A DNA stretch of 64,000 bases, taken from Lepidostoma basale. Taxonomy: Eukaryota > Arthropoda > Insecta > Trichoptera > Lepidostomatidae. Positions within the stretch are counted from its first letter, which is position 1. Each line of letters begins with the position of its first letter. This document shows positions 1 through 64,000 of the stretch, piece by piece. Below the pieces are notes generated by a model. The model was given only the letters and a program-made list of their open reading frames with translations. It searched no databases and had not been told where the DNA came from. Both the position numbers and the translations under genes were made by a program. The stretch lies in contig JAHDVF020000449.1 in assembly GCA_022606425.2 (NCBI GenBank), positions 124,001-188,000 on the forward strand, read 5' to 3'.

Positions 1-143
1 CCATAGTATAAATACCCATGATGTTGTCCAACCTTGGATAGAAGAGGAACAAGAAGAAATATTACAATATTTTCAATGTGTCATTGCAAGAATTGTCCAT
101 GGGGGCGGCAGTTGGTCTGAAACGTTCTCTAAACTAACGTCTT
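1..143. other. unique sequence, no feature seen
   Basis: No open frame, repeat or RNA motif recognised. It is the left flank of the MITE that follows. Confidence 0.5.
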
Positions 144-496
144 AAGGTCCATTTACACTGGGCAGTCATAAGCCGATACCGACACGTCACGCGTTTGCGT
201 TGAGCGAATAATCATTTTGTTTGTTTTGATGGTGTGTTAATAATTTAATAATTTAAATGGTAGTAAAAATGGTATTCGGTAAAAAATAATTATTATATAT
301 ACTGTAGGAAACACATCCTGAAAAATATTGATCATTTTTATTAAGTGTCAATTTTATGTAGGTAGGTGCTTTCTTCGGGAACCCCCGACGGCGATTTTAT
401 TATAGCATTTGAGATAATGAGTCAGTGAGATTCAAGGCTATTTTTATCGTGACGTGTCGGTATCGGTTGATAACTGTCCAGTGTAAATGGACCTTT
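144..496. mobile_element. MITE with about 47-bp terminal inverted repeats
   Basis: The left end (AAGGTCCATTTACACTGG...) and the reverse complement of the right end match over about 47 bp with a few mismatches, including a shared block reading CCGATACCGACACGTCACG. The AT-rich interior has no coding capacity. Total length is about 353 bp, typical of a non-autonomous DNA transposon. No exact target duplication could be fixed, so the superfamily is left open. Confidence 0.75.
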
Positions 497-992
497 GAAC
501 AACCGTACCGACCCCGTTGAGAACCACTGCTCTATCGCACTTCTCACAGATCCTCGTTTTCTCGACTGTAATGTTGCACACGCCGCCCCCACTTTGAAAC
601 TTTTATATTTGAAATATATTCATGTTTTTTCGCTTTGAATATTTGTGTAAAGAAAGGCGTTATTTTCCCGTAATGATGGCAATGTGCAGATCGTCACAAT
701 ACCCGGTACCTGTCTGCCTGGATACTTGTAACGCGGACCCTTCCCGCAAACACTTGACTCACAGCCCCACATATTTATTTTACCCGCTATGATAAAAATA
801 ATAAGGACGTTCAAATAGAATATGCAGATGTACCCCACGTTTTACTGCCATTCTATTTCGTTATTTCACCATCTTTATTATATCTTATATTAAATATTTC
901 GGTTTATCGTGCCTTTAGAAGACTCGTCCACTAATCTTAATTCGTCTACACCTCCCTGTTGGTGTTTTATAAATAAATAAACTGATTTAACG
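497..992. other. unassigned stretch
   Basis: No recognised repeat. A 72-codon minus-strand frame (620-838) contains Cys residues and a YKYPGRQVPG stretch but matches no family I know and is short enough to be chance. Confidence 0.4.
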
Positions 993-1165
993 AACTAACC
1001 ATCACATACCTCTCTCGATTCCTCTAAATTCATACATCTTGTCATGCACGCACGTCGATTTCTCCGACTCCTCGCGTGACCGATATTTAATATTTGATTG
1101 ATTTGATCGTGCCATGTTTTCTTCGGTCTTCCTTTATTTCTAGCTCCGTTCACGTCGTTTACATA
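993..1165 (-). mobile_element. LINE group W fragment (3' coding end)
   Basis: Minus-strand translation carries the group W signature GRPKKTWHDQINQILNIGH followed by RRNRRACMTRCMN. The usual block between the 3' tail (here AACTAACCATCAC on the plus strand) and the coding end is deleted. 5'-truncated and non-functional. Confidence 0.85.
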
Positions 1166-1350
1166 AACTGATTTATTTTGAAAATACGTCAAAAAGTTCC
1201 TATCTGTTTTTTTTGTTAATTTCAGTTATGGGGATTTGTTTGCAATCACTTTTGTGGGTCGTTGGATTGCCTTTTGTACCTTTTTGATATTATAGTATCA
1301 CGTTACTTTTTTCCATACATAAAGAATCGACAGAAATATCAGGAAAATAC

Positions 1351-1415
1351 AGCGTGGCGTCCGTTATTTTTGCCTACTCCTTCGGGGAGACGCCATGATG
1401 TTTAATTAGTTAATA
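1351..1415 (+). mobile_element. LINE group W 3' end
   Basis: Sixty-five bases matching the group W terminus: GTGGCGTCC..., TGCCTACTCCTTCGGGGAGACG, then a degraded TTAG-type tail. It lies 185 bp from, and in opposite orientation to, the preceding fragment. Confidence 0.7.
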
Positions 1416-1547
1416 TTTTTGTCATACTATATATTGACTTGTAAAAACGTCAGAGCGCGCGCCGTTACGACAGATAGATGTGCACGTTCGCCGTCACGTC
1501 AGCATACTTCACAACACGACACGCCACATCGATATTATTATTATTAT

Positions 1548-2345
1548 TCTGATGACTTGTATTTTAAGTGCGCCGTTTTGAAAAATCAATTACTCCAAGG
1601 GCGCACTAGGAAATGACTGACCGAACAGTGCAGTCTTTAGAAGTTTCTTAAATTTAACGTCACTATCCTCATACTTAATACTAACATGGAGGCTATTCCT
1701 CGCCAACGGATCCGCAACGCTGAAAGCACAATCACAGAAACTTGCTTTATTGGCTCTGACTGGAATTGTTATGTTGTTTGCACTTGTTTCTACTGATCGG
1801 AGTGAACTTTGCCTTTCCGTTGGCGCTCTCTGATTTCGAGCCTTAAACACTGTCAAACACTATTTATTTTTTACTCGCTCTCGGATTTCAAGCCAGTGAA
1901 GGTCCTTCGGGAGTGGCACCCAGGTGGTAGAAGACCAATTGGACGACCAAGGCTGCGATGTGAGGATGAAGTTGGGAGAGATGGGGCAAAGTTGTTACGA
2001 GTGTCAAATTGTAGGGTCGAAGCGGGGGACAGGAGGAGTTGGAGGCGAAGAATACTGGAGGCTAAGGCTCGATATGGGCTGTAGAGCCATCGAAGAAAAA
2101 GAAGATTAAGAAGGTCCTTCGGGAGCGGCGTGATATAACAGGATTTTTGTTGCCCCATAATCAATCGGGCAGCAGCATTGAATACGGTTTGTATTCTGTT
2201 TAATTGATTATTAGGCAATCCAGCGTACATTTCGTTGCAATAATCTAAACGTGACACTACAAAAGAATTTACGAGGGTCCTAGTTTCACCAATAGGTAAA
2301 TATCTCCTTATATGTTTATGGCTTAAGTATCCAGAGGCCACGCCC
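1548..2345 (-). pseudogene. CR1/L2-like LINE reverse-transcriptase C-terminus, split by an insertion
   Basis: In the part at 2111-2345 the minus strand reads RTLVNSFVVSRLDYCN and NAAARLIMG, a hallmark of the region after the catalytic RT motifs in CR1/L2/Rex-type LINEs. The part at 1590-1856 reads FCDCAFSVADPLARNSL and FKKLLKTALF, the usual final motif of the same ORF. The two parts are separated by a 194-bp insert with a target duplication. The copy is 5'-truncated and dead. Clade within CR1-like elements not resolved. Confidence 0.85.
1917..2110 (+). mobile_element. 3' end of another non-LTR element (group P), nested insertion
   Basis: The plus-strand frame contains RPIGRPRLRCEDEV and WRRRILEAKARYGL, the terminal motif of a common LINE ORF, then an A-rich tail (CGAAGAAAAAGAAGATTAAG). 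It is flanked by AAGGTCCTTCGGGAG(T/C)GG at 1899-1916 and 2111-2128, a target-site duplication of 18 bp with one mismatch. Target-primed insertion into the CR1-like copy explains the structure. Confidence 0.85.
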
Positions 2346-2790
2346 TCTGTCCGCCTGTGCAGGGTTCGATCGATCGCTCTAAATACAACATGCGGGCCAT
2401 ACGCCGATAATCCGCTAAAGTGTCCAGGCTCTTCTCACCTTATCTCGTCTCCGCTCCGCGCTTGGGCAGATATACCCTCCGTCCGCCCAGAGCGGTGTGC
2501 ATCGGATTATCCAAGCCCACATGTGGTGCGCAATGGGCCAACGAAAATGTTTTTCGATCCTACCCGCATGACCCGCAATACAAACAGACACCTACCTAGC
2601 ATGCACGATAAATTTAAACTTTAGAATACAAAGTGTTGTTTGAATTTTGTACGCTGAAAATAACCAATTGAAATTTGCTTTGTTATTCTTTTGTTTTTTA
2701 CTTAAATGTTCGTCTTCACCACTGTTGAAACACGTCGGATGATTATTCAAGTAAAGCATTTTATTTATTGACAGTATTATAAATCTTTTG
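2346..2790. other. unique stretch, partly GC-rich
   Basis: No coding or repeat signal recognised. The part at 2400-2530 is GC-richer than its surroundings. Confidence 0.4.
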
Positions 2791-2794
2791 ACAA

Positions 2795-2905
2795 ACCCGC
2801 AGCGTTTCATTTTACGCACCTACCCAGTCGATAAATAAAACAACGCATTTCACATTGTTCTATCGAAGAGATTTGAAATTGGAAAGAAATGGAATCATTT
2901 GTCGT
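2795..2905 (+). repeat. dispersed repeat T, copy 1
   Basis: Contains CCTACCCAGTCGATAA, TTCACATTGTTCTATCGAAG and AGATTTGAAATT. The same order of blocks recurs at 3798-3880 and 3945-4050. Confidence 0.7.
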
Positions 2906-3157
2906 ATGGAAGTTGTTTCAAAATGGCGCCCATGGACGGCTGTCATTTGAAGCTTCTCATAAAAAAAATGTCTACATTTTGGCAATCCTTTAAGATTAAA
3001 AGCAGCTCCATATACAAGTATATGCATCATCATGAATGGTTTATTCTTTTTTTATTGGTGCACGCTCTCATACTCAAATTGTATATCGCTCTGCACGCTT
3101 TCCCATCAGCCAGCCAATTAAAATGACAACCTCTGCCTAAATAGGCTTTTACCTCCG

Positions 3158-3760
3158 GTGCCGCCGCCACAGTTCCTGACCATCGTAATCGCTCACTCTC
3201 CATTTTGCCGTTGCTACCATCGTCCTGACCCGCTGCCATCTCCAAGTCTGCTGGCGTTCCTCCTACGCCTCCATCCCTTGCTTCTCCTGCCGTCATCGAC
3301 GCCACCGCCTCCTGCACCGCAGCCTCTCCCTGTCTTGCAGCCTCCTCCTGCCCCGCCGCCGCCATCGTTGCCGACCCGCTGTTTACTCCAACGCTTCATG
3401 CCTAAACCTTTTCTTACCACCATCCTTATCCCATCCTGTATCTCAACCCCATTGCCATATCGGTCCCCACCCAAGACCACCGGCCCACGCCCAAGGCCAC
3501 TCTTGTCCCACTTGGTAACATATCCAGGACCAACCGGCCCCCATCCAAGGCCACTCTCTATCACCGTTCCTCGCTCGCCACCCAAGTCCTCGGCCCCTTT
3601 CCAAGGTCATCCCCAACCCCTCCACACTCCTCCCTACCCGGGTAGTCAGGTCCAAATTTCGGACACAACCCACTACATCCTCCAAGTCACCCTCCCCTCA
3701 CCATCCAACAATACAACTTCATATCCAATAAATAAATTTCCAACATGTGGGGGAACAATT
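3158..3760 (+). repeat. C-rich segment with a proline-rich open frame; probably repeat-derived
   Basis: The plus strand is open from 3158 to 3820 (220 codons) and very rich in Pro, with runs such as PPPAPPPPS. The stretch SHLVTYPGPTGPHPRPL is also present, slightly changed, in a frame at 36947-37183, beside which typical repeat sequence is found. A repeat shared by two sites, with C-rich strand bias keeping frames open, is more likely than a gene. No signal peptide, Kozak-type context or splice signals were identified. Confidence 0.5.
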
Positions 3761-3797
3761 GCCTTTGGGTTGGTACTCCCGAAAAGACAATTTTCCA

Positions 3798-4050
3798 AGA
3801 CCTACCCAGTCGATAATTAAGACTACGCTTTTCACATTGTTCTATCGAAGAGATTTGAAATTTGAAAGAAAATTGTCGAATGGATATAGACCATAGACTA
3901 CGAAATTAATGTTGCGATTTTTTGACACAATGCATTGTTTCATTATACGTGCCTACCCAGTAGTTTAAATGAGACAATGCTTTTAACATCGTTCTATTGA
4001 AGAAATTTTAAAATTTGAGTGAAATGGAATCATTTTTAATAAGCAAATCA
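3798..4050 (+). repeat. dispersed repeat T, copies 2 and 3
   Basis: Copy 2 (3798-3880) and copy 3 (3945-4050) share CCTACCCAGT and TTCTAT(C/T)GAAGA with copy 1. Copies 2 and 3 begin about 147 bp apart, like a local duplication that has diverged. Confidence 0.7.
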
Positions 4051-4392
4051 TTGTCATTTCGGTCATTGTCGGTAGAGTAACATAGTTTGATTTCTAGAAG
4101 TGCTTCCGTAAATAAACGTTGCGCAAAAGCATTAAATTTAACATGTCTGTTTTATTAGAGTTTGTTACGCTTTTTTATTAATCAAATAAATGAGCATCCT
4201 TTGTTTAATGGCGGAGCTAACCCCTCGTTTTCGGGTGGCGTTCCTATTGCGGCTTTTTCGTCCTGTCAATTTGTCCCAGTCAAGTAACAAAGGTCAGGGG
4301 TCAAGGTCCTACATGTCCCTACCTATTTTAGGACTACTGTCAAGCGATGCCGCAATCTCTATAATAATTCCCTTATTATTTTAATATATAAG
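4051..4392. other. unassigned stretch
   Basis: No repeat recognised. A 64-codon plus frame (4190-4384) has no recognisable product. Confidence 0.4.
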
Positions 4393-4722
4393 AGTGGAAG
4401 AAGGTTTTATGAACAAAATTATGAGATGATCGCTGCGTTGGTTTTCACATATGGGGCGCATGGATGGATAAATAATTAAGAAAGTATACGTTAATGGTGT
4501 CAATGAAGTACGGAGTCTAGGTAAACTGAGGAAAACATGGCATGACCAAATTAATAAAGTTTTAAAGGTTGGTCGTGTTCATGTTAGAAGTCGGGAAATT
4601 CGACGTGGGTGTTTGACTCGTTGTATAAATGTGGAGGAAGCTAGAGAGGTGTGGCAGGATAGCGTAGTGTCGCGGTCCATTATCTCTGCCTACCCCTTCG
4701 GGAAAACGGCGTGATTGTTTGA
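4393..4722 (+). mobile_element. LINE group W fragment
   Basis: Plus-strand reading shows the W order: MNKIM..LRW, a GHMER-like block, TWHDQINKVLKVG, TRCINVEEAREV, then TACCCCTTCGGGAAAACGGC and the GTGATTGTTTGATG tail. Frame is broken by indels (for example a TGA just after the MNKIM block). Confidence 0.85.
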
Positions 4723-4774
4723 TGTGGTTGTGATGTTACTTTAAAAATATCCATTATGGATATAGAAATAACAG

Positions 4775-5012
4775 CATAGCAGTGGGTGCAGCATTTGGCG
4801 AGACAGGATGAGCTCAGGTGGTCACCTAGAATCATGAAGTAGAGTCCTTAGAATAACAGAAGACGCATAGGAAGACAACAAAAAAGATTAACGGATGATA
4901 TTATCCAACTTGCGGGTCGTAGGTGGCAACAGATAGCCCAAGATATCAAATGTTGGAAAAGTTTAGATGAGGTCTATATCCAGTGGTGGAGAAAAATTGG
5001 CTGATAAAAAGA
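4775..5012 (+). mobile_element. LINE group R-like 3' coding end
   Basis: Plus translation gives KRLTDDIIQLAGRRWQQIAQ and SLDEVYIQWW, the terminal motif of RTE-like ORFs (R..W.DD....AG..W...A.....W..L.EAY...W). Ends in an A/G-rich tail. Upstream frame carries stops, so it is a dead fragment. Confidence 0.8.
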
Positions 5013-5148
5013 AGAAAAAGTAGAATATAAATAAGAAGAAGCAGCGATTTGTATAAAGCATAGGTACCCAATCTTCTCTGGAACACCGCCACTTTTACAA
5101 GAAAAAAAAATTCCATCGCCCCTTCTTACAATACTAATTATTTTACTT

Positions 5149-5530
5149 ACCATCACGCCTATTTTCCCGAAGGGGTAAGCAGAAAAAATGGACCGCCACA
5201 CTGTTCTTTCCTGAAATACTTCCCTCGAATCTGACTACTCGTACATCGTGTCATGCACGCACGTCGATTTCTTCTTTTAGATTTGATCGTGTCACGTTTA
5301 AGGATCTTCCTTAATTTCTTGATTCGTTCACATCTCAAATGTACCTATATTTATTTACATTTCTTTCTTCATTACCATAATTCTTTCCATGTGTAAAAAT
5401 AATCTTAATGAACATATCATTATTTTGTTCATAACACTTTCATTCGCACTGCACTCGCTTCTTAAATTTGCATTTGATACTATCATATACAGATTTATCA
5501 CACATTCGTCCAAGAGATCTTATTTTGAAT
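5149..5530 (-). mobile_element. LINE group W fragment
   Basis: Plus-strand landmarks of an inverted W copy: ACCATCACGCC, CGAAGGGGTAAGCAG, GTGTCATGCACGCACGTCGA, TTATTTTGTTCATAACAC and CGTCCAAGAGATCTTATTTT. Faces the copy at 4393-4722. Many indels. Confidence 0.85.
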
Positions 5531-5600
5531 AATGAAAATAAATATTATAAAAACTCTTTTTTAAACGTATATTTATTTAAAATCCACAAATGTTTGTGTC

Positions 5601-5638
5601 TTCGACCGGTTTCGGCAGCTCGCTGCTATCTTCTGGTT
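5601..5638 (-). ncRNA. hammerhead-like motif, family F (degenerate)
   Basis: On the minus strand: CAGAAGA (CUGANGA with U4 changed), a GCAG-CGAG-CUGC stem II, GAAA, palindromic ACCGGU stem III and a GUC cleavage triplet. The core mutation predicts weak or no activity. A second copy is at 53186-53224. Confidence 0.5.
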
Positions 5639-5660
5639 CAGCGACCTGATGCGAGCTCTA

Positions 5661-6129
5661 CCATGAAATTTCAAATAACAACATTAGAAAAAGTAAGTTA
5701 ATGTTGAAAAATGAATTTTGGTTTTGTGAGCACGTTTTCATTGACTTTACAATTTTCGTACAAACTAATCTATTGTGATTACTCCACCCCACCCCTTCTG
5801 GCCGCGCCCCCAAGCTTCCAATGACGTCACGTTCGGTCACGAAAATTTTGTCTGATAATTGCGGAATATTTTGAATGTCGAATACGCACGACACGTATTG
5901 TGTAAGGTCCCGTTGAAAAGTTTTTCGAATCCAGCCGGAATGAAAGGCACATCGTCAGCGGGGCGTGAGTAGATATACCGCCCGACACATTTAGCTCAAA
6001 ATTTTTATTTTCATCCACCGCTTTGAAGCTGTCTAAAATTTTATTTAAAAATCGAAATTCTGTTCGTACACGGTGTGCAGGATTTTGTGTCCAATTAATC
6101 TCAAAAGATAATTATTCCGATCGACATTT
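5661..6129. other. unassigned stretch
   Basis: No recognised repeat or exon. Two short minus frames (5658-5894 and 5827-6018) have no recognisable product. Confidence 0.35.
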
Positions 6130-6393
6130 GACGACCTTCGTGGCAGAGTGGTCACGAGCTCTGACTTCCATGCCGAAGGTCCTGGGTTCGATTCCCGGCG
6201 ATGGCAGTGTGATTGTCACACTGTCATTGGTCTGGTGTAGAATTCACGTGACAATAAAATGGCTACCAATAGATTGGCTACCTATCACATGTCACGAGAA
6301 TCAATATAATAGCTAAAAAATAAAAATTGTATACAGTAATTGGGCCCAAACGACCTGTTGTGTACATAAAAAAAAATTAAAATTAAAAAAAAA
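6130..6393 (+). mobile_element. tRNA-derived SINE, 3' end type II
   Basis: Head has an A box (TGGCAGAGTGG) and a B box (GGTTCGATTCC) spaced as in a tRNA, then a conserved body (TTCACGTGACAATAAAATGG, CATGTCACGAGAATCAATAT). It ends with the type II module (GTATACAGTAATTGGG, CGACCTGTTGTGTACAT) and an A-rich tail. No protein is encoded; retroposition would use LINE machinery. Confidence 0.9.
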
Positions 6394-6668
6394 ATAACGA
6401 AAGGATCATTGAGATAGTTTGGACACATGGATAGAATAAATACAGAAAGAATGGTAAAAAAATATGTCTTAACGATGTAAATGGAACTAGAACTAGAGGA
6501 AGACCGAGAGAAACATGGCACGATTAAATAAATCAAATATTGAATGTCAGCCACGTGAGTGGTAGAAATCGACGTGCGTGGATGACACGATTTATGAATG
6601 TTGAGGAAGTGTGAGAATTGTGGCAGGAAAAACAATGTTTCATTTTGTGATGGTTAGTTAGTTAGTTA
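6394..6668 (+). mobile_element. LINE group W fragment, (GTTA)n tail
   Basis: Begins at the MKGSLRWFGHM-equivalent region and ends TGATGGTTAGTTAGTTAG. The CTACCCCTTCGGGG block before the tail is deleted. Lies tail-to-tail with the next entry, 40 bp away. Confidence 0.85.
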
Positions 6669-6708
6669 CGTTTGTAATATGTTTTTTATTTATATTTTAT
6701 AAATAAAA

Positions 6709-7146
6709 ACTAACTAACTAACTAACCATCAGCCGTCTCTCCGAAGGGGTAGGCAGAAATAATGGACTGCCACACTTTTCTTTCCTGACATATTTCTCTT
6801 GCTTTCTCAACATTCATACATCGTGTCATGCACGCGCGTCGATTTCTCTGACTCCTCACATGGCCGACATTCAATATTTGATTTATTTGATCGTGTCACG
6901 TTTTTCTCGGTCTTCCTCTTTTTCTGGTTCCATTAACATCGTTAACATATAATTTTTTTACCATTCTTTCTTCATTCATTCTTTCCATATGTCCAAACCA
7001 TCTTAATGATCCTTTCATTATTTTGTTCATAACACCATCATTCGCACCGCATTCACTTCTTACATTTTCATTCGACACTCTATCATACACAGAGTATCCG
7101 CACATTCGTCTAAGAGATCTCATTTTTACTGCATTTATTCTACTTT
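6709..7146 (-). mobile_element. LINE group W fragment, (GTTA)n tail
   Basis: Minus copy starting with TAACTAACTAACTAACCATC on the plus strand. The minus frame 6896-7123 reads MRSLRRMCGYSVYDRVSNEN and LRWFGHMER..EERMVKKLYVND. Truncated at the 5' side near 7146. Confidence 0.9.
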
Positions 7147-7639
7147 ATTATTTATTAATTAAGGGTTCCATCAGCGATTCAATAATATATCGTTGTCGTT
7201 TAAAAATAAATAACACTGAGCTAAGTTACTAAATAAAACAATTATAAAATAAGCGTCTGCCGGAAAAAAAAGTATCACGGTTTATTTAAGGTCAATTCAG
7301 CAACCCAGGACTTTCGGAACACCGTGTTAATTTTTTCACGAATTCGTATTATTCAACGTAAATTTTTGACAACCAGGCCGTTAGCTTTGGGTGACCATAC
7401 GTCAGCCTCTCGGATGTGATTCCCGAAAATTGAAGTAATTTTAAAATTCCGCCGGTGAAATTTGTTCGAATCGAATGTGAGCGGAACGAATTCGTTCATT
7501 TATCCAGAGGTGATTTGGCGCCCTTTGCTGAAACAGGCATGAAATTGAACATTTTATTATCTAAGGGTATAACGCCACAATGATATATATTATTTGATAA
7601 TTTAAAAATACATGTTTTTATTTTAATTTATAACTTACT
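7147..7639. other. unassigned stretch
   Basis: No repeat family recognised; 7270-7550 looks single-copy within this window. Confidence 0.35.
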
Positions 7640-7920
7640 AACCAACTAATCAACTAATCATCACGCCGTTTCCCCGGAAGGGTAGAGGAGAGGATAAATC
7701 GCTACATTGTTCTATCCTGACATTACTCTCGCGCATCTTATATATTCACATTCGTGATATGTACGCTCGTCGATTTTTCCTACTTCGAAGATGGCCTCCT
7801 TTCAGTAATTGATTCATTCGGTCATCCCATGTCTTCCTTGGCCTTCCACTACTTTATTTTTCCATTCACACTACTTGTATATACGCGTATTTTTATAACC
7901 TTTCTTCCCTTATCCATTGA
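7640..7920 (-). mobile_element. LINE group W fragment
   Basis: Inverted W copy (plus landmarks CATCACGCCGTTTCCCCGG, TCGTCGATTTTTCCTACTTC, CATGTCTTCCTTGGCC). It abuts the Penelope-like frame at about 7921 and so probably cut that element. Confidence 0.85.
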
Positions 7921-8205
7921 TCTTTTTATATAGGTAAAACAAGTCGTCGTTTTAAATTAAGAATAAAAGAGCACATAAGATGTCTTTCTAATAATAATTT
8001 TTCTGAATTTGATAACCACCTCATTGAAAAAGATCATTATTTTAATAAAGAGAATGGCGTAGAAATTTTGCATGTTAATAATAGAAATATAACTTTAAGC
8101 TATCTCAAAATTTAAGAAATTAAAAAAGCCATGAGAAATAAAGAAAATATTATAAATAATCAAATAAATTTAAGTCCAATCTTTGATTTATTTCATTTGT
8201 TGTAA
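7921..8205 (+). pseudogene. Penelope-like retroelement, C-terminal GIY-YIG endonuclease fragment
   Basis: The plus frame reads FYIGKTSRRFKLRIKEHIRC, then SEFDNHLIEKDHYF and VEILHVNNRNITLSYL. The order YIGKT.R.F..R..EH followed by an H/D-rich block fits the GIY-YIG domain that Penelope-like elements carry after their reverse transcriptase. There is an in-frame TAA at 8113-8115, then 29 further codons to TAA at 8203. The RT domain is absent because the 5' side is cut by a LINE. It sits 140 bp upstream of a ribozyme-bearing palindrome (8345-8670), the place where a Penelope terminal repeat would be expected. Family assignment is from motif memory, not a search. Confidence 0.7.
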
Positions 8206-8411
8206 GTAATTACCTGAACCCCAATAAGAACTTTATATTATTATTTAAAAAATTTAATTGATTCATAATATTTGTTATAACAAAATCATAATCGTTCCAA
8301 AATAAATCTTTATAACATCCGTCAAAACTTATCACATTTCATAATATTTCTCTTTTTCTTTTTTATATACTTTGCATATTCAACTATTATATTATACTTT
8401 AAAAAAATTAC

Positions 8412-8450
8412 ATATACATGTTTCGGACAAACAGTCCTTCTTCAGTGATA
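8412..8450 (-). ncRNA. hammerhead ribozyme motif, family B (core intact)
   Basis: Minus strand: CUGAAGA (fits CUGANGA), stem II GGAC...GUCC, GAAA, stem III ACAUGU, cleavage triplet GUA. Stem I is weak. Type I topology with a very short stem III. Confidence 0.65.
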
Positions 8451-8564
8451 CATATTATAAAGATTTTTCTTTTTAATATTAGAACATTGTTTACATGATC
8501 TGACAGATGTTATAAATCATTATATCTGTCAAAACTGATCATATTTGTAAACAATTTTATAATA

Positions 8565-8602
8565 TGACTGAGGAAGGACCGGGTTGTCCGAAGCATGTCT
8601 GA
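8565..8602 (+). ncRNA. hammerhead-like motif, family B (one core change)
   Basis: Plus strand: CUGAGGA, stem II GGAC...GUCC, GAAG instead of GAAA, stem III around CAUG, GUC. The A15.1 to G change should impair it. Confidence 0.6.
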
Positions 8603-8670
8603 TATATGTATATATTTTTTTTAAAGTTAGTGTTGTACTCGTAAATATAAAGTATAGAAAAAAGAAACGA

Positions 8671-9060
8671 CGTATAATTTAAAATTATTTTATCTCGTTT
8701 TAAATAAACGTTGTAGCGAGGGCCGCTGGAAATAGCTTCCTTTGCATTTGATGTGCACAATAATTTATAATTTAAATAGCCCAGGCAAACTCCCGCCTGC
8801 CCTTAATTCCGAAGAAGGTGCCGCTTGAAATATTCCCGAGATGAAAGCTAAAAAATGGACATCTTAATCAAGGAGCCGATTCAGTTTCCTCGCGTCTCGG
8901 GCCCGCGTTGTTCGTTCAATTGAAATATCAGAGCGACTTTGCCCTCTGGGGATATTTTTGACGTTTCTCTTGCCGTACCATAAATTGCGCGCGTATCGGT
9001 GATGTGTAATCACTACACAATTAAAAATAATTGTTTAGTCCACAAAATATTTAAAATAAT
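8671..9060. other. unique stretch, GC-richer at 8780-9000
   Basis: No repeat or frame recognised. Confidence 0.35.
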
Positions 9061-9240
9061 CATAACTGTTAAAATTTAAAATACTGTTATATATCACAAT
9101 TTCTTTTTATTTACCGAGTGTCGCGACAGCTGTTTCGCCAACCAATGTTGGCATCATCAGGTGTTACAATCAACTATTGTAGTCTTGAAATTCTGGTTTC
9201 AGGTAATACTTTCCAGTATTTTGGGGTTCATCCCTTAATT
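9061..9240. mobile_element. family A element (half copy)
   Basis: Shares its left flank (AACTGTTA..., ATCACAATTT) and ribozyme block with the complete palindrome at 43670-43930. Only one arm is present. Confidence 0.65.
9120..9165 (-). ncRNA. hammerhead ribozyme motif, family A (core intact)
   Basis: Minus strand: CAC-CUGAUGA, six-base-pair stem II (GCCAAC/GUUGGC), GAAA, palindromic stem III ACAGCUGU, GUC, then GCG. Stem I has one mismatch next to the site. Core fully matches the hammerhead consensus. Confidence 0.75.
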
Positions 9241-9299
9241 ATTGTTAACATTGCATTGAGCCCCACCAATTATCTTAATTACAGAATTCTGATCCATTA

Positions 9300-9475
9300 A
9301 CCTATCTATATTTGCTTGATTTTCGATTAATTTAATAATGCCTAAGATGGGAAAAACATGTCATTCCCATTACATATAATAAAACTTCTTGAAAACAGAC
9401 TTTTTCATTCGTATTAATTATTCAATATTGAGTTTTACATCATTGTTTAAGAAACAATAAAAATGTTTATTGTAT
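9300..9475 (+). mobile_element. family C palindromic element, right half
   Basis: Contains AATGCCTAAGATGGG..AAACATGTCA (decayed ribozyme-like arm), then AATAAAACTTCTTGAAAACAG and TTTTACATCATTGTTTAAG, the right terminal blocks of family C. Confidence 0.65.
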
Positions 9476-9565
9476 TAAATTTCATTTTGGGCGTAAATGA
9501 GCAATAAAATAAATAATAATCATTGTTGAAATCAAGTATGTGCTAAGATATTATAATATTAATGG

Positions 9566-9755
9566 GTTAAGTGGAGGGACGTCAGGGAGTTAATAGAAGG
9601 CAGCTGTCCTGGCTGCGGAACATTAAAAAGTGGACAGGAATTACAAGCGTTCTGAACCTGTTCCAAGTGGCGCAGGACACAGATACCTTTGCTGCAGTGA
9701 TCGCCAACGTTGGGGAGACCTGACACGGCACCGAAAGAAGAAGAAATTGATATCA
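9566..9755 (+). mobile_element. LINE group F 3' end
   Basis: Plus landmarks: GTCCTGGCTGCGGAACATTA, AGTGGACAGGAATTACAAG, TTGCTGCAGTGATCGCC, CGGCACCGAAAGAAGAAG. Same terminus as 55316-55935 and 43020-43215. 5'-truncated. Confidence 0.8.
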
Positions 9756-9797
9756 TTGAATTCATTTAGTTTATTTATTGATCATTAATATTAATGA

Positions 9798-9952
9798 CGA
9801 CGTTTGTTTTCTAGAAGTTTTATTTTATTTAATGAGAATTGCATGTTTCGCCTTGCTGCGGCATAATCAAATGACATTTGATAATGCCGCAGCAAGGCGA
9901 AACATGTCACTACCATAACATAATAAAACTTCTAGAAAGTAGACGTTTTAAT
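9798..9952. mobile_element. family C palindrome (nearly complete)
   Basis: Inverted repeat of about 75-bp arms: GTTTGTTTTCTAGAAGTTTT at the left and AAAACTTCTAGAAAG..GACG at the right, with GCATGTTTCGCCTTGCTGCG and CGCAGCAAGGCGAAACATG in the middle. Each inner arm resembles a decayed hammerhead (UUGAUAA core, GCC/GGC stem II, GAAACAUGUC). Confidence 0.8.
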
Positions 9953-10241
9953 TTGTATCTCAATAGAGACGAAGATGTAAATTGTGTACAATCTTAATAG
10001 ATAACGCTAGTGTAGAGGGAACTAAAAAATGTAAAGATAGGCGCAGCATCCTAGCATATATACAACTTCCAAAAAATTGTCAGCCGTGGTTGTTGTAAGA
10101 AGGTCGGAATGGGGAATGTTGTTAAACATAAAGCGATCGCTCAACGCAACCAATGACAGGTCATAAGTCCTGTAAGCGCCTCGACCACCATATTCTGTTC
10201 CCAGAAAAACAATTTACATCTTCGTCTCTATTGAGATACAA
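9953..10241. mobile_element. repeat H, MITE-like copy with 33-bp perfect TIRs
   Basis: Left end TTGTATCTCAATAGAGACGA... is the exact reverse complement of the right end over 33 bp. The body (GGAATGGGGAATGTTGT, CCAATGACAGGTCATAAGTC, CCACCATATTCTGTT) recurs at 19685, 38880 and 48240. Those copies lack the perfect left TIR. Confidence 0.85.
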
Positions 10242-10747
10242 TTAATCCTTATAAACAAAAATATATTTATCAATCATGCGAGTTCACTGAATACAATGTC
10301 AAATTTATAAACTGTGTAGTATAAATAATTTATTAGCACGAACAGAAGAAATTCCATTATGTTCGTTATTGTATGTAAGCGTGTTGATTTATGTAAGCGT
10401 AGATTTACAACCGACATTCAAATATTCAAATATGCCGAATCTGATCCATTATGCTCTTAAAATACGTTTTTAAAGACTAGAGAAGAGCAAAATCAACATT
10501 GTCGTAAATTCGATAATCCCCGGAACATTTTCCTTCTGATTTTCCGGGAATTCACACCGAAAAAGGGAAATTGTTCGACGTATTTTTAGGATGAAGGGTT
10601 ATAACATACGTGCTGGCAAAAACAAAAATCTTGCTATTTATAACGTTCCATAAATCATTTCCTCTAGATGTGAAATAACGCTATTTCTTGTTATTCCGAA
10701 ATGTTTGTAAAGTCGGAATCGGGGTGATTATATTGCTGAAACAACAC
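10242..10747. other. unassigned AT-rich stretch
   Basis: No repeat or frame recognised. Confidence 0.35.
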
Positions 10748-10850
10748 TTAACTAACTAACGAACCATCACGCAGTTCCACTGAAGGGGTAGCCATACAGG
10801 ATGGGCCGCCATACTGATCCTGATATACCTCTTAAGATTACTTCCTGAAA
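10748..10850 (-). mobile_element. LINE group W 3' end
   Basis: AACTAACTAACGAACCATCA followed by CTGAAGGGGTAG and a diverged GGGCCGCCATACTGATCCTG. Short inverted fragment. Confidence 0.75.
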
Positions 10851-10907
10851 CTTTTGTAAATTATAAACAATCTTTTATTTTGATAATGCTTTTAATTTTA
10901 CCTAATT

Positions 10908-11400
10908 ACTATGACTAAAAACCGGAAAATACCGATCAACTTGAAACGGAAAGTCTATGAACCCTGCGTTCTGCCGGTTAGTACTTATGGTCTTGAAACT
11001 GTTACATTGTCCAAACAAAGTGCAGAGAAACTACGAATGACCCAAAGAGCCATGGAAAGAGCCATGTAAGGATAAGCCTAAGAGACAGAGTCAGAAACGA
11101 TACTGTAAGAGAAAAAACTAAGGTCACTGACTTCATCCACCGGGCGGCGACTCTAAAAGGGCAGGTCACGTAGCCAGAAGCTCAGATGAAAAATGGACAA
11201 AAGACTGCTGACTTGGAGACCGTGGACTGCAAAGAGAAGTGCAGGTCGACCGCAACTACAGTAGAAGGATGATCTGAACAGACACGTCGGAATAACCTAG
11301 ATGCAGTCTGCACAAGACAGAGTGACATGGAAGCGAATGGAGGAAGCCTTTGTCTAGGAGTGGACGGGAATAGGCTGAGGAAGAAGAAGAAGAAGAAGAA
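10908..11400 (+). pseudogene. LINE group R fragment with (GAA)n tail
   Basis: Broken plus frame: RKVYEPCVLPVSTYGLETVT, then TQRAMERAM, LRDRVRNDTVREKTKVTDF, and RLLTWRPWTAKRSAGRPQL ending near ...FV.EWTG. These are post-catalytic motifs of RTE-type reverse transcriptases. A stop follows RAMERAM and there is a frame-breaking deletion near 11157. Ends in AGAAGAAGAAGAAG. Confidence 0.88.
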
Positions 11401-12035
11401 TTAATTTTAGAGATATAATTATTTTTATAACAGCTACGCGTAGGTCGCAAGTCGCACGAATATTTGTTTAGGTAGTGGGCTACCTTTATTGTACGCGGCG
11501 CACGGGCGTTTAATGGTTAATTATTATTGCTGAATACATCTATAAATTAATTATATTCTGTAGAAAAATATTTTCCCATTCTCCAGAGTATTCTACGTGT
11601 GTACCGTAGTAAAATAATTTATTACCTTTTATTTCCCTTTTTTATTATTGTTATTATTTTATTTGTAGCGTGCTTTTATTATTTTTCTCTCCGCTTGCCA
11701 AGTCTGCAAGTTCCTTCGAATTGTATCAATTTCGAGATTTTATGACCGAGGACTTAAAAGTGCCCCGCCCGCTATCCGAATTTAGTTCCTAGTCAATCAT
11801 TGCCTTTTTGTCGAGAATGGCCCGAGGAACGTGACGTTACTTTGAATTACAAGAGAACTTCAAATTGCTGATCCTTTTTTAGGGTTTCTATTATTTTCTG
11901 AAGATCACTCTTCTTTATTACCAAAATAAATCGAAGGATATTTCGCATTATGGCTTACACATCAAAATGTATTTACTCACAGTTTCCAATTCTAAGGTGG
12001 TCTTATTCACTTCCTTCCTAACTAACTAACTAACT
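11401..12035. other. unassigned stretch
   Basis: AT-rich, with some GC-richer sequence at 11690-11830. No feature supported. Confidence 0.35.
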
Positions 12036-12536
12036 ATCACAACAACAACAACAACAACAACAACGACAACAAACATCAAACCATCACGCCCTTTCTCCGC
12101 AGGGGTAGGCAGAGAGAATTGACCGCTACACTACTCTATCCTGGCACACCTCTCTAGATTCCTCGACATTCATACAACGAGTCATACACGCACGTCGATT
12201 CTTCCGACTTTTAACATGACCGACTTGTAAAATTTGATTAATTTGTTCATGCCATGTTTTCCTCGGTCTGCCTCGACTTTGTACTTCATTTACATCATTA
12301 ACGTATACTTTCTTAAACATTCTTTCTCCATCCATGCGCTCCATATGTCCGAACCAACGCAGCGATCCGTTCATAATTTTGTTCATAATACCATCTTCCG
12401 CTCTACATCTAATAATGCTACTTACTATTACGCCGCCTAATAATGGACCACCACATCGTTCTTTCCTGATATACTCATACCGTTTTCTCAACATTCATAC
12501 ATCGCGTCATGCACGCACGTCGATTTCGATAGTTCA
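12036..12536 (-). mobile_element. two fused group W fragments; 3' tail (GTT)n
   Basis: The first part (12036-12428) begins with a (CAA)n run, the complement of a (GTT)n tail, and matches the subgroup with CRAEDGIMNKIM and LRWFGHMERMDGERM. At about 12429 it switches to a second W copy (CACCACATCGTTCTTTCC..., CATGCACGCACGTCGATT). The minus frame 12126-12494 runs through both parts by chance. Confidence 0.85.
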
Positions 12537-12584
12537 CAACATTTTCTTTTTATTTCATTATGATTTTTAAAAATCTTCTATCAC

Positions 12585-12881
12585 AATAATGAAAGGATCA
12601 TTAACATGGTTTGGACACATGGAAAAGAATGAATGAAGTATGACCGGTAAAAAAAATTATACGTTAACGATGTTAATGGAACTAGAAAAGAGATGAAAAC
12701 GTGGCACGATAAAATAAATCATATTGAATGTCGGCCACGTGAAGAGTCGGAGAAATCGACGTGCGTTCATGACATGATGTATTAATGTTTAGGAATCGAG
12801 ACACGTATGTCATGAAAGAAAAGCGTGGCAGTCCATTATTTCTGTCTACCCCTTCGGGGGACGGCGTGATGGTTAGTTAGT
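12585..12881 (+). mobile_element. LINE group W fragment, (GTTA)n tail
   Basis: Begins at the MKGSL equivalent (ATGAAAGGATCA) and ends GACGGCGTGATGGTTAGTTA. Tail-to-tail with 12989-13389. Confidence 0.85.
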
Positions 12882-12988
12882 TTTTTTTTTTATCAAGATA
12901 TTTCCGTAAAATCATTAGATTACTTTTAAATAAACAAATTATTTTTACTGCAGTAGGTGTATGTAAGAACCACTCACGTTGTATTGTT

Positions 12989-13389
12989 CTAACTAACTAA
13001 CTAACTAACTAACCATCACGCCGTCTCCCCAAAGGGGTAGGCAGAAAGAATGGACTGTTGATTTTTCTTTCCTGACATATTTCTCTCGCTTCCTCAACAT
13101 TCATACATCTTGTCATGCACGCGCGTCGATTTCTCTGACTCCTCACATGGCCGACATTCAATAATTGATTTATTTGGACGTGCCACGTTTTCCTCGGTCT
13201 TCCTCTATTTCTGGTTCCATTTACATCATTAACATATAATTTTTTACCATTCTTTCTTCATTCATGGTTTCCATATGTCCAAACCATCTTAATGATCCTT
13301 TCATTATTATGTTCATAACACCATCATTCGCACCGCATTCACTTCTTATATTTTCATTCGACACTCTATCATACACAGAGTATCCGTAT
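12989..13389 (-). mobile_element. LINE group W fragment, (GTTA)n tail
   Basis: Begins CTAACTAACTAACTAACTAA on the plus strand. Body near-identical in order to 6709-7146 and 63796-63955, so probably a young subgroup. Confidence 0.88.
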
Positions 13390-14304
13390 GTACTCGTATT
13401 GTTCTAGCAAGTAAATAAAACTCCCTTTCGAATCGCTTACGATTCCTCAATCACTCATTCTTGAGAAACCACTTCTCAAATCCTTTTAGTAATCCGACGC
13501 TGGTCATACGTGATAAATATGTACTTTCGCCTACCCCGTCGTCACCCGCCGCCCGCACACCCCCACCCACCCCTCGGGCTGCACATGCAACACTCTTACT
13601 GCCGAAGGGGGAGTGACGTCATTACGTTTGCATTTTTAATGCCCGCCGAGCGACCCGTGTCTTTTCACTCAGTGAATAACTGAAAAACCATTTGCCACCC
13701 ACCCTTTCAGGGCTGGCAATTTCCAAAGGGTGTTTCGCTCGGAAGGTGGACTGGCCGCATTTATTTTTAAACGACTTTAAGTGGACCGGTCTATAATTCC
13801 AATGCTGCAGTACCGTACGAGCATTAGTTGAATCATTTATACGAATGAACAAATCCATTTTATGGGACTGACATTTTTTGCCTTCATCTTCATTGAGATC
13901 AGTGGTCGGTAAACTCACAAGTACAAAGAGCCACATATCAGCCTTAAATCGATTTATAATTTATTTTAGGTAGGTACACACTTGATATAATAATCTTAAC
14001 TAACTAAATATATTCTGATTTTGAAAATTTGGTTCGGTTCATATGGTGCTCCTGTAAATTTGGAGATATTTCGTGTATAAGTGAATTGTTTTGGTCAATT
14101 TAACTGTTGCCGGACTTTATAATAGTTAATTGTGACACGTAATACGTTTGTACTGTTTTGCTGTTAAAATTATATTAGTTTTATCGTTTTTATAAAGAAT
14201 TTTGACAGGTGTAAAAATAAATTTTTCATTTGTTCCAATGACAATTTGAATAATTTCTTCAATATTATTTTTAAGTTCTTGCTGGTTAAGTGCCTAATTA
14301 CCGC
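13390..14304. other. unique stretch, GC-rich at 13530-13800
   Basis: A 104-codon minus frame (13622-13936) has no recognisable motif; treated as unassigned. Confidence 0.4.
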
Positions 14305-14511
14305 TAATTTAAAAAACGGAGGATACGTGTAACATAATTAAATAAACACAAAAGTCCGGATCGTCCTTGTCAACATGTACAACTTCGAAAAAAAACATTA
14401 TGTGTTATTACATTATGTGCTAAATTAAAAAAAAACGGTGGATTCGTGGAACATAAATTAAATAGACAATATGTCCACCATCTAAAAAGAACATTTTGTG
14501 TTAAATTATTA
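14305..14511 (+). repeat. diverged tandem duplication of about 110 bp
   Basis: TAATTTAAAAAACGGAGGAT..CGTG.AACATAATTAAATA recurs as AAATTAAAAAAAAACGGTGG..CGTGGAACATAAATTAAATA, each followed by a CATT(A/T)TGTGTTA block. Confidence 0.65.
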
Positions 14512-14619
14512 TTATTTTGTTATTTTATTTTATATCATTGTATTTTATATTATTTGTTTTAGATTTATTTTGTGGGTGTTTATTCTACTTTCTCCCTTCT
14601 TTTGCCAGTTCCATGGATT

Positions 14620-14710
14620 ATCAAACATTTGATAATGCTTAGGCATGGCGAAACATGTCATTCCAATAAAATATAATAAAACTTATAGAAATCCATTTTT
14701 TCATTTGTAT
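14620..14710 (+). mobile_element. family C element, right arm
   Basis: CATTTGATAATGCTTAGGCA, GGCGAAACATGTCATTCC, then ATAATAAAACTTATAGAAA. The same inner arm and right end as at 9798-9952; the left arm is missing. Confidence 0.65.
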
Positions 14711-15040
14711 AAAGACTTTTTTTAATTTTCATTATAATCTTGTAATTTTTATTCTTGGCTTTCCAACCGAGGACATCAAGTCGCATCCATCGCCGAGGAG
14801 GAAAGAGAAGATGTTATTAAGCCTGTCTCGTAATAATTGATGGTCTAATTTGTACCGCTGCAGCCCTTCAACCCTTCCACCCCCGCCTATTGATGCCCGC
14901 GCATCACTCTTCCCTCACCTGCCGGGTAATGTTTTGCACTATTCATGCAAAGGGACACTTCCACGCGCAACCAGAGGGCTACGGTATACGAGTGCCTTGT
15001 AATGTTTTTTTTTTTCATATAAATATTCATCGGTCTAGTT
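14711..15040. other. unassigned stretch
   Basis: GC-richer centre (14850-14990); no frame or repeat recognised. Confidence 0.35.
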
Positions 15041-15044
15041 AAGT

Positions 15045-15240
15045 TTTGCTTAAAACACGATAAAGCAAGTTTAAATACGATTTACAAATGATTTTACTTA
15101 AATCTCTAAATGGAAGTTTATTTTTTATGTTCACAATATTTTTTTAAGAATTATCCACTTTTTTATTTATTTCAAAAGTAACCGATTTCGAAGTCAAGCT
15201 CGTTGGCATCGACAAACTCTATTATTAACTTACCCTTTTG
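15045..15240. mobile_element. family E palindromic element with a degenerate hammerhead-like motif
   Basis: TGATTTTACTTAAATCTCT, GGAAGTTTATTTT and TCCACTTTTTTATTTATTTC match the arms of the other E copies (28475, 33225, 51040, 54072). The minus motif at 15178-15214 reads GUCGAUGCCAAC...GAAAUCGGUU. Confidence 0.55.
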
Positions 15241-15272
15241 TAAATTATAAATAAATTAATATTTTTTTGAAG

Positions 15273-15558
15273 ATTGGCGTTTAATCGGACATATGGAGCG
15301 CATGGGTGAAGAAAGAATGGTTAAAAAAGTATACGTTAACGATGTAAATGGAGTACCGAGGTAGACCGAGGAAAACTTGGCATGACCAAATTAATCAAAT
15401 TTTAAAGGTTGGTCATGTCAAAAGCCGAAAGAATCGACGTGCATGTATGACTCGCTGTATGAATGTGGAGGAAGCTAGAGAGGTATGTCAGGATAGATTA
15501 GTGTAGCGGTCTGCCAACCTCTACGGGGAAATGGCGTGATGGTTTGTTGTTGTTGTAA
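15273..15558 (+). mobile_element. LINE group W fragment, (GTT)n tail
   Basis: GGACATATGGAGCGCATGGG, then TGGCATGACCAAATTAATC and TGTATGAATGTGGAGGAAGC. The end is TGGCGTGATGGTTTGTTGTT. The end of the ORF is damaged (TGCCAACCTCTACGGGG). Confidence 0.85.
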
Positions 15559-15764
15559 GATTGACACTGTGGATCAATTAAATGGTACGAGTAGAATTTA
15601 TTTTACAACTTCCAATACAATCAGAAAATAGTTCATTATTATGAAGAACGAATCTGGTATTTTCTAGGCTTGATCCCGTGTCTTCTGTATCAGGAGTCAA
15701 GCAACCCGTCTCTTAGACCAATTTAATTAAATAAAAAACAGACATTAATATTATTATTATTTTT
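15559..15764. other. unassigned stretch
   Basis: No feature supported. Confidence 0.3.
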
Positions 15765-15846
15765 TTGAATCGCTCTCTACATCATTACACCGCGAGCCAA
15801 ATCGTATTGATTCTCGTGACATATGCTATATAGCTAATCTATAGCT

Positions 15847-16070
15847 ATTTTTATAACATCTGTCAGATCATCTAAACAATTTTATAATATTTTCAAAATG
15901 TATCTTTATAATACGTATCACTGAAGAAGGACTGGTTGTCTGAAACATGTCTATGTTATTTTATTTTTTAATATAAGTGTTGTATATACAAAGTATATAA
16001 AAAGAAAAAGAGAAATAATGCGTCATAACAACACAAAGTATGGCGTATATAGAAGAAAATCCATAGCCAT
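15847..16070 (+). mobile_element. family B ribozyme element, half copy nested in a SINE
   Basis: Contains ATAACATCTGTCAGATCATC, AATTTTATAATATT, the ribozyme, then AAGTGTTGTATATACAAAGT and ATGGCGTATATAGAAGAAAA at its right end. ATGGCG(A/T)A(C/T)ATAGAAGAAAA also ends the copies at 35896 and 55215. Confidence 0.7.
15917..15956 (+). ncRNA. hammerhead ribozyme motif, family B (core intact)
   Basis: CUGAAGA (15921-15927), stem II GGAC/GUCU, GAAA (from 15942), stem III ACAUGU, GUC. Stem I pairing is weak in this copy. Confidence 0.65.
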
Positions 16071-16106
16071 ATTATTGTCACGTGAATTCTACATCAGACC
16101 AAAGGG

Positions 16107-16337
16107 AGTGTTACAATTTCTTTCATAATTTTGTTCATAATACCTTCTTTCGCTCTACATTCCTTTCTAATATCAGCATTTGAGATTCTGTCGTTTATCG
16201 TTCTAACACGCATACGCCTTAGGGACCTCATCTCTACCGCATTTATTCTGCTCTCATCTTTCTTCTGCCAGTTCCATGCTTCGCTTCCATACATAAGGAT
16301 TGGGACCAGAACTCCGTTGTGAATGGCCATTTTCATA
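16107..16337 (-). mobile_element. LINE group W fragment
   Basis: Minus frame reads MKMAIHNGVLVPILMYGSEA, WNWQKKDESRINAVEMRSLR, DRISNADIRKEC and GIMNKIMKEI. Both ends truncated. Its 5' part is included in the duplication that follows. Confidence 0.88.
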
Positions 16338-16691
16338 TTCATTGATAAATTCTTTAAAAAAATAAATGAAAGTGACTAATATATTATATGCTTCTTTGAC
16401 ACCCCTCATAAAACATAGCGAAACGCATACAAGACCAGACCGTGACAATATTCAATATAATGTACCCATACAAGAACAGGTGTTCTTCTTCCATACATAA
16501 GGATTGGGACCAGAACTCCGTTGTGAATGGCCATTTTCATATTCATTGATAAATTCTTTAAAAAAATAAATGAAAGTGACTAATATATTATATGCTTCTT
16601 TGACACCCCTCATAAAACATAGCGAAACGCATACAAGACCAGACCGTGACAATATTCAATATAATGTACCCATACAAGAACAGGTGTTCTT
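16284..16691 (+). repeat. exact 204-bp tandem duplication
   Basis: Units 16284-16487 and 16488-16691 appear identical base for base. Each starts in group W sequence (CTTCCATACATAAGGATTGG) and ends CAAGAACAGGTGTTCTT. Lack of divergence means a very recent duplication or an assembly artefact. Confidence 0.9.
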
Positions 16692-16787
16692 AAGGAAACC
16701 TTACTCTCTTCAATTATTTAATTAATAATTAAATATTTGTTTAAACAATAGCAAAAGAGGTATTGTTTAAACAGATATTACACTGGC

Positions 16788-16858
16788 TTCGTCGGGAATC
16801 GAACCCGGGACCTTTGGTGTGGCAGTCAAAACACTTACCACTTGGTCACGAAGGTCGC
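16788..16858 (-). mobile_element. tRNA-like SINE head fragment
   Basis: Minus strand has B box GGTTCGATTCC and A-box region GTGACCAAGTGG at tRNA spacing, but the body stops just after the head. It could also be read as a decayed tRNA-like pseudogene; anticodon arm pairing is poor. Confidence 0.7.
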
Positions 16859-17369
16859 CTGTAACATTTCACATGTTGGGTGAGGTTATTCAACAATGAA
16901 TTTGTTTATCGCATATCAATAGCGCTTCTAGTTTGCGCTAGCAGAAAGCCACGAATGCCTTATAAATATAACCTTGAGGGTCCCAATCCCGAGACTTGTA
17001 GCACTTTCCAAGAGAAATTATTAGATTTCCACTCTGAATAGCTTCGGATTGTTGTCACGTGATCAAGGGGATTAAATTCTATCGGGAAAAATCCTGGCCG
17101 GCGCTACAGCACCCGCCGTGACGTAATCGGCAAAGGATTTCCCCCGGCAGGAGTGAAGGATTAAATGTCAGGAGGGCTTTCTGCCGCCCGTCCTAACGAT
17201 CCTCTCCATTCACCGGAGATTGTCGCGGATTAGCCCCGCTGCCAATCCGCCTCTCAGGGATTCATTATTAGGTGGGGCAGGTAAATGACCCGCACGTCGT
17301 ATGTGCCTCGACTGTTATTAATTTGTTGTGTAAATAAAACACATTAAAATAATGGTAATGGCTATGATA
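16859..17369. other. unique GC-rich island with repeated GGATTA
   Basis: Contains GGATTA at 17069, 17158 and 17227 within about 165 bp, the core of K50-type homeodomain sites (Otd/Bcd/Gsc class). No frame. Possible regulatory DNA; only inference. Confidence 0.3.
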
Positions 17370-17737
17370 CAGTAGAGTCTCGATTATCCCACCTAAACCG
17401 GCCGCGGCAAGCTCGGATAAGCGAAAAGGTCGGATAACACGGAAAATGATAAAAACGACATTGAAAATGTGTTAATTTTATTTGCACATCGAAAACTTTT
17501 CAAATATGTACAATGTACATTGTACATGTAACATAATTGAATGTAACGAGCTAAAACATCAAAATGCACTTACGGCAAAGTAATAAAACATGCGAAAGAG
17601 CTACGTAAGCACTGAGGACTGTCGCCTGGCGCGCGAATATAATGCGTGCAGTCGGGTAAAGGAAAGGGGCATTGCCCGGTAGGTCGGATAACTCGGAAGG
17701 TCGGATAACCGAAGGTTGGATAACGGAAACTCTACTG
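17370..17737. mobile_element. pogo/Tigger-type MITE, TA target site
   Basis: Starts CAGTAGAGTCTCGATTATCC and ends GGATAACGGAAACTCTACTG, imperfect inverted repeats of about 25 bp, flanked by TA on both sides (17368-17369, 17738-17739). Sub-terminal GGTCGGATAAC repeats occur at the right. TIRs of this form are typical of pogo/Tigger elements. 368 bp, non-coding. Confidence 0.85.
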
Positions 17738-17957
17738 TATTGGCTTTATTTAATAGATAATTTTATGCCATTATTGTTTAAATAAGATTTCGGGCATATG
17801 AGCGCTACGGCTAGCTCGAATGAAGCGCAATCGTGAAGTCCAATTTTCGACAATTGTCGTCTTTTTGGATGCGTATTATCCATTAGAGTGTACGTGGTGC
17901 GAAAACGATCCATGGTCTTCCGAACAACTTGCTCGGATGGACGATTATGTCGACCGT

Positions 17958-18153
17958 AAAATGGACTGCTGACTTGGAGACCGTGGACGGCAAAGAGAAG
18001 TACAGGGCGACCGCAACTACGATGGAAGGATGATCTGAACAGACACGTCGGAATATCCTGGATGCAGTCTGCATAGGACAGAGCGACATGGAAGCGAATG
18101 GAGGAGGCCTTTGTCCAGGAGTGGACGGGAATAGGCTAAGGAAGAAGAATAAT
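17958..18153 (+). mobile_element. LINE group R 3' coding end
   Basis: Plus translation RLLTWRPWTAKRSTGRPQLR, WKDDLNRHVGISWMQSA, MEEAFVQEWTG, then an A/G-rich tail. Close to 10908-11400 in sequence. Confidence 0.85.
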
Positions 18154-18404
18154 AAGAAGAAAATGGACGTAGTGCCCGATAAGGTTGGCAAAACGAACCA
18201 TGATTTTCAAAATATAATAAATTTGCACAATTTACAAGCGCTGTTCTGACGTCTGTCTATTCATGGTGAAATGGCAAAACGTACTGACTACAAATCAACT
18301 GTCAACTGTCAAATTGACAGTCTGTAGAAACACTGTTGCCAGATTAAAAACCTAATCTCTAAAAAAACTTTTTTCGTTGGACGATCGAACATAACATCAC
18401 AATC
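18154..18404. other. unassigned stretch
   Basis: No feature supported. Confidence 0.3.
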
Positions 18405-18515
18405 AATCATCACACCGCGTCTCCCGCGTGGGCGAATAGGGAAGGATGGAGTGCTGCATCGGTTAAAGTGTGGCAATCCAATCTTTTGGCGTGATGGTTT
18501 GTTAGTTAGTTAGTT
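18405..18515 (+). mobile_element. SW element: short SINE-like repeat ending in the group W 3' terminus
   Basis: Head CATCACACCGCGTCTCCCGC, GGAGTGC(T/C)GCATCGGTTAAA, then GTGTGGCAATCC and GCGTGATGGTTTGTTAGTTA. Other copies: 38517-38652(+) and 48413-48583(-). Here part of the W-derived end is deleted. Confidence 0.7.
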
Positions 18516-18584
18516 AAAAGGAAGAAGTATGAAATTGCGTAAAAGTGCATGAAAGCATTATTTTCAGTCACTTCCTGATTGCGT

Positions 18585-19292
18585 TGTGCCTTAAAACCGT
18601 GCCACACTGTTTGAAGCAAGCTCTCCATAGGGGTGACCTTGGTGGAGATCTGTGGAGCCCACGGTTGGTGTAGTAAATTGGTGTATAAATTTGAGGCCGA
18701 TTTGTTGAAATTTCAACCCCTAAATTACCTATCTAATTGCATGCAACAAAAAAACCGGTTCAGTCGTATTGTTTCGCCGCTAACCGATTGATATATACCT
18801 ATGAATTTAATATTCAAAATTAAAAAAATACTTCTATTTCTATGTTTATTCTCAAGGTCGAGCTGCAAAGGGCTTTTTACGGTCTCATATTTAAAAAAAA
18901 TCTTACGAAATACGCTATTCAAATACCTACTTTATGTAAAGACAGAGAGATAGACAGACAGATATATGTGTTTCTATCGTAGAAGTCAACAGACGTATAA
19001 ATTTTATAAGAATAAAAATTTCAAAATAATAATTTTACAGAATAATGAAAAGTAGCTCGTAATATTAAGATTTGAAACACTGTGCCTAGCCGCTATGCAA
19101 CTTACCATGACTGGTGGAATCCACAGCCAAACATGTGGAATGCGTTTTTACAACAGTTTACAACACGCATACTATGCGCGTCCGTCCACAAGGGTCAAAC
19201 GAATTTTGGTTTAAAACAAGTGTCTGCACAGTTTTAAACCGCTGGTGGAGAACGATGTGGAGAGCTTGTTTCAAACAGTGTGGTACGGCCTT
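18585..19292. mobile_element. probable TIR element of about 700 bp
   Basis: TGCCACACTGTTTGAAGCAA and CTCTCCA near 18600 are reversed near 19260-19290 (GGAGAGCTTGTTTCAAACAG, TGTGGTACGG). The arms are about 35 bp with mismatches. No transposase frame. Superfamily unknown. Confidence 0.55.
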
Positions 19293-19684
19293 TACTTGCT
19301 ATTCGGATCCCTCGCTTGCTAAGTATTGTGTTGTTATGGCTGCGGCGCGAGGCGACATACATCCCCGGTTTATTGTTAAGACCCCGAGATAAGGCAAATA
19401 AATAATAATAGTAGTGTAGTTTATGCTATTCCGCGGATGATGCCTGGCTCGGGGCACGTGATCGCGCATACGATACGCCCGATACATTTCCATATTCGGG
19501 GAATATTTCCTTAAAACAAGAATCGTTGCCATTCCCAACATGGAGATCCTATGATTATTTATGAAGGTTCAAGATTTAATACGACCCAATGTATCCGATG
19601 TTAGCTTCGGAATGGATATCCCAACCTCTTGGGCTCCCGGATCGATCTACGAAGCATAGAAATATTGAAAATAAAATTAAAAAG
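19293..19684. other. unassigned stretch
   Basis: No repeat or exon recognised. Confidence 0.3.
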
Positions 19685-19972
19685 ATCCTCTGCTTAATGC
19701 TTAAAAATACAATCTTCATAGATGGCGTTAGTGTGTAGATTGAAAAAACTACCATGTAAAGGGTGGTCTTACAGATTAACATATATGCAACTTCCAAAAA
19801 TTTGGCAGACATGGTGGTTATAAGAAAAAATATGGAATGGGGAATTTTGTATTACATAAAGCGTGCGCTTAACCCAACCAATGACAGGTCATAAATCCTG
19901 TAAACACCTGGATCAACCATATTCTGTTTCCAGTTTGCATCTTCGTCTCTATTGAGACACAATTGATTATTA
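19685..19972 (+). repeat. repeat H, second copy
   Basis: TGCTTAATGCTTAAAAATAC, CTTCATAGATGGCGTTAGTG at the left; AACCAATGACAGGTCATAAA and CATCTTCGTCTCTATTGAGA at the right. The left end lacks the perfect TIR of the copy at 9953. Confidence 0.8.
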
Positions 19973-20004
19973 AAAAAATATTTGTTTTAAATATAACAAC
20001 AACA

Positions 20005-20272
20005 CGACGACGACCTTCGTGGCCGAGTGGTAAGTGGATTGACTGCCACCCCCAAGGGTCCGGGTTCGATTCCCGGATAGGGCAGTGTCATTGTCATACT
20101 GTCTTTGGTCTGGTTTAGAATTCACGTGACAATAAAATGGTGAAAGATTAGCTACCTATCACGTGTCACGAGAATCACTATGATAGCTTTTACGAGCCCT
20201 TTACATCGATTTGGCTCATGCTGCCATGATATAAAGAGCGATTCGACAAAATAATAATAATAATAATAATAA
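20005..20272 (+). mobile_element. tRNA-derived SINE, type I end, near full length
   Basis: A box TGGCCGAGTGG (20020-20030), B box GGTTCGATTCC (20063-20073), body with TTCACGTGACAATAAAATGG, then type I 3' module (TTTACATCGATTTGGCTCAT, ATAAAGAGCGATTCGAC) and (AAT)n tail. Best reference copy in the window. Confidence 0.92.
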
Positions 20273-20275
20273 CAA

Positions 20276-20790
20276 AACCATCACGCCGTTTCCCCGCAGG
20301 GGTAGGCAGAGAAAATGGACTGCCACACTACTCTATCCTAACGTACGTCTCTAGCTTCATCCATATTCATACAACGAGTCATACACGCCCGTCGATTCTG
20401 ACATGTTTTCCTCGGTCTACCTCGACTCCAATTACATCGTTTACGTATACTTTCTCCATTCATGCGTTCCATGACGACCTTCTTGGCCGAGCGGTAAGTG
20501 GATTGACTGCCACCCCGAAGGTTCTGGGTTCGATTCCCGAAGAGGGCAGTTTCATTGTCACACTGTCTCTGGTCTGGTGTAGAATTCACTTGACAATAAA
20601 ATGGCGATAGATTAGCTACCTATCACATATAACGAGAATCACTATGATAGCTATAATAACCTTTACTTCGATTTGGATTTGGATTTGGATTCGTAGATGT
20701 ATACTTTCTTAACCATTATTTTTCCATCCATGCGCTCTGTATGTTCGAACCAACGCAAAGATTCTTTCATAATTTTGTTCATAGTACTTT
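20276..20790 (-). mobile_element. LINE group W fragment interrupted by a SINE
   Basis: W parts at 20276-20471 and 20695-20790. The break falls in the block GTATACTTTCTTAACCATTC and a duplicated GTATACTTTCT flanks the SINE. An additional internal deletion removes part of the coding end. Confidence 0.82.
20473..20690 (+). mobile_element. tRNA-derived SINE inside the W copy
   Basis: A box TGGCCGAGCGG, B box GGTTCGATTCC, body ending in GATTTGGATTTGGATTTGG, a shortened type I end with a local 6-bp repeat. Confidence 0.88.
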
Positions 20791-20905
20791 TTAAATAATT
20801 TGTTCAAAACACACTTTTATCAGTATTCTTGTTGTATTAAGAAAAAAAATCATTGTAGATAAACTTAAGGCCTTACCACTGGAATTCCATAATGACGATT
20901 TTTTT

Positions 20906-21047
20906 TATGTATGACTCGTGTGCATGTAACTGTATGACTCGTTGTATGAATGCGAATGAATCTAGAGAGGTTTGTCAAGATAGAGTAGTGTGTTGGTCCA
21001 TTCTCTCTGCCTATTCCTGCGGGGAAACGGCATGATGGTTCGTTCGT
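20906..21047 (+). mobile_element. LINE group W 3' end
   Basis: TGTATGACTCGTTGTATGAA, CTCTCTGCCTATTCCTGCGG, GATGGTTCGTTCG. Immediately upstream (20878-20905) is GGAATTCCATAATGACGATT, the same left end seen at family D copy 21941. Confidence 0.8.
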
Positions 21048-21671
21048 ATGTCATTTTGTTTGTACTGATAAAATCGTATGTTTAAAAAAAACATATTTTA
21101 CAAGAATTGAAAGAGTGCAGTGAATTTATTTAGTGCTTTTAATTGCATGTATTATTTTGTAAGATGTCGACATTGTATCGCGTTTCGGTCTCAAGAGGTT
21201 GAGCTCACGGATGCTGGGTACATATTTTATAGGACTGTCGCCGTTGTGGAGCTAGGAGAGTCTGAGTACAGCGCCTGTTATTGCAGGCGGGCGAGGAAAT
21301 GTCCCCCTCACTGCGGAAAACCTGTAACTCCGATAAAACAATTTGGATGTTTAGTTCGCCGTAAAAGCCGATGGATGTGAGACGGATTGCGCCGTATTTG
21401 ATGCAATAAAATCTTTGATGTTTCATATAATATAATTTTACGGCATTATTATTAGGTCATCTTCAAATGTTTTTATTGGCCCGTTTTAACAATCCGCAAA
21501 GGTTACCTTTCAATAATATAATGTACCGTTTTTTGTTCGAATACCGTTGTGTTATGTTTCTCTACACCGTTTTCCGAATTTTTTTATATAGTTTCAAATA
21601 AATCGTGGCAAGACGGCAACATATACATTGTGATGATATGATAGCAACGGTGTGATCGGAGCCAAGGTAGA
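21048..21671. other. unassigned stretch
   Basis: An 86-codon plus frame (21120-21380) has several Cys but no recognised domain. Confidence 0.35.
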
Positions 21672-21900
21672 GACCGTGATCAGAACCGAAGTACAGACAG
21701 TGAGAGACCATGATCAGAACCGGAGTAGAGACAGTGAGAGACCGTGATCAGAACCGAAGCACAGACAGTGAGAGACCGTGATCAGAACCGAAGTAGAGAC
21801 AGTGAGAGACCGTGATCAGAACCGAAGTAGAGACAGTGAGAGACCGTGATCAGAACCGGAGAAGAGACATTGAGAGACGGTGATCAGAAGCGAAGAAGGG
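21672..21900 (+). repeat. 34-bp tandem repeat, six full units plus a part
   Basis: Unit GACCGTGATCAGAACCGAAG plus TAGAGACAGTGAGA. Starts at 21672, 21706, 21740, 21774, 21808, 21842 and 21876 (partial). Few differences between units. 34 is not a multiple of three, so no repeat protein is implied. Confidence 0.92.
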
Positions 21901-21940
21901 AATACGAGACAAACCAAATAATTTTTGACAAACTGAACAC

Positions 21941-22090
21941 TGTGGAATTCCATAATGACGATTTTTTTAAGAATTAAAACACTGTTTATTTCACATTATA
22001 GTTTATTTTCTCGACATGTTTCAAAGGCTTTACACTTTGATCATCGATATAAACTCTCTATAAATAGTTTAAATCTTTCTCCCGATGATG
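21941..22090. mobile_element. family D element with a hammerhead-like motif
   Basis: The minus motif at 22008-22045 reads CGAUGA, an AAAG/CUUU stem, GAAA, stem III ACAUGU, GUC, then GAG. U4 of the core is missing. The right side carries the mirrored CCCGATGATGAAAT. Related to 54741-54900. Confidence 0.55.
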
Positions 22091-22300
22091 AAATAGAGAA
22101 AGACCGAGGAAAACGTGGCAGGATCGATTAAATTAAATATTGAATTTCGGCCGCGTGAGGAGTCGGAGAAATCGAGGTGTGTGCATGACACGGTGTATGA
22201 ATGATGAGGAATCGAGAAAAGTATGTCAGGAAAGAAAAGTGCAGCATTCCATTCTTTCTGTCTAGCCCTTCGGAGAAACGGCGTGATGGTTAGTTAGTTT
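22087..22300 (+). mobile_element. LINE group W fragment, (GTTA)n tail
   Basis: AGAAAGACCGAGGAAAACGT, GAGGAGTCGGAGAAATCGAG, CTTTCTGTCTAGCCCTTCGG and GGTTAGTTAG. 5' truncation falls exactly at the end of family D. Confidence 0.85.
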
Positions 22301-22329
22301 ATCATCAGCCGTCTGTCATCCACTGCTGA

Positions 22330-22894
22330 ATGTAAAAATCAAATCAAATCAGTTTATTAACTCAAAAGACATTACAAACAGGAAAATGTTTAAGGCATCT
22401 ATTAAGTATAGGTAAAATATTATAAAAATATAACAAAGTACCAGGAACGCATTAGAGATGGTTCGACATTAGGAAGACAAGATACTTTCTAAAGTCAAGA
22501 GTATTTGTCCCCTGAACGTACCTTCAATAATATAAAAGACGAATGTAGGCCTCTCCCAAAGCCCGCACCGCCCCCTTCTCATTGCCGCTCCCATCCATCC
22601 ATGTCCAGCAATCCTCTTCAGATCGTCGGTCCAGCTGGCAGGGGGACGTCCAACTCTACGGAATCCTGTACGCGGTCTCCACTCCAGAACCTGTCTTCCG
22701 CGGCTGTCGGTTCTCCGACAGATATGGCCAGCCCACCGCCACTTCAGCCCGCCTATCCGTAGAGCCACCTCAGTCACCTTGGTTTGTTGTCGAATAAATT
22801 CGTTACTAAATCTGTCCCTCAAGGTTATTCCAAGCATGGCTCTTTCCATGGCGCGCTGGGCAACCTTGAATCTGTAGACTAGACCTTTTGTCAA
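22330..22894 (-). pseudogene. LINE group R' end: coding terminus, 3' UTR and (TTTGA)n tail
   Basis: Minus frame 22894-22469 reads RFKVAQRAMERAMLGITLRD, RWAGHICRRTDSRGRQVLEW, GRPPASWTDDLKRIAGHGWM: the classic terminal domain of RTE-type LINE ORFs. A 3' UTR follows and ends AATAAACTGATTTGATTTG. The same UTR occurs alone at 32640-32862. 5'-truncated. Confidence 0.9.
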
Positions 22895-23936
22895 TGTCCA
22901 CGTCTCGGCTTCTTACTTCTTGACTGGCAAAACGCACTGGTTGAAATTTTTAGTCTTGAGGCATTGTAGTATTTTGGAAATGAGAACATGACGTAATTTC
23001 CAAAGGCCGCCCAACCCAACTGAATTCTTCGGTTAGTTAGTTAGTTATTTTTATTTATTTTCGGTACTATGTGTGTATTGAATATGACATATTTTTATAT
23101 GTTTTTTGTGCTTATCAATGTCGTAAATCTTTGAAAAATAAGTTGGTTTATTACTGGAATTCTATTATTTTTTATTGGTTGTCGTTAGTGTTCGTACAAT
23201 TTGCCCAATTTTATTGCTTCTGTATTGCCGAGTGAAAAACGCCCGAGTGCTTCCGCGGGGCGAGCGGTGATCGCAGATGGCGTGTCGGAGATGCCACCGC
23301 GCAGTCTGGGCCCGGCCGACCACTTTTTGTCAACTCGGACATTAGCCGCCACATTTAGGATGAAATGGCCTCTCCAGCCTCCGACGGCTCTCCCAAAAGT
23401 GATCGTACAATTCGCTCGCACGAATAAATTAAAAATTCATTTTAACTTAAAAAAAAAATAGCGGTAATATATGGAATCATATTATTGATTCGCGTATACA
23501 GTTGTGACGTAAAATATGAATTTATTTGTATTAACCTTTCCCTTACGGTGCTAAAATAAAAACGCGCGTTCCGGTGTTGGGTAGTCAGTACACGATTAAA
23601 AATTAGCGATTTTAAATCGGAAAAATAAGAACATTCATAGCTAATCCCCTTAATTAATTATAAATTAAATAAAAAATTATAATAATTGAGATTTATTTGC
23701 TAAAAACATTTATAAAAAACATCTGGCAACGCTCACGGAACGGGCATAAGTCCACTTTGGTCGCAAGCCTGAGATCTACTGCCGACAGCAGTGAGAACAT
23801 TGAGCTCCTCGCGCTTCCACAGTGAAGTATGCAAGAGTGAGATGCGAATATAGTGTCGCGCACTCACAGCGCTGTTTATACGCAAATTTGTTTCCGATGT
23901 TCACAAAATACGTCCGATGTACCCGATGAATTCTGA
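22895..23936. other. mostly unique; GC-rich island at 23200-23420
   Basis: Frames of 78 and 86 codons overlap on opposite strands at 23185-23461; neither has a recognised domain. The rest is AT-rich with no repeat recognised. Confidence 0.35.
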
Positions 23937-24020
23937 TTATTCTTCTTCTTCTTCTTCTTCTTTTGATAGATCTGACGATCTGTGACACAGAAATCATATC
24001 TCGTCGGATGATGAGATCCT
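23937..24020 (-). mobile_element. GAA-tailed LINE 3' end
   Basis: (TTC)n then TTTTGATAGATCTGACGATC, TGACACAGAAATCAT and CGTCGGATGATGAG. The complement of the end seen at 41715-41775. Confidence 0.7.
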
Positions 24021-24655
24021 GATTATTATTAATATATTTTTTTAAATCAATGCGTAAATACATTATGGAGAAATACCTAAAATCTTAACCTCGTATTAAT
24101 ATATAACGTGTAGAAGATACCCATCATAGGGAAGGGAGGGTTAAGGAGCTAGGGGCAGTCTTTTTTTTTTAAATATTAAATCTAGTCCCTGATCGAAGAA
24201 TTTTTATTTTCATTTTAAAATTTTCAATTTTTTTAACCAATTAACTGTTGCATTTTGCAGGCTTCCATTTTGTTAATTTTAAAAATAGCAAAGCTTCGAT
24301 CTGGCACTAGATGAACTATTATTTTTATTTATTTGTATTTGAATGATTTTAGATAAACCTGTAAGAAGTAATAATGGTCACCGCAAAGCCCCGCTTATGG
24401 AGCAGGATCCAACAAATATGGCGATAACTTCATATATAATAAATAAATTATATATTTTTCAAATTTTAGTCAAATCAAGTAAAAACATAATATAATAAAT
24501 TAATATTGTTGGTTTTATAAAATAAGTTAAATTACTGTCAATTTTTTTTATGAAAGACTTGCTTTTTTATACCGCTGACCGCCCCTAACCCCTTAAACAA
24601 TTCGACAATCATATTTATATATTTTTATTGTTTCTTGAACAATGATGTTAAACAT
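24021..24655. other. AT-rich unassigned stretch
   Basis: No feature supported. Confidence 0.3.
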
Positions 24656-24712
24656 TACATTTAAGAATTAATACGAATGAAAACGTCAGTTTTCAAAAAG
24701 TCAACCATCAAT
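24656..24712. mobile_element. family C terminal fragment
   Basis: Begins in the outer block (AATGATGTTAAACATTACAT) and ends ACGAATGAAAACGTCAGTTT, the left TIR of family C. Confidence 0.6.
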
Positions 24713-24809
24713 AATGGCCGGACATGAATGAAGTTAGTCGTTTAAAGTGTAAAATAGTATCAACGAACTCTCACATTTTAGCGGGGTGTCCTTTCTAATA
24801 TATAATATA

Positions 24810-25125
24810 ATTTATAAAGGGTCACTAAGATGGTTTGAACATGTGGAACGAATGGATGAAGAATCATTAAATCTATTTATATATCTATATACAAGTAGTG
24901 TGAATGGTAAAATAAGCCGAGGAAAGCCAATGAAGACATGGCATGACCAAATTAATAAATTACTGAAAGGCGGCAATGTTCGAAGTCGGAAAAATCGAGG
25001 AGCGTGCATGTCACAATGTGTGAATGTAGAATGTGAGGCGCGAGAGCTATGTAAGGATAGAACAGTGTGGCGGTCCATCTTCTCTGCTTACTCCTTCGGG
25101 GAAACCGCATGATGGTTAGTTATTT
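24810..25125 (+). pseudogene. LINE group W fragment
   Basis: Frame 24786-25112: KGSLRWFEHVERMDEESL, KTWHDQINKLLKGGNVRSRK, CKDRTVWRSIFSAYSFGETA, ending at GATGGTTAGTTA. One of the longer open W frames but only the C-terminal third of the domain. Confidence 0.88.
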
Positions 25126-25134
25126 TCTACTAAC

Positions 25135-25147
25135 GTAGGTACAGTAT

Positions 25148-25178
<31 letters not shown>

Positions 25179-25200
25179 GTTGTTATTATTATTATTATTT
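25135..25200 (+). repeat. (ATT)n microsatellite
   Basis: TTATTATTATTATTATTATT with a TGTTG interruption. It is the tail of the inverted SINE that follows. Confidence 0.85.
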
Positions 25201-25441
25201 TCTTGAATCGCTCTTTACACCATGACAGCATGAGCTAAATCGATGTAAAGGGGTATTACAGCTATCATAGTGATTCTCGTGATATGTGATAGGTAGCTGA
25301 TCTATCGCTATTTTATTGTCACGTGAATTCTACACCAGACCAAAGACAGTGTACCAATCACACTGCCCTCGCCGGGAATCGAACCCGGAACCTTCGGGGT
25401 GGCAGTCAATGCACTTACCACTCGGCCACGAAGGTCGTCAA
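25201..25441 (-). mobile_element. tRNA-derived SINE, type I, full length
   Basis: Minus strand: GACGACCTTCGTGGCCGAGT, B box GGTTCGATTCC, TTCACGTGACAATAAAATAG, then the type I end and the (AAT)n tail above. Confidence 0.9.
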
Positions 25442-25904
25442 TGGCACACGCGATAAATTTTATGAAGTGTTTTTTGTTTTGTTACGCCAAATAAGTATAA
25501 TATCTTACGTGCGTACATAAGTAAGTACACATACGTTTTTTTTTTCTTCTTCGAGTACTTTGTGAATCTGTCATAAAGTAGGGGATCTCAGTGCGGTGAC
25601 TCAAGATTGCCGAGTGCCCGGCCTCGCTTAGTTTTTTTTTTTGTATTCTAATTTCAAATTATAATAAGCAATTTCGTTACACGTGTAGTCACCGGCCTCA
25701 CAATGAGTCCGCTTTATCACGTTTCGTATGAGTATTTCTTTGGGAATAGATTCAAAAATGGAACACATTAGCATCTACTCGAGTTTGCTGTTATTTAAAT
25801 TAAAATTATCTGGATGCACTTGCGGTTCACCCCCCCCCCCCCTTCCCACCGTATATATATCCAAACCCGAAGCCCATAGCTTTTCAAACTTATTTAGTCA
25901 ATTA
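25442..25904. other. unassigned stretch with a C12 run
   Basis: Homopolymer C at about 25831-25842. No gene seen. Confidence 0.35.
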
Positions 25905-26438
25905 TAATAATAATAATAATAATTAGGCTAATTTGTATAGCGCCGTTTTCGTGAATAGCTCACCTCAAGGGCGCTTTGACAATGTTTTTAGTCATGAGAG
26001 CTGCATGTGACACCAGCAATCAGATAACCGTTGTTTACATTTTATGGGATATTTTGAAAAGGTGGGTTTTAGGTGAGATTTAAAGTCTGTCGGATTGTCA
26101 ATGCATCTGAGGCGTGCAGGAAGCATATTCCAGGCGGACGGACCTGCCACTGCGAAGGCCCGATCTCCGAAATTTGTCCGGGGGTTGCGCTTTGGCTCAA
26201 CTAATCTGCCTATTGCCGAGGAGTTTGCTGATCGAAGCGTAGATTGCCGCAAGTTAGGGCTATCAGCAACACAAAGTTCAGATATATAGGCTGGTGCCAT
26301 TCCGTGAAGCGCTTTAAAAACCGTCCAGCATAGTTTATACTGGATTCTTTCAGGACACTTGAGCCAATGAAGATCTTTTAGATGTTGTGAAATATGCGAG
26401 TTTTTTGGAACACCTTTTATAAGTCGTTGCCCCCTTTT
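25905..26438 (-). pseudogene. CR1/L2-like LINE, C-terminal RT region and 3' UTR
   Basis: Continuous minus frame of roughly 145 codons: GQRLIKGVPKNSHISQHLKD, LHWLKCPERIQYKL, FKALHGMAPAYISELC, then FGDRAFAVAGPSAWNMLP and FKSHLKPTFS. This is the standard end of CR1/L2-type ORFs. The 3' UTR (CAAAGCGCCCTTGAGGTGAG on the minus strand) and an (ATT)n tail follow. Longest intact piece of this group here; catalytic motifs absent. Confidence 0.92.
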
Positions 26439-26789
26439 GAAAAATTAAAATGAAATTACTAAACAAATTACCAGTAAAATATTTTTAAATCTGCAGTTTA
26501 ATATTTTATGAATAATATGTTTTTTTTAAATCAATGAAAACAAGATTTTTTATGTTTTTACGCTACTTTTAAAAAAAAGTGGTTTTGCTAGTCAGAAAAA
26601 ATGTTTGTACGAGTATTAGCAAAACCGGTCGGTATTAAAAGAAATAACAAATATGCAGTCGTGCAGGTTTTAGTTTTCTAGCCAGAGCAATGGAATAGAA
26701 TGTTTCAATTTAAATTTTGAATCCTAGGTATGTGTTAAAAAAATAATTTAAAAAAATTTAAGCGTTCGATACAAATGCAAAAAGTGAAT
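26439..26789. other. AT-rich unassigned stretch
   Basis: No feature supported. Confidence 0.3.
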
Positions 26790-26890
26790 GCAGTACGAAT
26801 AAAAGTATTATGAACAAAATAATGAAAACGTCATTTAGATGGTTTGAACACATGGAGAGAATAAATGAAGAAATAATCATAAGGAAACTA
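26790..26890 (+). mobile_element. LINE group W fragment
   Basis: TTATGAACAAAATAATGAAA, CATTTAGATGGTTTGAACAC and GAAGAAATAATCATAAGG. Cut at 26890 by, or joined to, an inverted group R copy. Confidence 0.75.
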
Positions 26891-26892
26891 TA

Positions 26893-27283
26893 TACCTTCC
26901 ACTGTAGTTGCGGTCGCCCTGCACTTCTCTTTGCCGTCCACAGTCTCCAAGTCAGCAGTCTTCTTGTCCACTTTTTATCTGAGCTTTTGGCTACGTGACC
27001 TGCCCATTGCCATTTTAGAGTCGCCACCCGATGGATGATGTCAGTGACCTTTATTTTTTCTCTCACCATATCGTTTCTGACTCTATCTCTTAGGCTTATT
27101 CCTAACATGGCTATTTCCATGGCTCTTTGGGTCACTCGTAGTTTCTCGGCACTTTGTTTGGCCAATGTAACAGTTTCAAGACCATTAGTACCAACTGGCA
27201 GAACGCAGACTTCATAGACGTTTCGTGTAACAGCTTCGTGTAAGTAGTGTTTAACTTCTATGTCTTTATTTAACTGCATGTTC
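26893..27283 (-). pseudogene. LINE group R fragment
   Basis: Minus frame: YEVCVLPVGTNGLETVTLAK, VTQRAMEIAMLGISLRDRVR, VTDIIHRVATLKWQWAGHVA, RLLTWRLWTAKRSAGRPQLQ. The middle of the domain is well preserved. 3' end truncated at the junction with W. Confidence 0.9.
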
Positions 27284-27802
27284 GTTCATTTATAGATGTT
27301 TATAAAATCACTGTAGTTACTCTACAATAAATAAATAAATTTCCCTCTTCTTTTGTAAGAAAAGTAGTTTCGGGGTCCACGTGGGGACGTTATCGCATAC
27401 TTTAGGAGTCATAGACGTAGCCGCGCGGTACGTATCGGTATTCATATGTACATTACACGTGTCATCCGTCCGGCTGAGCTCGCCTACATTATTCATGCGC
27501 CTCTCCCGTCTCCGATAGCCCAACTTTTCCCGTACCGAGCAACAGTCCGGGATTACCGCCCAGCCCCGCCCCGGGATCCGAATCCCGGAGATTCAGGTTT
27601 GCATACGACACGTACACTTTGCCGTACGTGACCGAGGACACGGGAAGGTATTTTGCGAATGCGCTTCGGGACTGCTTTACTACGACACCCATCCCCCAAG
27701 ATCAGCACGGATTTGATTTCTTAATAAGGTTTTCTTGGATAATCCATTGTTTTAAACGAAATACCATAGCCCTTCAACATTATTAAATGTTTTAAGTTTA
27801 TG
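27284..27802. other. unique GC-rich stretch
   Basis: Several overlapping short frames (27317-27692) have no recognised motif. Confidence 0.35.
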
Positions 27803-28425
27803 TTAACAAAGGATGGGAGGGTGGAGAAGGATATTGAAAGAAGGGTTGGGGCAGGCAACAGAATAAATGGTGCACTTAAAGTTGTCATCGCAAACAAAAG
27901 CCCATCCAAAAAAGCCAAGATGGCAGTGCACAATGGTGTTCTTGTGCCGACCCTTATGTATGGAAGTGAAGCATGGAACTGGCAAAAGAAGGTTGAAAAT
28001 AGAATGAATGCAGTAGAAATGAGATCTCTAAGACGAATGTGTGGCAAATCTGTATATGATAGAGTGACAAATGCAAGTATAAGAAGTGAATGTGGTGCGA
28101 ATGAAAGTATTATTAACAAAATAAGGAAAGGGTCATTAAGATGGTTTGGACACATGGAAAGAATGAGTGAAGACAGAATGGTAAAGAAGGTATATGTAAA
28201 CGGCGTGAATGGAGCTAGAAAAAGAGGAAGGCCGAGGAAAACGTGGCACGATCAAATCAATCAAATATTGAATGTCGGTCACGTGAGGAGTCTGAGAAAT
28301 CGACGTGCGTGCATGACAAGATGTATGAATGTAGAGGAAGCGAGAGAAGTATGTCAGGACAGAACAGTGTGGCGTTCCATTCATTCTGCCTACCCCTCCG
28401 GGGAGACGGCGTGATGTTTAGTTAG
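27803..28425 (+). pseudogene. LINE group W copy with a 204-codon open frame
   Basis: Frame 27800-28414: ERRVGAGNRINGALKVV, AVHNGVLVPTLMYGSEAWNW, NAVEMRSLRRMCG, LRWFGHMERM, GRPRKTWHDQINQILNVGHV, RRACMTRCMNVEEAREVCQD, ending SAYPSGETA. This is the region after the reverse-transcriptase palm of an APE-type LINE ORF. It has no catalytic (F/Y)ADD box, so no enzyme is made. Ends GATGTTTAGTTAGTTAGTTA. Few lesions: relatively young. Confidence 0.92.
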
Positions 28426-28474
28426 TTAGTTAAGTTTAAAACACTGTTATTATACGTATCATCTATTATTTATT

Positions 28475-28625
28475 ACAATCAAATGATTTTACTGAAATCT
28501 CTTGATGGAAGTTCATTTGAAATAATAATTAAACAGATTGGTCTGTCGATGCCAGCAAGCCTGGCGAAATCGGTCGCTGTCGAAATTAAGACAAAAGTGG
28601 AAGTAGTTAAAAACATTTTTTTTTA
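28475..28625 (+). mobile_element. family E element with a degenerate hammerhead-like motif
   Basis: Left arm ACTGAAATCTCTTGATGGAA; motif at 28543-28582 GUCGAUGCCAGC-AAG-CCUGGC, GAAAUCGGUC; then AAGACAAAAGTGGAAGTAGT. The core lacks U4 and A9. Confidence 0.55.
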
Positions 28626-28831
28626 ATTATTATTATTTATTATTTTTAAGTTTCTTTTATAACATATTCCCCATCCTGATTCCAAGGTATTCTAGCGTTT
28701 ATTGCTCCTTTTTTAAAGAATTAAAAAAAAAATCGAATAATTCTCTAATGTATCTTCTTCCTTTTTAATGACCCTGCAGTCAAATCGAGCCTTAGCCTAC
28801 ATTATTTAATACGTGTTTATTTTTTTTTCAG

Positions 28832-28888
28832 GTATGTGGCATTCTTTATTCAAAATCTATGCGGTAAGGGTGACATTGCAGACAGCTG
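28832..28888 (+). other. candidate host-gene internal exon (57 bp)
   Basis: A pyrimidine tract (TTTATTTTTTTTTCAG) ends at 28831 and a consensus donor (GTGAGTAAGT) starts at 28889. The 57 bp between (19 codons) is open in two frames. Read with one leading base it encodes YVAFFIQNLCGKGDIADS plus a split codon; in the next frame MWHSLFKIYAVRVTLQTAG. Length is a multiple of three, so it could be a cassette exon. No protein family recognised. It is not part of any repeat seen here. Chance occurrence cannot be excluded. Confidence 0.35.
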
Positions 28889-28989
28889 GTGAGTAAGTTG
28901 ATCTTTAAATTATCATGAGTAGGTACTGGGTAGCCCCATTTTTTTATCATAAATATTAAATTTAATTATTTTTTAACACCCATGATTTA

Positions 28990-29120
28990 AAATAGTGGTG
29001 CCTCCATCTCCTCCTGTCATCCGCCTCGATCCTCCAATCTGACACTTGTAACAATTTCGCCGCATCTCACTTAACTTCATCCTCCCATCGCAGCCTTGGT
29101 CGTCCAATTGGTATTCTAAT
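28990..29120 (-). mobile_element. group P LINE 3' end
   Basis: Minus strand encodes the PIGRPRLRWEDEVK-like motif also at 1917-2110 (plus landmarks CTCCTCCTGTCATCC, CATCGCAGCCTTGGTCGTCC). It stops where the TTAA-flanked MITE begins. Confidence 0.7.
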
Positions 29121-29126
29121 TCTTAA

Positions 29127-29504
29127 CCCCTTCAGTAATCATTAAAAAAATGGGGAAATTTTTTATTTTTTACAAATTAATTTTATTTACTGAACATTTA
29201 TATCCTCTATATTAGCCATTTTGGGCCCAAAATGGGACTGAAAGTTGATATTATGGTGCATATTATGAAAAAAAATTATGAACGAGTATATCATATTTAT
29301 TTTTTTGATGATTGATTATGACGTTTGAATCATCGCAGTTGTCTTTTGTCTCGCTTCAACATACCATAAATTGTATTTATTTTCGACGAGTATATCAGGG
29401 AGTGGTCTTTTCTGCAAGTAATCGGTTTGCCCGAGTTATCTCGGGTGTGTGAATTTTCGCACAAAAATATCGCCCGAGTATACTCGGGCTTGATCCTCAA
29501 GAGG
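29127..29504. mobile_element. probable piggyBac-type MITE, TTAA target
   Basis: Flanked by TTAA at 29123-29126 and 29505-29508. The ends CCCCTTCAGTAATC and (reverse complement) CCTCTTGAGGATCA agree at about 10 of 14 bases. An inner palindrome near the right end reads CCCGAGTATACTCGGG. TTAA duplication is the hallmark of piggyBac. 378 bp, non-coding. Confidence 0.65.
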
Positions 29505-29965
29505 TTAAAAATATACAGTATATATATATTTTTTTAAATACAATCGATTTACTGACGAATATATGAGCCCTTAATTTTAGTTTATTTTACGGGTAAAGCA
29601 CGACACTGGTAAGTTAACTTTTTTCGTGGAACATTTCATCGCATTTGTGTGTGTTTTTTTTGTGTCTCCAAGTGAAAGAACACAATAAATATCCATGTAC
29701 ATCCCGGGCCCGCACATACCGAGTCCTCAGTCGGAGTTTTTAATTAAAATGTCTTGCTGTGTCATCATCACAGTTTGCCGTTTTTGCCCCGAAAGCACCC
29801 GACTTACTTCTACGTGTTTTCTATTTTCTCTTCTTTTTCACCTTGTCGAGAATGCTTTCATTTGTTTGTACCTGCACTGTGCTAGATGTGTGCTGTATGT
29901 ACTCGTATAAAACGTCTGAAAAACGTACAAAATATAATAAATTATTTATGCGGAAACTCTATGAT
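29505..29965. other. unassigned stretch
   Basis: Short frames at 29695-29971 have no recognisable product. Confidence 0.3.
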
Positions 29966-30192
29966 ACTTGAGAAAAATGAAAGTAGGATAAATGCAGTAG
30001 AAATGAGATCTCTTAGACGAATGTGTGAAAATCTGTGCATGATAGAGTGTGAGAGGAATTAGAGAAATCGACGTGCGTGCGTGACACGATGTATGAATGT
30101 TCAAGATTCGAACGAAGTTTGTCAGGAATGAACAGTTTTGGGATCTATTATTTTAGTTTACCTCTTCGGAGAGATGACGTAAGGGTTTTAAA
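29966..30192 (+). mobile_element. LINE group W fragment with an internal deletion
   Basis: AAAGTAGGATAAATGCAGTA, GAGATCTCTTAGACGAATGT, then a jump to AGAGAAATCGACGTGCGTGC and the damaged terminus CTCTTCGGAGAGATGACGTA. Confidence 0.8.
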
Positions 30193-30599
30193 AAAAAAAG
30201 TTTTTAACTGCATCTATGTAATTTAAATGGTATTCTACTAAAATGAAATGCGATATCAAATTTTAATTGCCTTTCATTCCGTTTTTAGCAACCCTCATTT
30301 TTGCTTACATTAATGAATTTACATATCCATTAAGGGCGGATAGCATACATGCTATTTTATGTTGACCATAACAAATTATACCTAGCCTTACATTGTTATT
30401 ACACACGATGTTTTTTCCCTCCGCGCAATTCTAGACGCGTTCATTATAAAGCAGAGAAGTCTACAGCAATTATAGCTTGATGAGCTCGCATCATGCATAC
30501 TGCACCAGGAGTACTCGTTAAAAGCAATCAACGTTCAGCGCATACAAAACGACGCTTCTTACTCTTCAACTCGACACTTTTCAGAGTAATTATTTGCGT
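30193..30599. other. unassigned stretch
   Basis: No feature supported. Confidence 0.3.
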
Positions 30600-30869
30600 C
30601 GTGTAGAAAATGCTACACACCGAGTTTTTTTTACGTATACGAGTACAACAGGCCGCTTGAACCTAATTTCTGTAAACAATTTGTTTTTAAGTTGATTTAT
30701 TGATTCGCGTGACATGTAATAGGTAGCTAATCTATCGCCATTTTTATTGTCACGAGAATTCTATACCAGACCAAAGACAGTGTGACAATCACACTGCCAT
30801 CGCCGCGAATCGAACCCGGAACCTTCAGAATGCCAGTCAGAGCTCTTACCATTCTGCTACGAAGGATGT
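30600..30869 (-). mobile_element. tRNA-derived SINE, type II end
   Basis: Minus strand: B box GGTTCGATTC, CAGTGTGATTGTCACACTGT, body, then type II module (GTACAACAGGCCGCTTGAAC on the plus strand). More diverged than 6130-6393. Confidence 0.85.
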
Positions 30870-31149
30870 CAACAAAACAAGGAAAATGTCTATGTTCCTG
30901 AGAGCCGAAATGAATTATGATGGTCTTTTTAGATTTTGGTTGTGTTATAAATTCATCTGTAACAATTATCTTTGCAAACGTTTGGGTCCTCATATAAATA
31001 TAATATTATGTAGGTACTGTTTACTGGACACAACATTATATATATTGCACACAAGAAAGATGGATGGAGTATTTTAAGGAAATCTATAGTGGTGATACAA
31101 GTGAGGAAGATAGTATTATATTACAACTAGCGTGAGTGCGAGACGAATA

Positions 31150-31224
31150 AATGATAAACTAACCATCACGCCGTCCCCGGAGGGCTAGGCAGAAATAATG
31201 GAACGCCACACTCTTCTGTCCTAA
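31150..31224 (-). mobile_element. LINE group W 3' end
   Basis: AACTAACCATCACGCCGTCC, GGAGGGCTAGGCAGAAATAA, CACACTCTTCTGTCCTAATA. With the W tail at 31486-31523 it brackets the next entry in opposite orientation. Confidence 0.75.
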
Positions 31225-31523
31225 TACAGAAAAATTAAGTACGAAAGTTCAAGCTCCAAATATTTAATAGTATCGTTAAAAGCGCACAGATGTGAGACTT
31301 GGAAATCTACCACAGACGTTATTGGAAAACTCCAGGTGTTTATAAATAGTTGCCTTCGCGCAATCTTCTAGATCCTTTGGCCTTAAAAAGTGTCAAATAC
31401 CGTTCTCCGGGCCATGACAAGCGGAAAGCCAATCAGAAAACAAATCGCTCGACGCAAATGGCTTTTGATCGGTTTTCTGTATACCCCTTCGGATAGATGG
31501 TTTGTTAGTTAGTTAGTTAAGAA
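31225..31523 (+). pseudogene. LINE fragment (other group) joined to a group W 3' tail
   Basis: Across frameshifts the plus strand encodes CETWKSTTDVIGKLQVFINS, CLRAIF, then KPIRKQIARRKWLLIG, a post-RT motif of a distinct LINE lineage. It runs into TATACCCCTTCGG and GTTTGTTAGTTAGTTAGTTA, the W terminus. A chimaera formed by template switching, or two insertions, would explain it. Confidence 0.7.
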
Positions 31524-31555
31524 CTAATTGTTGATTGAACTGACCAGGGGGAATG

Positions 31556-32080
31556 CGAGAGGGAGATTCGACGCAGAACCCAAATAGCTTAAACTGCCAT
31601 GACAAAGCTCACCAAGATATGGCATGACCAAAATATTTCCAACATGACCAAGATAAGACTGGTTCAAACCCTTGTTTTCTCCATATTCCTTTATGGTTGC
31701 GAGTCTTGGACTTTGCGAACATCGGAGACGTCCAAAATTCATGCTTTCGAGATGTGATGCTGGCGACGAATGCTGCGTATACCCTAGACGGCAAGAATAA
31801 CAAACCAGTCAATCATTGATCAGCTGAGTATCTAGGCAAGATTCTAGCGGATGTGCTTTCAGAGAGTGTTGAAATATTTTGGATACAGCCCGGAGAGATC
31901 AGGACAACCTTGAAAAGCACATCATCATGGGCAAAGCGGAGGGAAGGCGACCACAAGGACGCCCACCGAACCGCTGGTCCGATCAAATCAGGGATCTGAC
32001 TGGTCTCTCATTAGCTGCAGCCTGGAGACTGACGGGTGATAGGAGCGCATGGCGTGCCATGGTAAATAATTAACAGGATA
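31556..32080 (+). pseudogene. LINE group K fragment
   Basis: Plus reading over indels: GCESWTLRTSETSKIHAFEM, CWRRMLRIP, then frame 31879-32073: LEKHIIMGKAEGRRPQGRPP, NRWSDQIRDLTGLSLAAAWR. Matches the inverted copy at 37201-38006. C-terminal ORF region only. Confidence 0.85.
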
Positions 32081-32639
32081 GACACGACCCTCAATCACGA
32101 GGAAAACGACTGAGAAGAAGTCTGATTTTAATCATATCGTCGAAAAATAACAACTGAAAATAATATTATTATAGAGCGCAGTACACGCGCGCGGGTTCAT
32201 AAATTGAGATAATCACGACTAGGATATTCCCCGAATACTAAGTCACCGATTCCTTTTGTTAGAGACACATTACCAGGATTAAAGCTAACGGAATACTGAA
32301 TAATGAAACGGGGCTCGTGAGCTTGCCGGTATTGTACTAACCTAATGGATTATAAGTTAAATAACACACAATAAACAACGGTTTCATTATTTGTCTGGTC
32401 CTTCATGTCTGGAATACCAATGGGGTAAATTGTTGACTTTGAATTATTCATTATAGAATATTAAATTGATTACATATTACGTCTGGTGATTTTTCAGGAT
32501 CAAGTGTGCACGACATGTTGAAAGTTTCAACCGTTATGGGGGCGATTTTAATAATCGTTTTTAGACGCGTTTTAAGATTCATTAATTTATTGTATCTTAA
32601 ATATCGTGATGTAAAACTCTATATATAACGCGGTCTCCT
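32081..32639. other. unassigned stretch
   Basis: No feature supported. Confidence 0.3.
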
Positions 32640-32862
32640 CGAAGATCGACGTCTTTCATATTAGTGAAGGTACGTTCAGGAGACAAATACTCTCGACTTT
32701 AGAAAGTATCTTGTCTTCCTAATGTCGAACCATCTCTAATGCGTTCCTGGTACTATGTTGTATTTTTATAATATTTTATCTGTACTCAATGCCTTAAACA
32801 TTTTTCTGTTTGTAATGTCTTTTGAGTTAATAAACTGATTTGATTTGATTTGATTTGCTTGA
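32640..32862 (+). mobile_element. group R' LINE 3' UTR, (TTTGA)n tail
   Basis: GAAGGTACGTTCAGGAGACA, AAAGTATCTTGTCTTCCTAA, GTTAATAAACTGATTTGATT repeated. Near-identical to the UTR at 22330-22525 on the other strand. Confidence 0.85.
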
Positions 32863-32947
32863 TATATGTATAAAATTATAAAATTAATGAAAATGTCTAT
32901 TTTATAGTAATTTTATTTAATATTAAAATCGCTTTTCAAAAACTATA

Positions 32948-33165
32948 AGCTTCTTCTTCTTATTGTAGATCTTACGATCTGTTTGTGCAGGATATCAACT
33001 TTCTTCGTTTGATGAAGACGACCAGCCTTCTCTCCTTCTCTTTGGTGGTCGTCCTGGTGGTCGACAGCCCTCTGGAGTCTCGTGCATCACGATATTAGGA
33101 ATCCTCGCTGGATCCATTCTCACGATGTGGTCCCTCCAGAATCGTCTTCTCTACTATGACATTTG
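32948..33165 (-). mobile_element. GAA-tailed LINE 3' end
   Basis: CTTCTTCTTCTT at the left, then GTAGATCTTACGATCTGTTT, GGTCGTCCTGGTGGTCGACA and CACGATGTGGTCCCTCCAGA. Minus strand encodes LEGPHRENGS and CRPPGRPPKRRR-like terminal motifs. Confidence 0.7.
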
Positions 33166-33224
33166 ATGATATATATGGTCATGTGTCATCCCAAGAACCG
33201 TCAAATATGTTAATCATAATTTAA

Positions 33225-33420
33225 TAAAACGATGTTTTTTAATGGCTATTTCCATTTTTGTTTTTTAGGCTGGCTGGCATCGACAGAGTCTGTCGCTGCA
33301 TGCTAGCCTGGCGAAACCGGTCGATGTCGAAATAAAGCCAAAAGTGGAAGTAGTTACTCAAAAACGTCGTTATATTGAGTTATTAATTAAAATGTACTTC
33401 TTTCAAGAGATTTCATAATA
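33225..33420 (+). mobile_element. family E element with a hammerhead-like motif
   Basis: Motif at 33290-33329: GCUAGCCUGGC, GAAA, ACCGGU, GUC, GAUGUCG. Right arm AAAGTGGAAGTAGTTACTCA and CTTTCAAGAGATTTCAT. Core degenerate. Confidence 0.55.
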
Positions 33421-33459
33421 CTAAATTATCTTAAAGATTTTAACAGACATTGCTGCAAA

Positions 33460-33525
33460 CCAATCTTCTTCTTCTTCTTATAGACCTTTGGTCTGTTCCT
33501 GAAATCAGGCTGGCCTCTCTTGGGA
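33460..33525 (-). mobile_element. GAA-tailed LINE 3' end, very short
   Basis: (CTT)n then ATAGACCTTTGGTCTGTTCC and CAGGCTGGCCTCTCTTGGGA, the complement of the end at 53830-54030. Confidence 0.7.
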
Positions 33526-34182
33526 AACCAATCTTAACTTAAAATAATATATATTATACAATTCATTGAATTCATTAAAAATGCTGTTTCTAAATACGAA
33601 ATTGTCACGTGTCCGTTTTTCGTGCGAAGCCATCTTGCCTGTATTCCAGTGGGCTAGATGAAAATAATTGTAGAGCTCGGGTGGCCGATAGTCCCCTGAA
33701 CCGGGTCGTGTTCCCCAGCCATAATCCTCCTCGGGCGGGTCGTGAAGTAGCCGCACCACTTAGAGCTTCCTACGAAATGTCGAATTGATATCGCTCTTAA
33801 GCGGGACCCTAATATCACTGTAATTCCAAGGGAACTCTATCCAACTTCCTGTAGTGTGTATCTAACTATACACGGTGTTCCAAATGATGTGACCACCTAT
33901 AATCATCCTTTATTTTGATAGCGAAAATTTTATACATTTTATTTAAATATATCTGTTGCATATACTTAGGAAATTGAAAATAACTTGGTTTAAACCACAA
34001 GATATTGAAAAAATATATAAAACACAGTTAACAATAGCAATAAATAAAACAAACTTGAAAATTTAGAAATCATCAAGTCGGTGAAATCGGGTGAAAACAT
34101 TATTAATAATCAGATTCCTCCTTTTACCCCTTTCACCTTAAATACTTTGTCTTCATTTAATCTCCCAAGCTCCCATTCTTCT
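33526..34182. other. unassigned stretch
   Basis: An 84-codon minus frame (33505-33759) overlaps the LINE tail; no recognised product. Confidence 0.3.
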
Positions 34183-34606
34183 TACCACCAGTCTCCCCGT
34201 AGGCAGAACAAATAGACTGCCACACTTTTCATTCCTGACATATTTCTCTCGATTTCTCAGAATCATTACGCGGCTGACATTCAATATTTGATTTATTTGG
34301 TTGTATTTCTAGTTCCATTAACATCGTTAACATATATATTTTTTACCATTCTTTCTTCATTCATTCTTTCCATGTCCTTTCATTATTTCTGTTCATAACT
34401 CCATCATTCGCACCGCATTCACTTCTTATATTTTCATTCGACACTCTATCATACACAGAATATCCACACTTCGTCTAAGAGATCTCATGTCTACTGCACT
34501 TACTCTACTTTTATCCTTCTTTTGCCAGTGCTTCCATGCTTCGCTTCCATGCATAAGGGTCGGTACAAGAACACCATTGTGCACTGCCATTTTATTTTTG
34601 TACTTA
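34183..34606 (-). mobile_element. LINE group W fragment
   Basis: CAGTCTCCCCGTAGGCAGAA, CTGACATTCAATATTTGATT, CTCTATCATACACAGAATAT, CATGCATAAGGGTCGGTACA, ACACCATTGTGCACTGCCAT. Two internal deletions. Confidence 0.85.
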
Positions 34607-35085
34607 TATTATTTATTTAAATTATCAATTTTGGAATCACCGAGTATGCCATATATTTGTAAGACGTTTGGATATGTACATATGGCTTAGCACGGCTACT
34701 GAACGCCTGCACGTTTCGGGCCTAAACATTAGCGTGCGCCTATCCACTGTTCATCTACGATTTTATGCGAGTATGTTTAGTTAGTAGAAAGTTTCTTTGC
34801 CTCCTAGTCTTTAAACTCCCGCTCTGCGGATAAACACACAATTATTTTCGAAACTAACTTACGAAAGTATCTTGCCTTTTCAAAGATTGAAGATTGACTG
34901 CTTTCGTTGTGATTTCCGACAAAGCAAACTCGGTAACATTTTTTTTAGTACGCAAACGGCTTGCGCGAAGTTTTTAGATATTTTTAGCACATTTGCTAAC
35001 TAAAGGATTTTACGTTAAAATAATATAATAATAATGTCTCTAACCGTACCCTCAATTACACGTAAGCAGTTACAATATTTCTTAT
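34607..35085. other. unassigned stretch
   Basis: No feature supported. Confidence 0.3.
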
Positions 35086-35365
35086 ATTGAATAGTCGTGC
35101 TTTTTATCTAACAAGATTAAAACTTATTGTATCTTGAACAATGACGTAAAACTTACGCAGATATTAACTAACGGAAACGTCTTTTTTCTAAAAATTGTAT
35201 TATATTATATTTCAATGAAATGACATGTTTCGCCTTAGGCATTACCAAATGTCTTTTTAATACCTTAGTAAGGCATTAAAATGACATTTGAACTTAATGA
35301 ACATATCATTACCATAAATATAAAATAATAAAACTTCTAGAAAACCAGACGTTTTCTTCTATTTT
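35086..35365. mobile_element. family C palindromic element
   Basis: Left: TATTGTATCTTGAACAATGA, AACGTCTTTTTTCTAAAAAT; centre: GACATGTTTCGCCTTAGGCA and an inverted relic; right: AATAAAACTTCTAGAAAACC. Ribozyme-like arms decayed. Confidence 0.75.
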
Positions 35366-35394
35366 CGCCATTGAACAATGTTTAGTTTTTTGTA

Positions 35395-35620
35395 AACAAC
35401 ACTTACTTTATAATTAAAAAAAAATTAAAATACGAACATGTTTTGGACACAGAAGCCCTTCATCTATCATCATCAGTATACACAAAATAAATATTAAAAC
35501 CATTTTTTTTGTATTTATATTTTTTGTACAAAAAAAACAATAATACAGATGAAGGTCTTCTGTGTCCGAAACATGTTTATATTTTAAGTTTAAATTTGAA
35601 TAAAGTTAGTATTAATGTTT
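35395..35620. mobile_element. palindromic ribozyme-like pair (family B relative)
   Basis: Facing motifs at 35433-35475(-), with AAAAC instead of GAAAC, and 35543-35580(+), with CAGAUGA, GGUC/GUCC, GAAA, ACAUGU, GUU. Both have core changes. Arms share CGAACATGTTTTGGACACAG and CTGTGTCCGAAACATGTTTA. Confidence 0.6.
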
Positions 35621-35639
35621 CTTTTTTAATATACTTTGA

Positions 35640-35960
35640 TATTTTAAAACTAAGACTTAATTAAAAAAATATAAATTAAAAATTAAAAACAACCACGTTT
35701 CGGACAAACAATCCCGTCATCAGTGATATTATATAAATATTAATACTCTTATATAAATAAATAAAAATACGATTGTGGTCAGTGCTTGTTTGTCTGAAGC
35801 ATATTTGGTTGTTAATTTTTTTTATTTTTAATAAAGTGTGTGTTGTATACAAAGTATATAAAAACAGAAACATTGAACATCCGCAACACAAAGTTATGGC
35901 GAATATAGAAGAAAAGTTCGTGTTGTTTACAAAAAAAATAAACAGACGTTTTAATTCATT
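35640..35960. mobile_element. family B palindrome
   Basis: Left motif intact (next entry), right motif 35773-35815 decayed. Right flank AAGTGTGTGTTGTATACAAA, then ATGGCGAATATAGAAGAAAA from 35896, as in two other B copies. Confidence 0.65.
35690..35727 (-). ncRNA. hammerhead ribozyme motif, family B (core intact)
   Basis: Minus strand CUGAUGA (35717-35723), GG...CC stem II, GAAA, AC-GUG-GU stem III, UU cleavage pair. Stem I not evident. Confidence 0.5.
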
Positions 35961-36499
35961 TTAAGTACCTACTCCAAGGTTTATCGCTGCAGCCATTTTA
36001 TTTTAATGAATTTGACAAGCGATATTTGAAGTAATCTATTTGCATAGTAAGGTTTAACCATAGTTTGGCAATGCATATTCTAGCGCGTGCCAATACAGGA
36101 AGCACCTCATTTAGCCGTCTTTATTACTTTGTGTACAATGTTCGACACTTGTGAATAGATTCTTGGCCGCTCTTACAAGCCGTGCGGACTAATTCGCTCA
36201 AGTTTCCCTGATATCCATCTTAAGTAACGACCCTCCGAGTCGGTCCGGAGCGGGACCATAACTCGCCTTCGCTAACGGAACACGCCACTGCCTATTCTCG
36301 ATGTCTGCGTTCTCGTACTCCGCAAGTACCGCGCCCAATTAGGGCCGCTCCGGGTAACATTAGACCACTTTTTAATTTAATCATTAAAAATAATTTATAT
36401 ATTTATTTATTATTATTTTAAAATGTATATTTTCTAAAATTTTCGTTGTATTATAAATAACACAATTCGTCTTGCTACGGCATCATTAATAACAGGACC
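35961..36499. other. unique stretch, GC-richer at 36130-36350
   Basis: No repeat or frame recognised. Confidence 0.35.
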
Positions 36500-36880
36500 T
36501 GAATGCCAGACAGTCTACATTGCGATCAGCTAAGTCTTCTGCGATCGGTAGATTGACTGTGCCAAAACGCTGTCCAAGCACAAACTTTGGCGACCGAGCC
36601 TTCGCGGTAGCCGACCATTCAGCCTGGAACAATCTTCCAGCAGACCTTAAGTGTATAGATAATCTGTCAGAGTTTAGATCGAGACTCAAAACGCACCTTT
36701 TTAAATTATCGTTTCCTGATAGGAAGGGCTGATCTACTACGTCAGGTGCAGCCCTCATACTAAAATATGTTTATTTTTATTTTTTTTATTTAGTTCATAA
36801 AACGGAGCATTTTCAACAGCGCCCTTGAGATGAGTAATTCATAAAAATGGCGCTCTATAAATTATCCCATTTCTTATTAT
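36500..36880 (+). pseudogene. CR1/L2-like LINE, terminal coding part and 3' UTR
   Basis: Frame 36520-36732: AKSSAIGRLTVPKRCPSTNF, GDRAFAVADHSAWNNLPADL, RSRLKTHLFKL. 3' UTR CAGCGCCCTTGAGATGAGTA, ending TTCTTATTATTAGT. Same family as 25905-26438. Confidence 0.9.
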
Positions 36881-36889
36881 TAGTATAGA

Positions 36890-37200
36890 TGTACCCAGCC
36901 ACGCGTCGCTGTGGCTCAGTTTGGTAAAAATTGAAAATGGTCCCAAATGTTGATTCAATGTTCCCCACACTCAAGACCAATCTCGTCCCATTCGGTGACG
37001 TACCCAGGTCCAAACGCCCCCCACCCAAGGCCACTCCTTGTCACCGTTCTTTGTTCTCCACCCAAGACCTCGGTTTCTGTCCATGGCCAGTCTGGAACTT
37101 TCGAGAAGACGATATCCAAAGTAAAAACACCCGCGTTTTCGAATGCAACGTTGTGTCAAAATTTCAAAGCAATCATTAAATAACAAAATTTCAAATTATT
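36890..37200 (+). repeat. repeat with YPGP..PHPRPL-type block
   Basis: Starts with the hairpin-forming GCCACGCGTCGCTGTGGC, then CCCACCCAAGGCCACTCC, as at 3480-3600. It matches a common lepidopteran-type repeat from memory only. Confidence 0.55.
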
Positions 37201-38006
37201 CTAAAGGAATAAAACGACTGCTTTGAAAAGATAGCACATCCGCGAGAGTCTTGCCTTTATCCCCAGCTGATCAATGATTGACTTTTTTTTTTTAAAGGAA
37301 CATAGAAGTTCCCGCCACATACCCGAGGGTGTTATAGGGCGTAGCGGCGCCTTTTTATCAGCCTCGCTCGTACACTCCCTGGGCGTGTCCCCGGTCCATC
37401 CGGGACTTACATTTAAAGACGGCAACAACAAGGGGGTGCCAGACCACATTTAATCTACTCCATCCTACTTCTATGCTCCGCTGTACTTTATTGAATAAAT
37501 AAACATAATATATAATACATGATCATTTTAGGAACATTATATAAAAGATAAAAAGAATGATACACCACAGGAATATATAGCGGGAAGAACAGAAGAGGCA
37601 GAGGAGACAAATGCGGGATGGGAAAAAAAAAGTGTGGCGTACAATTTTTGGCATGTAGGACAAAGGACGAGGTTTAGGAAGCATTTCATAATATTAAATA
37701 AATAAATATGATCGACTGGATTGACTGGTTTGTTCTTCTTGCCGTCCAGGGTATACGCAGCATTCGTCGCCAGCACCACATCTCAAAAGCATCAATTTTG
37801 GACCTCTCCGATGTTAGCACAGTCCAAGACTCGCAACCATAACGGAATAAGGAGAAAACAAGGGTTTGAACCAGTCTCATCTTGGCTTTGTTGGAGATAT
37901 TTTTGTCTTTCCATATCTTGGTGAGCTTTGTCTTGGCAGCCATTTGGGTTCTGCGTCGAATCTCCCTCTTGATATAAAATAAATAAATAAATAATGTTTT
38001 GTCCAA
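37201..38006 (-). pseudogene. LINE group K fragment split by a poly(A)-tailed insertion
   Basis: Minus parts: 38006-37735 (KMRLVQTLVFSLFRYGCESW, MWCWRRMLRIPWTARRTNQS) and 37281-37201 (complement of AGACTCTCGCGGATGTGCT, near DQLGIKARLSRMC). The break is flanked by GATTGACT on each side, a target duplication. Post-catalytic region only. Confidence 0.85.
37282..37720 (-). mobile_element. poly(A)-tailed retroelement 3' end inserted in the K copy
   Basis: Plus strand begins with T12 after the target duplication, so the insert is minus-strand with a poly(A) tail. The minus frame 37449-37290 reads SPGWTGDTPRECTSEADKKA and PLRPITPSGMWREL and runs to the poly(A). Family not recognised with confidence. 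Confidence 0.65.
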
Positions 38007-38447
38007 TGTTCTCCATAGATAACCAATGTTGCCCGAAATTTCTTACCGCATGTGTGTATTTATCTTCCTTCCTGACCACACGTATGGGTATTTATGTGTG
38101 TGTTAATACAATTAAGTAGGGTGTTGGGTTTCAAATTATCCGACAATCGTAGTTTCAATTTGATACGCAAGATAAACGGTTATTAGAAATAATTTACGAT
38201 ATTTTAAAGGATGTTCTTATTTAAGGAGGGGTTGTAATACAATAATAAATAATTCTAACCAATCATAAAGAGTGTCTCTGTTTATATGAAGAAGTAATAA
38301 TAATAATTAAAAATATCAGCAGAAAAAAAAAATTCAGTTGTTTTCGTAAATAATTATTGATTATTTACATTTTTTTGGTTATTATTTATGAGGACTACAT
38401 TCCGGAAGATATGGTTTAAAAAAAAAACAACGATGGATTTGGCCTCC
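38007..38447. other. unassigned stretch
   Basis: No feature supported. Confidence 0.3.
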
Positions 38448-38652
38448 TCTAATATAGTCCTTCCATCGTTTCCAAGGATGTCCTGAACAGACATGTCGGA
38501 ATAACATAGAGGTTCGCAAACCATCACACCGCGTCTCCCGCGGGGCGAAAAGAGATAGATGGAGTGCCGCATCGGTTAAAGTGTGACAGTCCATTCTTTC
38601 TGCCTACCCTTTCGGGTAGACGGCGTGATGGTTAGTTAGTTAGTTAGTTTGT
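38448..38652 (+). mobile_element. group R scrap followed by an SW element
   Basis: 38448-38513 matches the group R end (TGAACAGACATGTCGGAATA). 38517-38652 is the best SW copy: CATCACACCGCGTCTCCCGC, GGAGTGCCGCATCGGTTAAA, CAGTCCATTCTTTCTGCCTA, GGCGTGATGGTTAGTTAGTT. Confidence 0.75.
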
Positions 38653-38740
38653 GATATTATAATAGTGTTTTAAATTTTACAGTAATAATGTTGAAGTATC
38701 ATAGTGTTTCGGCCAAATCAATGGACTATGTACTTCTAAT
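38653..38740 (+). mobile_element. family A 3' flank
   Basis: TAATGTTGAAGTATCATAGT and GTTTCGGCCAAATCAATGGA, as after the A copies at 43880 and 49130. The ribozyme itself is missing. Confidence 0.6.
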
Positions 38741-38879
38741 ATTACACTTATCGAAAACATGATTTTGGCTTGTGTTAATTTAGAAATACTAGTCCGAGAC
38801 GTATTTATATATATATTTTTTTTAATGTATACAAATACTTGTAGACAAATACTGGAGTTTACCCATTACGGGTTAATCA

Positions 38880-39178
38880 TTAAGAATTAATCTGCTTAAT
38901 GCTTACATCTAGTCTCAATAGATGGCGCTAGTGTAAATTGAACTAAAATATGTGAAATGTTTCTCAACATACGAGAAGCATACATATATTATATACAACT
39001 ATCAAGAAATAATTGTCAGACATGGTGTTCGTAAGAAGGGCGCAATGGGGAATGTTGTATTACATAAAGCGATCGCTTAACCCAACCAATGACAGGTCAT
39101 AAGTCCTGTAAACGCCTCGACCACCATATTCTGTTTCCAAATAATTTACATCTTCGTCTCTATTGAGATACAATTAAT
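38880..39178 (+). repeat. repeat H, third copy
   Basis: CTGCTTAATGCTTACATCTA, GATGGCGCTAGTGTAAATTG, CAATGGGGAATGTTGTATTA, TTTACATCTTCGTCTCTATT. Confidence 0.85.
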
Positions 39179-39796
39179 GTATATTTTATTGTTTCAACCA
39201 TTCTCAAAACTCTTGTTATGCATTGAAAGCATTTGTTTGACAATAAACAAAGGACACTCGAAAGGAACTGTGGATAATTAATAGTTGAACACTTTTTCAA
39301 TGTAGTTCTTGTCTAGTTTATTCCCCGCCAAGTTCTGAACAAATAGTGCCGTCCGGGCACACTTTCATGCCGCCTGCTTTAGTGATTCTTCGTCCGTGGC
39401 TTGCGGAGGCCTGTTTGTTTTGCTTTTCAAGTTCCATCGGTCATCTATTATCATCTCCTCGTCTGGGAACTTTAAAACAAATAGAAGAGCCGTGCGTATT
39501 AACCCCGTACATGGGAACCATTTCGGTAATTTGTCTCGATAATAATAGTGCATTACTATAAGTGTAACAGAAAATTGTACAGTCTAGCACGGAGGTGGGT
39601 CATCTATAATAACTAAATACGCGTTTCGTTTAAATTCGTTTCCACTTTTTTCACAAGCGGCTTAAATCACCTCGAATTCCTTCACATTTTAAAATTCTAA
39701 TATTTTTTTCGAATTTTAAGCGTACTTGCGCACTGACGCTAAACATCTATAATAATATTAAATTATTGAAACCCCAATTAAATTATTAATAACTTT
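39179..39796. other. unassigned stretch
   Basis: A 71-codon frame at 39346-39561 has no recognised motif. Confidence 0.3.
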
Positions 39797-39893
39797 CTAA
39801 CTAACCATCACGCCGTCTCTCCGAAGAGGTAGGCAGAAAGAATGGACTGCCACACTTTTCTTTCCTGACATATTTCTCTCGTTTCCTCAACAC

Positions 39894-40890
39894 GACGACC
39901 TTCGTGGCAGAGTGGTTACAAGCTCTGACTTCCATGCCGAAGGTCCTGGGTTCGATTCCCGGCGATGGCAGTGTGCAAGGTATGTGTCACACTGTCTTTG
40001 GTCTGGTGTAGAATTCACATGACAATAAAATGGATGCAAGTCAAATGACTTAATGATGAATGTCGGAAAGTCAAAGGTGATGGTTTTCGAAATGGAAGAG
40101 CAAATGACAGTTTGTAATAAAAGTGTGAACGAAGAGAACTTGGAACAGGTGAGGGAATTTGTGTATTTAGGTAGCATGTTCACAGCAGATGCCCGAACGG
40201 ATAGTGACGTCGAAAGAAGGGTTGGTGCGGGTAACAAAATGAATGGAGCTTTAAAAATAGTTATTGGAAACAAGAATTTATCAATGAAAGCGAAAACGGC
40301 CGTTCACAATGGAGTTCTGGTCCCAACCCTAATGTATGGAAGCGAAGCATGGAACTGGCAGAAGAAGGATGAGAGTAGAATAAATGCGATAGAGATAGAC
40401 AGAATCTCAAATGCTGATATAAGAAAGGAATGTAGAGCGGAAGAAGGTATTATGAACAAAATTATGAAAGGATCGTTGCGTTGGTTCGGACATATGGAAC
40501 GCATGGATGGAGAAAGAATGGTAAAGAAAGTATACGTTAATGATGTAAATGGGGTACGAAGTCGAGGCAGACCGAGGAAAACATGGCATGACCAAATTAA
40601 TCAAATTTTAAAGATTGGTCATGTTAGAAGTCGGAGAAATCGACGAGCGTGTATGACTCGTATGAATGTGGAGGAAGCTAGAGAGGTTTGCCAGGATAGA
40701 GTAGTGTGGCGGTCCATTCTCTCTGCCTACCCCTGCGGGGAAACGGCGTGATGGTTCGTTTGTTTGTTGTATAAAATGGAGATAGTTTGGCTACCTATCA
40801 CATGTCACGAGAATCAATATAATAGCTAAAAAATAAAAATTTGTATACAGTAATTGGGTCCAAACGACCTGTTGTGTACATAAAAAAAAA
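39894..40890 (+). mobile_element. tRNA-derived SINE, type II, interrupted by a group W copy
   Basis: Head with A box TGGCAGAGTGG, B box GGTTCGATTCC up to ATAAAATGGA (40025-40034). It resumes at a second ATAAAATGGA (40771-40780), then CACGAGAATCAATATAATAG, the type II end and A10. Confidence 0.9.
40035..40770 (+). pseudogene. LINE group W copy with a 232-codon open frame
   Basis: Frame 40053-40751 is the longest in the window. In order: MMNVGKSKVMVFEMEEQM (the stretch after the catalytic RT motif), EFVYLGSMFTADARTDSDVE, RVGAGNKMNGALKIVIGNKN, VLVPTLMYGSEAWNWQKKDE, LRWFGHMERMDGERMVKKVY, GRPRKTWHDQINQILKIGHV, ILSAYPCGETA. Compared with other W copies it lacks about 12 codons after SRINA (the RSLRRM block) and one Cys codon in TRCMN, both in frame. 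Flanked by the 10-bp duplication ATAAAATGGA. 5'-truncated, so no enzyme. Confidence 0.93.
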
Positions 40891-40903
40891 ACATTCATAC
40901 ATC

Positions 40904-41454
40904 TAGTACTCATTTTATTGTGAAAAAAACCTTTTTTCTTTATTAATTAACTCACTTTGGACGTGAAATGTTACTTTTTAATTGTGTGTAACGCTTTTCC
41001 GCGAAGGTTTTGTTATTTACGTAGAGTCCCATCGCGAGTATTAAGAGGGGTAGGAGTAATATCACCATCGCCGAGGCGTTGTCCCTCCCGTGTCGGCGAG
41101 TGTATTCCGCGCTGCAGTTTGTCCAGCACTCCACCGCCGGCGCTCCGTAATTGCTGTTGTAACTTACGTCTCGGCTCAATCCCCCCTTTCCCCGGGCGAC
41201 GCGCCCCCAACGCCCGCCAGCGTCTTGCCTTTTTTCCTACTTCACTAATTCGAGCTTTTTAACACATTGTCTGCGGGCGGATACGAGTGATGAATACAAC
41301 ACGCATTTGTATTCTTATAAGATGGATTAGACAGGAGGGACTGATATGGTCATATCCAAAGAATGGTCAGCACCAGACTCCCCTACATAATCAGCCTCAT
41401 TTCATTACATAATCAGCCTCACGAGACTTGTCCTCGTGGAATACCTCCTAAAAG
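40904..41454. other. unique; GC-rich island at 41000-41290
   Basis: Frames of 101, 75 and 65 codons overlap on both strands with no recognised domain. Confidence 0.35.
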
Positions 41455-41550
41455 ATGGAAGTGGCCGCCTTTCAGTATTTAATTAATTTGATCATGCCAT
41501 GCTTTCCTTAATCTTACACGGCTTCTCTTTCCAATCACACTCCTTGTATG
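41455..41550 (-). mobile_element. LINE group W fragment
   Basis: GGCCGCCTTTCAGTATTTAA, TTGATCATGCCATGCTTTCC, TCCAATCACACTCCTTGTAT. Confidence 0.7.
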
Positions 41551-41775
41551 TCCGTTAGACCCAAGGAGTTGAAGTCGAGAGCTCAGGATATGGTCACCTG
41601 GAGAAACTTTTTGGAGGCAGCCAAGGTCCACCCAGGGCTTTACAGCCAGAGAGATGAAATCCCCTACGGACACCACTCACCTGGAAGAGAGCCTAAAAGA
41701 TGGAGGGACAGCTGGACCTCATCATCCGACGAGACATGATTTCTGTGTCACAGATCGTCGTCTATTAAAAGAAGA
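41550..41775 (+). mobile_element. GAA-tailed LINE 3' end
   Basis: WRNFLEAAKVHPGLY and RRWRDSWTSSSDE-like motifs in the 41548-41739 frame, then TTTCTGTGTCACAGATCGTC and AAAAGAAGAATAA. Internally rearranged. Confidence 0.7.
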
Positions 41776-41934
41776 ATAATAATTGAATCTGGATAAATGA
41801 AGAAAATTAATCGACTTACATAGATATCGTAAGAAATCGCGAAGGAATGGTTTCTTCCACGCCGTTTGAACTGATTTTTTTAACGTTAAAATTCACAGAT
41901 GCTCCGGGGTTATTTTCCAAAGTAGCAGTTTTAA

Positions 41935-42200
41935 CCATTCTTCTCAGGTACATTCGTTCCATATACACAAACCATCTCAGGGATCCTTTGTTTAATTTTA
42001 TTAATGATGCAATCATCTGCTTTACATTTCTTCCTTATTTCGTTGTTCGGTATTCTATCATACGAGTATATCGTTTTCCCGCACATTTTTCTCAGTGATC
42101 TTATTTCTATGTCATATATTCTTCAAGCTTCACTTCCATACATAAGGATTGGCACTAGAACTCCATTATGTATTACCATCTTTGCTTTTGTGGCTATATT
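41935..42200 (-). mobile_element. LINE group W fragment
   Basis: ACCATTCTTCTCAGGTACAT, CAAACCATCTCAGGGATCCT, GGTATTCTATCATACGAG, CATACATAAGGATTGGCACT, AACTCCATTATG. A diverged W subgroup. Confidence 0.8.
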
Positions 42201-42772
42201 TGAGAGCGCCATTTATTTTGTTCCCAGACACACACCTAGTATTAAATATCCCTTGATTAGTTTGAAGGTATCGTTTTATAATAAAACATTTCTACGTCCA
42301 CAGCGCGTCCTTGAGGAATGCCATTGGATAGAGGAGCAGATTAACGTATAAATAAATATATAATGTACGAGTATAATGCTTGTTCCACGTCCATTTTGTT
42401 GCCAAGTCTAGAGACATTGTATTATAAATCTTAATGTCACAATCGCTGAATTCTAGTTGATATTATTTGCATACTTGTTTCAGCACTGTCAAATAAACGT
42501 TAAAGATGGTCTTATTGAGAAATCTTCACACCACCAACCCGGTTTTGCGCCCGGCGCCCCGCGCCCCAACCCTCCAGACTCGAGCTATGACAAGAACGAA
42601 CATTTCCTTTAGATTAATGATCCCGTAAAATTACTGTATGGATGGCAACTGACGGCGCGCCATTGACGCTTCTATAACATTAACTGAGCAAATTATCGAT
42701 ATCTTCCCGGCGCTCGGGGAATTCAGTCTCTTGGATGTACAATATAATCTCTGGGTGATTATGGATCTTCGC
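42201..42772. other. unassigned interior of the inverted-repeat element
   Basis: No frame or repeat recognised. Confidence 0.3.
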
Positions 42773-43019
42773 TCCCTCGGAGTCTCCCTTCTAACTGCTA
42801 CTTTGGAAAATAACCCCCGAGCAACTATGTATTTTAACGTTAAAAAATCAGTTCAAACGGCGTGGAAGAAACCATTCATTCGCGATTTCTTTTCAAGGTT
42901 ATTTAAAAAAATATATTATATATTACATCAAAGTGATGTTTCATTTACGATAACTACGTTAACGTTTACGATATCTATGTAATGTCGATTAATTCTCTTT
43001 ATCATTCCAGATTCAATTA

Positions 43020-43215
43020 TTCTTCTTCTTCTTCTTTCCGTGTCCTGTCAGGTCTCCCCAACGTTGACTATCACCCTTGAGTAGGCCTCCCTGTCCTGGG
43101 CAGTCCTGGCTCCACCACGGTCCTCAGCCCCGTCCACTCTCGGATGTTCCTCAGCCAGGAAACCCACCTTCTCCCAACACCTCGTCGACCCTCAATCTTA
43201 CCCTCCAAGATCAGA
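43020..43215 (-). mobile_element. LINE group F 3' end
   Basis: (TTC)n, GTGTCCTGTCAGGTCTCCCC, AACGTTGACTATCACCCTTG, CCGTCCACTCTCGGATGTTC, CCAACACCTCGTCGACCCTC. The terminal coding part on the minus strand. Confidence 0.75.
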
Positions 43216-43262
43216 TGTAACGTATACGCTACATCTGATCTGTAACGTAACGTATACGTTAT
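43213..43262. repeat. short compound palindrome
   Basis: TCAGATGTAACGTATACGCT, ACATCTGATC, TGTAACGTAACGTATACGTT: overlapping inverted and direct repeats of TAACGTATACG. Confidence 0.7.
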
Positions 43263-43665
43263 TATTAATAATCAATATTAAATTATGTATCTAATAGTTT
43301 TCTTTCTGTAAATAGTTAGTTGATTGATATTATGTATTTTGAGATATATTTTGAAATATTGATTTTCATATCCTGAAAATATCATATAATTCATATTTAT
43401 TATTGCATTGATAAGCCTAACTTTTCAATTGCGTACCAGGAGATCAGGATCGATAGTACATAAGGATCATTGTTTAAGTAAGCGCACCGACTCGAATCCT
43501 CCGTCTCTGACCTTGCAGTACCTAGAATTTAACCAACTCAAATCGGCGATTGTTTTTTTTTTAATTACAATGAAATGTATTGCTTTTAAAATTTCCTATA
43601 TTTCTTCAGTCTTCCTATATTTCTAGCTCCATTTACGTCGGTTACATACTTTCTATGCCGTACAA
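43263..43665. other. unassigned; short W-like scrap at the end
   Basis: 43598-43658 (TCTTCAGTCTTCCTATATTT, CTAGCTCCATTTACGTCGGT) resembles an inverted group W piece. The rest has no recognised content. Confidence 0.4.
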
Positions 43666-43736
43666 GAAATACTTTTTTTTCTAAACTGTTAAATTAATAA
43701 CTTTGTTTTTTGTACCACAATTGTATTTTATTTTAC

Positions 43737-43777
43737 GCGACAGCTGTTTCGTCAACCTATGTTGACATCATCAGGTG
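43737..43777 (-). ncRNA. hammerhead ribozyme motif, family A (core intact)
   Basis: CAC-CUGAUGA (43768-43774), stem II GUCAAC/GUUGAC, GAAA, ACAGCUGU, GUC-GCG. Stem I has one mismatch at the second pair. Confidence 0.75.
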
Positions 43778-43783
43778 TTACAA

Positions 43784-43824
43784 TATGATGATGTCAACAT
43801 AGGTTGACGAAACAGCTGTCGCGT
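43784..43824 (+). ncRNA. hammerhead-like motif, family A (C3 changed)
   Basis: The mirror arm reads AUGAUGA in place of CUGAUGA, with the same stem II, GAAA, stem III and GUC. Loss of C3 should abolish cleavage. Confidence 0.6.
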
Positions 43825-43930
43825 AAAATAAAATACAACTGTGATACATAAAACAAAGTTATTAATTTAACAGTTTATAATGTTAAGGTATCATAGTGTT
43901 TCGGCCAAAACAACCGACTATTTTTTATTC

Positions 43931-44139
43931 TTTATGTAAAAATGTTCGAATTGTCAGTAGGGTCGCGGCGAGTCACATCTTGCTGGAGGGTGTGATTCTA
44001 TAAAATGCTGCGAAACGCCCAGTTGCATTCCACCGACAACACTATTGACTAGTCCAACTCGTTAGCGTCCCTGTCGCGAACCCCGGGCAATGGGGTCACA
44101 CTCGTAACCGTGTGATCACAGTAGATAACGAGGAGATGA
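43931..44139. other. unassigned stretch
   Basis: No feature supported. Confidence 0.3.
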
Positions 44140-44336
44140 AAGGCGAGTTTCTGGCGCCTCCAAACCAGATCCAACCAGCTAACGGAAGGTAACCCCGACA
44201 GAAAAATCCACCAGAGAAGGCAACGGGAATCCACTCTGGTCACTTTTTCCCAGGAATCACTACGGCGAATACCTTTGCTGCAGTGATCGCCAACGTTGGG
44301 GGGACCTGGCACGGCACCAAAAGAAGAAGAAGAAGA
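44140..44336 (+). mobile_element. LINE group F 3' end
   Basis: TTTGCTGCAGTGATCGCCAA, GGACCTGGCACGGCACC, AAAAGAAGAAGAAGAAG. Only the last 70 bp match closely; upstream part is tentative. Confidence 0.65.
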
Positions 44337-45087
44337 TGTAAAAATGTCACCCCATCAAATTCAAAGGCTCCGGCTTTCTCTCTAGAATTCTTCACCACTC
44401 TTCCGTTTGTAACACCGTTTGTCCGGGGGTCCACTCCACACCATCCTTCCACCTCAAACTAAGGGTTCTATTTTGTATTATATTAAGAGTGTTTTCTTAT
44501 GATCGCAGTTTCTCCGCCGTTCTGTTTGCGATTCGCGCTGGTCAGACTCTAGCTAGAGTGTCCCACTATATTCCCCACGTCTGTGTTTGCTCCGCGGGGT
44601 TCAGCACCCTCTATAATCGTGTTTATCGCCTCGGATCGGACGAAAATAAGCAAACAAGTCCAGGTGCCCGGAGCGGTCGACAGCCACGTTTGCCCGCTAT
44701 CTCCGTTGCAACACCGCCGACTATGAATATTGAACCCGTAATAGACTTAGCTTGCATGCTGCATGTGCATCGGCAAATCGTACCCTACCGCACACTGCAT
44801 TCTTAATTTGAAATAAATTACTTAATACATCATTTGACAAAGTATCGTTCGCCCCTGCCGTAACAGAACAGTGGTATATGCATCAAAGAGACTAACAAAG
44901 TCTTTCTTGATTAATATTAAGTATTTTTTATTTATTATTATTGAATCGTAATATACGAGTACGAGAATACTTTGAATACAAGAGAGGGAGAGACGAATAC
45001 TTCCATTCTCTCTAGATGTAATTCGAAACGCACGCGATGCGCATTCCCGAAAATGTTTCTGGATTATTTAAAACTTTGTTCTGATTA
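44337..45087. other. unassigned stretch
   Basis: A 105-codon plus frame (44489-44806) has no recognised domain. Confidence 0.35.
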
Positions 45088-45542
45088 CACGACCCTTTTG
45101 TATGGAGGCGTAGCATGGAAGTGGCAAAAGAAGGATGAAAGTAGAATAAATGCAGTAGAAATGAGATCTCTTAGACGAATGTGTGGATACTATGTGTATG
45201 ATAGAGTGTGGAATGAAAATATAAGTATTGAATGTGGTGCGAATGATGGTGTTATGAAAAAAATAATGAAAGGATCATTAAGATGGCTTGGATACATGGA
45301 AAGAATGAATGAAAAAAGAATGGTACTAGGAATAGAGTAAGACCGAGGAAAACGTTGCACGATCAAATAAATCAAATAATGAATGTCGGCCACGTGAGGC
45401 GTCAGAGAAATCGTCGCGCGTGCATGACACGATGTATGAATGTTGAGGAAGCGAGAGAAATATGTCAAGAAAGAAAAGTGTGGCAGTCCATTCTTTCTGC
45501 CTACCCCTTAGGCGAGGCGGAGTGATGGTTTGTTAGTTAGTT
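45088..45542 (+). pseudogene. LINE group W copy
   Basis: Frame 44972-45340 covers LLYGGVAWKWQKKDESRINA, VEMRSLRRMCGYYVYDRVWN, KGSLRWLGYMERM, then a frame-breaking deletion after MVLGIE. The terminal part continues to GAGTGATGGTTTGTTAGTTA. Confidence 0.9.
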
Positions 45543-45825
45543 TTTGTTCTGATTATGTATAATAGTAGTGTAGAAAACAAAAGTTGATTTGGTGTTGTTA
45601 ATTGTGAAATTTTTAACTAGTGTGAAAAAAATATTTCCATTAAAAGTTAAAAGTAATTACTGATTACGATTGTACAGTGAACCTAGTTTTTAAAGGGTAG
45701 GAAATCTTTACTTCCGTGAATATTTCACGGGTTGCACTTAGAATTAAATTAAAACGTTTGTTTTTGGTAGGTTTTAGTAAACTTTTTTTTTAAGCTTTTA
45801 ATTTTAAGCTTTCCTATTCCTTCCT
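45543..45825. other. unassigned stretch
   Basis: No feature supported. Confidence 0.3.
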
Positions 45826-46240
45826 CTCGATTCCTCGCTTTTTCCACATCGTGTCATACACCCACGCCGATTTCTCCGACTTGGCCGACACTTAATATTT
45901 TATTAATTTGAACCTGTCACGTTTTCCTCGGTATTTCCGTTTTTCTAGTTCCGTTTACATCGTTAATAAATGCTATCTTCATTCTTTCTTTCCATGTGTC
46001 CAAACCATTTACTAAATCTTGTTCCGTTTACATAGTTAACATTAACTTTTTTATCATTCTTTTCATGTTTCCAAATCATCTTAATTACATTTTCATTATT
46101 TTGTTACATTCTCACTTCATTCATTTGTTTTATTTACATTTGACACACTATCACATACAGATTTACCACACTTTCGTCCAAGAGATCTTATTTATACGGC
46201 ATTATTAATTCTACTTTCATTCTTCTTTCGGCAGATTACT
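45826..46240 (-). mobile_element. LINE group W fragment with an internal duplication
   Basis: AGTTCCGTTTACATCGTTAA..TCTTTCTTTCCATGTG is repeated as TGTTCCGTTTACATAGTTAA..TTCTTTTCATGTTTCC about 80 bp later. The 3' tail is missing. Confidence 0.8.
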
Positions 46241-46759
46241 AACACTCCGCCCTTTTTGGCTCCTGCATCCAACCCTTTTTTTATTTTAACACACGTGTCC
46301 ACATAAAGATAAATAATCACGGGGACATTAAGCAGCCCTTTTTATTTACGGTGGGGGTAATTGACAAGTAGTGTCTATTGTAGAGTTTGCCTCAGAGTTC
46401 CGTTCGTTCAAGGACTGAAATATAAATTTAAACTTCATAAAAGTCCCGACTGGTGCGGGTAAGTAAGCGAAGTAATATAACCTGTCATTGCTTGTTATAA
46501 ACTAAATCTAAAATCGCTGTCCACGGTGCAATCCGCGAAGTAAATTTTTAATGTGTGGGAAGGAAGCGTGTCTCAGACAGACATATCAATTTTCCTTTAA
46601 TAACGTAGTTATGTTGAAGCAAAGTTCTCGTTAAATAAAGGGAATGCAAGAACATGTCTGTGATAATTTATTTATTTATTTCATTATCCACGATTGCATA
46701 ACAATCGTTGTTTAGATTTACTTTCACAATTTTTATTTATTTTTATATATATTTTTTAT
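46241..46759. other. unassigned stretch
   Basis: No feature supported. Confidence 0.3.
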
Positions 46760-46995
46760 TTTTTTTTATGCATACAACAGGTCGTTTGACCCAATTACTG
46801 GATACACTTTTATTTTAGCTATTATATTGATTCTCGTGACATGTGATAGGTAGCCAATCTATCGCCATTTTATTCTCACGTGAATTTTACACCAGACCAA
46901 AGACAGTGTGACAAGCACACTGCCATCGCCGGGAATCGAACCCGGGACCTTCGGTATGGAAGTCAGAGCTCTTACCACTCTGCTACGAAGATAGT
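46760..46995 (-). mobile_element. tRNA-derived SINE, type II
   Basis: Plus landmarks: CATACAACAGGTCGTTTGAC, CATGTGATAGGTAGCCAATC, CACACTGCCATCGCCGGGAA, TCGAACCCGG, CTTACCACTCTGCTACGAAG. Confidence 0.9.
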
Positions 46996-47291
46996 CTATT
47001 TCTTATAAAACCTTTTTTTCTCTTTTTTATTATTATTATTTTGTTGAGGCAGTACTCTCTCTGTTGCTCTTATCGTAAGGGTATTCGCGAATTCGCTATA
47101 AGAGTTCTATCTCTTTTGCCACCTGGTTTAAAAGGCGATTCGCTTTCAATACAGGAGAACTTCCAAGCGCCTCTGTGCGGCAATTTGGGTCATAAAATTA
47201 AATATGCCTCTCGTTTATATAAAGATAGAACAGAGTTGTTTATTGATTCTTGAACAATACTGTAAAACTATTATACATATTAAATAACCAC
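46996..47291. other. unassigned; 70-codon plus frame
   Basis: Frame 47041-47253 has no recognised motif; near its end TGATTCTTGAACAATACTGT resembles the outer block of family C. Confidence 0.35.
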
Positions 47292-47390
47292 TAACAAACC
47301 ATCACGCCGTTTCTCCATAGGGGTAGGCAGAGGATGGATCGCCGCACTATTCTATCCTGACATAATTCTTGCGCCTCTTCATCGAATTAT
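47292..47390 (-). mobile_element. LINE group W 3' end
   Basis: AACAAACCATCACGCCGTTT, CATAGGGGTAGGCAGAGGAT, CTGACATAATTCTTGCGCCT. Confidence 0.8.
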
Positions 47391-47440
47391 AAATGCGTTT
47401 TTATTTAAGTCTTTCTTTGTTTAGTTTTTATTATATTTTT

Positions 47441-47479
47441 ACACCTTAAGATGGAGGCATCACCCGAAACATGTCGTGT
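47441..47479 (+). ncRNA. hammerhead-like motif, family G (degenerate)
   Basis: ACAC-CUUAAGA-UGGAGGCAUCACCC-GAAACAUGUC-GUGU. Stem I of four pairs (ACAC/GUGU), stem III ACAUGU and GUC are kept, but G5 of the core is U. Confidence 0.5.
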
Positions 47480-47589
47480 TTTTAATATTTTTTAATAATT
47501 AGTGGATTAAACGAAGTTATTTTCAATGTCCTTAGTACATTACTATGGAATTCCATAGTGTTAATGCCTTAGCGTTCAATAAGTTAATT

Positions 47590-47652
47590 ATAGAACAGCA
47601 GTCGGTCCATCCGCTCTACCTACTCCCGGTAGTTAGTTAGTTGGTTAGTTAT
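47590..47652 (+). mobile_element. LINE group W terminal scrap
   Basis: CGGTCCATCCGCTCTACCTA, CTCCCGGTAGTTAGTTAGTT. The FGETA-equivalent codons are deleted. Confidence 0.6.
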
Positions 47653-48239
47653 CCATGCATGTCTGTTCCCTTATAAAGCGAAAAAGTATCGCATCATTAT
47701 TTTGATTGTACGACGTAAGACCAAGGGAGCGTTCGTTAAAAGTAGAATTATGATATATCCAATTTCCTTTCAAGACGGTCGGTCCCGACTTGTACTCGTA
47801 CTATATTTTTCCACAGACGTGATCTCGCAGGCGACGAGCGAACGCTGAACAAACTCGTGTTACTGGGGACCGGCGACTGCCCGGAGGCGTATCGCAGCCT
47901 CCCAGCCGTCCCTCAGAGGAGTCTGCGAAGATGCTATAATGAGGAATAAATAACGACACAGTATCGTGTGTATTTACATGCACAAATAGACACACTTGGG
48001 AACGTGACAAGCTTTGCTACGGTGGTGTAATTGGGATCCTTTGTAGTATTTTTTATCGTTACATTCGTTACGGCTCGGTCAACTACGAATCGTAACGTCA
48101 AATTAATTTAAACACTCTTATTTGAATGATAAATGTACTAACCGGGGCTACTTTCGCAAATTATATTTGTTCGGTTATCCTTTTGCTATCAGATGATGAA
48201 TTAAAAAGTAAAGCGGGGTAGCCTTTCACATTGTGTTAA
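47653..48239. other. unassigned stretch
   Basis: GC-richer at 47790-47940. No frame recognised. Confidence 0.3.
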
Positions 48240-48767
48240 AAAGATGTTCTGCTTAATGCTTCATAAACATAAATCTTCATAGATGGCGTTAGTATGTAGA
48301 TTATATAGATTAATCTTAGAGATTAACATATATATATAATCAAATCTTCATAGATGGCGCATTGAAACTGACATGTGAATTCTGGTGTTGGATTTTAACA
48401 TATATACAACTAACTAACTAACTAACCATCACGCCGTCTCCCCGAAAGGGTAGGCAGAAAGAATGGACTGTCACACTTTTACTGATGCGGGCACTCCATC
48501 CTTCGCTTTTCGCTTCGCGGAAGACGCGGTGTGATGGGTTGCGAACCTCATCGCCACCAATAGGCATCTCCCCAAACATAAATATAACTTCCAAAAATTT
48601 GTCAGACATGGTCATAAGAATGGTGGAATGGGGAATGTTGTAATTACACAAAGCGTGCGCTTAACCCAACCAATGACAGGTCATAAGTCCTGTAAAAACA
48701 CCTTGATCAACCATATTCAGTTTCCAATTTGCATCTTCGTCTCTATTGAGATACAATTAAATCATGA
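48240..48767 (+). repeat. repeat H, fourth copy, carrying an SW insertion
   Basis: TGCTTAATGCTTCATAAACA and AGATGGCGTTAGTATGTAGA (with part of this left end repeated near 48340) begin it. AACTTCCAAAAATTTGTCAG, AACCAATGACAGGTCATAAG and CATCTTCGTCTCTATTGAGA finish it. It is interrupted at 48413-48583. Confidence 0.82.
48413..48583 (-). mobile_element. SW element inserted in repeat H
   Basis: Plus strand: TAACTAACTAACTAACCATC, CGAAAGGGTAGGCAGAAAGA, GGACTGTCACACTTTTACTG, GATGCGGGCACTCCATCCTT, AGACGCGGTGTGATGGGTTG. Confidence 0.75.
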
Positions 48768-48884
48768 ATTGATAACCCGCAATGGGTGAAATCCAGTATT
48801 CGTATACAAGTATATGTATACATTAAAAAAATATAATAATTAAAAAGTACTTTATATATTACCACACATTCATAATTCACTCTT

Positions 48885-49165
48885 TGTTTTCTGTACCACA
48901 CAAAAATAATAGAAATTGATAAAAATTATTCATTATAAACTGTTAAATTATAAAACTCTGTTTTGATGTATCACAATTTTATTTTCATTTTTCGCGACAG
49001 CTGTTTCGTCATAAATAGATTATTGTAACACCTGATGATGTCAACATAGGTTGACGAAACAGCTGTCGTGAAAAATAAAAATAAAATTGTGATTCATAAA
49101 AACTGAGTTTTATAATTTAACAGTTTATAATGTTGAATATCATAGTGTTTCGGCCAAAACAATGG
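48885..49165. mobile_element. family A palindrome, left arm shortened
   Basis: Left arm AAACTGTTAAATTATAAAAC, TTTTCGCGACAGCTGTTTCG loses its stem II (jumps to TCATAAATAGAT). The right arm is complete and ends TATCATAGTGTTTCGGCCAA. Confidence 0.85.
49029..49070 (+). ncRNA. hammerhead ribozyme, family A (core and stem I intact)
   Basis: CAC (49029-49031), CUGAUGA (49032-49038), stem II GUCAAC/GUUGAC with AUAG loop, GAAA (49056-49059), ACAGCUGU stem III, GUC, cleavage expected after C49067, then GUG, which pairs with CAC. All invariant positions match. Palindromic stem III suggests cleavage as a dimer, as reported for other very short stem III hammerheads. Confidence 0.8.
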
Positions 49166-49235
49166 ACCATTAAAAATTGTATACAGTAATTGGGTTCAAA
49201 TGACCAGTTGTATACAAAAATAATAAAAAAAAGGT
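49165..49235 (+). mobile_element. SINE type II 3' module alone
   Basis: AAATTGTATACAGTAATTGG, TTCAAATGACCAGTTGTATA, then A-rich. No head. Confidence 0.65.
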
Positions 49236-49270
49236 ATTTTGAATACTCTGTTTTTTATTGTTTCTTGAAG

Positions 49271-49550
49271 TATAAAAGGCGGGCCAAACTGTGATAAACT
49301 CGGTTTCCAACCAACGAGCCAGACTATCTATCTCATTCTACGCCGGGTAAAATAATGCGAGGAAGAGAGATAAACGTACCATGTTTGTTGAATAGTTTGA
49401 AAGGATAACCGTATGCAGAAACATCCGCGGTTTAACTAAAATCGACGTTTTTACTACGTCTAGAACATGGTTTAAGTTTGAGTAATAACATTCTGTATAC
49501 AAATTTTGGTTTCAAACCAGCTTGTTTGTCACAGTGTGGCCCGCCTATAA
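49271..49550. mobile_element. 280-bp TIR MITE inside family C
   Basis: TATAAAAGGCGGGCCAAACT at the left; AGTGTGGCCCGCCTATAA at the right. TIRs of about 30 bp extend into GGTTTC..AACC. No coding capacity. TATAA-like flanks. Confidence 0.75.
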
Positions 49551-49602
49551 CTCTGTATTAAATAATTTACGAATGAAAACGTCTATTTTCTAGAAGTTTT
49601 AT

Positions 49603-49812
49603 TCATCATCATCATCGGCTGTCCCTCGCATCCGAGGATGACTGTCCTTCACGGTTGTGGGTCTGCATGTGACTGAAGAGCCCGATCCTGGACCCACATA
49701 TTCTGGGGCATCTGGGGCAGGGGAAGGCGCTTGTAATGGAGCCGTCACCGTCTCCCAGTGGTCTTTCCTTTCTCCTCCTCGTCTCTGCGACGTCGTCTCT
49801 TAAGTTTTATTA
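49603..49812 (-). mobile_element. LINE 3' end inserted in family C, TSD AAGTTTTATT
   Basis: CATCATCATCATCGGCTGTC (a (GATGAT) tail on the minus strand), CCTCGCATCCGAGGATGACT, GGACCCACATATTCTGGGGC. Flanked by AAGTTTTATT on both sides. Confidence 0.75.
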
Positions 49813-49935
49813 CAATTTGTGGGAATAACATGTTTCGCCTGTCTAATGCCTTAGTCAGGCAAAACATGGCATTCATATAAATTCTGATCAAACTTCTAGA
49901 AAACGGACGTTTTCATTTGTATTATTTATGGAATG

Positions 49936-50719
49936 CATCATATATTTTTTTTCTATCCCTCAAATTCCGTGACCGCTAGTATGGGTCCAAATCCGTAGAA
50001 ACTATACGAGTATTTGTGCTGTGTGTATATATATATGGTTCCCCATTCATAAATAACGTCCCGACCATTTTCAGATTACGCGATTTTAGCATAATACGTC
50101 AACCTTTTAATTCTGTTCCAGCGGGTTTTTATCAAGAACAACATTGTAATCTGGCAACAAAAATCTGACAGTAGTTTAAGTATTCATTATTTTTGACATT
50201 CCGGAAATGTGTAGTAATTATTCTCGCATTGTTTTTAGGATAAATGATAAATCGGACTGTGCAGGCCTCTGCTCAATGTTTGCGTTCCCTTTGTTGCGGG
50301 CTCAAGCCGTGATGAATAGCCACAATTTTTTGACGGTTTATTCACATTTAGTGAGCCAAATTTACGTAATATTTTTCATCATTCTCCATCTTTCTTCCTC
50401 AAAATTAATGTCTGAATTTGCTTTTACGTTCTTCGTCAGAATTTATCCCTACGCTTTTTTTTTTACCAAGCCACGAAAATAATTTTCCTTCACTCCCGAA
50501 TTGTGCGATGAACTTAATTACTTAATACCTTTTTTGTAATTTTACGTCAGCTTATACTAATAATATTATTCGAAAAGGTTGGAAAGGAAAATGTTTTTTT
50601 TACGGAAAAAATCTTACCACACTCGATTTAAACAAGCAAAAAACTGGAATTTAACTGAAGTTAGGACATTAACTGACGAAATTAATTCGATTTGTTAACA
50701 TCATCCATTTGAAAAACCT
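49936..50719. other. unassigned stretch
   Basis: A 91-codon plus frame (50207-50482) has no recognised domain. Confidence 0.35.
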
Positions 50720-51000
50720 TTTAGGAAAACTCTACACTTCATCTCAGGCAGAATTCTCAGGGATCGGATCAGAAATGAAATGATAAGGTCTATTGATGTG
50801 TTAAAGACATATTGAGGCGTGGAAGAAACAGAATACGCTTTTAGAGGGACCATGTGGATTGTATGAAATAACCAATTTTTTCGAAATTAAAAAAAATGAT
50901 AACCCATGTAGCAAGAGACTACCAGGAAAGTTTCGAAGAGTTGGAGGGATGACCGGACGTCATCATCCCAATACAATTAATCATCACAATCAGGTCTGGT
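50720..51000 (+). mobile_element. LINE group R-like relic
   Basis: Plus reading RILRDRIRNEMIRSIDVLKT, then SWRDDRTSSSQ-like end. The LRDRIRNE(E/M)IR string is typical of group R. Heavily decayed. Confidence 0.6.
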
Positions 51001-51039
51001 CACAAGACCTAAATCAAATAGAAAAATATTTATTTAAGA

Positions 51040-51180
51040 TAATCTGATCATTTTACTAAAATTACTTCATGGATGTTCATTTTAAATTAAATAACGTGAT
51101 GTTTTTAATAACAACTTTAATTTTTAGTGAGTCGATGTCAGCCAGCCTGGCGAAACCGAATCATGTCGAAATAAAGATGT
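51040..51180 (+). mobile_element. family E element with a hammerhead-like motif
   Basis: ACTAAAATTACTTCATGGAT at the left; motif 51130-51169 GUCGAUGUCAGCCAGCCUGG, GAAACCGAAUC. Confidence 0.5.
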
Positions 51181-51184
51181 ACAA

Positions 51185-51400
51185 TAGAATTAGTTTATTA
51201 TTTTTCAAACAATGATGTAAAACGAATACGAATGAAAACGTCTGTTTTCTAGAAGTTTCATTATTATATATAGAATGACATGTTTCGCCTGTCTTTTTTC
51301 GCCTGTACATTTGATAATGCTTTAGACAAGCGAAACAGGTAATTTCCATTAATTATAATAAAACATCTAGAAAACAGACGTTTTCATTCATAACGTAGAT
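51185..51400. mobile_element. family C palindrome, complete
   Basis: TTTTTCAAACAATGATGTAA, GAATGAAAACGTCTGTTTTC at the left; CATCTAGAAAACAGACGTTT at the right. Inner arms GACATGTTTCGCCTGT and CAAGCGAAACAGGTAATT. Confidence 0.85.
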
Positions 51401-52325
51401 AGTTTTTTTCACATTTTCTTGAAAGAAATTTCAGCTCATTCTTATATCTCGCAGCGCTTTTGTTTATAAAATATGATAATCAATATTCTAATAATAGACA
51501 ACTGCGCGATAAACTATTATACATCCCCCGCGGCGTGCGGAGTGTGGAATGTGTATAGATATTGATAAAGATAACTTCCACACTTTTTCCATTAACTGTT
51601 CCAAAACATAAATTATAGTTTATTGCGCCCGAACACGCATGCGTCCATAACAACTCTATGCCCGATACCGTATGGATTATGTGCTTTTGTTTTATCGCAC
51701 TTGTTCCGCGAAACTTCGAAAAAATTACATCACAAACTGTTGTCGTAAATTTTATTTCCCTCGCCTGCCGTTTCGTGGCGGGGGAGAAAGCGCGCGTCCC
51801 GCGACCTACTATGGGGGCTCCTACGAGTCCTTTTTGGAGCTTATGTAAGTTCATTAATATCTTACGGCCCGTAATGAGTTGTAATGTTCCTTATAAAAAG
51901 CCAACTGACGCTCACCGTGAAAGGGAATTTCTAAGCGGCAGGGTGCAAGGAGTTGCGCGGGCCTGAAGGCATCCTTTGTTGGCGCGCGGAGGTGGCGCTG
52001 CTTAAATTTGCTAAATGTATTTGCACGGACAGCCCGTCGGCCTGCGCTTATTGGAGATGAATTATCTCAGCGCTTTAATAAATTTCCGTCGTTATTCATT
52101 CCGTCCTTTATCCAGAAACGGCGCTAATAAAAATTTTAATGTCACCGGGGAAATGTTTACTTTACGGCTCAATTCTGCCAATTATCTCGTTTTTATTCTA
52201 TAGAATATTCGCCTTCACTTTATGTTGTGGATTCGCAATTTGAACGAATAGATTTGCACTTCGTATTTTCGCAACACTTTATTTTTCTTTGCTTTCGTAT
52301 GAGGCACTTAATTAAAATATATATT
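51401..52325. other. unique GC-richer island
   Basis: Overlapping frames of 124(-), 102(+) and 62(+) codons without known domains. Possible regulatory DNA; not demonstrated. Confidence 0.35.
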
Positions 52326-53035
52326 ATACTAGCGGATCCGACAGACGTTGTCCTCATTGGCGGAACTCCGATAGAAGCCCAGAAGCCCGGCTTGCGTAAG
52401 AAATTTTGAATCAAAGCCCCCAAATCTAAGTAATCATGCCACCGCATAAACCAACAACCCACCAAATCACCTTATAACAATGTTCCCATTAGACGGAAAA
52501 GGAATAGCCGCAAGAGCTGAACCTCTGTAAGCCAGAAGAGGTTTTGATTCAAAATTTCTTACGCAAGCCGGGCTTCTGAGCTTCTATGGGACTAGCGTCA
52601 CTGGTTGTTCTGCCCGAACGTTGGCTTGTCTGCTATTAGCTGGTTCAGCAAAGTTTTTTAGATATTCGAATTTTCGATAAACTGTATACAAAATGACATT
52701 TGACATTGAGTTTGACTTTTAAAAAAAAATATTTTTACACTATACTTGCGTTATAGCGTGGCGTAGATTTAAATTTGCGCATGCTCAAACACAGAATTCG
52801 ACATCAGCGCCATCTATAGTAAACAAACATAGCTATGCATTATTCTCAGACGGTCAATTATTCGTGAACTTCCCAGAAGGTTTTAACGGTCACCTACGGG
52901 GTCCAATTATGAATCGAAACTATTCAGGGACCCACTCAAACACACACAAAATATTTCATCAAAATGGGTCCAGCCGTTTTGGAGTACAATTACATACGTC
53001 CGTACAGAAGAATTATAAATATATAAGATATGTTG
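52326..53035 (+). mobile_element. repeat X (non-autonomous element)
   Basis: Starts ACTAGCGGATCCGACAGACG and ends TTTTGGAGTACAATTACATA, CGTCCGTACAGAAGAATTAT. An inverted copy lies at 58815-59280. This copy has an internal 42-bp inverted repeat at 52374-52415 and 52543-52585 (GAAGCCCGGCTTGCGTAAGA). Confidence 0.78.
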
Positions 53036-53039
53036 TTGA

Positions 53040-53175
53040 ATTACATTATAACATCGCGAGCCAGATCGTTGTAAAGGGTGTATCTATTATATTGTATTTT
53101 ATGATATCTGTTAGGTAGCTAATCTCTTACCATTTTATTAACACGTTAATTCTACACTAGACCAACGATAGTGTG
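53040..53175 (-). mobile_element. tRNA-derived SINE, type I, 3' part
   Basis: ACATCGCGAGCCAGATCGTT, GATATCTGTTAGGTAGCTAA, TTCTACACTAGACCAACGAT. Head missing. Old copy. Confidence 0.8.
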
Positions 53176-53185
53176 ACACAAAAGG

Positions 53186-53224
53186 CTTCGGCCGGTTTCG
53201 GCTGCTCGCTACCATCTTCCGGAG
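53186..53224 (-). ncRNA. hammerhead-like motif, family F (degenerate)
   Basis: CGGAAGA-UGGUAGCGAGCAGCC-GAAACCGGCC. U4 changed, and the GUC triplet is now GCC. Confidence 0.45.
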
Positions 53225-53230
53225 AACAGA

Positions 53231-53829
53231 ATTTATAACTAAAAAAATATTTCTAATGGGTTTTTATATACGAGTATGTTATCTCGTTTTTGTTTGTCTA
53301 ATATTTGTACATTCCGAGCGGCGAATTTATTATTTTCGGGACAGTGCAATCAATTTTCATTTTATCTTCCGCGAATAAATCGATTTTATTGCGGCTCGAC
53401 ATTTCGTTCCCGGGCCCGCGGCGACACTGGAGTCTCCATTCTTCTTCATATGATCGGGTCTTATGTATGTTTTTATGTTATCGCGATAGTGGTAAAAAGT
53501 GACCTCTGGGAGCCATACGTTCTCTTCGACGTTTCTCGCTATCTGGACACATTACCGCTTCCCCGGTAGCATTATTCCGGCCCTATCTGCCCGATACATC
53601 GCCACCGGGTGGACCGGGAGTCTGGCATGAGGGCCGTAAACTGCTCCAAATGTTTACACCGCCGTAAATACCTGAATCTACTATTCAGACATCTTGTATC
53701 CGTGCCCCCTCGCTTTCATTTGTTAATTGCCACGTTACTTACCTTATTCATTATTCATCTGAAACATCTCCTCAGTTGACGAATTTATAGATATACAATA
53801 ATAATACAACGCAGAAGATACTGAAATGC
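53231..53829. other. unique GC-richer island
   Basis: 97- and 65-codon plus frames (53276-53569) without known motifs. Contains AATAAATCGATTTTATTGCG, rich in homeodomain-type AT cores. Confidence 0.35.
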
Positions 53830-54030
53830 GCAAGTGCAGAGGATGGATCCCACCAGAATCCCACACGCTGTGGCGCATTAGATTCCTGCCGGCTGCCGCA
53901 TGCCGTCCCCCCGGAAGACCGCCGAAGAGATGGAGAGATAGCTGGGAGTCAATCTCCCAAGATAGGCCAGCCTGATTTCAGGAACAGACCAAAGGTCTAT
54001 AAGGAGAAGAAGAAGAAGAATAAAATAATA
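53830..54030 (+). mobile_element. GAA-tailed LINE 3' end
   Basis: CAGAGGATGGATCCCACCAG, CGCCGAAGAGATGGAGAGAT, GGAACAGACCAAAGGTCTAT, AGGAGAAGAAGAAGAAG. Confidence 0.75.
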
Positions 54031-54071
54031 ATAATAAACGACGCTCTCAAAGTCATCACTGCAAAAAATAT

Positions 54072-54185
54072 ATAGGTACTGTCGAAATAAAGACAAAAGT
54101 GGAAGTAGTTAAAAAACATCGTTTTATTGAATTATTATTCAAAATAAACTTCCATCAAGAGATTTCAGTAAAATCATTTGGTCTA
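54072..54185 (+). mobile_element. family E right half
   Basis: ACTGTCGAAATAAAGACAAA, AGTGGAAGTAGTTAAAAAAC, AAACTTCCATCAAGAGATTT. No ribozyme arm. A small W scrap (GCTCTCAAAGTCATCACTGC) lies just before. Confidence 0.65.
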
Positions 54186-54740
54186 TTTTCAGTATTACGT
54201 AAGTACCTACACAGGTTCTATATGTTATATGGATTATTACATTTGCAGGAAGCCACATTTTTTGAGACGGCATGTCTAAATTGGATCCACTCTCGTGGAC
54301 CTCTTGCAGGTTGGAATCGACCCCTGGGGGTCGATATAGACCACTTTGAGAGTCATTGTTGTAGACCTTTCTATTTCGCATTTGCTTTTTATTCCTTTTT
54401 TTACTTTCGTCTTACAGAGTCTTCCCAATAAACATAGATAAGTGACAAATCACGCTTCGCTTGTTTTGCTCTTTTTATTTTTAAAATCAATATTTGTACG
54501 CGAAAATACGCCGCAAGACCGGTGGAATCCTCCGTGTTTCTTAGTATTCATATAAACAAAGTTAAAAATAGCTCAACTCCTCCGTGCCGGAGTGAAGTTA
54601 GCCCGAATAGCCACTGCGAAATGTTTCTTTTATTGTAAATTATTAATTTGAGTGTTTACACAATCCTTAGCGAACTTTCCCGCTATTGCACCGGACTTCG
54701 AGATTGTTAATAAAATATTTTTAATTTTTGATAAACTCAA
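54186..54740. other. unassigned stretch
   Basis: 110- and 80-codon frames overlap on opposite strands near 54100-54430; neither recognised. Confidence 0.35.
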
Positions 54741-54900
54741 GGCGTAATTTTTTTAGTAATTCTGTGAAATCATTTGAAATTGTTCTCGACATGTTGTGAA
54801 GGTTTTACGCTTTCATTATCGGGAGAACGATATATAGTAAACATATTTGTAAAACCTTCGAAACGTGTCGAGAAAAATAAATGCACAAGTGGAAAAACAT
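54741..54900. mobile_element. family D palindrome with hammerhead-like arms
   Basis: Minus motif 54784-54822 has ACAAC in place of GAAAC. Plus arm 54848-54875 keeps CUUC-GAAACGUGUC-GAG but lost its CUGAUGA side. Confidence 0.55.
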
Positions 54901-54965
54901 CAATGTTATCTTTTCTTTTTTATATACTTTGTATACAACACTAACTTAAAAAAAAATGAAATATC

Positions 54966-55002
54966 AGACATGTTTTGCACAACCCGGTCCTTCCTCAGAG
55001 TA
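54966..55002 (-). ncRNA. hammerhead-like motif, family B (G12 changed)
   Basis: CUGAGGA (54992-54998), GGACC...GGUUGUGC, AAAAC, AUGUC. G12 to A and a broken stem II suggest it is inactive. Confidence 0.55.
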
Positions 55003-55143
55003 ATATTATAAAGATATTTAAAATATAAAATTGTTTACAAATATGATCAGTTTTGACAGATGTTATCTGTTATCTTTTGTTGTAACATCTGTCAAAACTG
55101 ATCATATTTGTAAACAATTTTATAATATTTTAAATATCTTTAT

Positions 55144-55189
55144 AATATCACTGAGGAAGGACCGGGTTGTCCGAAACATGTCTGATATT
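55144..55189 (+). ncRNA. hammerhead ribozyme, family B (core and 7-bp stem I intact)
   Basis: AAUAUCA (55144-55150), CUGAGGA (55151-55157), stem II GGAC/GUCC, GAAA (55173-55176), ACAUGU stem III, GUC with cleavage after 55182, then UGAUAUU (55183-55189), the exact complement of AAUAUCA. All core positions fit CUGANGA/GAAA/NUH. Best candidate in the window. Confidence 0.85.
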
Positions 55190-55315
55190 TAATTTTTTTT
55201 TTACAACTCAAAGTATGGCGAACATAGAAGAAAATCAATGGTATCATTCATAAAAAAAAACGTTAAAATGAGTTAATGATGTATCCATAATATAAATTAT
55301 TACTCAAATGTAACA

Positions 55316-55935
55316 ATTCTTCTTTCGGTGCCGTGTCAGGTCCCTAAAGTTGGTGATCACTGCAGCGAAGGCATCTCTGTCCTGCGCCACTTGGAAAAGG
55401 TTCTGAACTCTTGTAATTCCTGTCCACTCTTTAATGTTCCGCAGCCAGTACAGCTAACTGTCTTCTACCAACTCCCCGACGTCCCTCTACTTTATCCATT
55501 AATATCAATCGAAGGAAGTGGTACTTTTCTCCCCTTAGCACATGACCCAAATATGAGACCTTTCTAATTTTCACACTCGACAACAGCTCTCTATTGGATC
55601 TGAATCTCTGTAGTACGTCTGCATTACTGACCCTATCGGTCCACGGTATACGGAGCATTCTGCGGTATATCCACATCTCGAACGCCTCCAACCGGTTCAT
55701 TACATTCACTTTTAGAGTCCAGGTTTCGCAGCTATATAGTAGAACAGACCATTTATAACATTTGATCATTCTTTGTCGGAGTTTCAAGTTAATATTATCG
55801 TTGCAAAATAAGGTTCTCATTTTATTAAATGCAGCTCGTGCAACTTCAATTTTGCATTTTATTTCAATGTCCGAGTCAAGCGCTTTAGTGATAATGCTGC
55901 CAAGGTATTTAAATTGGTCGACCATTCGTACCATT
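55316..55935 (-). pseudogene. LINE group F copy, C-terminal region, 168-codon frame
   Basis: Minus frame 55934-55431: MVDQFKYLGSIITKALDSDI, AFNKMRTLFCNDNINLKLRQ, SVLLYSCETWTLKVNVMNRL, EAFEMWIYRRMLRIPWTDRV, VSYLGHVLRGEKYHFLRLIL. Then, out of frame, TGCGGAACATTAAAGAGTGG and a GAAAGAAGAA tail. The FEMW..RRMLRIPWTDRVSN motif is typical of LINE ORF2 ends. No catalytic motif remains. Confidence 0.92.
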
Positions 55936-56259
55936 CAGTTTCAGAGTGGATGTAGAATAATTAAGTCGCCCAAATGAAATGTGACAATACTAAAATCAAA
56001 TACCAATAGGTTTAATTTTTGGGAGTCGATATATGGAATACGACGAGCGTGCGCTTAACCGTCGCGTTGCCATGTGGTCAATTGAGTTTCCACTGCCAAT
56101 TTAAAGTTGATTTTCTTAAAACCTATGGACCCTAATATTATAAAAAATTTCTCAATATTTCGTAATAAAAAAAAAAGCAAAAAATTACTTCCTTCATCCC
56201 AAAAAAAAATATTTTCTAAGACTGCCCTCACCTTCATTCGTGTTAAGGTAGAATTTGTT
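55936..56259. other. unassigned stretch
   Basis: No feature supported. Confidence 0.3.
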
Positions 56260-56482
56260 TTGCTAATATTTACAACTTTATCAAAAGTGACAAATACTTA
56301 CTCGCTGTTTTGAACGTATTATAAATTATATCTTTGACCTTTTCAATAGGTACGTAATAATACCGACTGGATGGAAACGCAGCACGTAACTTAATAATAT
56401 CAGAACTGTGAAAATATTAACACTTTACCAAAAGGGACAAATATTAATACGTACTCGTTGTCTTGAACGTACTATACATTTT
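56260..56482 (+). repeat. diverged direct duplication, about 65 bp
   Basis: ACTTTATCAAAAGTGACAAA..ACTCGCTGTTTTGAACGTAT (56276-56320) recurs as ACTTTACCAAAAGGGACAAA..ACTCGTTGTCTTGAACGTAC (56422-56471). Confidence 0.6.
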
Positions 56483-57394
56483 GCCTAGGTGCCTTTATCC
56501 TCGCCCCGCCGGCCGCGGCGCGCAGACAAGTTTATACCTGATATTCAATTGCTCGTATGCTATGACGCATTCCATATCAGAAATCGCATGGTTCCAGAAA
56601 AAAATTAATAATGATATGTTTTTCAAATAATCCATGTATGTTATAGATATCGATCTATTCCTAATGAAATTCCCTACAAGATGACATAAATTAAATTTTG
56701 ATTCATCTAGTCATATGCTTGATATTTAGATAAAGTTAGCGGTAAACTGAACTTACCACATGGGAGCAAGCGTTTTGTTTTGAACACGGTACGTTAAGGG
56801 TTAACGATATACACCATAGATGTTGAGGTAAAATAGAATATGAATTTCCAAAATCGTCTGTTATTTATTATTAAATCATTAATATCGTTATTTTACTCTT
56901 AGAAAGTATATATATTTTTTTCCATTCGTTTACCGCGTGACCTGATTTTACGTGATTTGTTTCCCGAGTTTTCCGTCACATGTAGGAACGGAACGATCAC
57001 ACAACTCACACGGACGTCGCACAACCGTATCGCTCCACACAGAATGTCAACGATTCGACTCCCGCGGGAGTAGTTTTGTGGTCTTGACCCTATTTCTCTA
57101 TCCCCATTTCTCTCTGTTCGCTTCCACCCCTCACAAGCCACCAAACTACTAAACTTACATTACATAAGATGCAGGAAAGCGTGTATACTATATATTTATA
57201 AATATACATCAAAATATATAAAAAGAGGTTCAAACGTCCTTGGATTATTTAAATTCGGATACGGATGGATTTCTTAATTAATACGTTTATTATAATGTTA
57301 TACATATTGATTTGGCGGAGCTATATTGAGAGAGCCGACTCCAAATAATGGGAAAAGGCTAAGCGAAATTTAAGGATCAATATATAAGAGTGAC
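56483..57394. other. unassigned stretch
   Basis: Short GC-rich block at 56490-56530. No frame or repeat recognised. Confidence 0.3.
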
Positions 57395-57965
57395 CTTGTA
57401 ATGAATGTGTCCAAATCTAATGTGATGGAATTTGAAAAACAATAATGTATGACAATTTGTGACATAAGCGCGAACTGTGAGAATCTGGAGCAAATTACCG
57501 AATTTATTTATCTGAGAAGCATGTTTACAAGACATGAAAAAATGGTCAAAGATATCGAAATAAGGATCAGTGCTGGGAACAAAATTAATGGCGCTCTCAA
57601 AGTCATCACTGCAAATAGAAGTATTTTAACTAAAGCAAAAATGGCAGTAGGTACTAGTGCCAATATTGGAGCTGACAAAAAATAGGATGAAAAATAGGAT
57701 ACATGCCGTAGAAATTAGATCACTGAGAAGAATGTGCGAGAAAACAATATATGATAGAATACCGAACTACGAAATAAGGATGAAATGTATGGCAGATGAT
57801 TGCATCAAAAGAAAAAATAAAAAAGGATCCCTAAGAGTGGACAGGAATAACAAGAGTTCAGAACCTATTCCAAGTGGAACAGGATAGAAATGCCTTTGCT
57901 GCAGTGATCGCCAACATGGGGGGGGGGGGGAGGGGGACATGCCACGGCGTCGAAAGAAGGAGAAT
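57395..57965 (+). pseudogene. chimaeric LINE: group W body joined to a group F 3' end
   Basis: 57395-57835: FIYLRSMFTRHEKMVKDIEI, RISAGNKINGALKVITANRS, then across frameshifts IHAVEIRSLRRMCEKTIYDR and MADDCIKRKNKKGSL (all W). At 57836 it becomes AGTGGACAGGAATAACAAGA, CTTTGCTGCAGTGATCGCCA and a GAAAGAAGG end (group F). A G13 run sits in the F part. Confidence 0.8.
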
Positions 57966-58731
57966 ATTTTCTAACCGAATATCAGATGCAGCGTTCATAT
58001 TTGTTTACATTTAAAACACTTCTTAATGCGTCCTTGTGGTGATTATTATATCAATAAAACGGCGCTTTAAAAGTTAGCATATTATTATAATAATAATATT
58101 ATTATAATTGATTATTGCTTTCTTCGCTTTGGACCCATCCACGTGATTGTGCTTTATGTAAAAATTTTCATAAGTGCGTACCTGGTAGGCCTGGAATATT
58201 ATTTCAAAATCTGGCAATTTATGCGCTAGGTAATTCAATCGACCAGGGCGGTATATCAGGCATCAGGCAGCCGCCGTGTGCCGGGTAGGTATTTATTACG
58301 TACGTCCAGCGTGAATTTACTATCATTGTGTCTTTTGTCCGAATTTAATTTCGGGCGGGCCCGCGGGCCACGTGACAGCGGTCAATCGTTATTAACGCGC
58401 GAACCGATTTCTCGCACAAGCGGGAGGTGTCTCGTTTTATGACCGCATAAATTTTACGACTAAGTCTGCGAGATAGGGGCTCGCTTCGGGGTCGCTCCGG
58501 GAGTGGTACCTACATACCTTTCACGCTTATAAAATATCGCATCTCAGTACCTACTCAAAATCAAATTTTACCTCTGTGTCACAGCCATAAACCGATTGTT
58601 GCCGTTTTATTCGCACGTGGAAATGCTCGACGACAATAAATCGTAATCTAATCTAGGATAAGACAATCTATATTCGAGAAACTAGTAATGGCTTAGTATG
58701 TATTTTCTTCTAATTTAATCTCTTGGTTTTC
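57966..58731. other. unique; GC-rich island at 58230-58520
   Basis: Contains ATGACCGCATAAATTTTACG and a CACGTG E-box (58369). No frame. Possibly regulatory, unproven. Confidence 0.35.
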
Positions 58732-58815
58732 TATCATACATCGTTTCTAGACATTCTTCTCAGTGATCTCATTTCTACGGCATTTATCCTTCTTTTGCCA
58801 GCCCCAGCTTCACCT
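58732..58815 (-). mobile_element. LINE group W fragment
   Basis: ATTCTTCTCAGTGATCTCAT, CTACGGCATTTATCCTTCTT: the minus strand encodes RINAVEMRSLRRM. Confidence 0.78.
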
Positions 58816-59280
58816 CTATAATTCTTCTGTACGGGCGTAAGTAGTTGAACTCCTCCTAAACGGCTGGACCGATTTTGATGAAATTTTGAAGTGTGTTTGA
58901 GTGGGATCCCTGGATGATTTAGATTTGCAATTGGACCCGGTAGGTGACCTTTAAAACCTTCCTGAAAGTTCATGAATAATTGACCTTCTAAGAGTAATTT
59001 ATAGTTATGTTTGTTTACTGTTTAGTTATGGCGCTGATTTCGTGTTCGGTGTTTAAGCATGCTCGAATTTAAATCTACAATACAACATTGTTCATCAACT
59101 TGCAGTAAGATAAAAACAAAACAAACTTTTTTAATATGTCAAACTCAGTGTCAAATGTCATTTAGTATAAGGTTTATTGAAAATTCAAATATCGAAAAAA
59201 CATTTGCTGAACCAGATTATTGTAGGCAAGCCAACGTTTGGGCAGGACAACATCTGTCGGGTCCGTTAGTATGTATATAT
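58815..59280 (-). mobile_element. repeat X, inverted copy
   Basis: Plus strand: TATAATTCTTCTGTACGGGC, AAACGGCTGGACCGATTTTG, GGTAGGTGACCTTTAAAACC at the left; CAAGCCAACGTTTGGGCAGG, CATCTGTCGGGTCCGTTAGT at the right. About 465 bp. Confidence 0.8.
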
Positions 59281-59660
59281 AATATATAAAAAAAGAAAAA
59301 ACAATCGACATTTGATTGTAGTTACGGAGTTCATTTGCTCTGGGCTCCGCCTCTGCGGGAACTCTTTACACCCGAAGTTGGTTCTATATCGGATGGATAA
59401 TTCCAAAGACTGCGGCAGCTTGTACGCCGGCTTAAATAAGGTCGAAGAGACGAGAAAGTTCCGAAACAAATCTAACTTCATTACTATGTATTTTACTTCG
59501 GGCGATCGCGTGGCCCAAGTCAAACGAAAGGGCAAACCGCGCTCTTAACTTTTGATTGAATACTATAATTACAAAAATATCGAAATTAAATCTAAATCTA
59601 TTTTAAATTGACATTTATTATATTACTATTGAACTTTACGTCGTATTTAGATTGCTACGC
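59281..59660. other. unassigned stretch
   Basis: 89(-) and 78(+) codon frames overlap; no known motif. Confidence 0.3.
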
Positions 59661-60440
59661 TTTCACGTTCACTGATTCTTGATTGGCCGATTTGCTGTTG
59701 CAATGGTAACCTATGATTTCACGTAATCGCTTTTGATTAACACAGACATATAAGGGTAGGGTTTACTATTATCTTTTTCTTGTTCTTCTTGTGCCATATA
59801 AGGTTTTCACGATGTTTGTCATATCTTATATTTATTTTCTGCAATTGCCTTATTTTACTTGATTTGACGTTTTCACGTTCACTGATTCTTGATTGGCCGA
59901 TTTGCTGTTGCAATGGTAACCTATGATTTCACGGAATCGCTTTTGATTAACACAGACATATAAGGGCAGGGTTTACTATTATCTTTTTCTTGTTCTTCTT
60001 GTGCCATATAAGGTTTTCACGATGTTTGTCATATCTTATATTTATTTTCTGCAATTGCCTTATTTTACTTGATTTGACGTTTTCACGTTCACTGATTCTT
60101 GATTGGCCGATTTGCTGTTGCAATGGTAACCTATGATTTCACGAAATCGCTTTTGATTAACATTGACATATAAGGGCAGGGTTTACTACTATCCTTTTTT
60201 TGTTCTTCTTGTGCCACATAAGGTTTTCACGATGTTTGTCATATCTTATCTTTATTTTCTGCAATTGCCTTATTTTACTTGATTTGACGTTTACACGTTC
60301 ACTGAGTCTTGATAGGCCTCAAATAGCATTAAACCGACCTTTTGATTAACATATACATATAAGGACACGGGTTATTTTTATCTCCTTCTTCGTCTTCTTC
60401 TTCTTTGTCTTCTGCAAGCGTCTTATTTTACTTGATTTGT
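59661..60440 (+). repeat. 210-bp tandem repeat, three full units and a partial
   Basis: Units start at 59661, 59871, 60081 and 60291. The first three differ at only a few bases; the fourth is diverged and shortened. Each full unit carries GATTGGCC, GTTGCAATGGTAAC (59697, 59907, 60117), GACATATAAGGG and CC(A/T)6GG-like CCATATAAGG (59794, 60004; CCACATAAGG in unit 3). Confidence 0.92.
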
Positions 60441-60447
60441 GTATGTT

Positions 60448-60676
60448 TACTTTCCTTGTGAGTGGAAAGAGGAGCCGTGGAAGACTTAGGAAAGCATGGC
60501 ATGCTAAAATTAATCAAATATTTAAAGACGGCCACATTCGAAGTCAGAAATTTCGATGAACGTTCATGTTACGATGTGTGAATGTAGAGAAAGCTCGAGA
60601 GGTATGGACAGGGCTGTACGGCGGTTCATCCTCTCTGCCTAACCCTCCTAAGAAACGGCGTGATGGTTAGTTAGTT
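60448..60676 (+). mobile_element. LINE group W fragment, (GTTA)n tail
   Basis: GAGTGGAAAGAGGAGCCGTG, AAGCATGGCATGCTAAAATT, GGTTCATCCTCTCTGCCTAA, GGCGTGATGGTTAGTTAGTT. Confidence 0.85.
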
Positions 60677-60712
60677 GGATTGTTTTCTATATGTAATTTT
60701 TATGTGGCAAAA

Positions 60713-60950
60713 TCTGTGACTGCCACGCCGAAAATCCTGGTTTCGATACCCGGCGATGGCAGTGTGACTGTCATACTATCTATTGTCTGGTGTAGAATTC
60801 ACGTGACAATAAAATGGCGATAGATTAGCTACAATCACATGTCATGAGAATCAATATGATAGCTTTACTTCTTACGTCGAATTGGTTGGCGCTGTAATGA
60901 TGTAAAGAGCGATTTAACTAAATAAAAATAATAATAGGTTCAATACAAAA
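60713..60950 (+). mobile_element. tRNA-derived SINE, type I, head partly lost
   Basis: B box GGTTTCGATACC (diverged), CAGTGTGACTGTCATACTAT, TTCACGTGACAATAAAATGG, then TGATGTAAAGAGCGATTTAA and an (AAT) tail. Confidence 0.85.
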
Positions 60951-61054
60951 TAATTGTTTTCATTGTGTTATAAAATAAATAAATGGAGACGATTTTAGAT
61001 CCAATATTTGGTTCAGTTACTATAAATAAAATTTTGTATAATAAGTTTAATTAA

Positions 61055-61443
61055 AATTATATGTTAACGATGTAAATGGAATCAGAAATAGAGGAAGAAC
61101 AAAAAAAACGTGGCACGATTAAATAAATCAAATATTGATTGTCGGCCACGTGAGGAGTCAGAGAAATCGACGCACGTGCATGACACGATTTATGAATCTT
61201 TAGGAAGCGAGAGAAATATGTCAGGAAAGAAAAGTGTGGCAGTCCATTATTACTGCCTATCCCTTCGGGGAGACGGCGCGATGGTTAGTTAGTTTTAGTC
61301 TAATAAACATAAATATTATATGTTAACGATGTTAATGTAAATAGAAATAGAGAAAGACCGAGGAAAACGTGGTACGATAAAAAAAATCAAGTATTGAATG
61401 TCGGCCACGTGAGTAATCGACGCGCGTCTATAAAGAAATATGC
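61055..61443 (+). mobile_element. two successive LINE group W fragments
   Basis: Copy 1 61055-61298 (TATGTTAACGATGTAAATGG to CGCGATGGTTAGTTAG). Copy 2 61318-61443 starts with the same TATGTTAACGATGTTAATG and stops before the tail. Both begin at the same codon, suggesting a tandem duplication or a shared truncation point. Confidence 0.85.
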
Positions 61444-62301
61444 AGGAAATTATTGCGATTGTTGAATTATAGCTCGGTTTTGATTCCGGACATCATATTG
61501 TCTCGGCTTTTACAAGCGTTTGCGGAGTTACATTAAGTAACTACTTACTGTGTTGACTGCCCAAGTCAAATTTAGCAACCGATATAATGAAAGCACACTA
61601 TATTATGGTATTACTATTATGTTTTATTTTTGTATACGTAATGTAACACAGACCTCATCTTCCATATAACCCCGTTCACTCATCACATCCATCCTCGTTT
61701 GCTAGGCGCGTCGTGTTTATGATGATAAGCGCGGGGATATTGCCCAGGCTCTCTCCGCCTCCCACTTCCTTGTCCGCCCGACAAGCCGGTGTCCGGTCTG
61801 CACCCCGCGCCCTTCCGCAATAAATCTCGATAAACCCTCTAGGTTTGCGGTGTCCAAACTCCGTTTAAAATCGCACGCGAAATGTCGCGAATAAATCGTA
61901 TTTTTTTTTTCAAAGACCACCGCTGCGCCCCGCCGGTCGACAGTTTACTGCCGCGGCCCACGGTTTGTTATTCAAACATGGTTTGTGACACTACTCTCTT
62001 GCGAAAATATAAATTCTTTTTTAAATACACAACGTTCTTAAAATATTTTCTTTGAGTGTGAGATTCCTTAACTTGGGATTTTTTTCTTTTAAATGTAAAT
62101 AATAACAATGAAGGATGACTTTTTAACATCTGAAATATTTTTTTCGTATTATATATGAGTGATGTGATTGGTAATTTACATTATTTTGAAAAGTAAAATC
62201 TAAGGACTAATTAAGTTCTACAGACTTCTCAAAGAAGACAACGAGGATAATAGCAGGCAAGCATTAAGAGGTCGTGTGAAAAACACCAAAATAACTAAAA
62301 A
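61444..62301. other. unassigned; GC-richer at 61680-61970
   Basis: A 67-codon minus frame (61717-61920) has no known motif. Confidence 0.3.
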
Positions 62302-62810
62302 CTAACTAACTAATCATCACGCCGTTTCTCCGGAAGGGTAGAAGGGTAGTATGGATCGCCACATTGTTCTATCCTGACATAACTCTCGCGCATCTTCTAC
62401 ATTCACACATCGTGACATGCACGCTCGTCGATTGTTCCTACTTCGAACATGGCCGTCTTTCAGTAATTGATTAATTTGGTTATGCCATGTCTTCCTTGGC
62501 CTTCCTCGACTTCTTTTCCCATTCACACTACTTTTATATATCTTTTAAACCATTTTCCCCTCATCCATTCGTTCCATATGTCCAAACCATCTTAGTGACC
62601 CTTTCTTGATTTTATTTATCACGCATTCATCAGCTTTACATTTCTTTCTTACTTCATCATTAGATATTCTATCATACCTTGTTTTTCCGCACATCCTTCT
62701 TAGTGACCTCATTTCTACGGCATTTATCCTACTTTCATCCTTCTTCTGCCAACTCTAAGGTTCACTTCCATACATAAGGGTGGGCACTAGAACTCCATTG
62801 TGCACTGGTT
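62302..62810 (-). mobile_element. LINE group W copy
   Basis: From the tail AACTAACTAACTAATCATCA through frame 62526-62317 (GRPRKTWHNQINQLLKDGHV, RRACMSRCVNVEDARELCQD) to CATACATAAGGGTGGGCACT, AACTCCATTGTGCACTGG. 5' end at the VHNGVLVP codons. Confidence 0.9.
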
Positions 62811-63264
62811 TAAAACAAAGAAAAAAAAGAAGATGGAGAAAAATATAAGATAGTTTTGTGTATCGCTCTTAATTACGTGTGATTCTTGATGGTGTTTTCT
62901 ATTTTTTAAATATTTTTTTTAATTTTTATTATTTTTTTTTTCTATGTTGTTTATATTGAAACATCTTAGCCGTTTTCTTTGAATTGTCACTCAATCAGTA
63001 TGTGTGTTATTTTTATATTTTTGTGTTCCATCGAAACAGTACTTCAATGTTTGTTTACACATCTTCGTAAACAATTCCGGGTTCTCACACTTATCATGAG
63101 ACACCATCCACTCACATAATAAAGTGTGACGTTCAGTATAAACATTAGCACATAAAATGTTTAGGAAATCTTCTTTAACCCCTATAGTGTGGCTGACTAC
63201 ATTTGCAGTAAAAAAAAAACTTGGTTTTGAGCTAAGGCAGACTACATTGGCAGTTTTCGATATT
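62811..63264. other. AT-rich unassigned stretch
   Basis: No feature supported. Confidence 0.3.
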
Positions 63265-63515
63265 TTTATGATTAATTCTAATGAAAACGTCTGTTTTCAA
63301 GAAGTTTTATTATAATTTATCGGAAAGACATATTTAGCCTGTCTAAGACATTATCAAATGTACACGGTATCAATTGTGTAGGAGATTTAATAATGGCTTA
63401 GACAGGTGAAACATGGCATTCCTTAGAACTATAATACTTAAAACTTCTAGAAAACAAACGTTTTCATTCATATTATTTATTTAATATTGAGTTATACATC
63501 ATTGTTCAAGAAATA
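63265..63515. mobile_element. family C palindrome, complete
   Basis: CTAATGAAAACGTCTGTTTT, AGAAGTTTTATTATAATTTA at the left; TTAAAACTTCTAGAAAACAA, ACGTTTTCATTCATATTATT, ATACATCATTGTTCAAGAAA at the right. Inner arms (CATATTTAGCCTGTCTAAGA, GCTTAGACAGGTGAAACATG) are decayed ribozyme-like. Confidence 0.85.
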
Positions 63516-63795
63516 TGAAATTATTTTTAAATGCATCTTATAATCATTTTTACTTACATTCCTTGCTACTGAAAAAGTCAAACATTCGTCAAAGACAGCA
63601 CAGATTGTTTTATTTGCCGCGCTGTAGAACCAACAACCTGCCAATGGTTATGCCTGTGGGTAGGGCAATCTTATTGCTTAATCGGGTCGCCTCGGAGGTC
63701 GACATATTTCGTGATGGTGTGAGTTGCCTCGGGGATGCAATATCAATGTTGTGATTGTTATCTCTGATGCCGTAGTATTTATGTATTTTGTAAAC
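63516..63795. other. unassigned; 79-codon plus frame
   Basis: Frame 63515-63754 has no recognised domain. Confidence 0.3.
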
Positions 63796-63955
63796 TAACT
63801 AACTAACCATCACGCCGTCTCCCCGAAGGGGTATGCAGAAAGAATGGACTGCCACACTTTTCTTTCCTGACATATTTCTCTCGCTTCCTCAACATTCATA
63901 CATCGTGTCATGCACGCGCGTCGATTTCTCTGACTCCTTACATGGCCGACATTCA
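63796..63955 (-). mobile_element. LINE group W fragment, (GTTA)n tail
   Basis: AACTAACTAACCATCACGCC, CCGAAGGGGTATGCAGAAAG, GTCATGCACGCGCGTCGATT. Near-identical to 12989-13389 over the shared part. Confidence 0.88.
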
Positions 63956-64000
63956 TAAATATGTATTTTGTTATTTTTATAAATGTTATTTTGAAAATAT

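What the first reader, a model, noticed from the sequence alone, without database searches (positions are those of the whole stretch)
8345..55235. About twenty hammerhead-ribozyme-like motifs spread over several unrelated repeat families
Repeats that differ in most of their sequence share one plan: C(U)GANGA, a short GC stem, GAAAC, two bases, then G-U-C. The short stem III is palindromic in each family: CAGCUG (A), CAUG (B, C, D), CGUG (D), CCGG (E, F). Covariation of the palindrome with the core kept is what selection for a ribozyme would give. Hammerheads with tiny stem III are known from Penelope-like elements and animal retrozymes; the variety of families within one 64-kb window is striking. 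Seven copies keep an intact core: 8412(-), 9120(-), 15917(+), 35690(-), 43737(-), 49029(+), 55144(+).
Basis: partly seen in the sequence, partly recalled or inferred. Interest (0 to 1): 0.92.

Follow-up and report, generated by a model that had tools for sequence, protein, structure and literature searches.

The report
Ribozyme-bearing retrotransposons inserted as lopsided palindromes
The hammerhead-ribozyme-like motifs in this animal DNA sit in the leader sequences of several families of (predicted) Penelope-like jumping genes, many of whose copies lie as head-to-head pairs with one short and one long end, a pattern that likely records copying started on both DNA strands at two different points of the element's RNA.

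Summary
The seven "intact" motifs are at the stated places. A covariance model built only from copies elsewhere in the genome finds 15 window sites at E<0.01, 13 of them above the best hit in 435 kb of control DNA. Rfam's hammerhead models find none. The "unrelated families" share the leader plan of Penelope-like elements (PLEs): 25 of 71 F1 arms lie directly behind RT/GIY-YIG coding sequence, and the window holds such a coding fragment at 7921-8199. Stem II covaries; two families carry the compensatory U3-A8 core pair. PLE hammerheads, head-to-head PLE copies and natural U3-A8 pairs are already in print. What I did not find in print is how strict the end rule is: one arm ends at a short site, its partner about 40-47 nt further, in 63 of 69 classifiable pairs and 8 of 8 in a further family. 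32 of 96 pairs are flanked by exact repeats of 12 nt or more (control 0.23%). This favours coupled two-strand target-primed reverse transcription over the published self-priming idea. Self-cleavage is untested; family F seems to have lost the canonical core.

The parts
43679..43774 (-). Family A arm, short (S) end; hammerhead 43746-43774
   Evidence: (48.2 bits)
43786..43922 (+). Family A partner arm, long (L) end; degenerate hammerhead 43785-43813
48931..49011 (-). Family A arm, S end, part of the hammerhead lost
49032..49177 (+). Family A partner arm (used as the family A query, so its L end is set by comparison with 43786-43922); hammerhead 49032-49067, cleavage predicted after 49067
   Evidence: (49.6 bits)
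9047..9160 (-). Family A single arm, end unclassed; hammerhead 9132-9160
38649..38729 (+). Family A partial arm without hammerhead
54906..54998 (-). Family B arm, S end; hammerhead 54972-54998 decayed
55027..55121 (+). Palindromic centre of the family B pair
   Evidence: (long hairpin)
55151..55239 (+). Family B partner arm with tail 55203-55239 (scored unclassed by script because of a gap); hammerhead 55151-55182, 7-bp stem I
   Evidence: (46.6 bits)
8345..8445 (-). Family B arm; hammerhead 8420-8445
8568..8678 (+). Family B partner arm; scored S, so this pair (SS) breaks the rule
15921..16059 (+). Family B arm with tail (used as the family B query); hammerhead 15921-15951
35610..35723 (-). 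Family B arm, S end; hammerhead 35697-35723 (CGUG stem III)
   Evidence: (16.6 bits)
35787..35915 (+). Family B partner arm, L end
9781..9870 (-). Family C arm (core UUGAUUA); SS pair with the next
9878..9958 (+). Family C partner arm (core UUGAUAA)
   Evidence: (31.1 bits)
9332..9478 (+). Family C arm running past the long zone, end unclassed
14629..14713 (+). Family C arm, S end, core UUGAUAA
51182..51289 (-). Family C arm, end unclassed
51311..51392 (+). Family C partner arm, S end, core UUGAUAA
63268..63357 (-). Family C arm, S end
63387..63529 (+). Family C partner arm, L end
47445..47585 (+). Family E arm, L end; degenerate hammerhead
   Evidence: (31.7 bits)
21919..22045 (-). Family F arm, L end, degenerate core
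   Evidence: (19.9 bits)
7921..8199 (+). Decayed fragment of PLE GIY-YIG endonuclease coding sequence (72% identical to F1 over 95 aa, one stop)

Best explanation
The motifs are leader (pseudo-LTR) sequences of several families of predicted Penelope-like retrotransposons, often present as head-to-head pairs with one short and one long 3' end, which were likely made by target-primed reverse transcription on both strands of a staggered cut, one strand starting at a short site and the other at a long site of the element RNA, and whose hammerheads are predicted to self-cleave as weak or dimeric ribozymes. Shown: F1 copies carry RT and GIY-YIG coding sequence that ends about 117 nt before the hammerhead; the 58 F1 arms that passed the filter end in one of two zones (+81 to +96, or +125 to the query's end at +128, counted from the hammerhead start); paired arms use different zones in 63 of 69 classed pairs; the inner ends of the two arms differ by more than 20 nt in 18 of 24 F1 pairs; flanking repeats of 9 nt or more are most often 12 nt long; partner arms resemble each other more than shuffled partners. 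Inferred: the two zones are RT start sites; both arms come from RNA of one source locus; many arms stop at -11 to -16 because the RNA 5' end lies there; the ribozyme was uncleaved in the RNA that was copied.
For: PLE identity: long F1 pairs with a GIY-YIG ORF; PF00078 31.6 bits (cut-off 29.6), PF01541 22.3 bits (cut-off 22.6, just under); 85 homologues, named insect ones among them from Harmonia, Photinus, Phthorimaea, Coccinella, Onthophagus and Schistocerca; coding sequence directly behind 25 of 71 F1 arms (20 loci) and 1 of 74 F arms (one search had counted 27 because some arms had two hits) and upstream of one arm each in 2 of the first 6 G loci. End rule: F1 23 of 24 pairs; six families 63 opposite, 3 SS, 3 LL of 69 classed pairs, 27 further pairs unclassed (P 2e-13 if ends were independent); family G 8 of 8 classed pairs, 3 unclassed. 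Flanking repeats: >=12 nt in 32 of 96 pairs against 0.23% of mismatched flanks; of the 40 pairs with >=10 nt, 38 are opposite-ended, 2 have an unclassed end, none is SS or LL. Partner-arm divergence 0.0057 against 0.0170 shuffled, 0 of 3000 as low (18 F1 pairs). Unequal inner ends. Ribozyme: stem II pairs in 96% of cells, 3 of 4 pairs with double changes; 3-8 pair CG 37, UA 7, UG 1 of 45.
Against: 6 of 69 classed pairs have equal ends; in the window itself 4 opposite, 2 equal, 5 unclassed. Only 191 of 349 arms lie in the 96 pairs; 158 are unpaired (59 of 71 F1 arms are paired). One-armed insertions exist: of 8 unpaired F1 arms, 3 (L164, L149, L152) have a 10-12 nt repeat right at the arm's 5' side. 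9 of 20 G loci show no partner within the fetched stretch, and 4 of the 20 had been chosen as listed outward pairs. In family G one unclassed pair (L210) would count as SS with a cut-off one base wider. Three of the 63 opposite pairs (window A 48931-49177, L184, L126) and one of the 8 in G (L205) contain the query copy itself, whose L end is set by where I cut the query. Loci were found through the hammerhead motif, so arms without it are under-sampled. Stem II covariation is inflated because the sequences were picked with >=3 stem II pairs; stem I, pair 20-30 and the 3-8 pair were not. Families A and C are tied to PLEs only by plan. In family F the unselected core is mostly CCGAURA, and the CUGAUGA copies there were picked by my pattern. 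No arm of 58 starts at the cleavage site (34-36), so the copies give no sign that the ribozyme cuts in vivo.
Confidence: 0.72

Rival explanations
1. Self-priming on an antisense template (the reading offered for bdelloid Penelope copies): a folded-back strand is copied from its inner end outwards, giving a head-to-head hairpin that is then inserted.
For: Head-to-head pairs with palindromic junctions, as in PMC3846280 (passages and Discussion read); in 6 of 24 F1 pairs the inner ends agree within about 15 nt.
Confidence: 0.1
2. Miniature DNA transposons with terminal inverted repeats that happen to contain a hammerhead-like sequence.
For: Inverted repeats, many with short flanking duplications.
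Against: The two ends differ in length by about 40-47 nt, arms have variable inner truncation, and the longer F1 copies encode a PLE reverse transcriptase and GIY-YIG nuclease.
Confidence: 0.04
3. Animal retrozymes: short non-autonomous tandem repeats moved as circular RNA made by hammerhead cleavage.
For: Element size of roughly 200-350 bp for the small pairs and type I hammerheads resemble PMC7229834 (abstract and part 1 of 3 of Results read).
Against: Copies are outward-facing inverted pairs; F1 ends lie about 50-95 nt past the predicted cleavage site, not at it; coding copies carry the same leader.
Confidence: 0.05
4. The hammerhead resemblance is inherited leader sequence with no present ribozyme function; pairing reflects common descent.
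For: No Rfam hit; weak monomer folds; family F core mostly CCGAURA; no F1 arm of 58 begins at the cleavage site.
Against: Stem II, stem I and the 3-8 pair change together between families while GAAA and the two stem III pairs stay fixed; unselected family B arms keep the core in 15 of 16.
Confidence: 0.25

Closest known systems
Poseidon PLE of Anolis carolinensis (PMC11167929, abstract and main text read, Methods not)
   Same: RT plus GIY-YIG protein; hammerhead at the ORF start (here F1 only); two adjacent internal RT start sites whose interval is the genomic tail; cuts and extends both DNA strands in vitro.
   Different: There no difference of start site between strands was seen in vitro and copies are described as tandem or partial-tandem; here the two ends of one insertion are different sites in 63 of 69 classed pairs.
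Penelope families of the bdelloid Adineta vaga (PMC3846280, passages and Discussion read)
   Same: Head-to-head inverted pLTRs, a 31-bp tail on one of them, 8-10 bp target duplications.
   Different: Low copy number, tail called optional, the word hammerhead absent, self-priming proposed; here 69 classed pairs show a near-strict rule, with duplications of mostly 12 nt.
Minimal type I hammerheads of PLEs (Cervera and de la Pena 2014; Lunse et al. 2017: seen only as references and as described in passages of PMC7761336 and PMC6155905)
   Same: Core, tiny or absent stem III, occurrence in pseudo-LTRs, proposed action as dimers.
   Different: At least seven leader types in one genome (A, B, C, E, F, F1, G), two of them with U3-A8.
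Natural U3-A8 hammerheads (PMC3088659, passages read)
   Same: C3-G8 replaced by U3-A8 in natural ribozymes.
   Different: Here it is the usual form in two PLE-like families, one with about 1,500 copies.

Membership tests
Penelope-like element | Reverse transcriptase domain | tested here: met
   PF00078 31.6 bits, cut-off 29.6, in the F1 ORF of L127
Penelope-like element | GIY-YIG endonuclease domain behind the RT | tested here: met
   PF01541 22.3 bits against cut-off 22.6, so just under by itself; homologues P0003, P0010, P0015 carry both domains
Penelope-like element | Inverted pLTRs, tail on one arm, short target duplications | tested here: met
Penelope-like element | Full-length copies in tandem (pLTR-ORF-pLTR) | not tested
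   no full-length tandem copy was sought
Penelope-like element | Coding copies for each leader family A, B, C, E, F, G | tested here: inconclusive
   coding sequence adjoins 25 of 71 F1 arms and 1 of 74 F arms and arms in 2 G loci; B shares F1's tail and E shares F's; none found for A, B, C or E
Type I hammerhead ribozyme | Core CUGANGA...GAAA and NUH cleavage triplet | tested here: met
   window families A and B, genomic F1 and E; C and G read UUGAUAA and unselected F mostly CCGAURA, so not met as such there
Type I hammerhead ribozyme | Three helices with covariation | tested here: met
   stems I and II covary; the two stem III pairs tested never vary
Type I hammerhead ribozyme | Rfam hammerhead model at gathering score | tested here: not met
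   no hit at gathering score, none at E<=10
Type I hammerhead ribozyme | Self-cleavage | not testable with these tools
   needs in vitro transcription
Metazoan retrozyme | Head-to-tail repeats bounded by hammerheads | tested here: not met
   no head-to-tail dimer seen among the 40 window arms; pairs face outwards; F1 ends lie past the cleavage site
Terminal-inverted-repeat DNA transposon | Matching termini and transposase | tested here: not met
   ends differ in 63 of 69 classed pairs; F1 coding copies encode RT-EN

The most novel reading that the evidence does not exclude
A Penelope RNP is a built-in two-ended insertion machine: its two enzyme subunits start reverse transcription at two different, fixed sites about 40-47 nt apart in the RNA leader, one on each strand of a 12-bp staggered cut, so that a typical insertion is an inverted pair with one short and one long end; the hammerhead between promoter and start sites decides how much of the element each strand copies.
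Probability: 0.5. Interest if true: 0.78.

Novelty: new member of a known kind. Interest (0 to 1): 0.6.

Why it matters
How Penelope-like elements insert is named as an open question in the two papers on them that I read. A per-insertion rule that pairs two different RT start sites across the two strands would explain the odd 'optional tail' and the head-to-head copies with one mechanism, predicts what a dimeric RNP must do, and can be tested directly with the existing in vitro system. Several leader families in one genome, two with the compensated U3-A8 core pair, also give a natural mutagenesis set for the minimal PLE hammerhead, whose role is unknown.

Tried and rejected
Rfam at gathering and at E<=10: no hammerhead; the microRNA-precursor hits there largely fall on the palindromes. 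'Family C is a broken hammerhead': rejected as the simple reading, because U3 and A8 occur together in 39 of 45 copies, and a second family G with the same core has 761+747 places within 2 mismatches, control 0, while the C3-G8 form of the G motif has 0 exact places. The two single-change forms could not be counted. 'U3-A8 is new in nature': rejected after reading passages of PMC3088659. 'Arms of family F differ systematically (CT/CC)': set aside as an artefact of my selecting CTGANGA; apart from two gap-prone positions (58, 59) no other site follows it. 'Arm starts record ribozyme cleavage': 0 of 58 F1 arms start at 34-36, so no support. Phage collection: no match for window 55027-55200. Viral contigs: 116 stretches with the bare pattern, used only as a control, 52 of them given to the model. 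Rows dropped: L001-L008 (duplicates of later loci) from the arm counts; BLAST pieces under 35 nt; F1 arms under 83% identity, ending before +60, or in the window; pairs with an arm under 94%; F arms under 80%. A comparison with random genomic stretches was planned and not done.


Full report
WHAT WAS CLAIMED AND WHAT IS THERE. The seven motifs called intact are present at the stated places. The window is 64 kb of contig C1052 of a 768.8-Mb eukaryotic genome, unnamed here. Rfam finds no hammerhead. I therefore aligned 45 of 61 distinct hammerhead-like copies from other parts of the genome, built a covariance model from them and searched the window: 18 hits at E<=1, 15 at E<0.01, best 49.6 bits. 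As a control I searched 52 of the 116 viral-contig stretches (434,571 bases), each of which had been fetched because it contains the same bare pattern; the best of 38 hits was 22.9 bits, and 13 window hits lie above that. In the whole genome the pattern with a 17-base insert occurs 714 times, its reversed control never.

COVARIATION. In the 45 sequences stem II is paired in 96% of cells with double changes at three of four pairs; stem I (three inner pairs) in 78%, all three with double changes; the core pair 3-8 is CG in 37, UA in 7, UG in 1; the two stem III pairs never vary. The sequences had been picked with at least three stem II pairs and with C or T, and G or A, at positions 3 and 8, so stem II is biased and CA was possible but not seen. 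Without picking for pairs, 21 of 38 distinct inserts have four or more consecutive pairs, shuffled mean 1.3. Hammerhead numbering and the NUH rule are recalled, not from a call.

WHAT THE ELEMENTS ARE. Many of the motifs lie in palindromes whose two hammerheads point outwards. In the genome the same outward pairs flank up to 2 kb, and that sequence encodes the end of a reverse transcriptase and a GIY-YIG endonuclease; the closest named relatives are in insects. In family F1 the frame ends about 117 nt before the hammerhead, counted for 25 of 71 arms in 20 loci, and the AUG inside stem III opens the frame MSEKSVIKCCDTKLSKSNSNMNPQHKVMANIEE, so the hammerhead overlaps a predicted ORF start, much as in the Anolis PLE. 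In the copies of families B, E and F that I translated that frame is closed. The window itself holds a decayed endonuclease fragment at 7921-8199. Family B shares the F1 tail and E shares the F tail; A and C are assigned by plan alone. Six family leaders give 349 arms in 313 kb of fetched sequence and window, 40 of them in the window.

THE END RULE. Of the F1 arms, 58 passed the filter (83% identity, end past +60); 28 end at +81 to +96 and 30 at +125 to +128 from the hammerhead start, +128 being the end of the query (the divergence of flanks just after that point is seen). Paired arms use different ends: 23 of 24 F1 pairs. Over six families, 84 pairs found by script plus 12 long F1 pairs that I added by hand make 96; 69 have both ends classed, 63 opposite, 3 short-short, 3 long-long; 27 are unclassed. 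With independent ends the chance of 63 or more of 69 is 2e-13, taking pairs as independent events; 3 of the 63 include a query copy, whose long end is set by my cut. The pairs hold 191 of the 349 arms; 158 arms are unpaired, among them fragments, single insertions, and perhaps arms whose partner is shorter than the 35 nt that the script needs. I then took a family not used in those counts (G): 20 loci, 4 of them chosen as outward pairs, 11 pairs, 8 classed, 8 opposite; one of the three unclassed (L210) would be short-short with a slightly wider cut-off; 9 loci showed no pair. In the window alone: 4 opposite, 2 equal, 5 unclassed.

FLANKING REPEATS. Exact repeats of 12 nt or more flank 32 of 96 pairs, against 0.23% when left and right flanks of different pairs are compared; among repeats of 9 nt or more the commonest length is 12. 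Of 40 pairs with 10 or more, 38 are opposite-ended and 2 have an unclassed end; none of the 6 equal-ended pairs is among them. So the exceptions may be neighbours or rearranged copies rather than single insertions (inference). Three of 8 unpaired F1 arms are one-armed insertions with their own 10-12 nt repeat.

WHY TWO STARTS RATHER THAN SELF-PRIMING. The inner ends of the two arms differ by more than 20 nt in 18 of 24 F1 pairs; of the 17 opposite-ended ones among these the short-ended arm is the longer copy in 12 and the long-ended arm in 5. Partner arms are nevertheless more alike than shuffled partners: 0.57% against 1.70% in 18 F1 pairs, 0 of 3000 shuffles as low, and in 15 F pairs 14 of 3000 as low. 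Two reverse transcriptions primed from the two sides of one staggered cut, on RNA of one source, with independent stops and end joining, give all of this. Self-priming from a folded antisense strand, proposed in PMC3846280 (passages and Discussion read), gives arms equal at the centre and equal outer ends. PMC11167929 (main text read) shows two adjacent internal RT starts, a tail that equals their interval, and extension on both strands, with no difference of start between strands in bulk. The pairing of different sites within one insertion is what the present data add. Searches and the papers read did not show it stated; older subscription papers on Penelope are not in the library, so it may be in print there.

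RIBOZYME STATUS. Eleven of 58 F1 arms start at -16 to -11 and several F pairs meet near -13 to -15, which may be the RNA 5' end; no F1 arm starts at the cleavage site. So the copied RNAs were apparently not cut at their own hammerhead, in line with the Anolis work. Unselected arms keep the canonical core in 15 of 16 (B), 5 of 6 (E) and 7 of 11 (A) cases; C reads UUGAUAA in 19 of 34; of 9 arms assigned to F, 5 read CCGAURA. Family G, with UUGAUAA, has 1,508 places within two mismatches; the same motif with C3 and G8 has none. Natural U3-A8 was reported in 2011 (PMC3088659, passages), so this is a further and abundant case. Folding of single leaders is clearly exceptional only for one F copy of six leaders tested, consistent with, but not proof of, the dimer idea described in PMC7761336 (passages).

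VERDICT. A good observation, mostly right in kind: PLE hammerheads, already known as a class. The more informative finding is the end rule. 

Noticed in passing
window 4524-4731, 12647-12887, 22055-22303, 28183-28431, 40523-40768, 61050-61298 and others: At least 13 copies of a LINE-like 3' end, many with GTTAGTTAGTT tails; ORFs at 27800-28414 and 40053-40751 overlap it and gave no Pfam match.
   Followed up: partly
window 6134-6206, 39898-39970, 46920-46993, 30795-30866, 25364-25435: tRNA-like sequences (three Gly-TCC and one Ala-GGC by ARAGORN; one Rfam tRNA), perhaps SINE heads.
   Followed up: no
window 21635-21940 and 59657-60318: A 34-bp tandem repeat and a 210-bp tandem repeat of about three copies.
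   Followed up: no
L131:462-542 and L159:2939-2986: Further hammerhead-like motifs with stem III palindromes ACTAGT and ACCGGT, the first as an outward pair, perhaps more PLE families.
   Followed up: no
L150:2310-2449: The one long-long F1 pair has a run of A at the short end site of its right arm, as if synthesis had paused there.
   Followed up: no
L152:2052-2145: A one-armed insertion with about 9 nt of hammerhead sense sequence between target repeat and arm, a possible template-jump scar.
   Followed up: no
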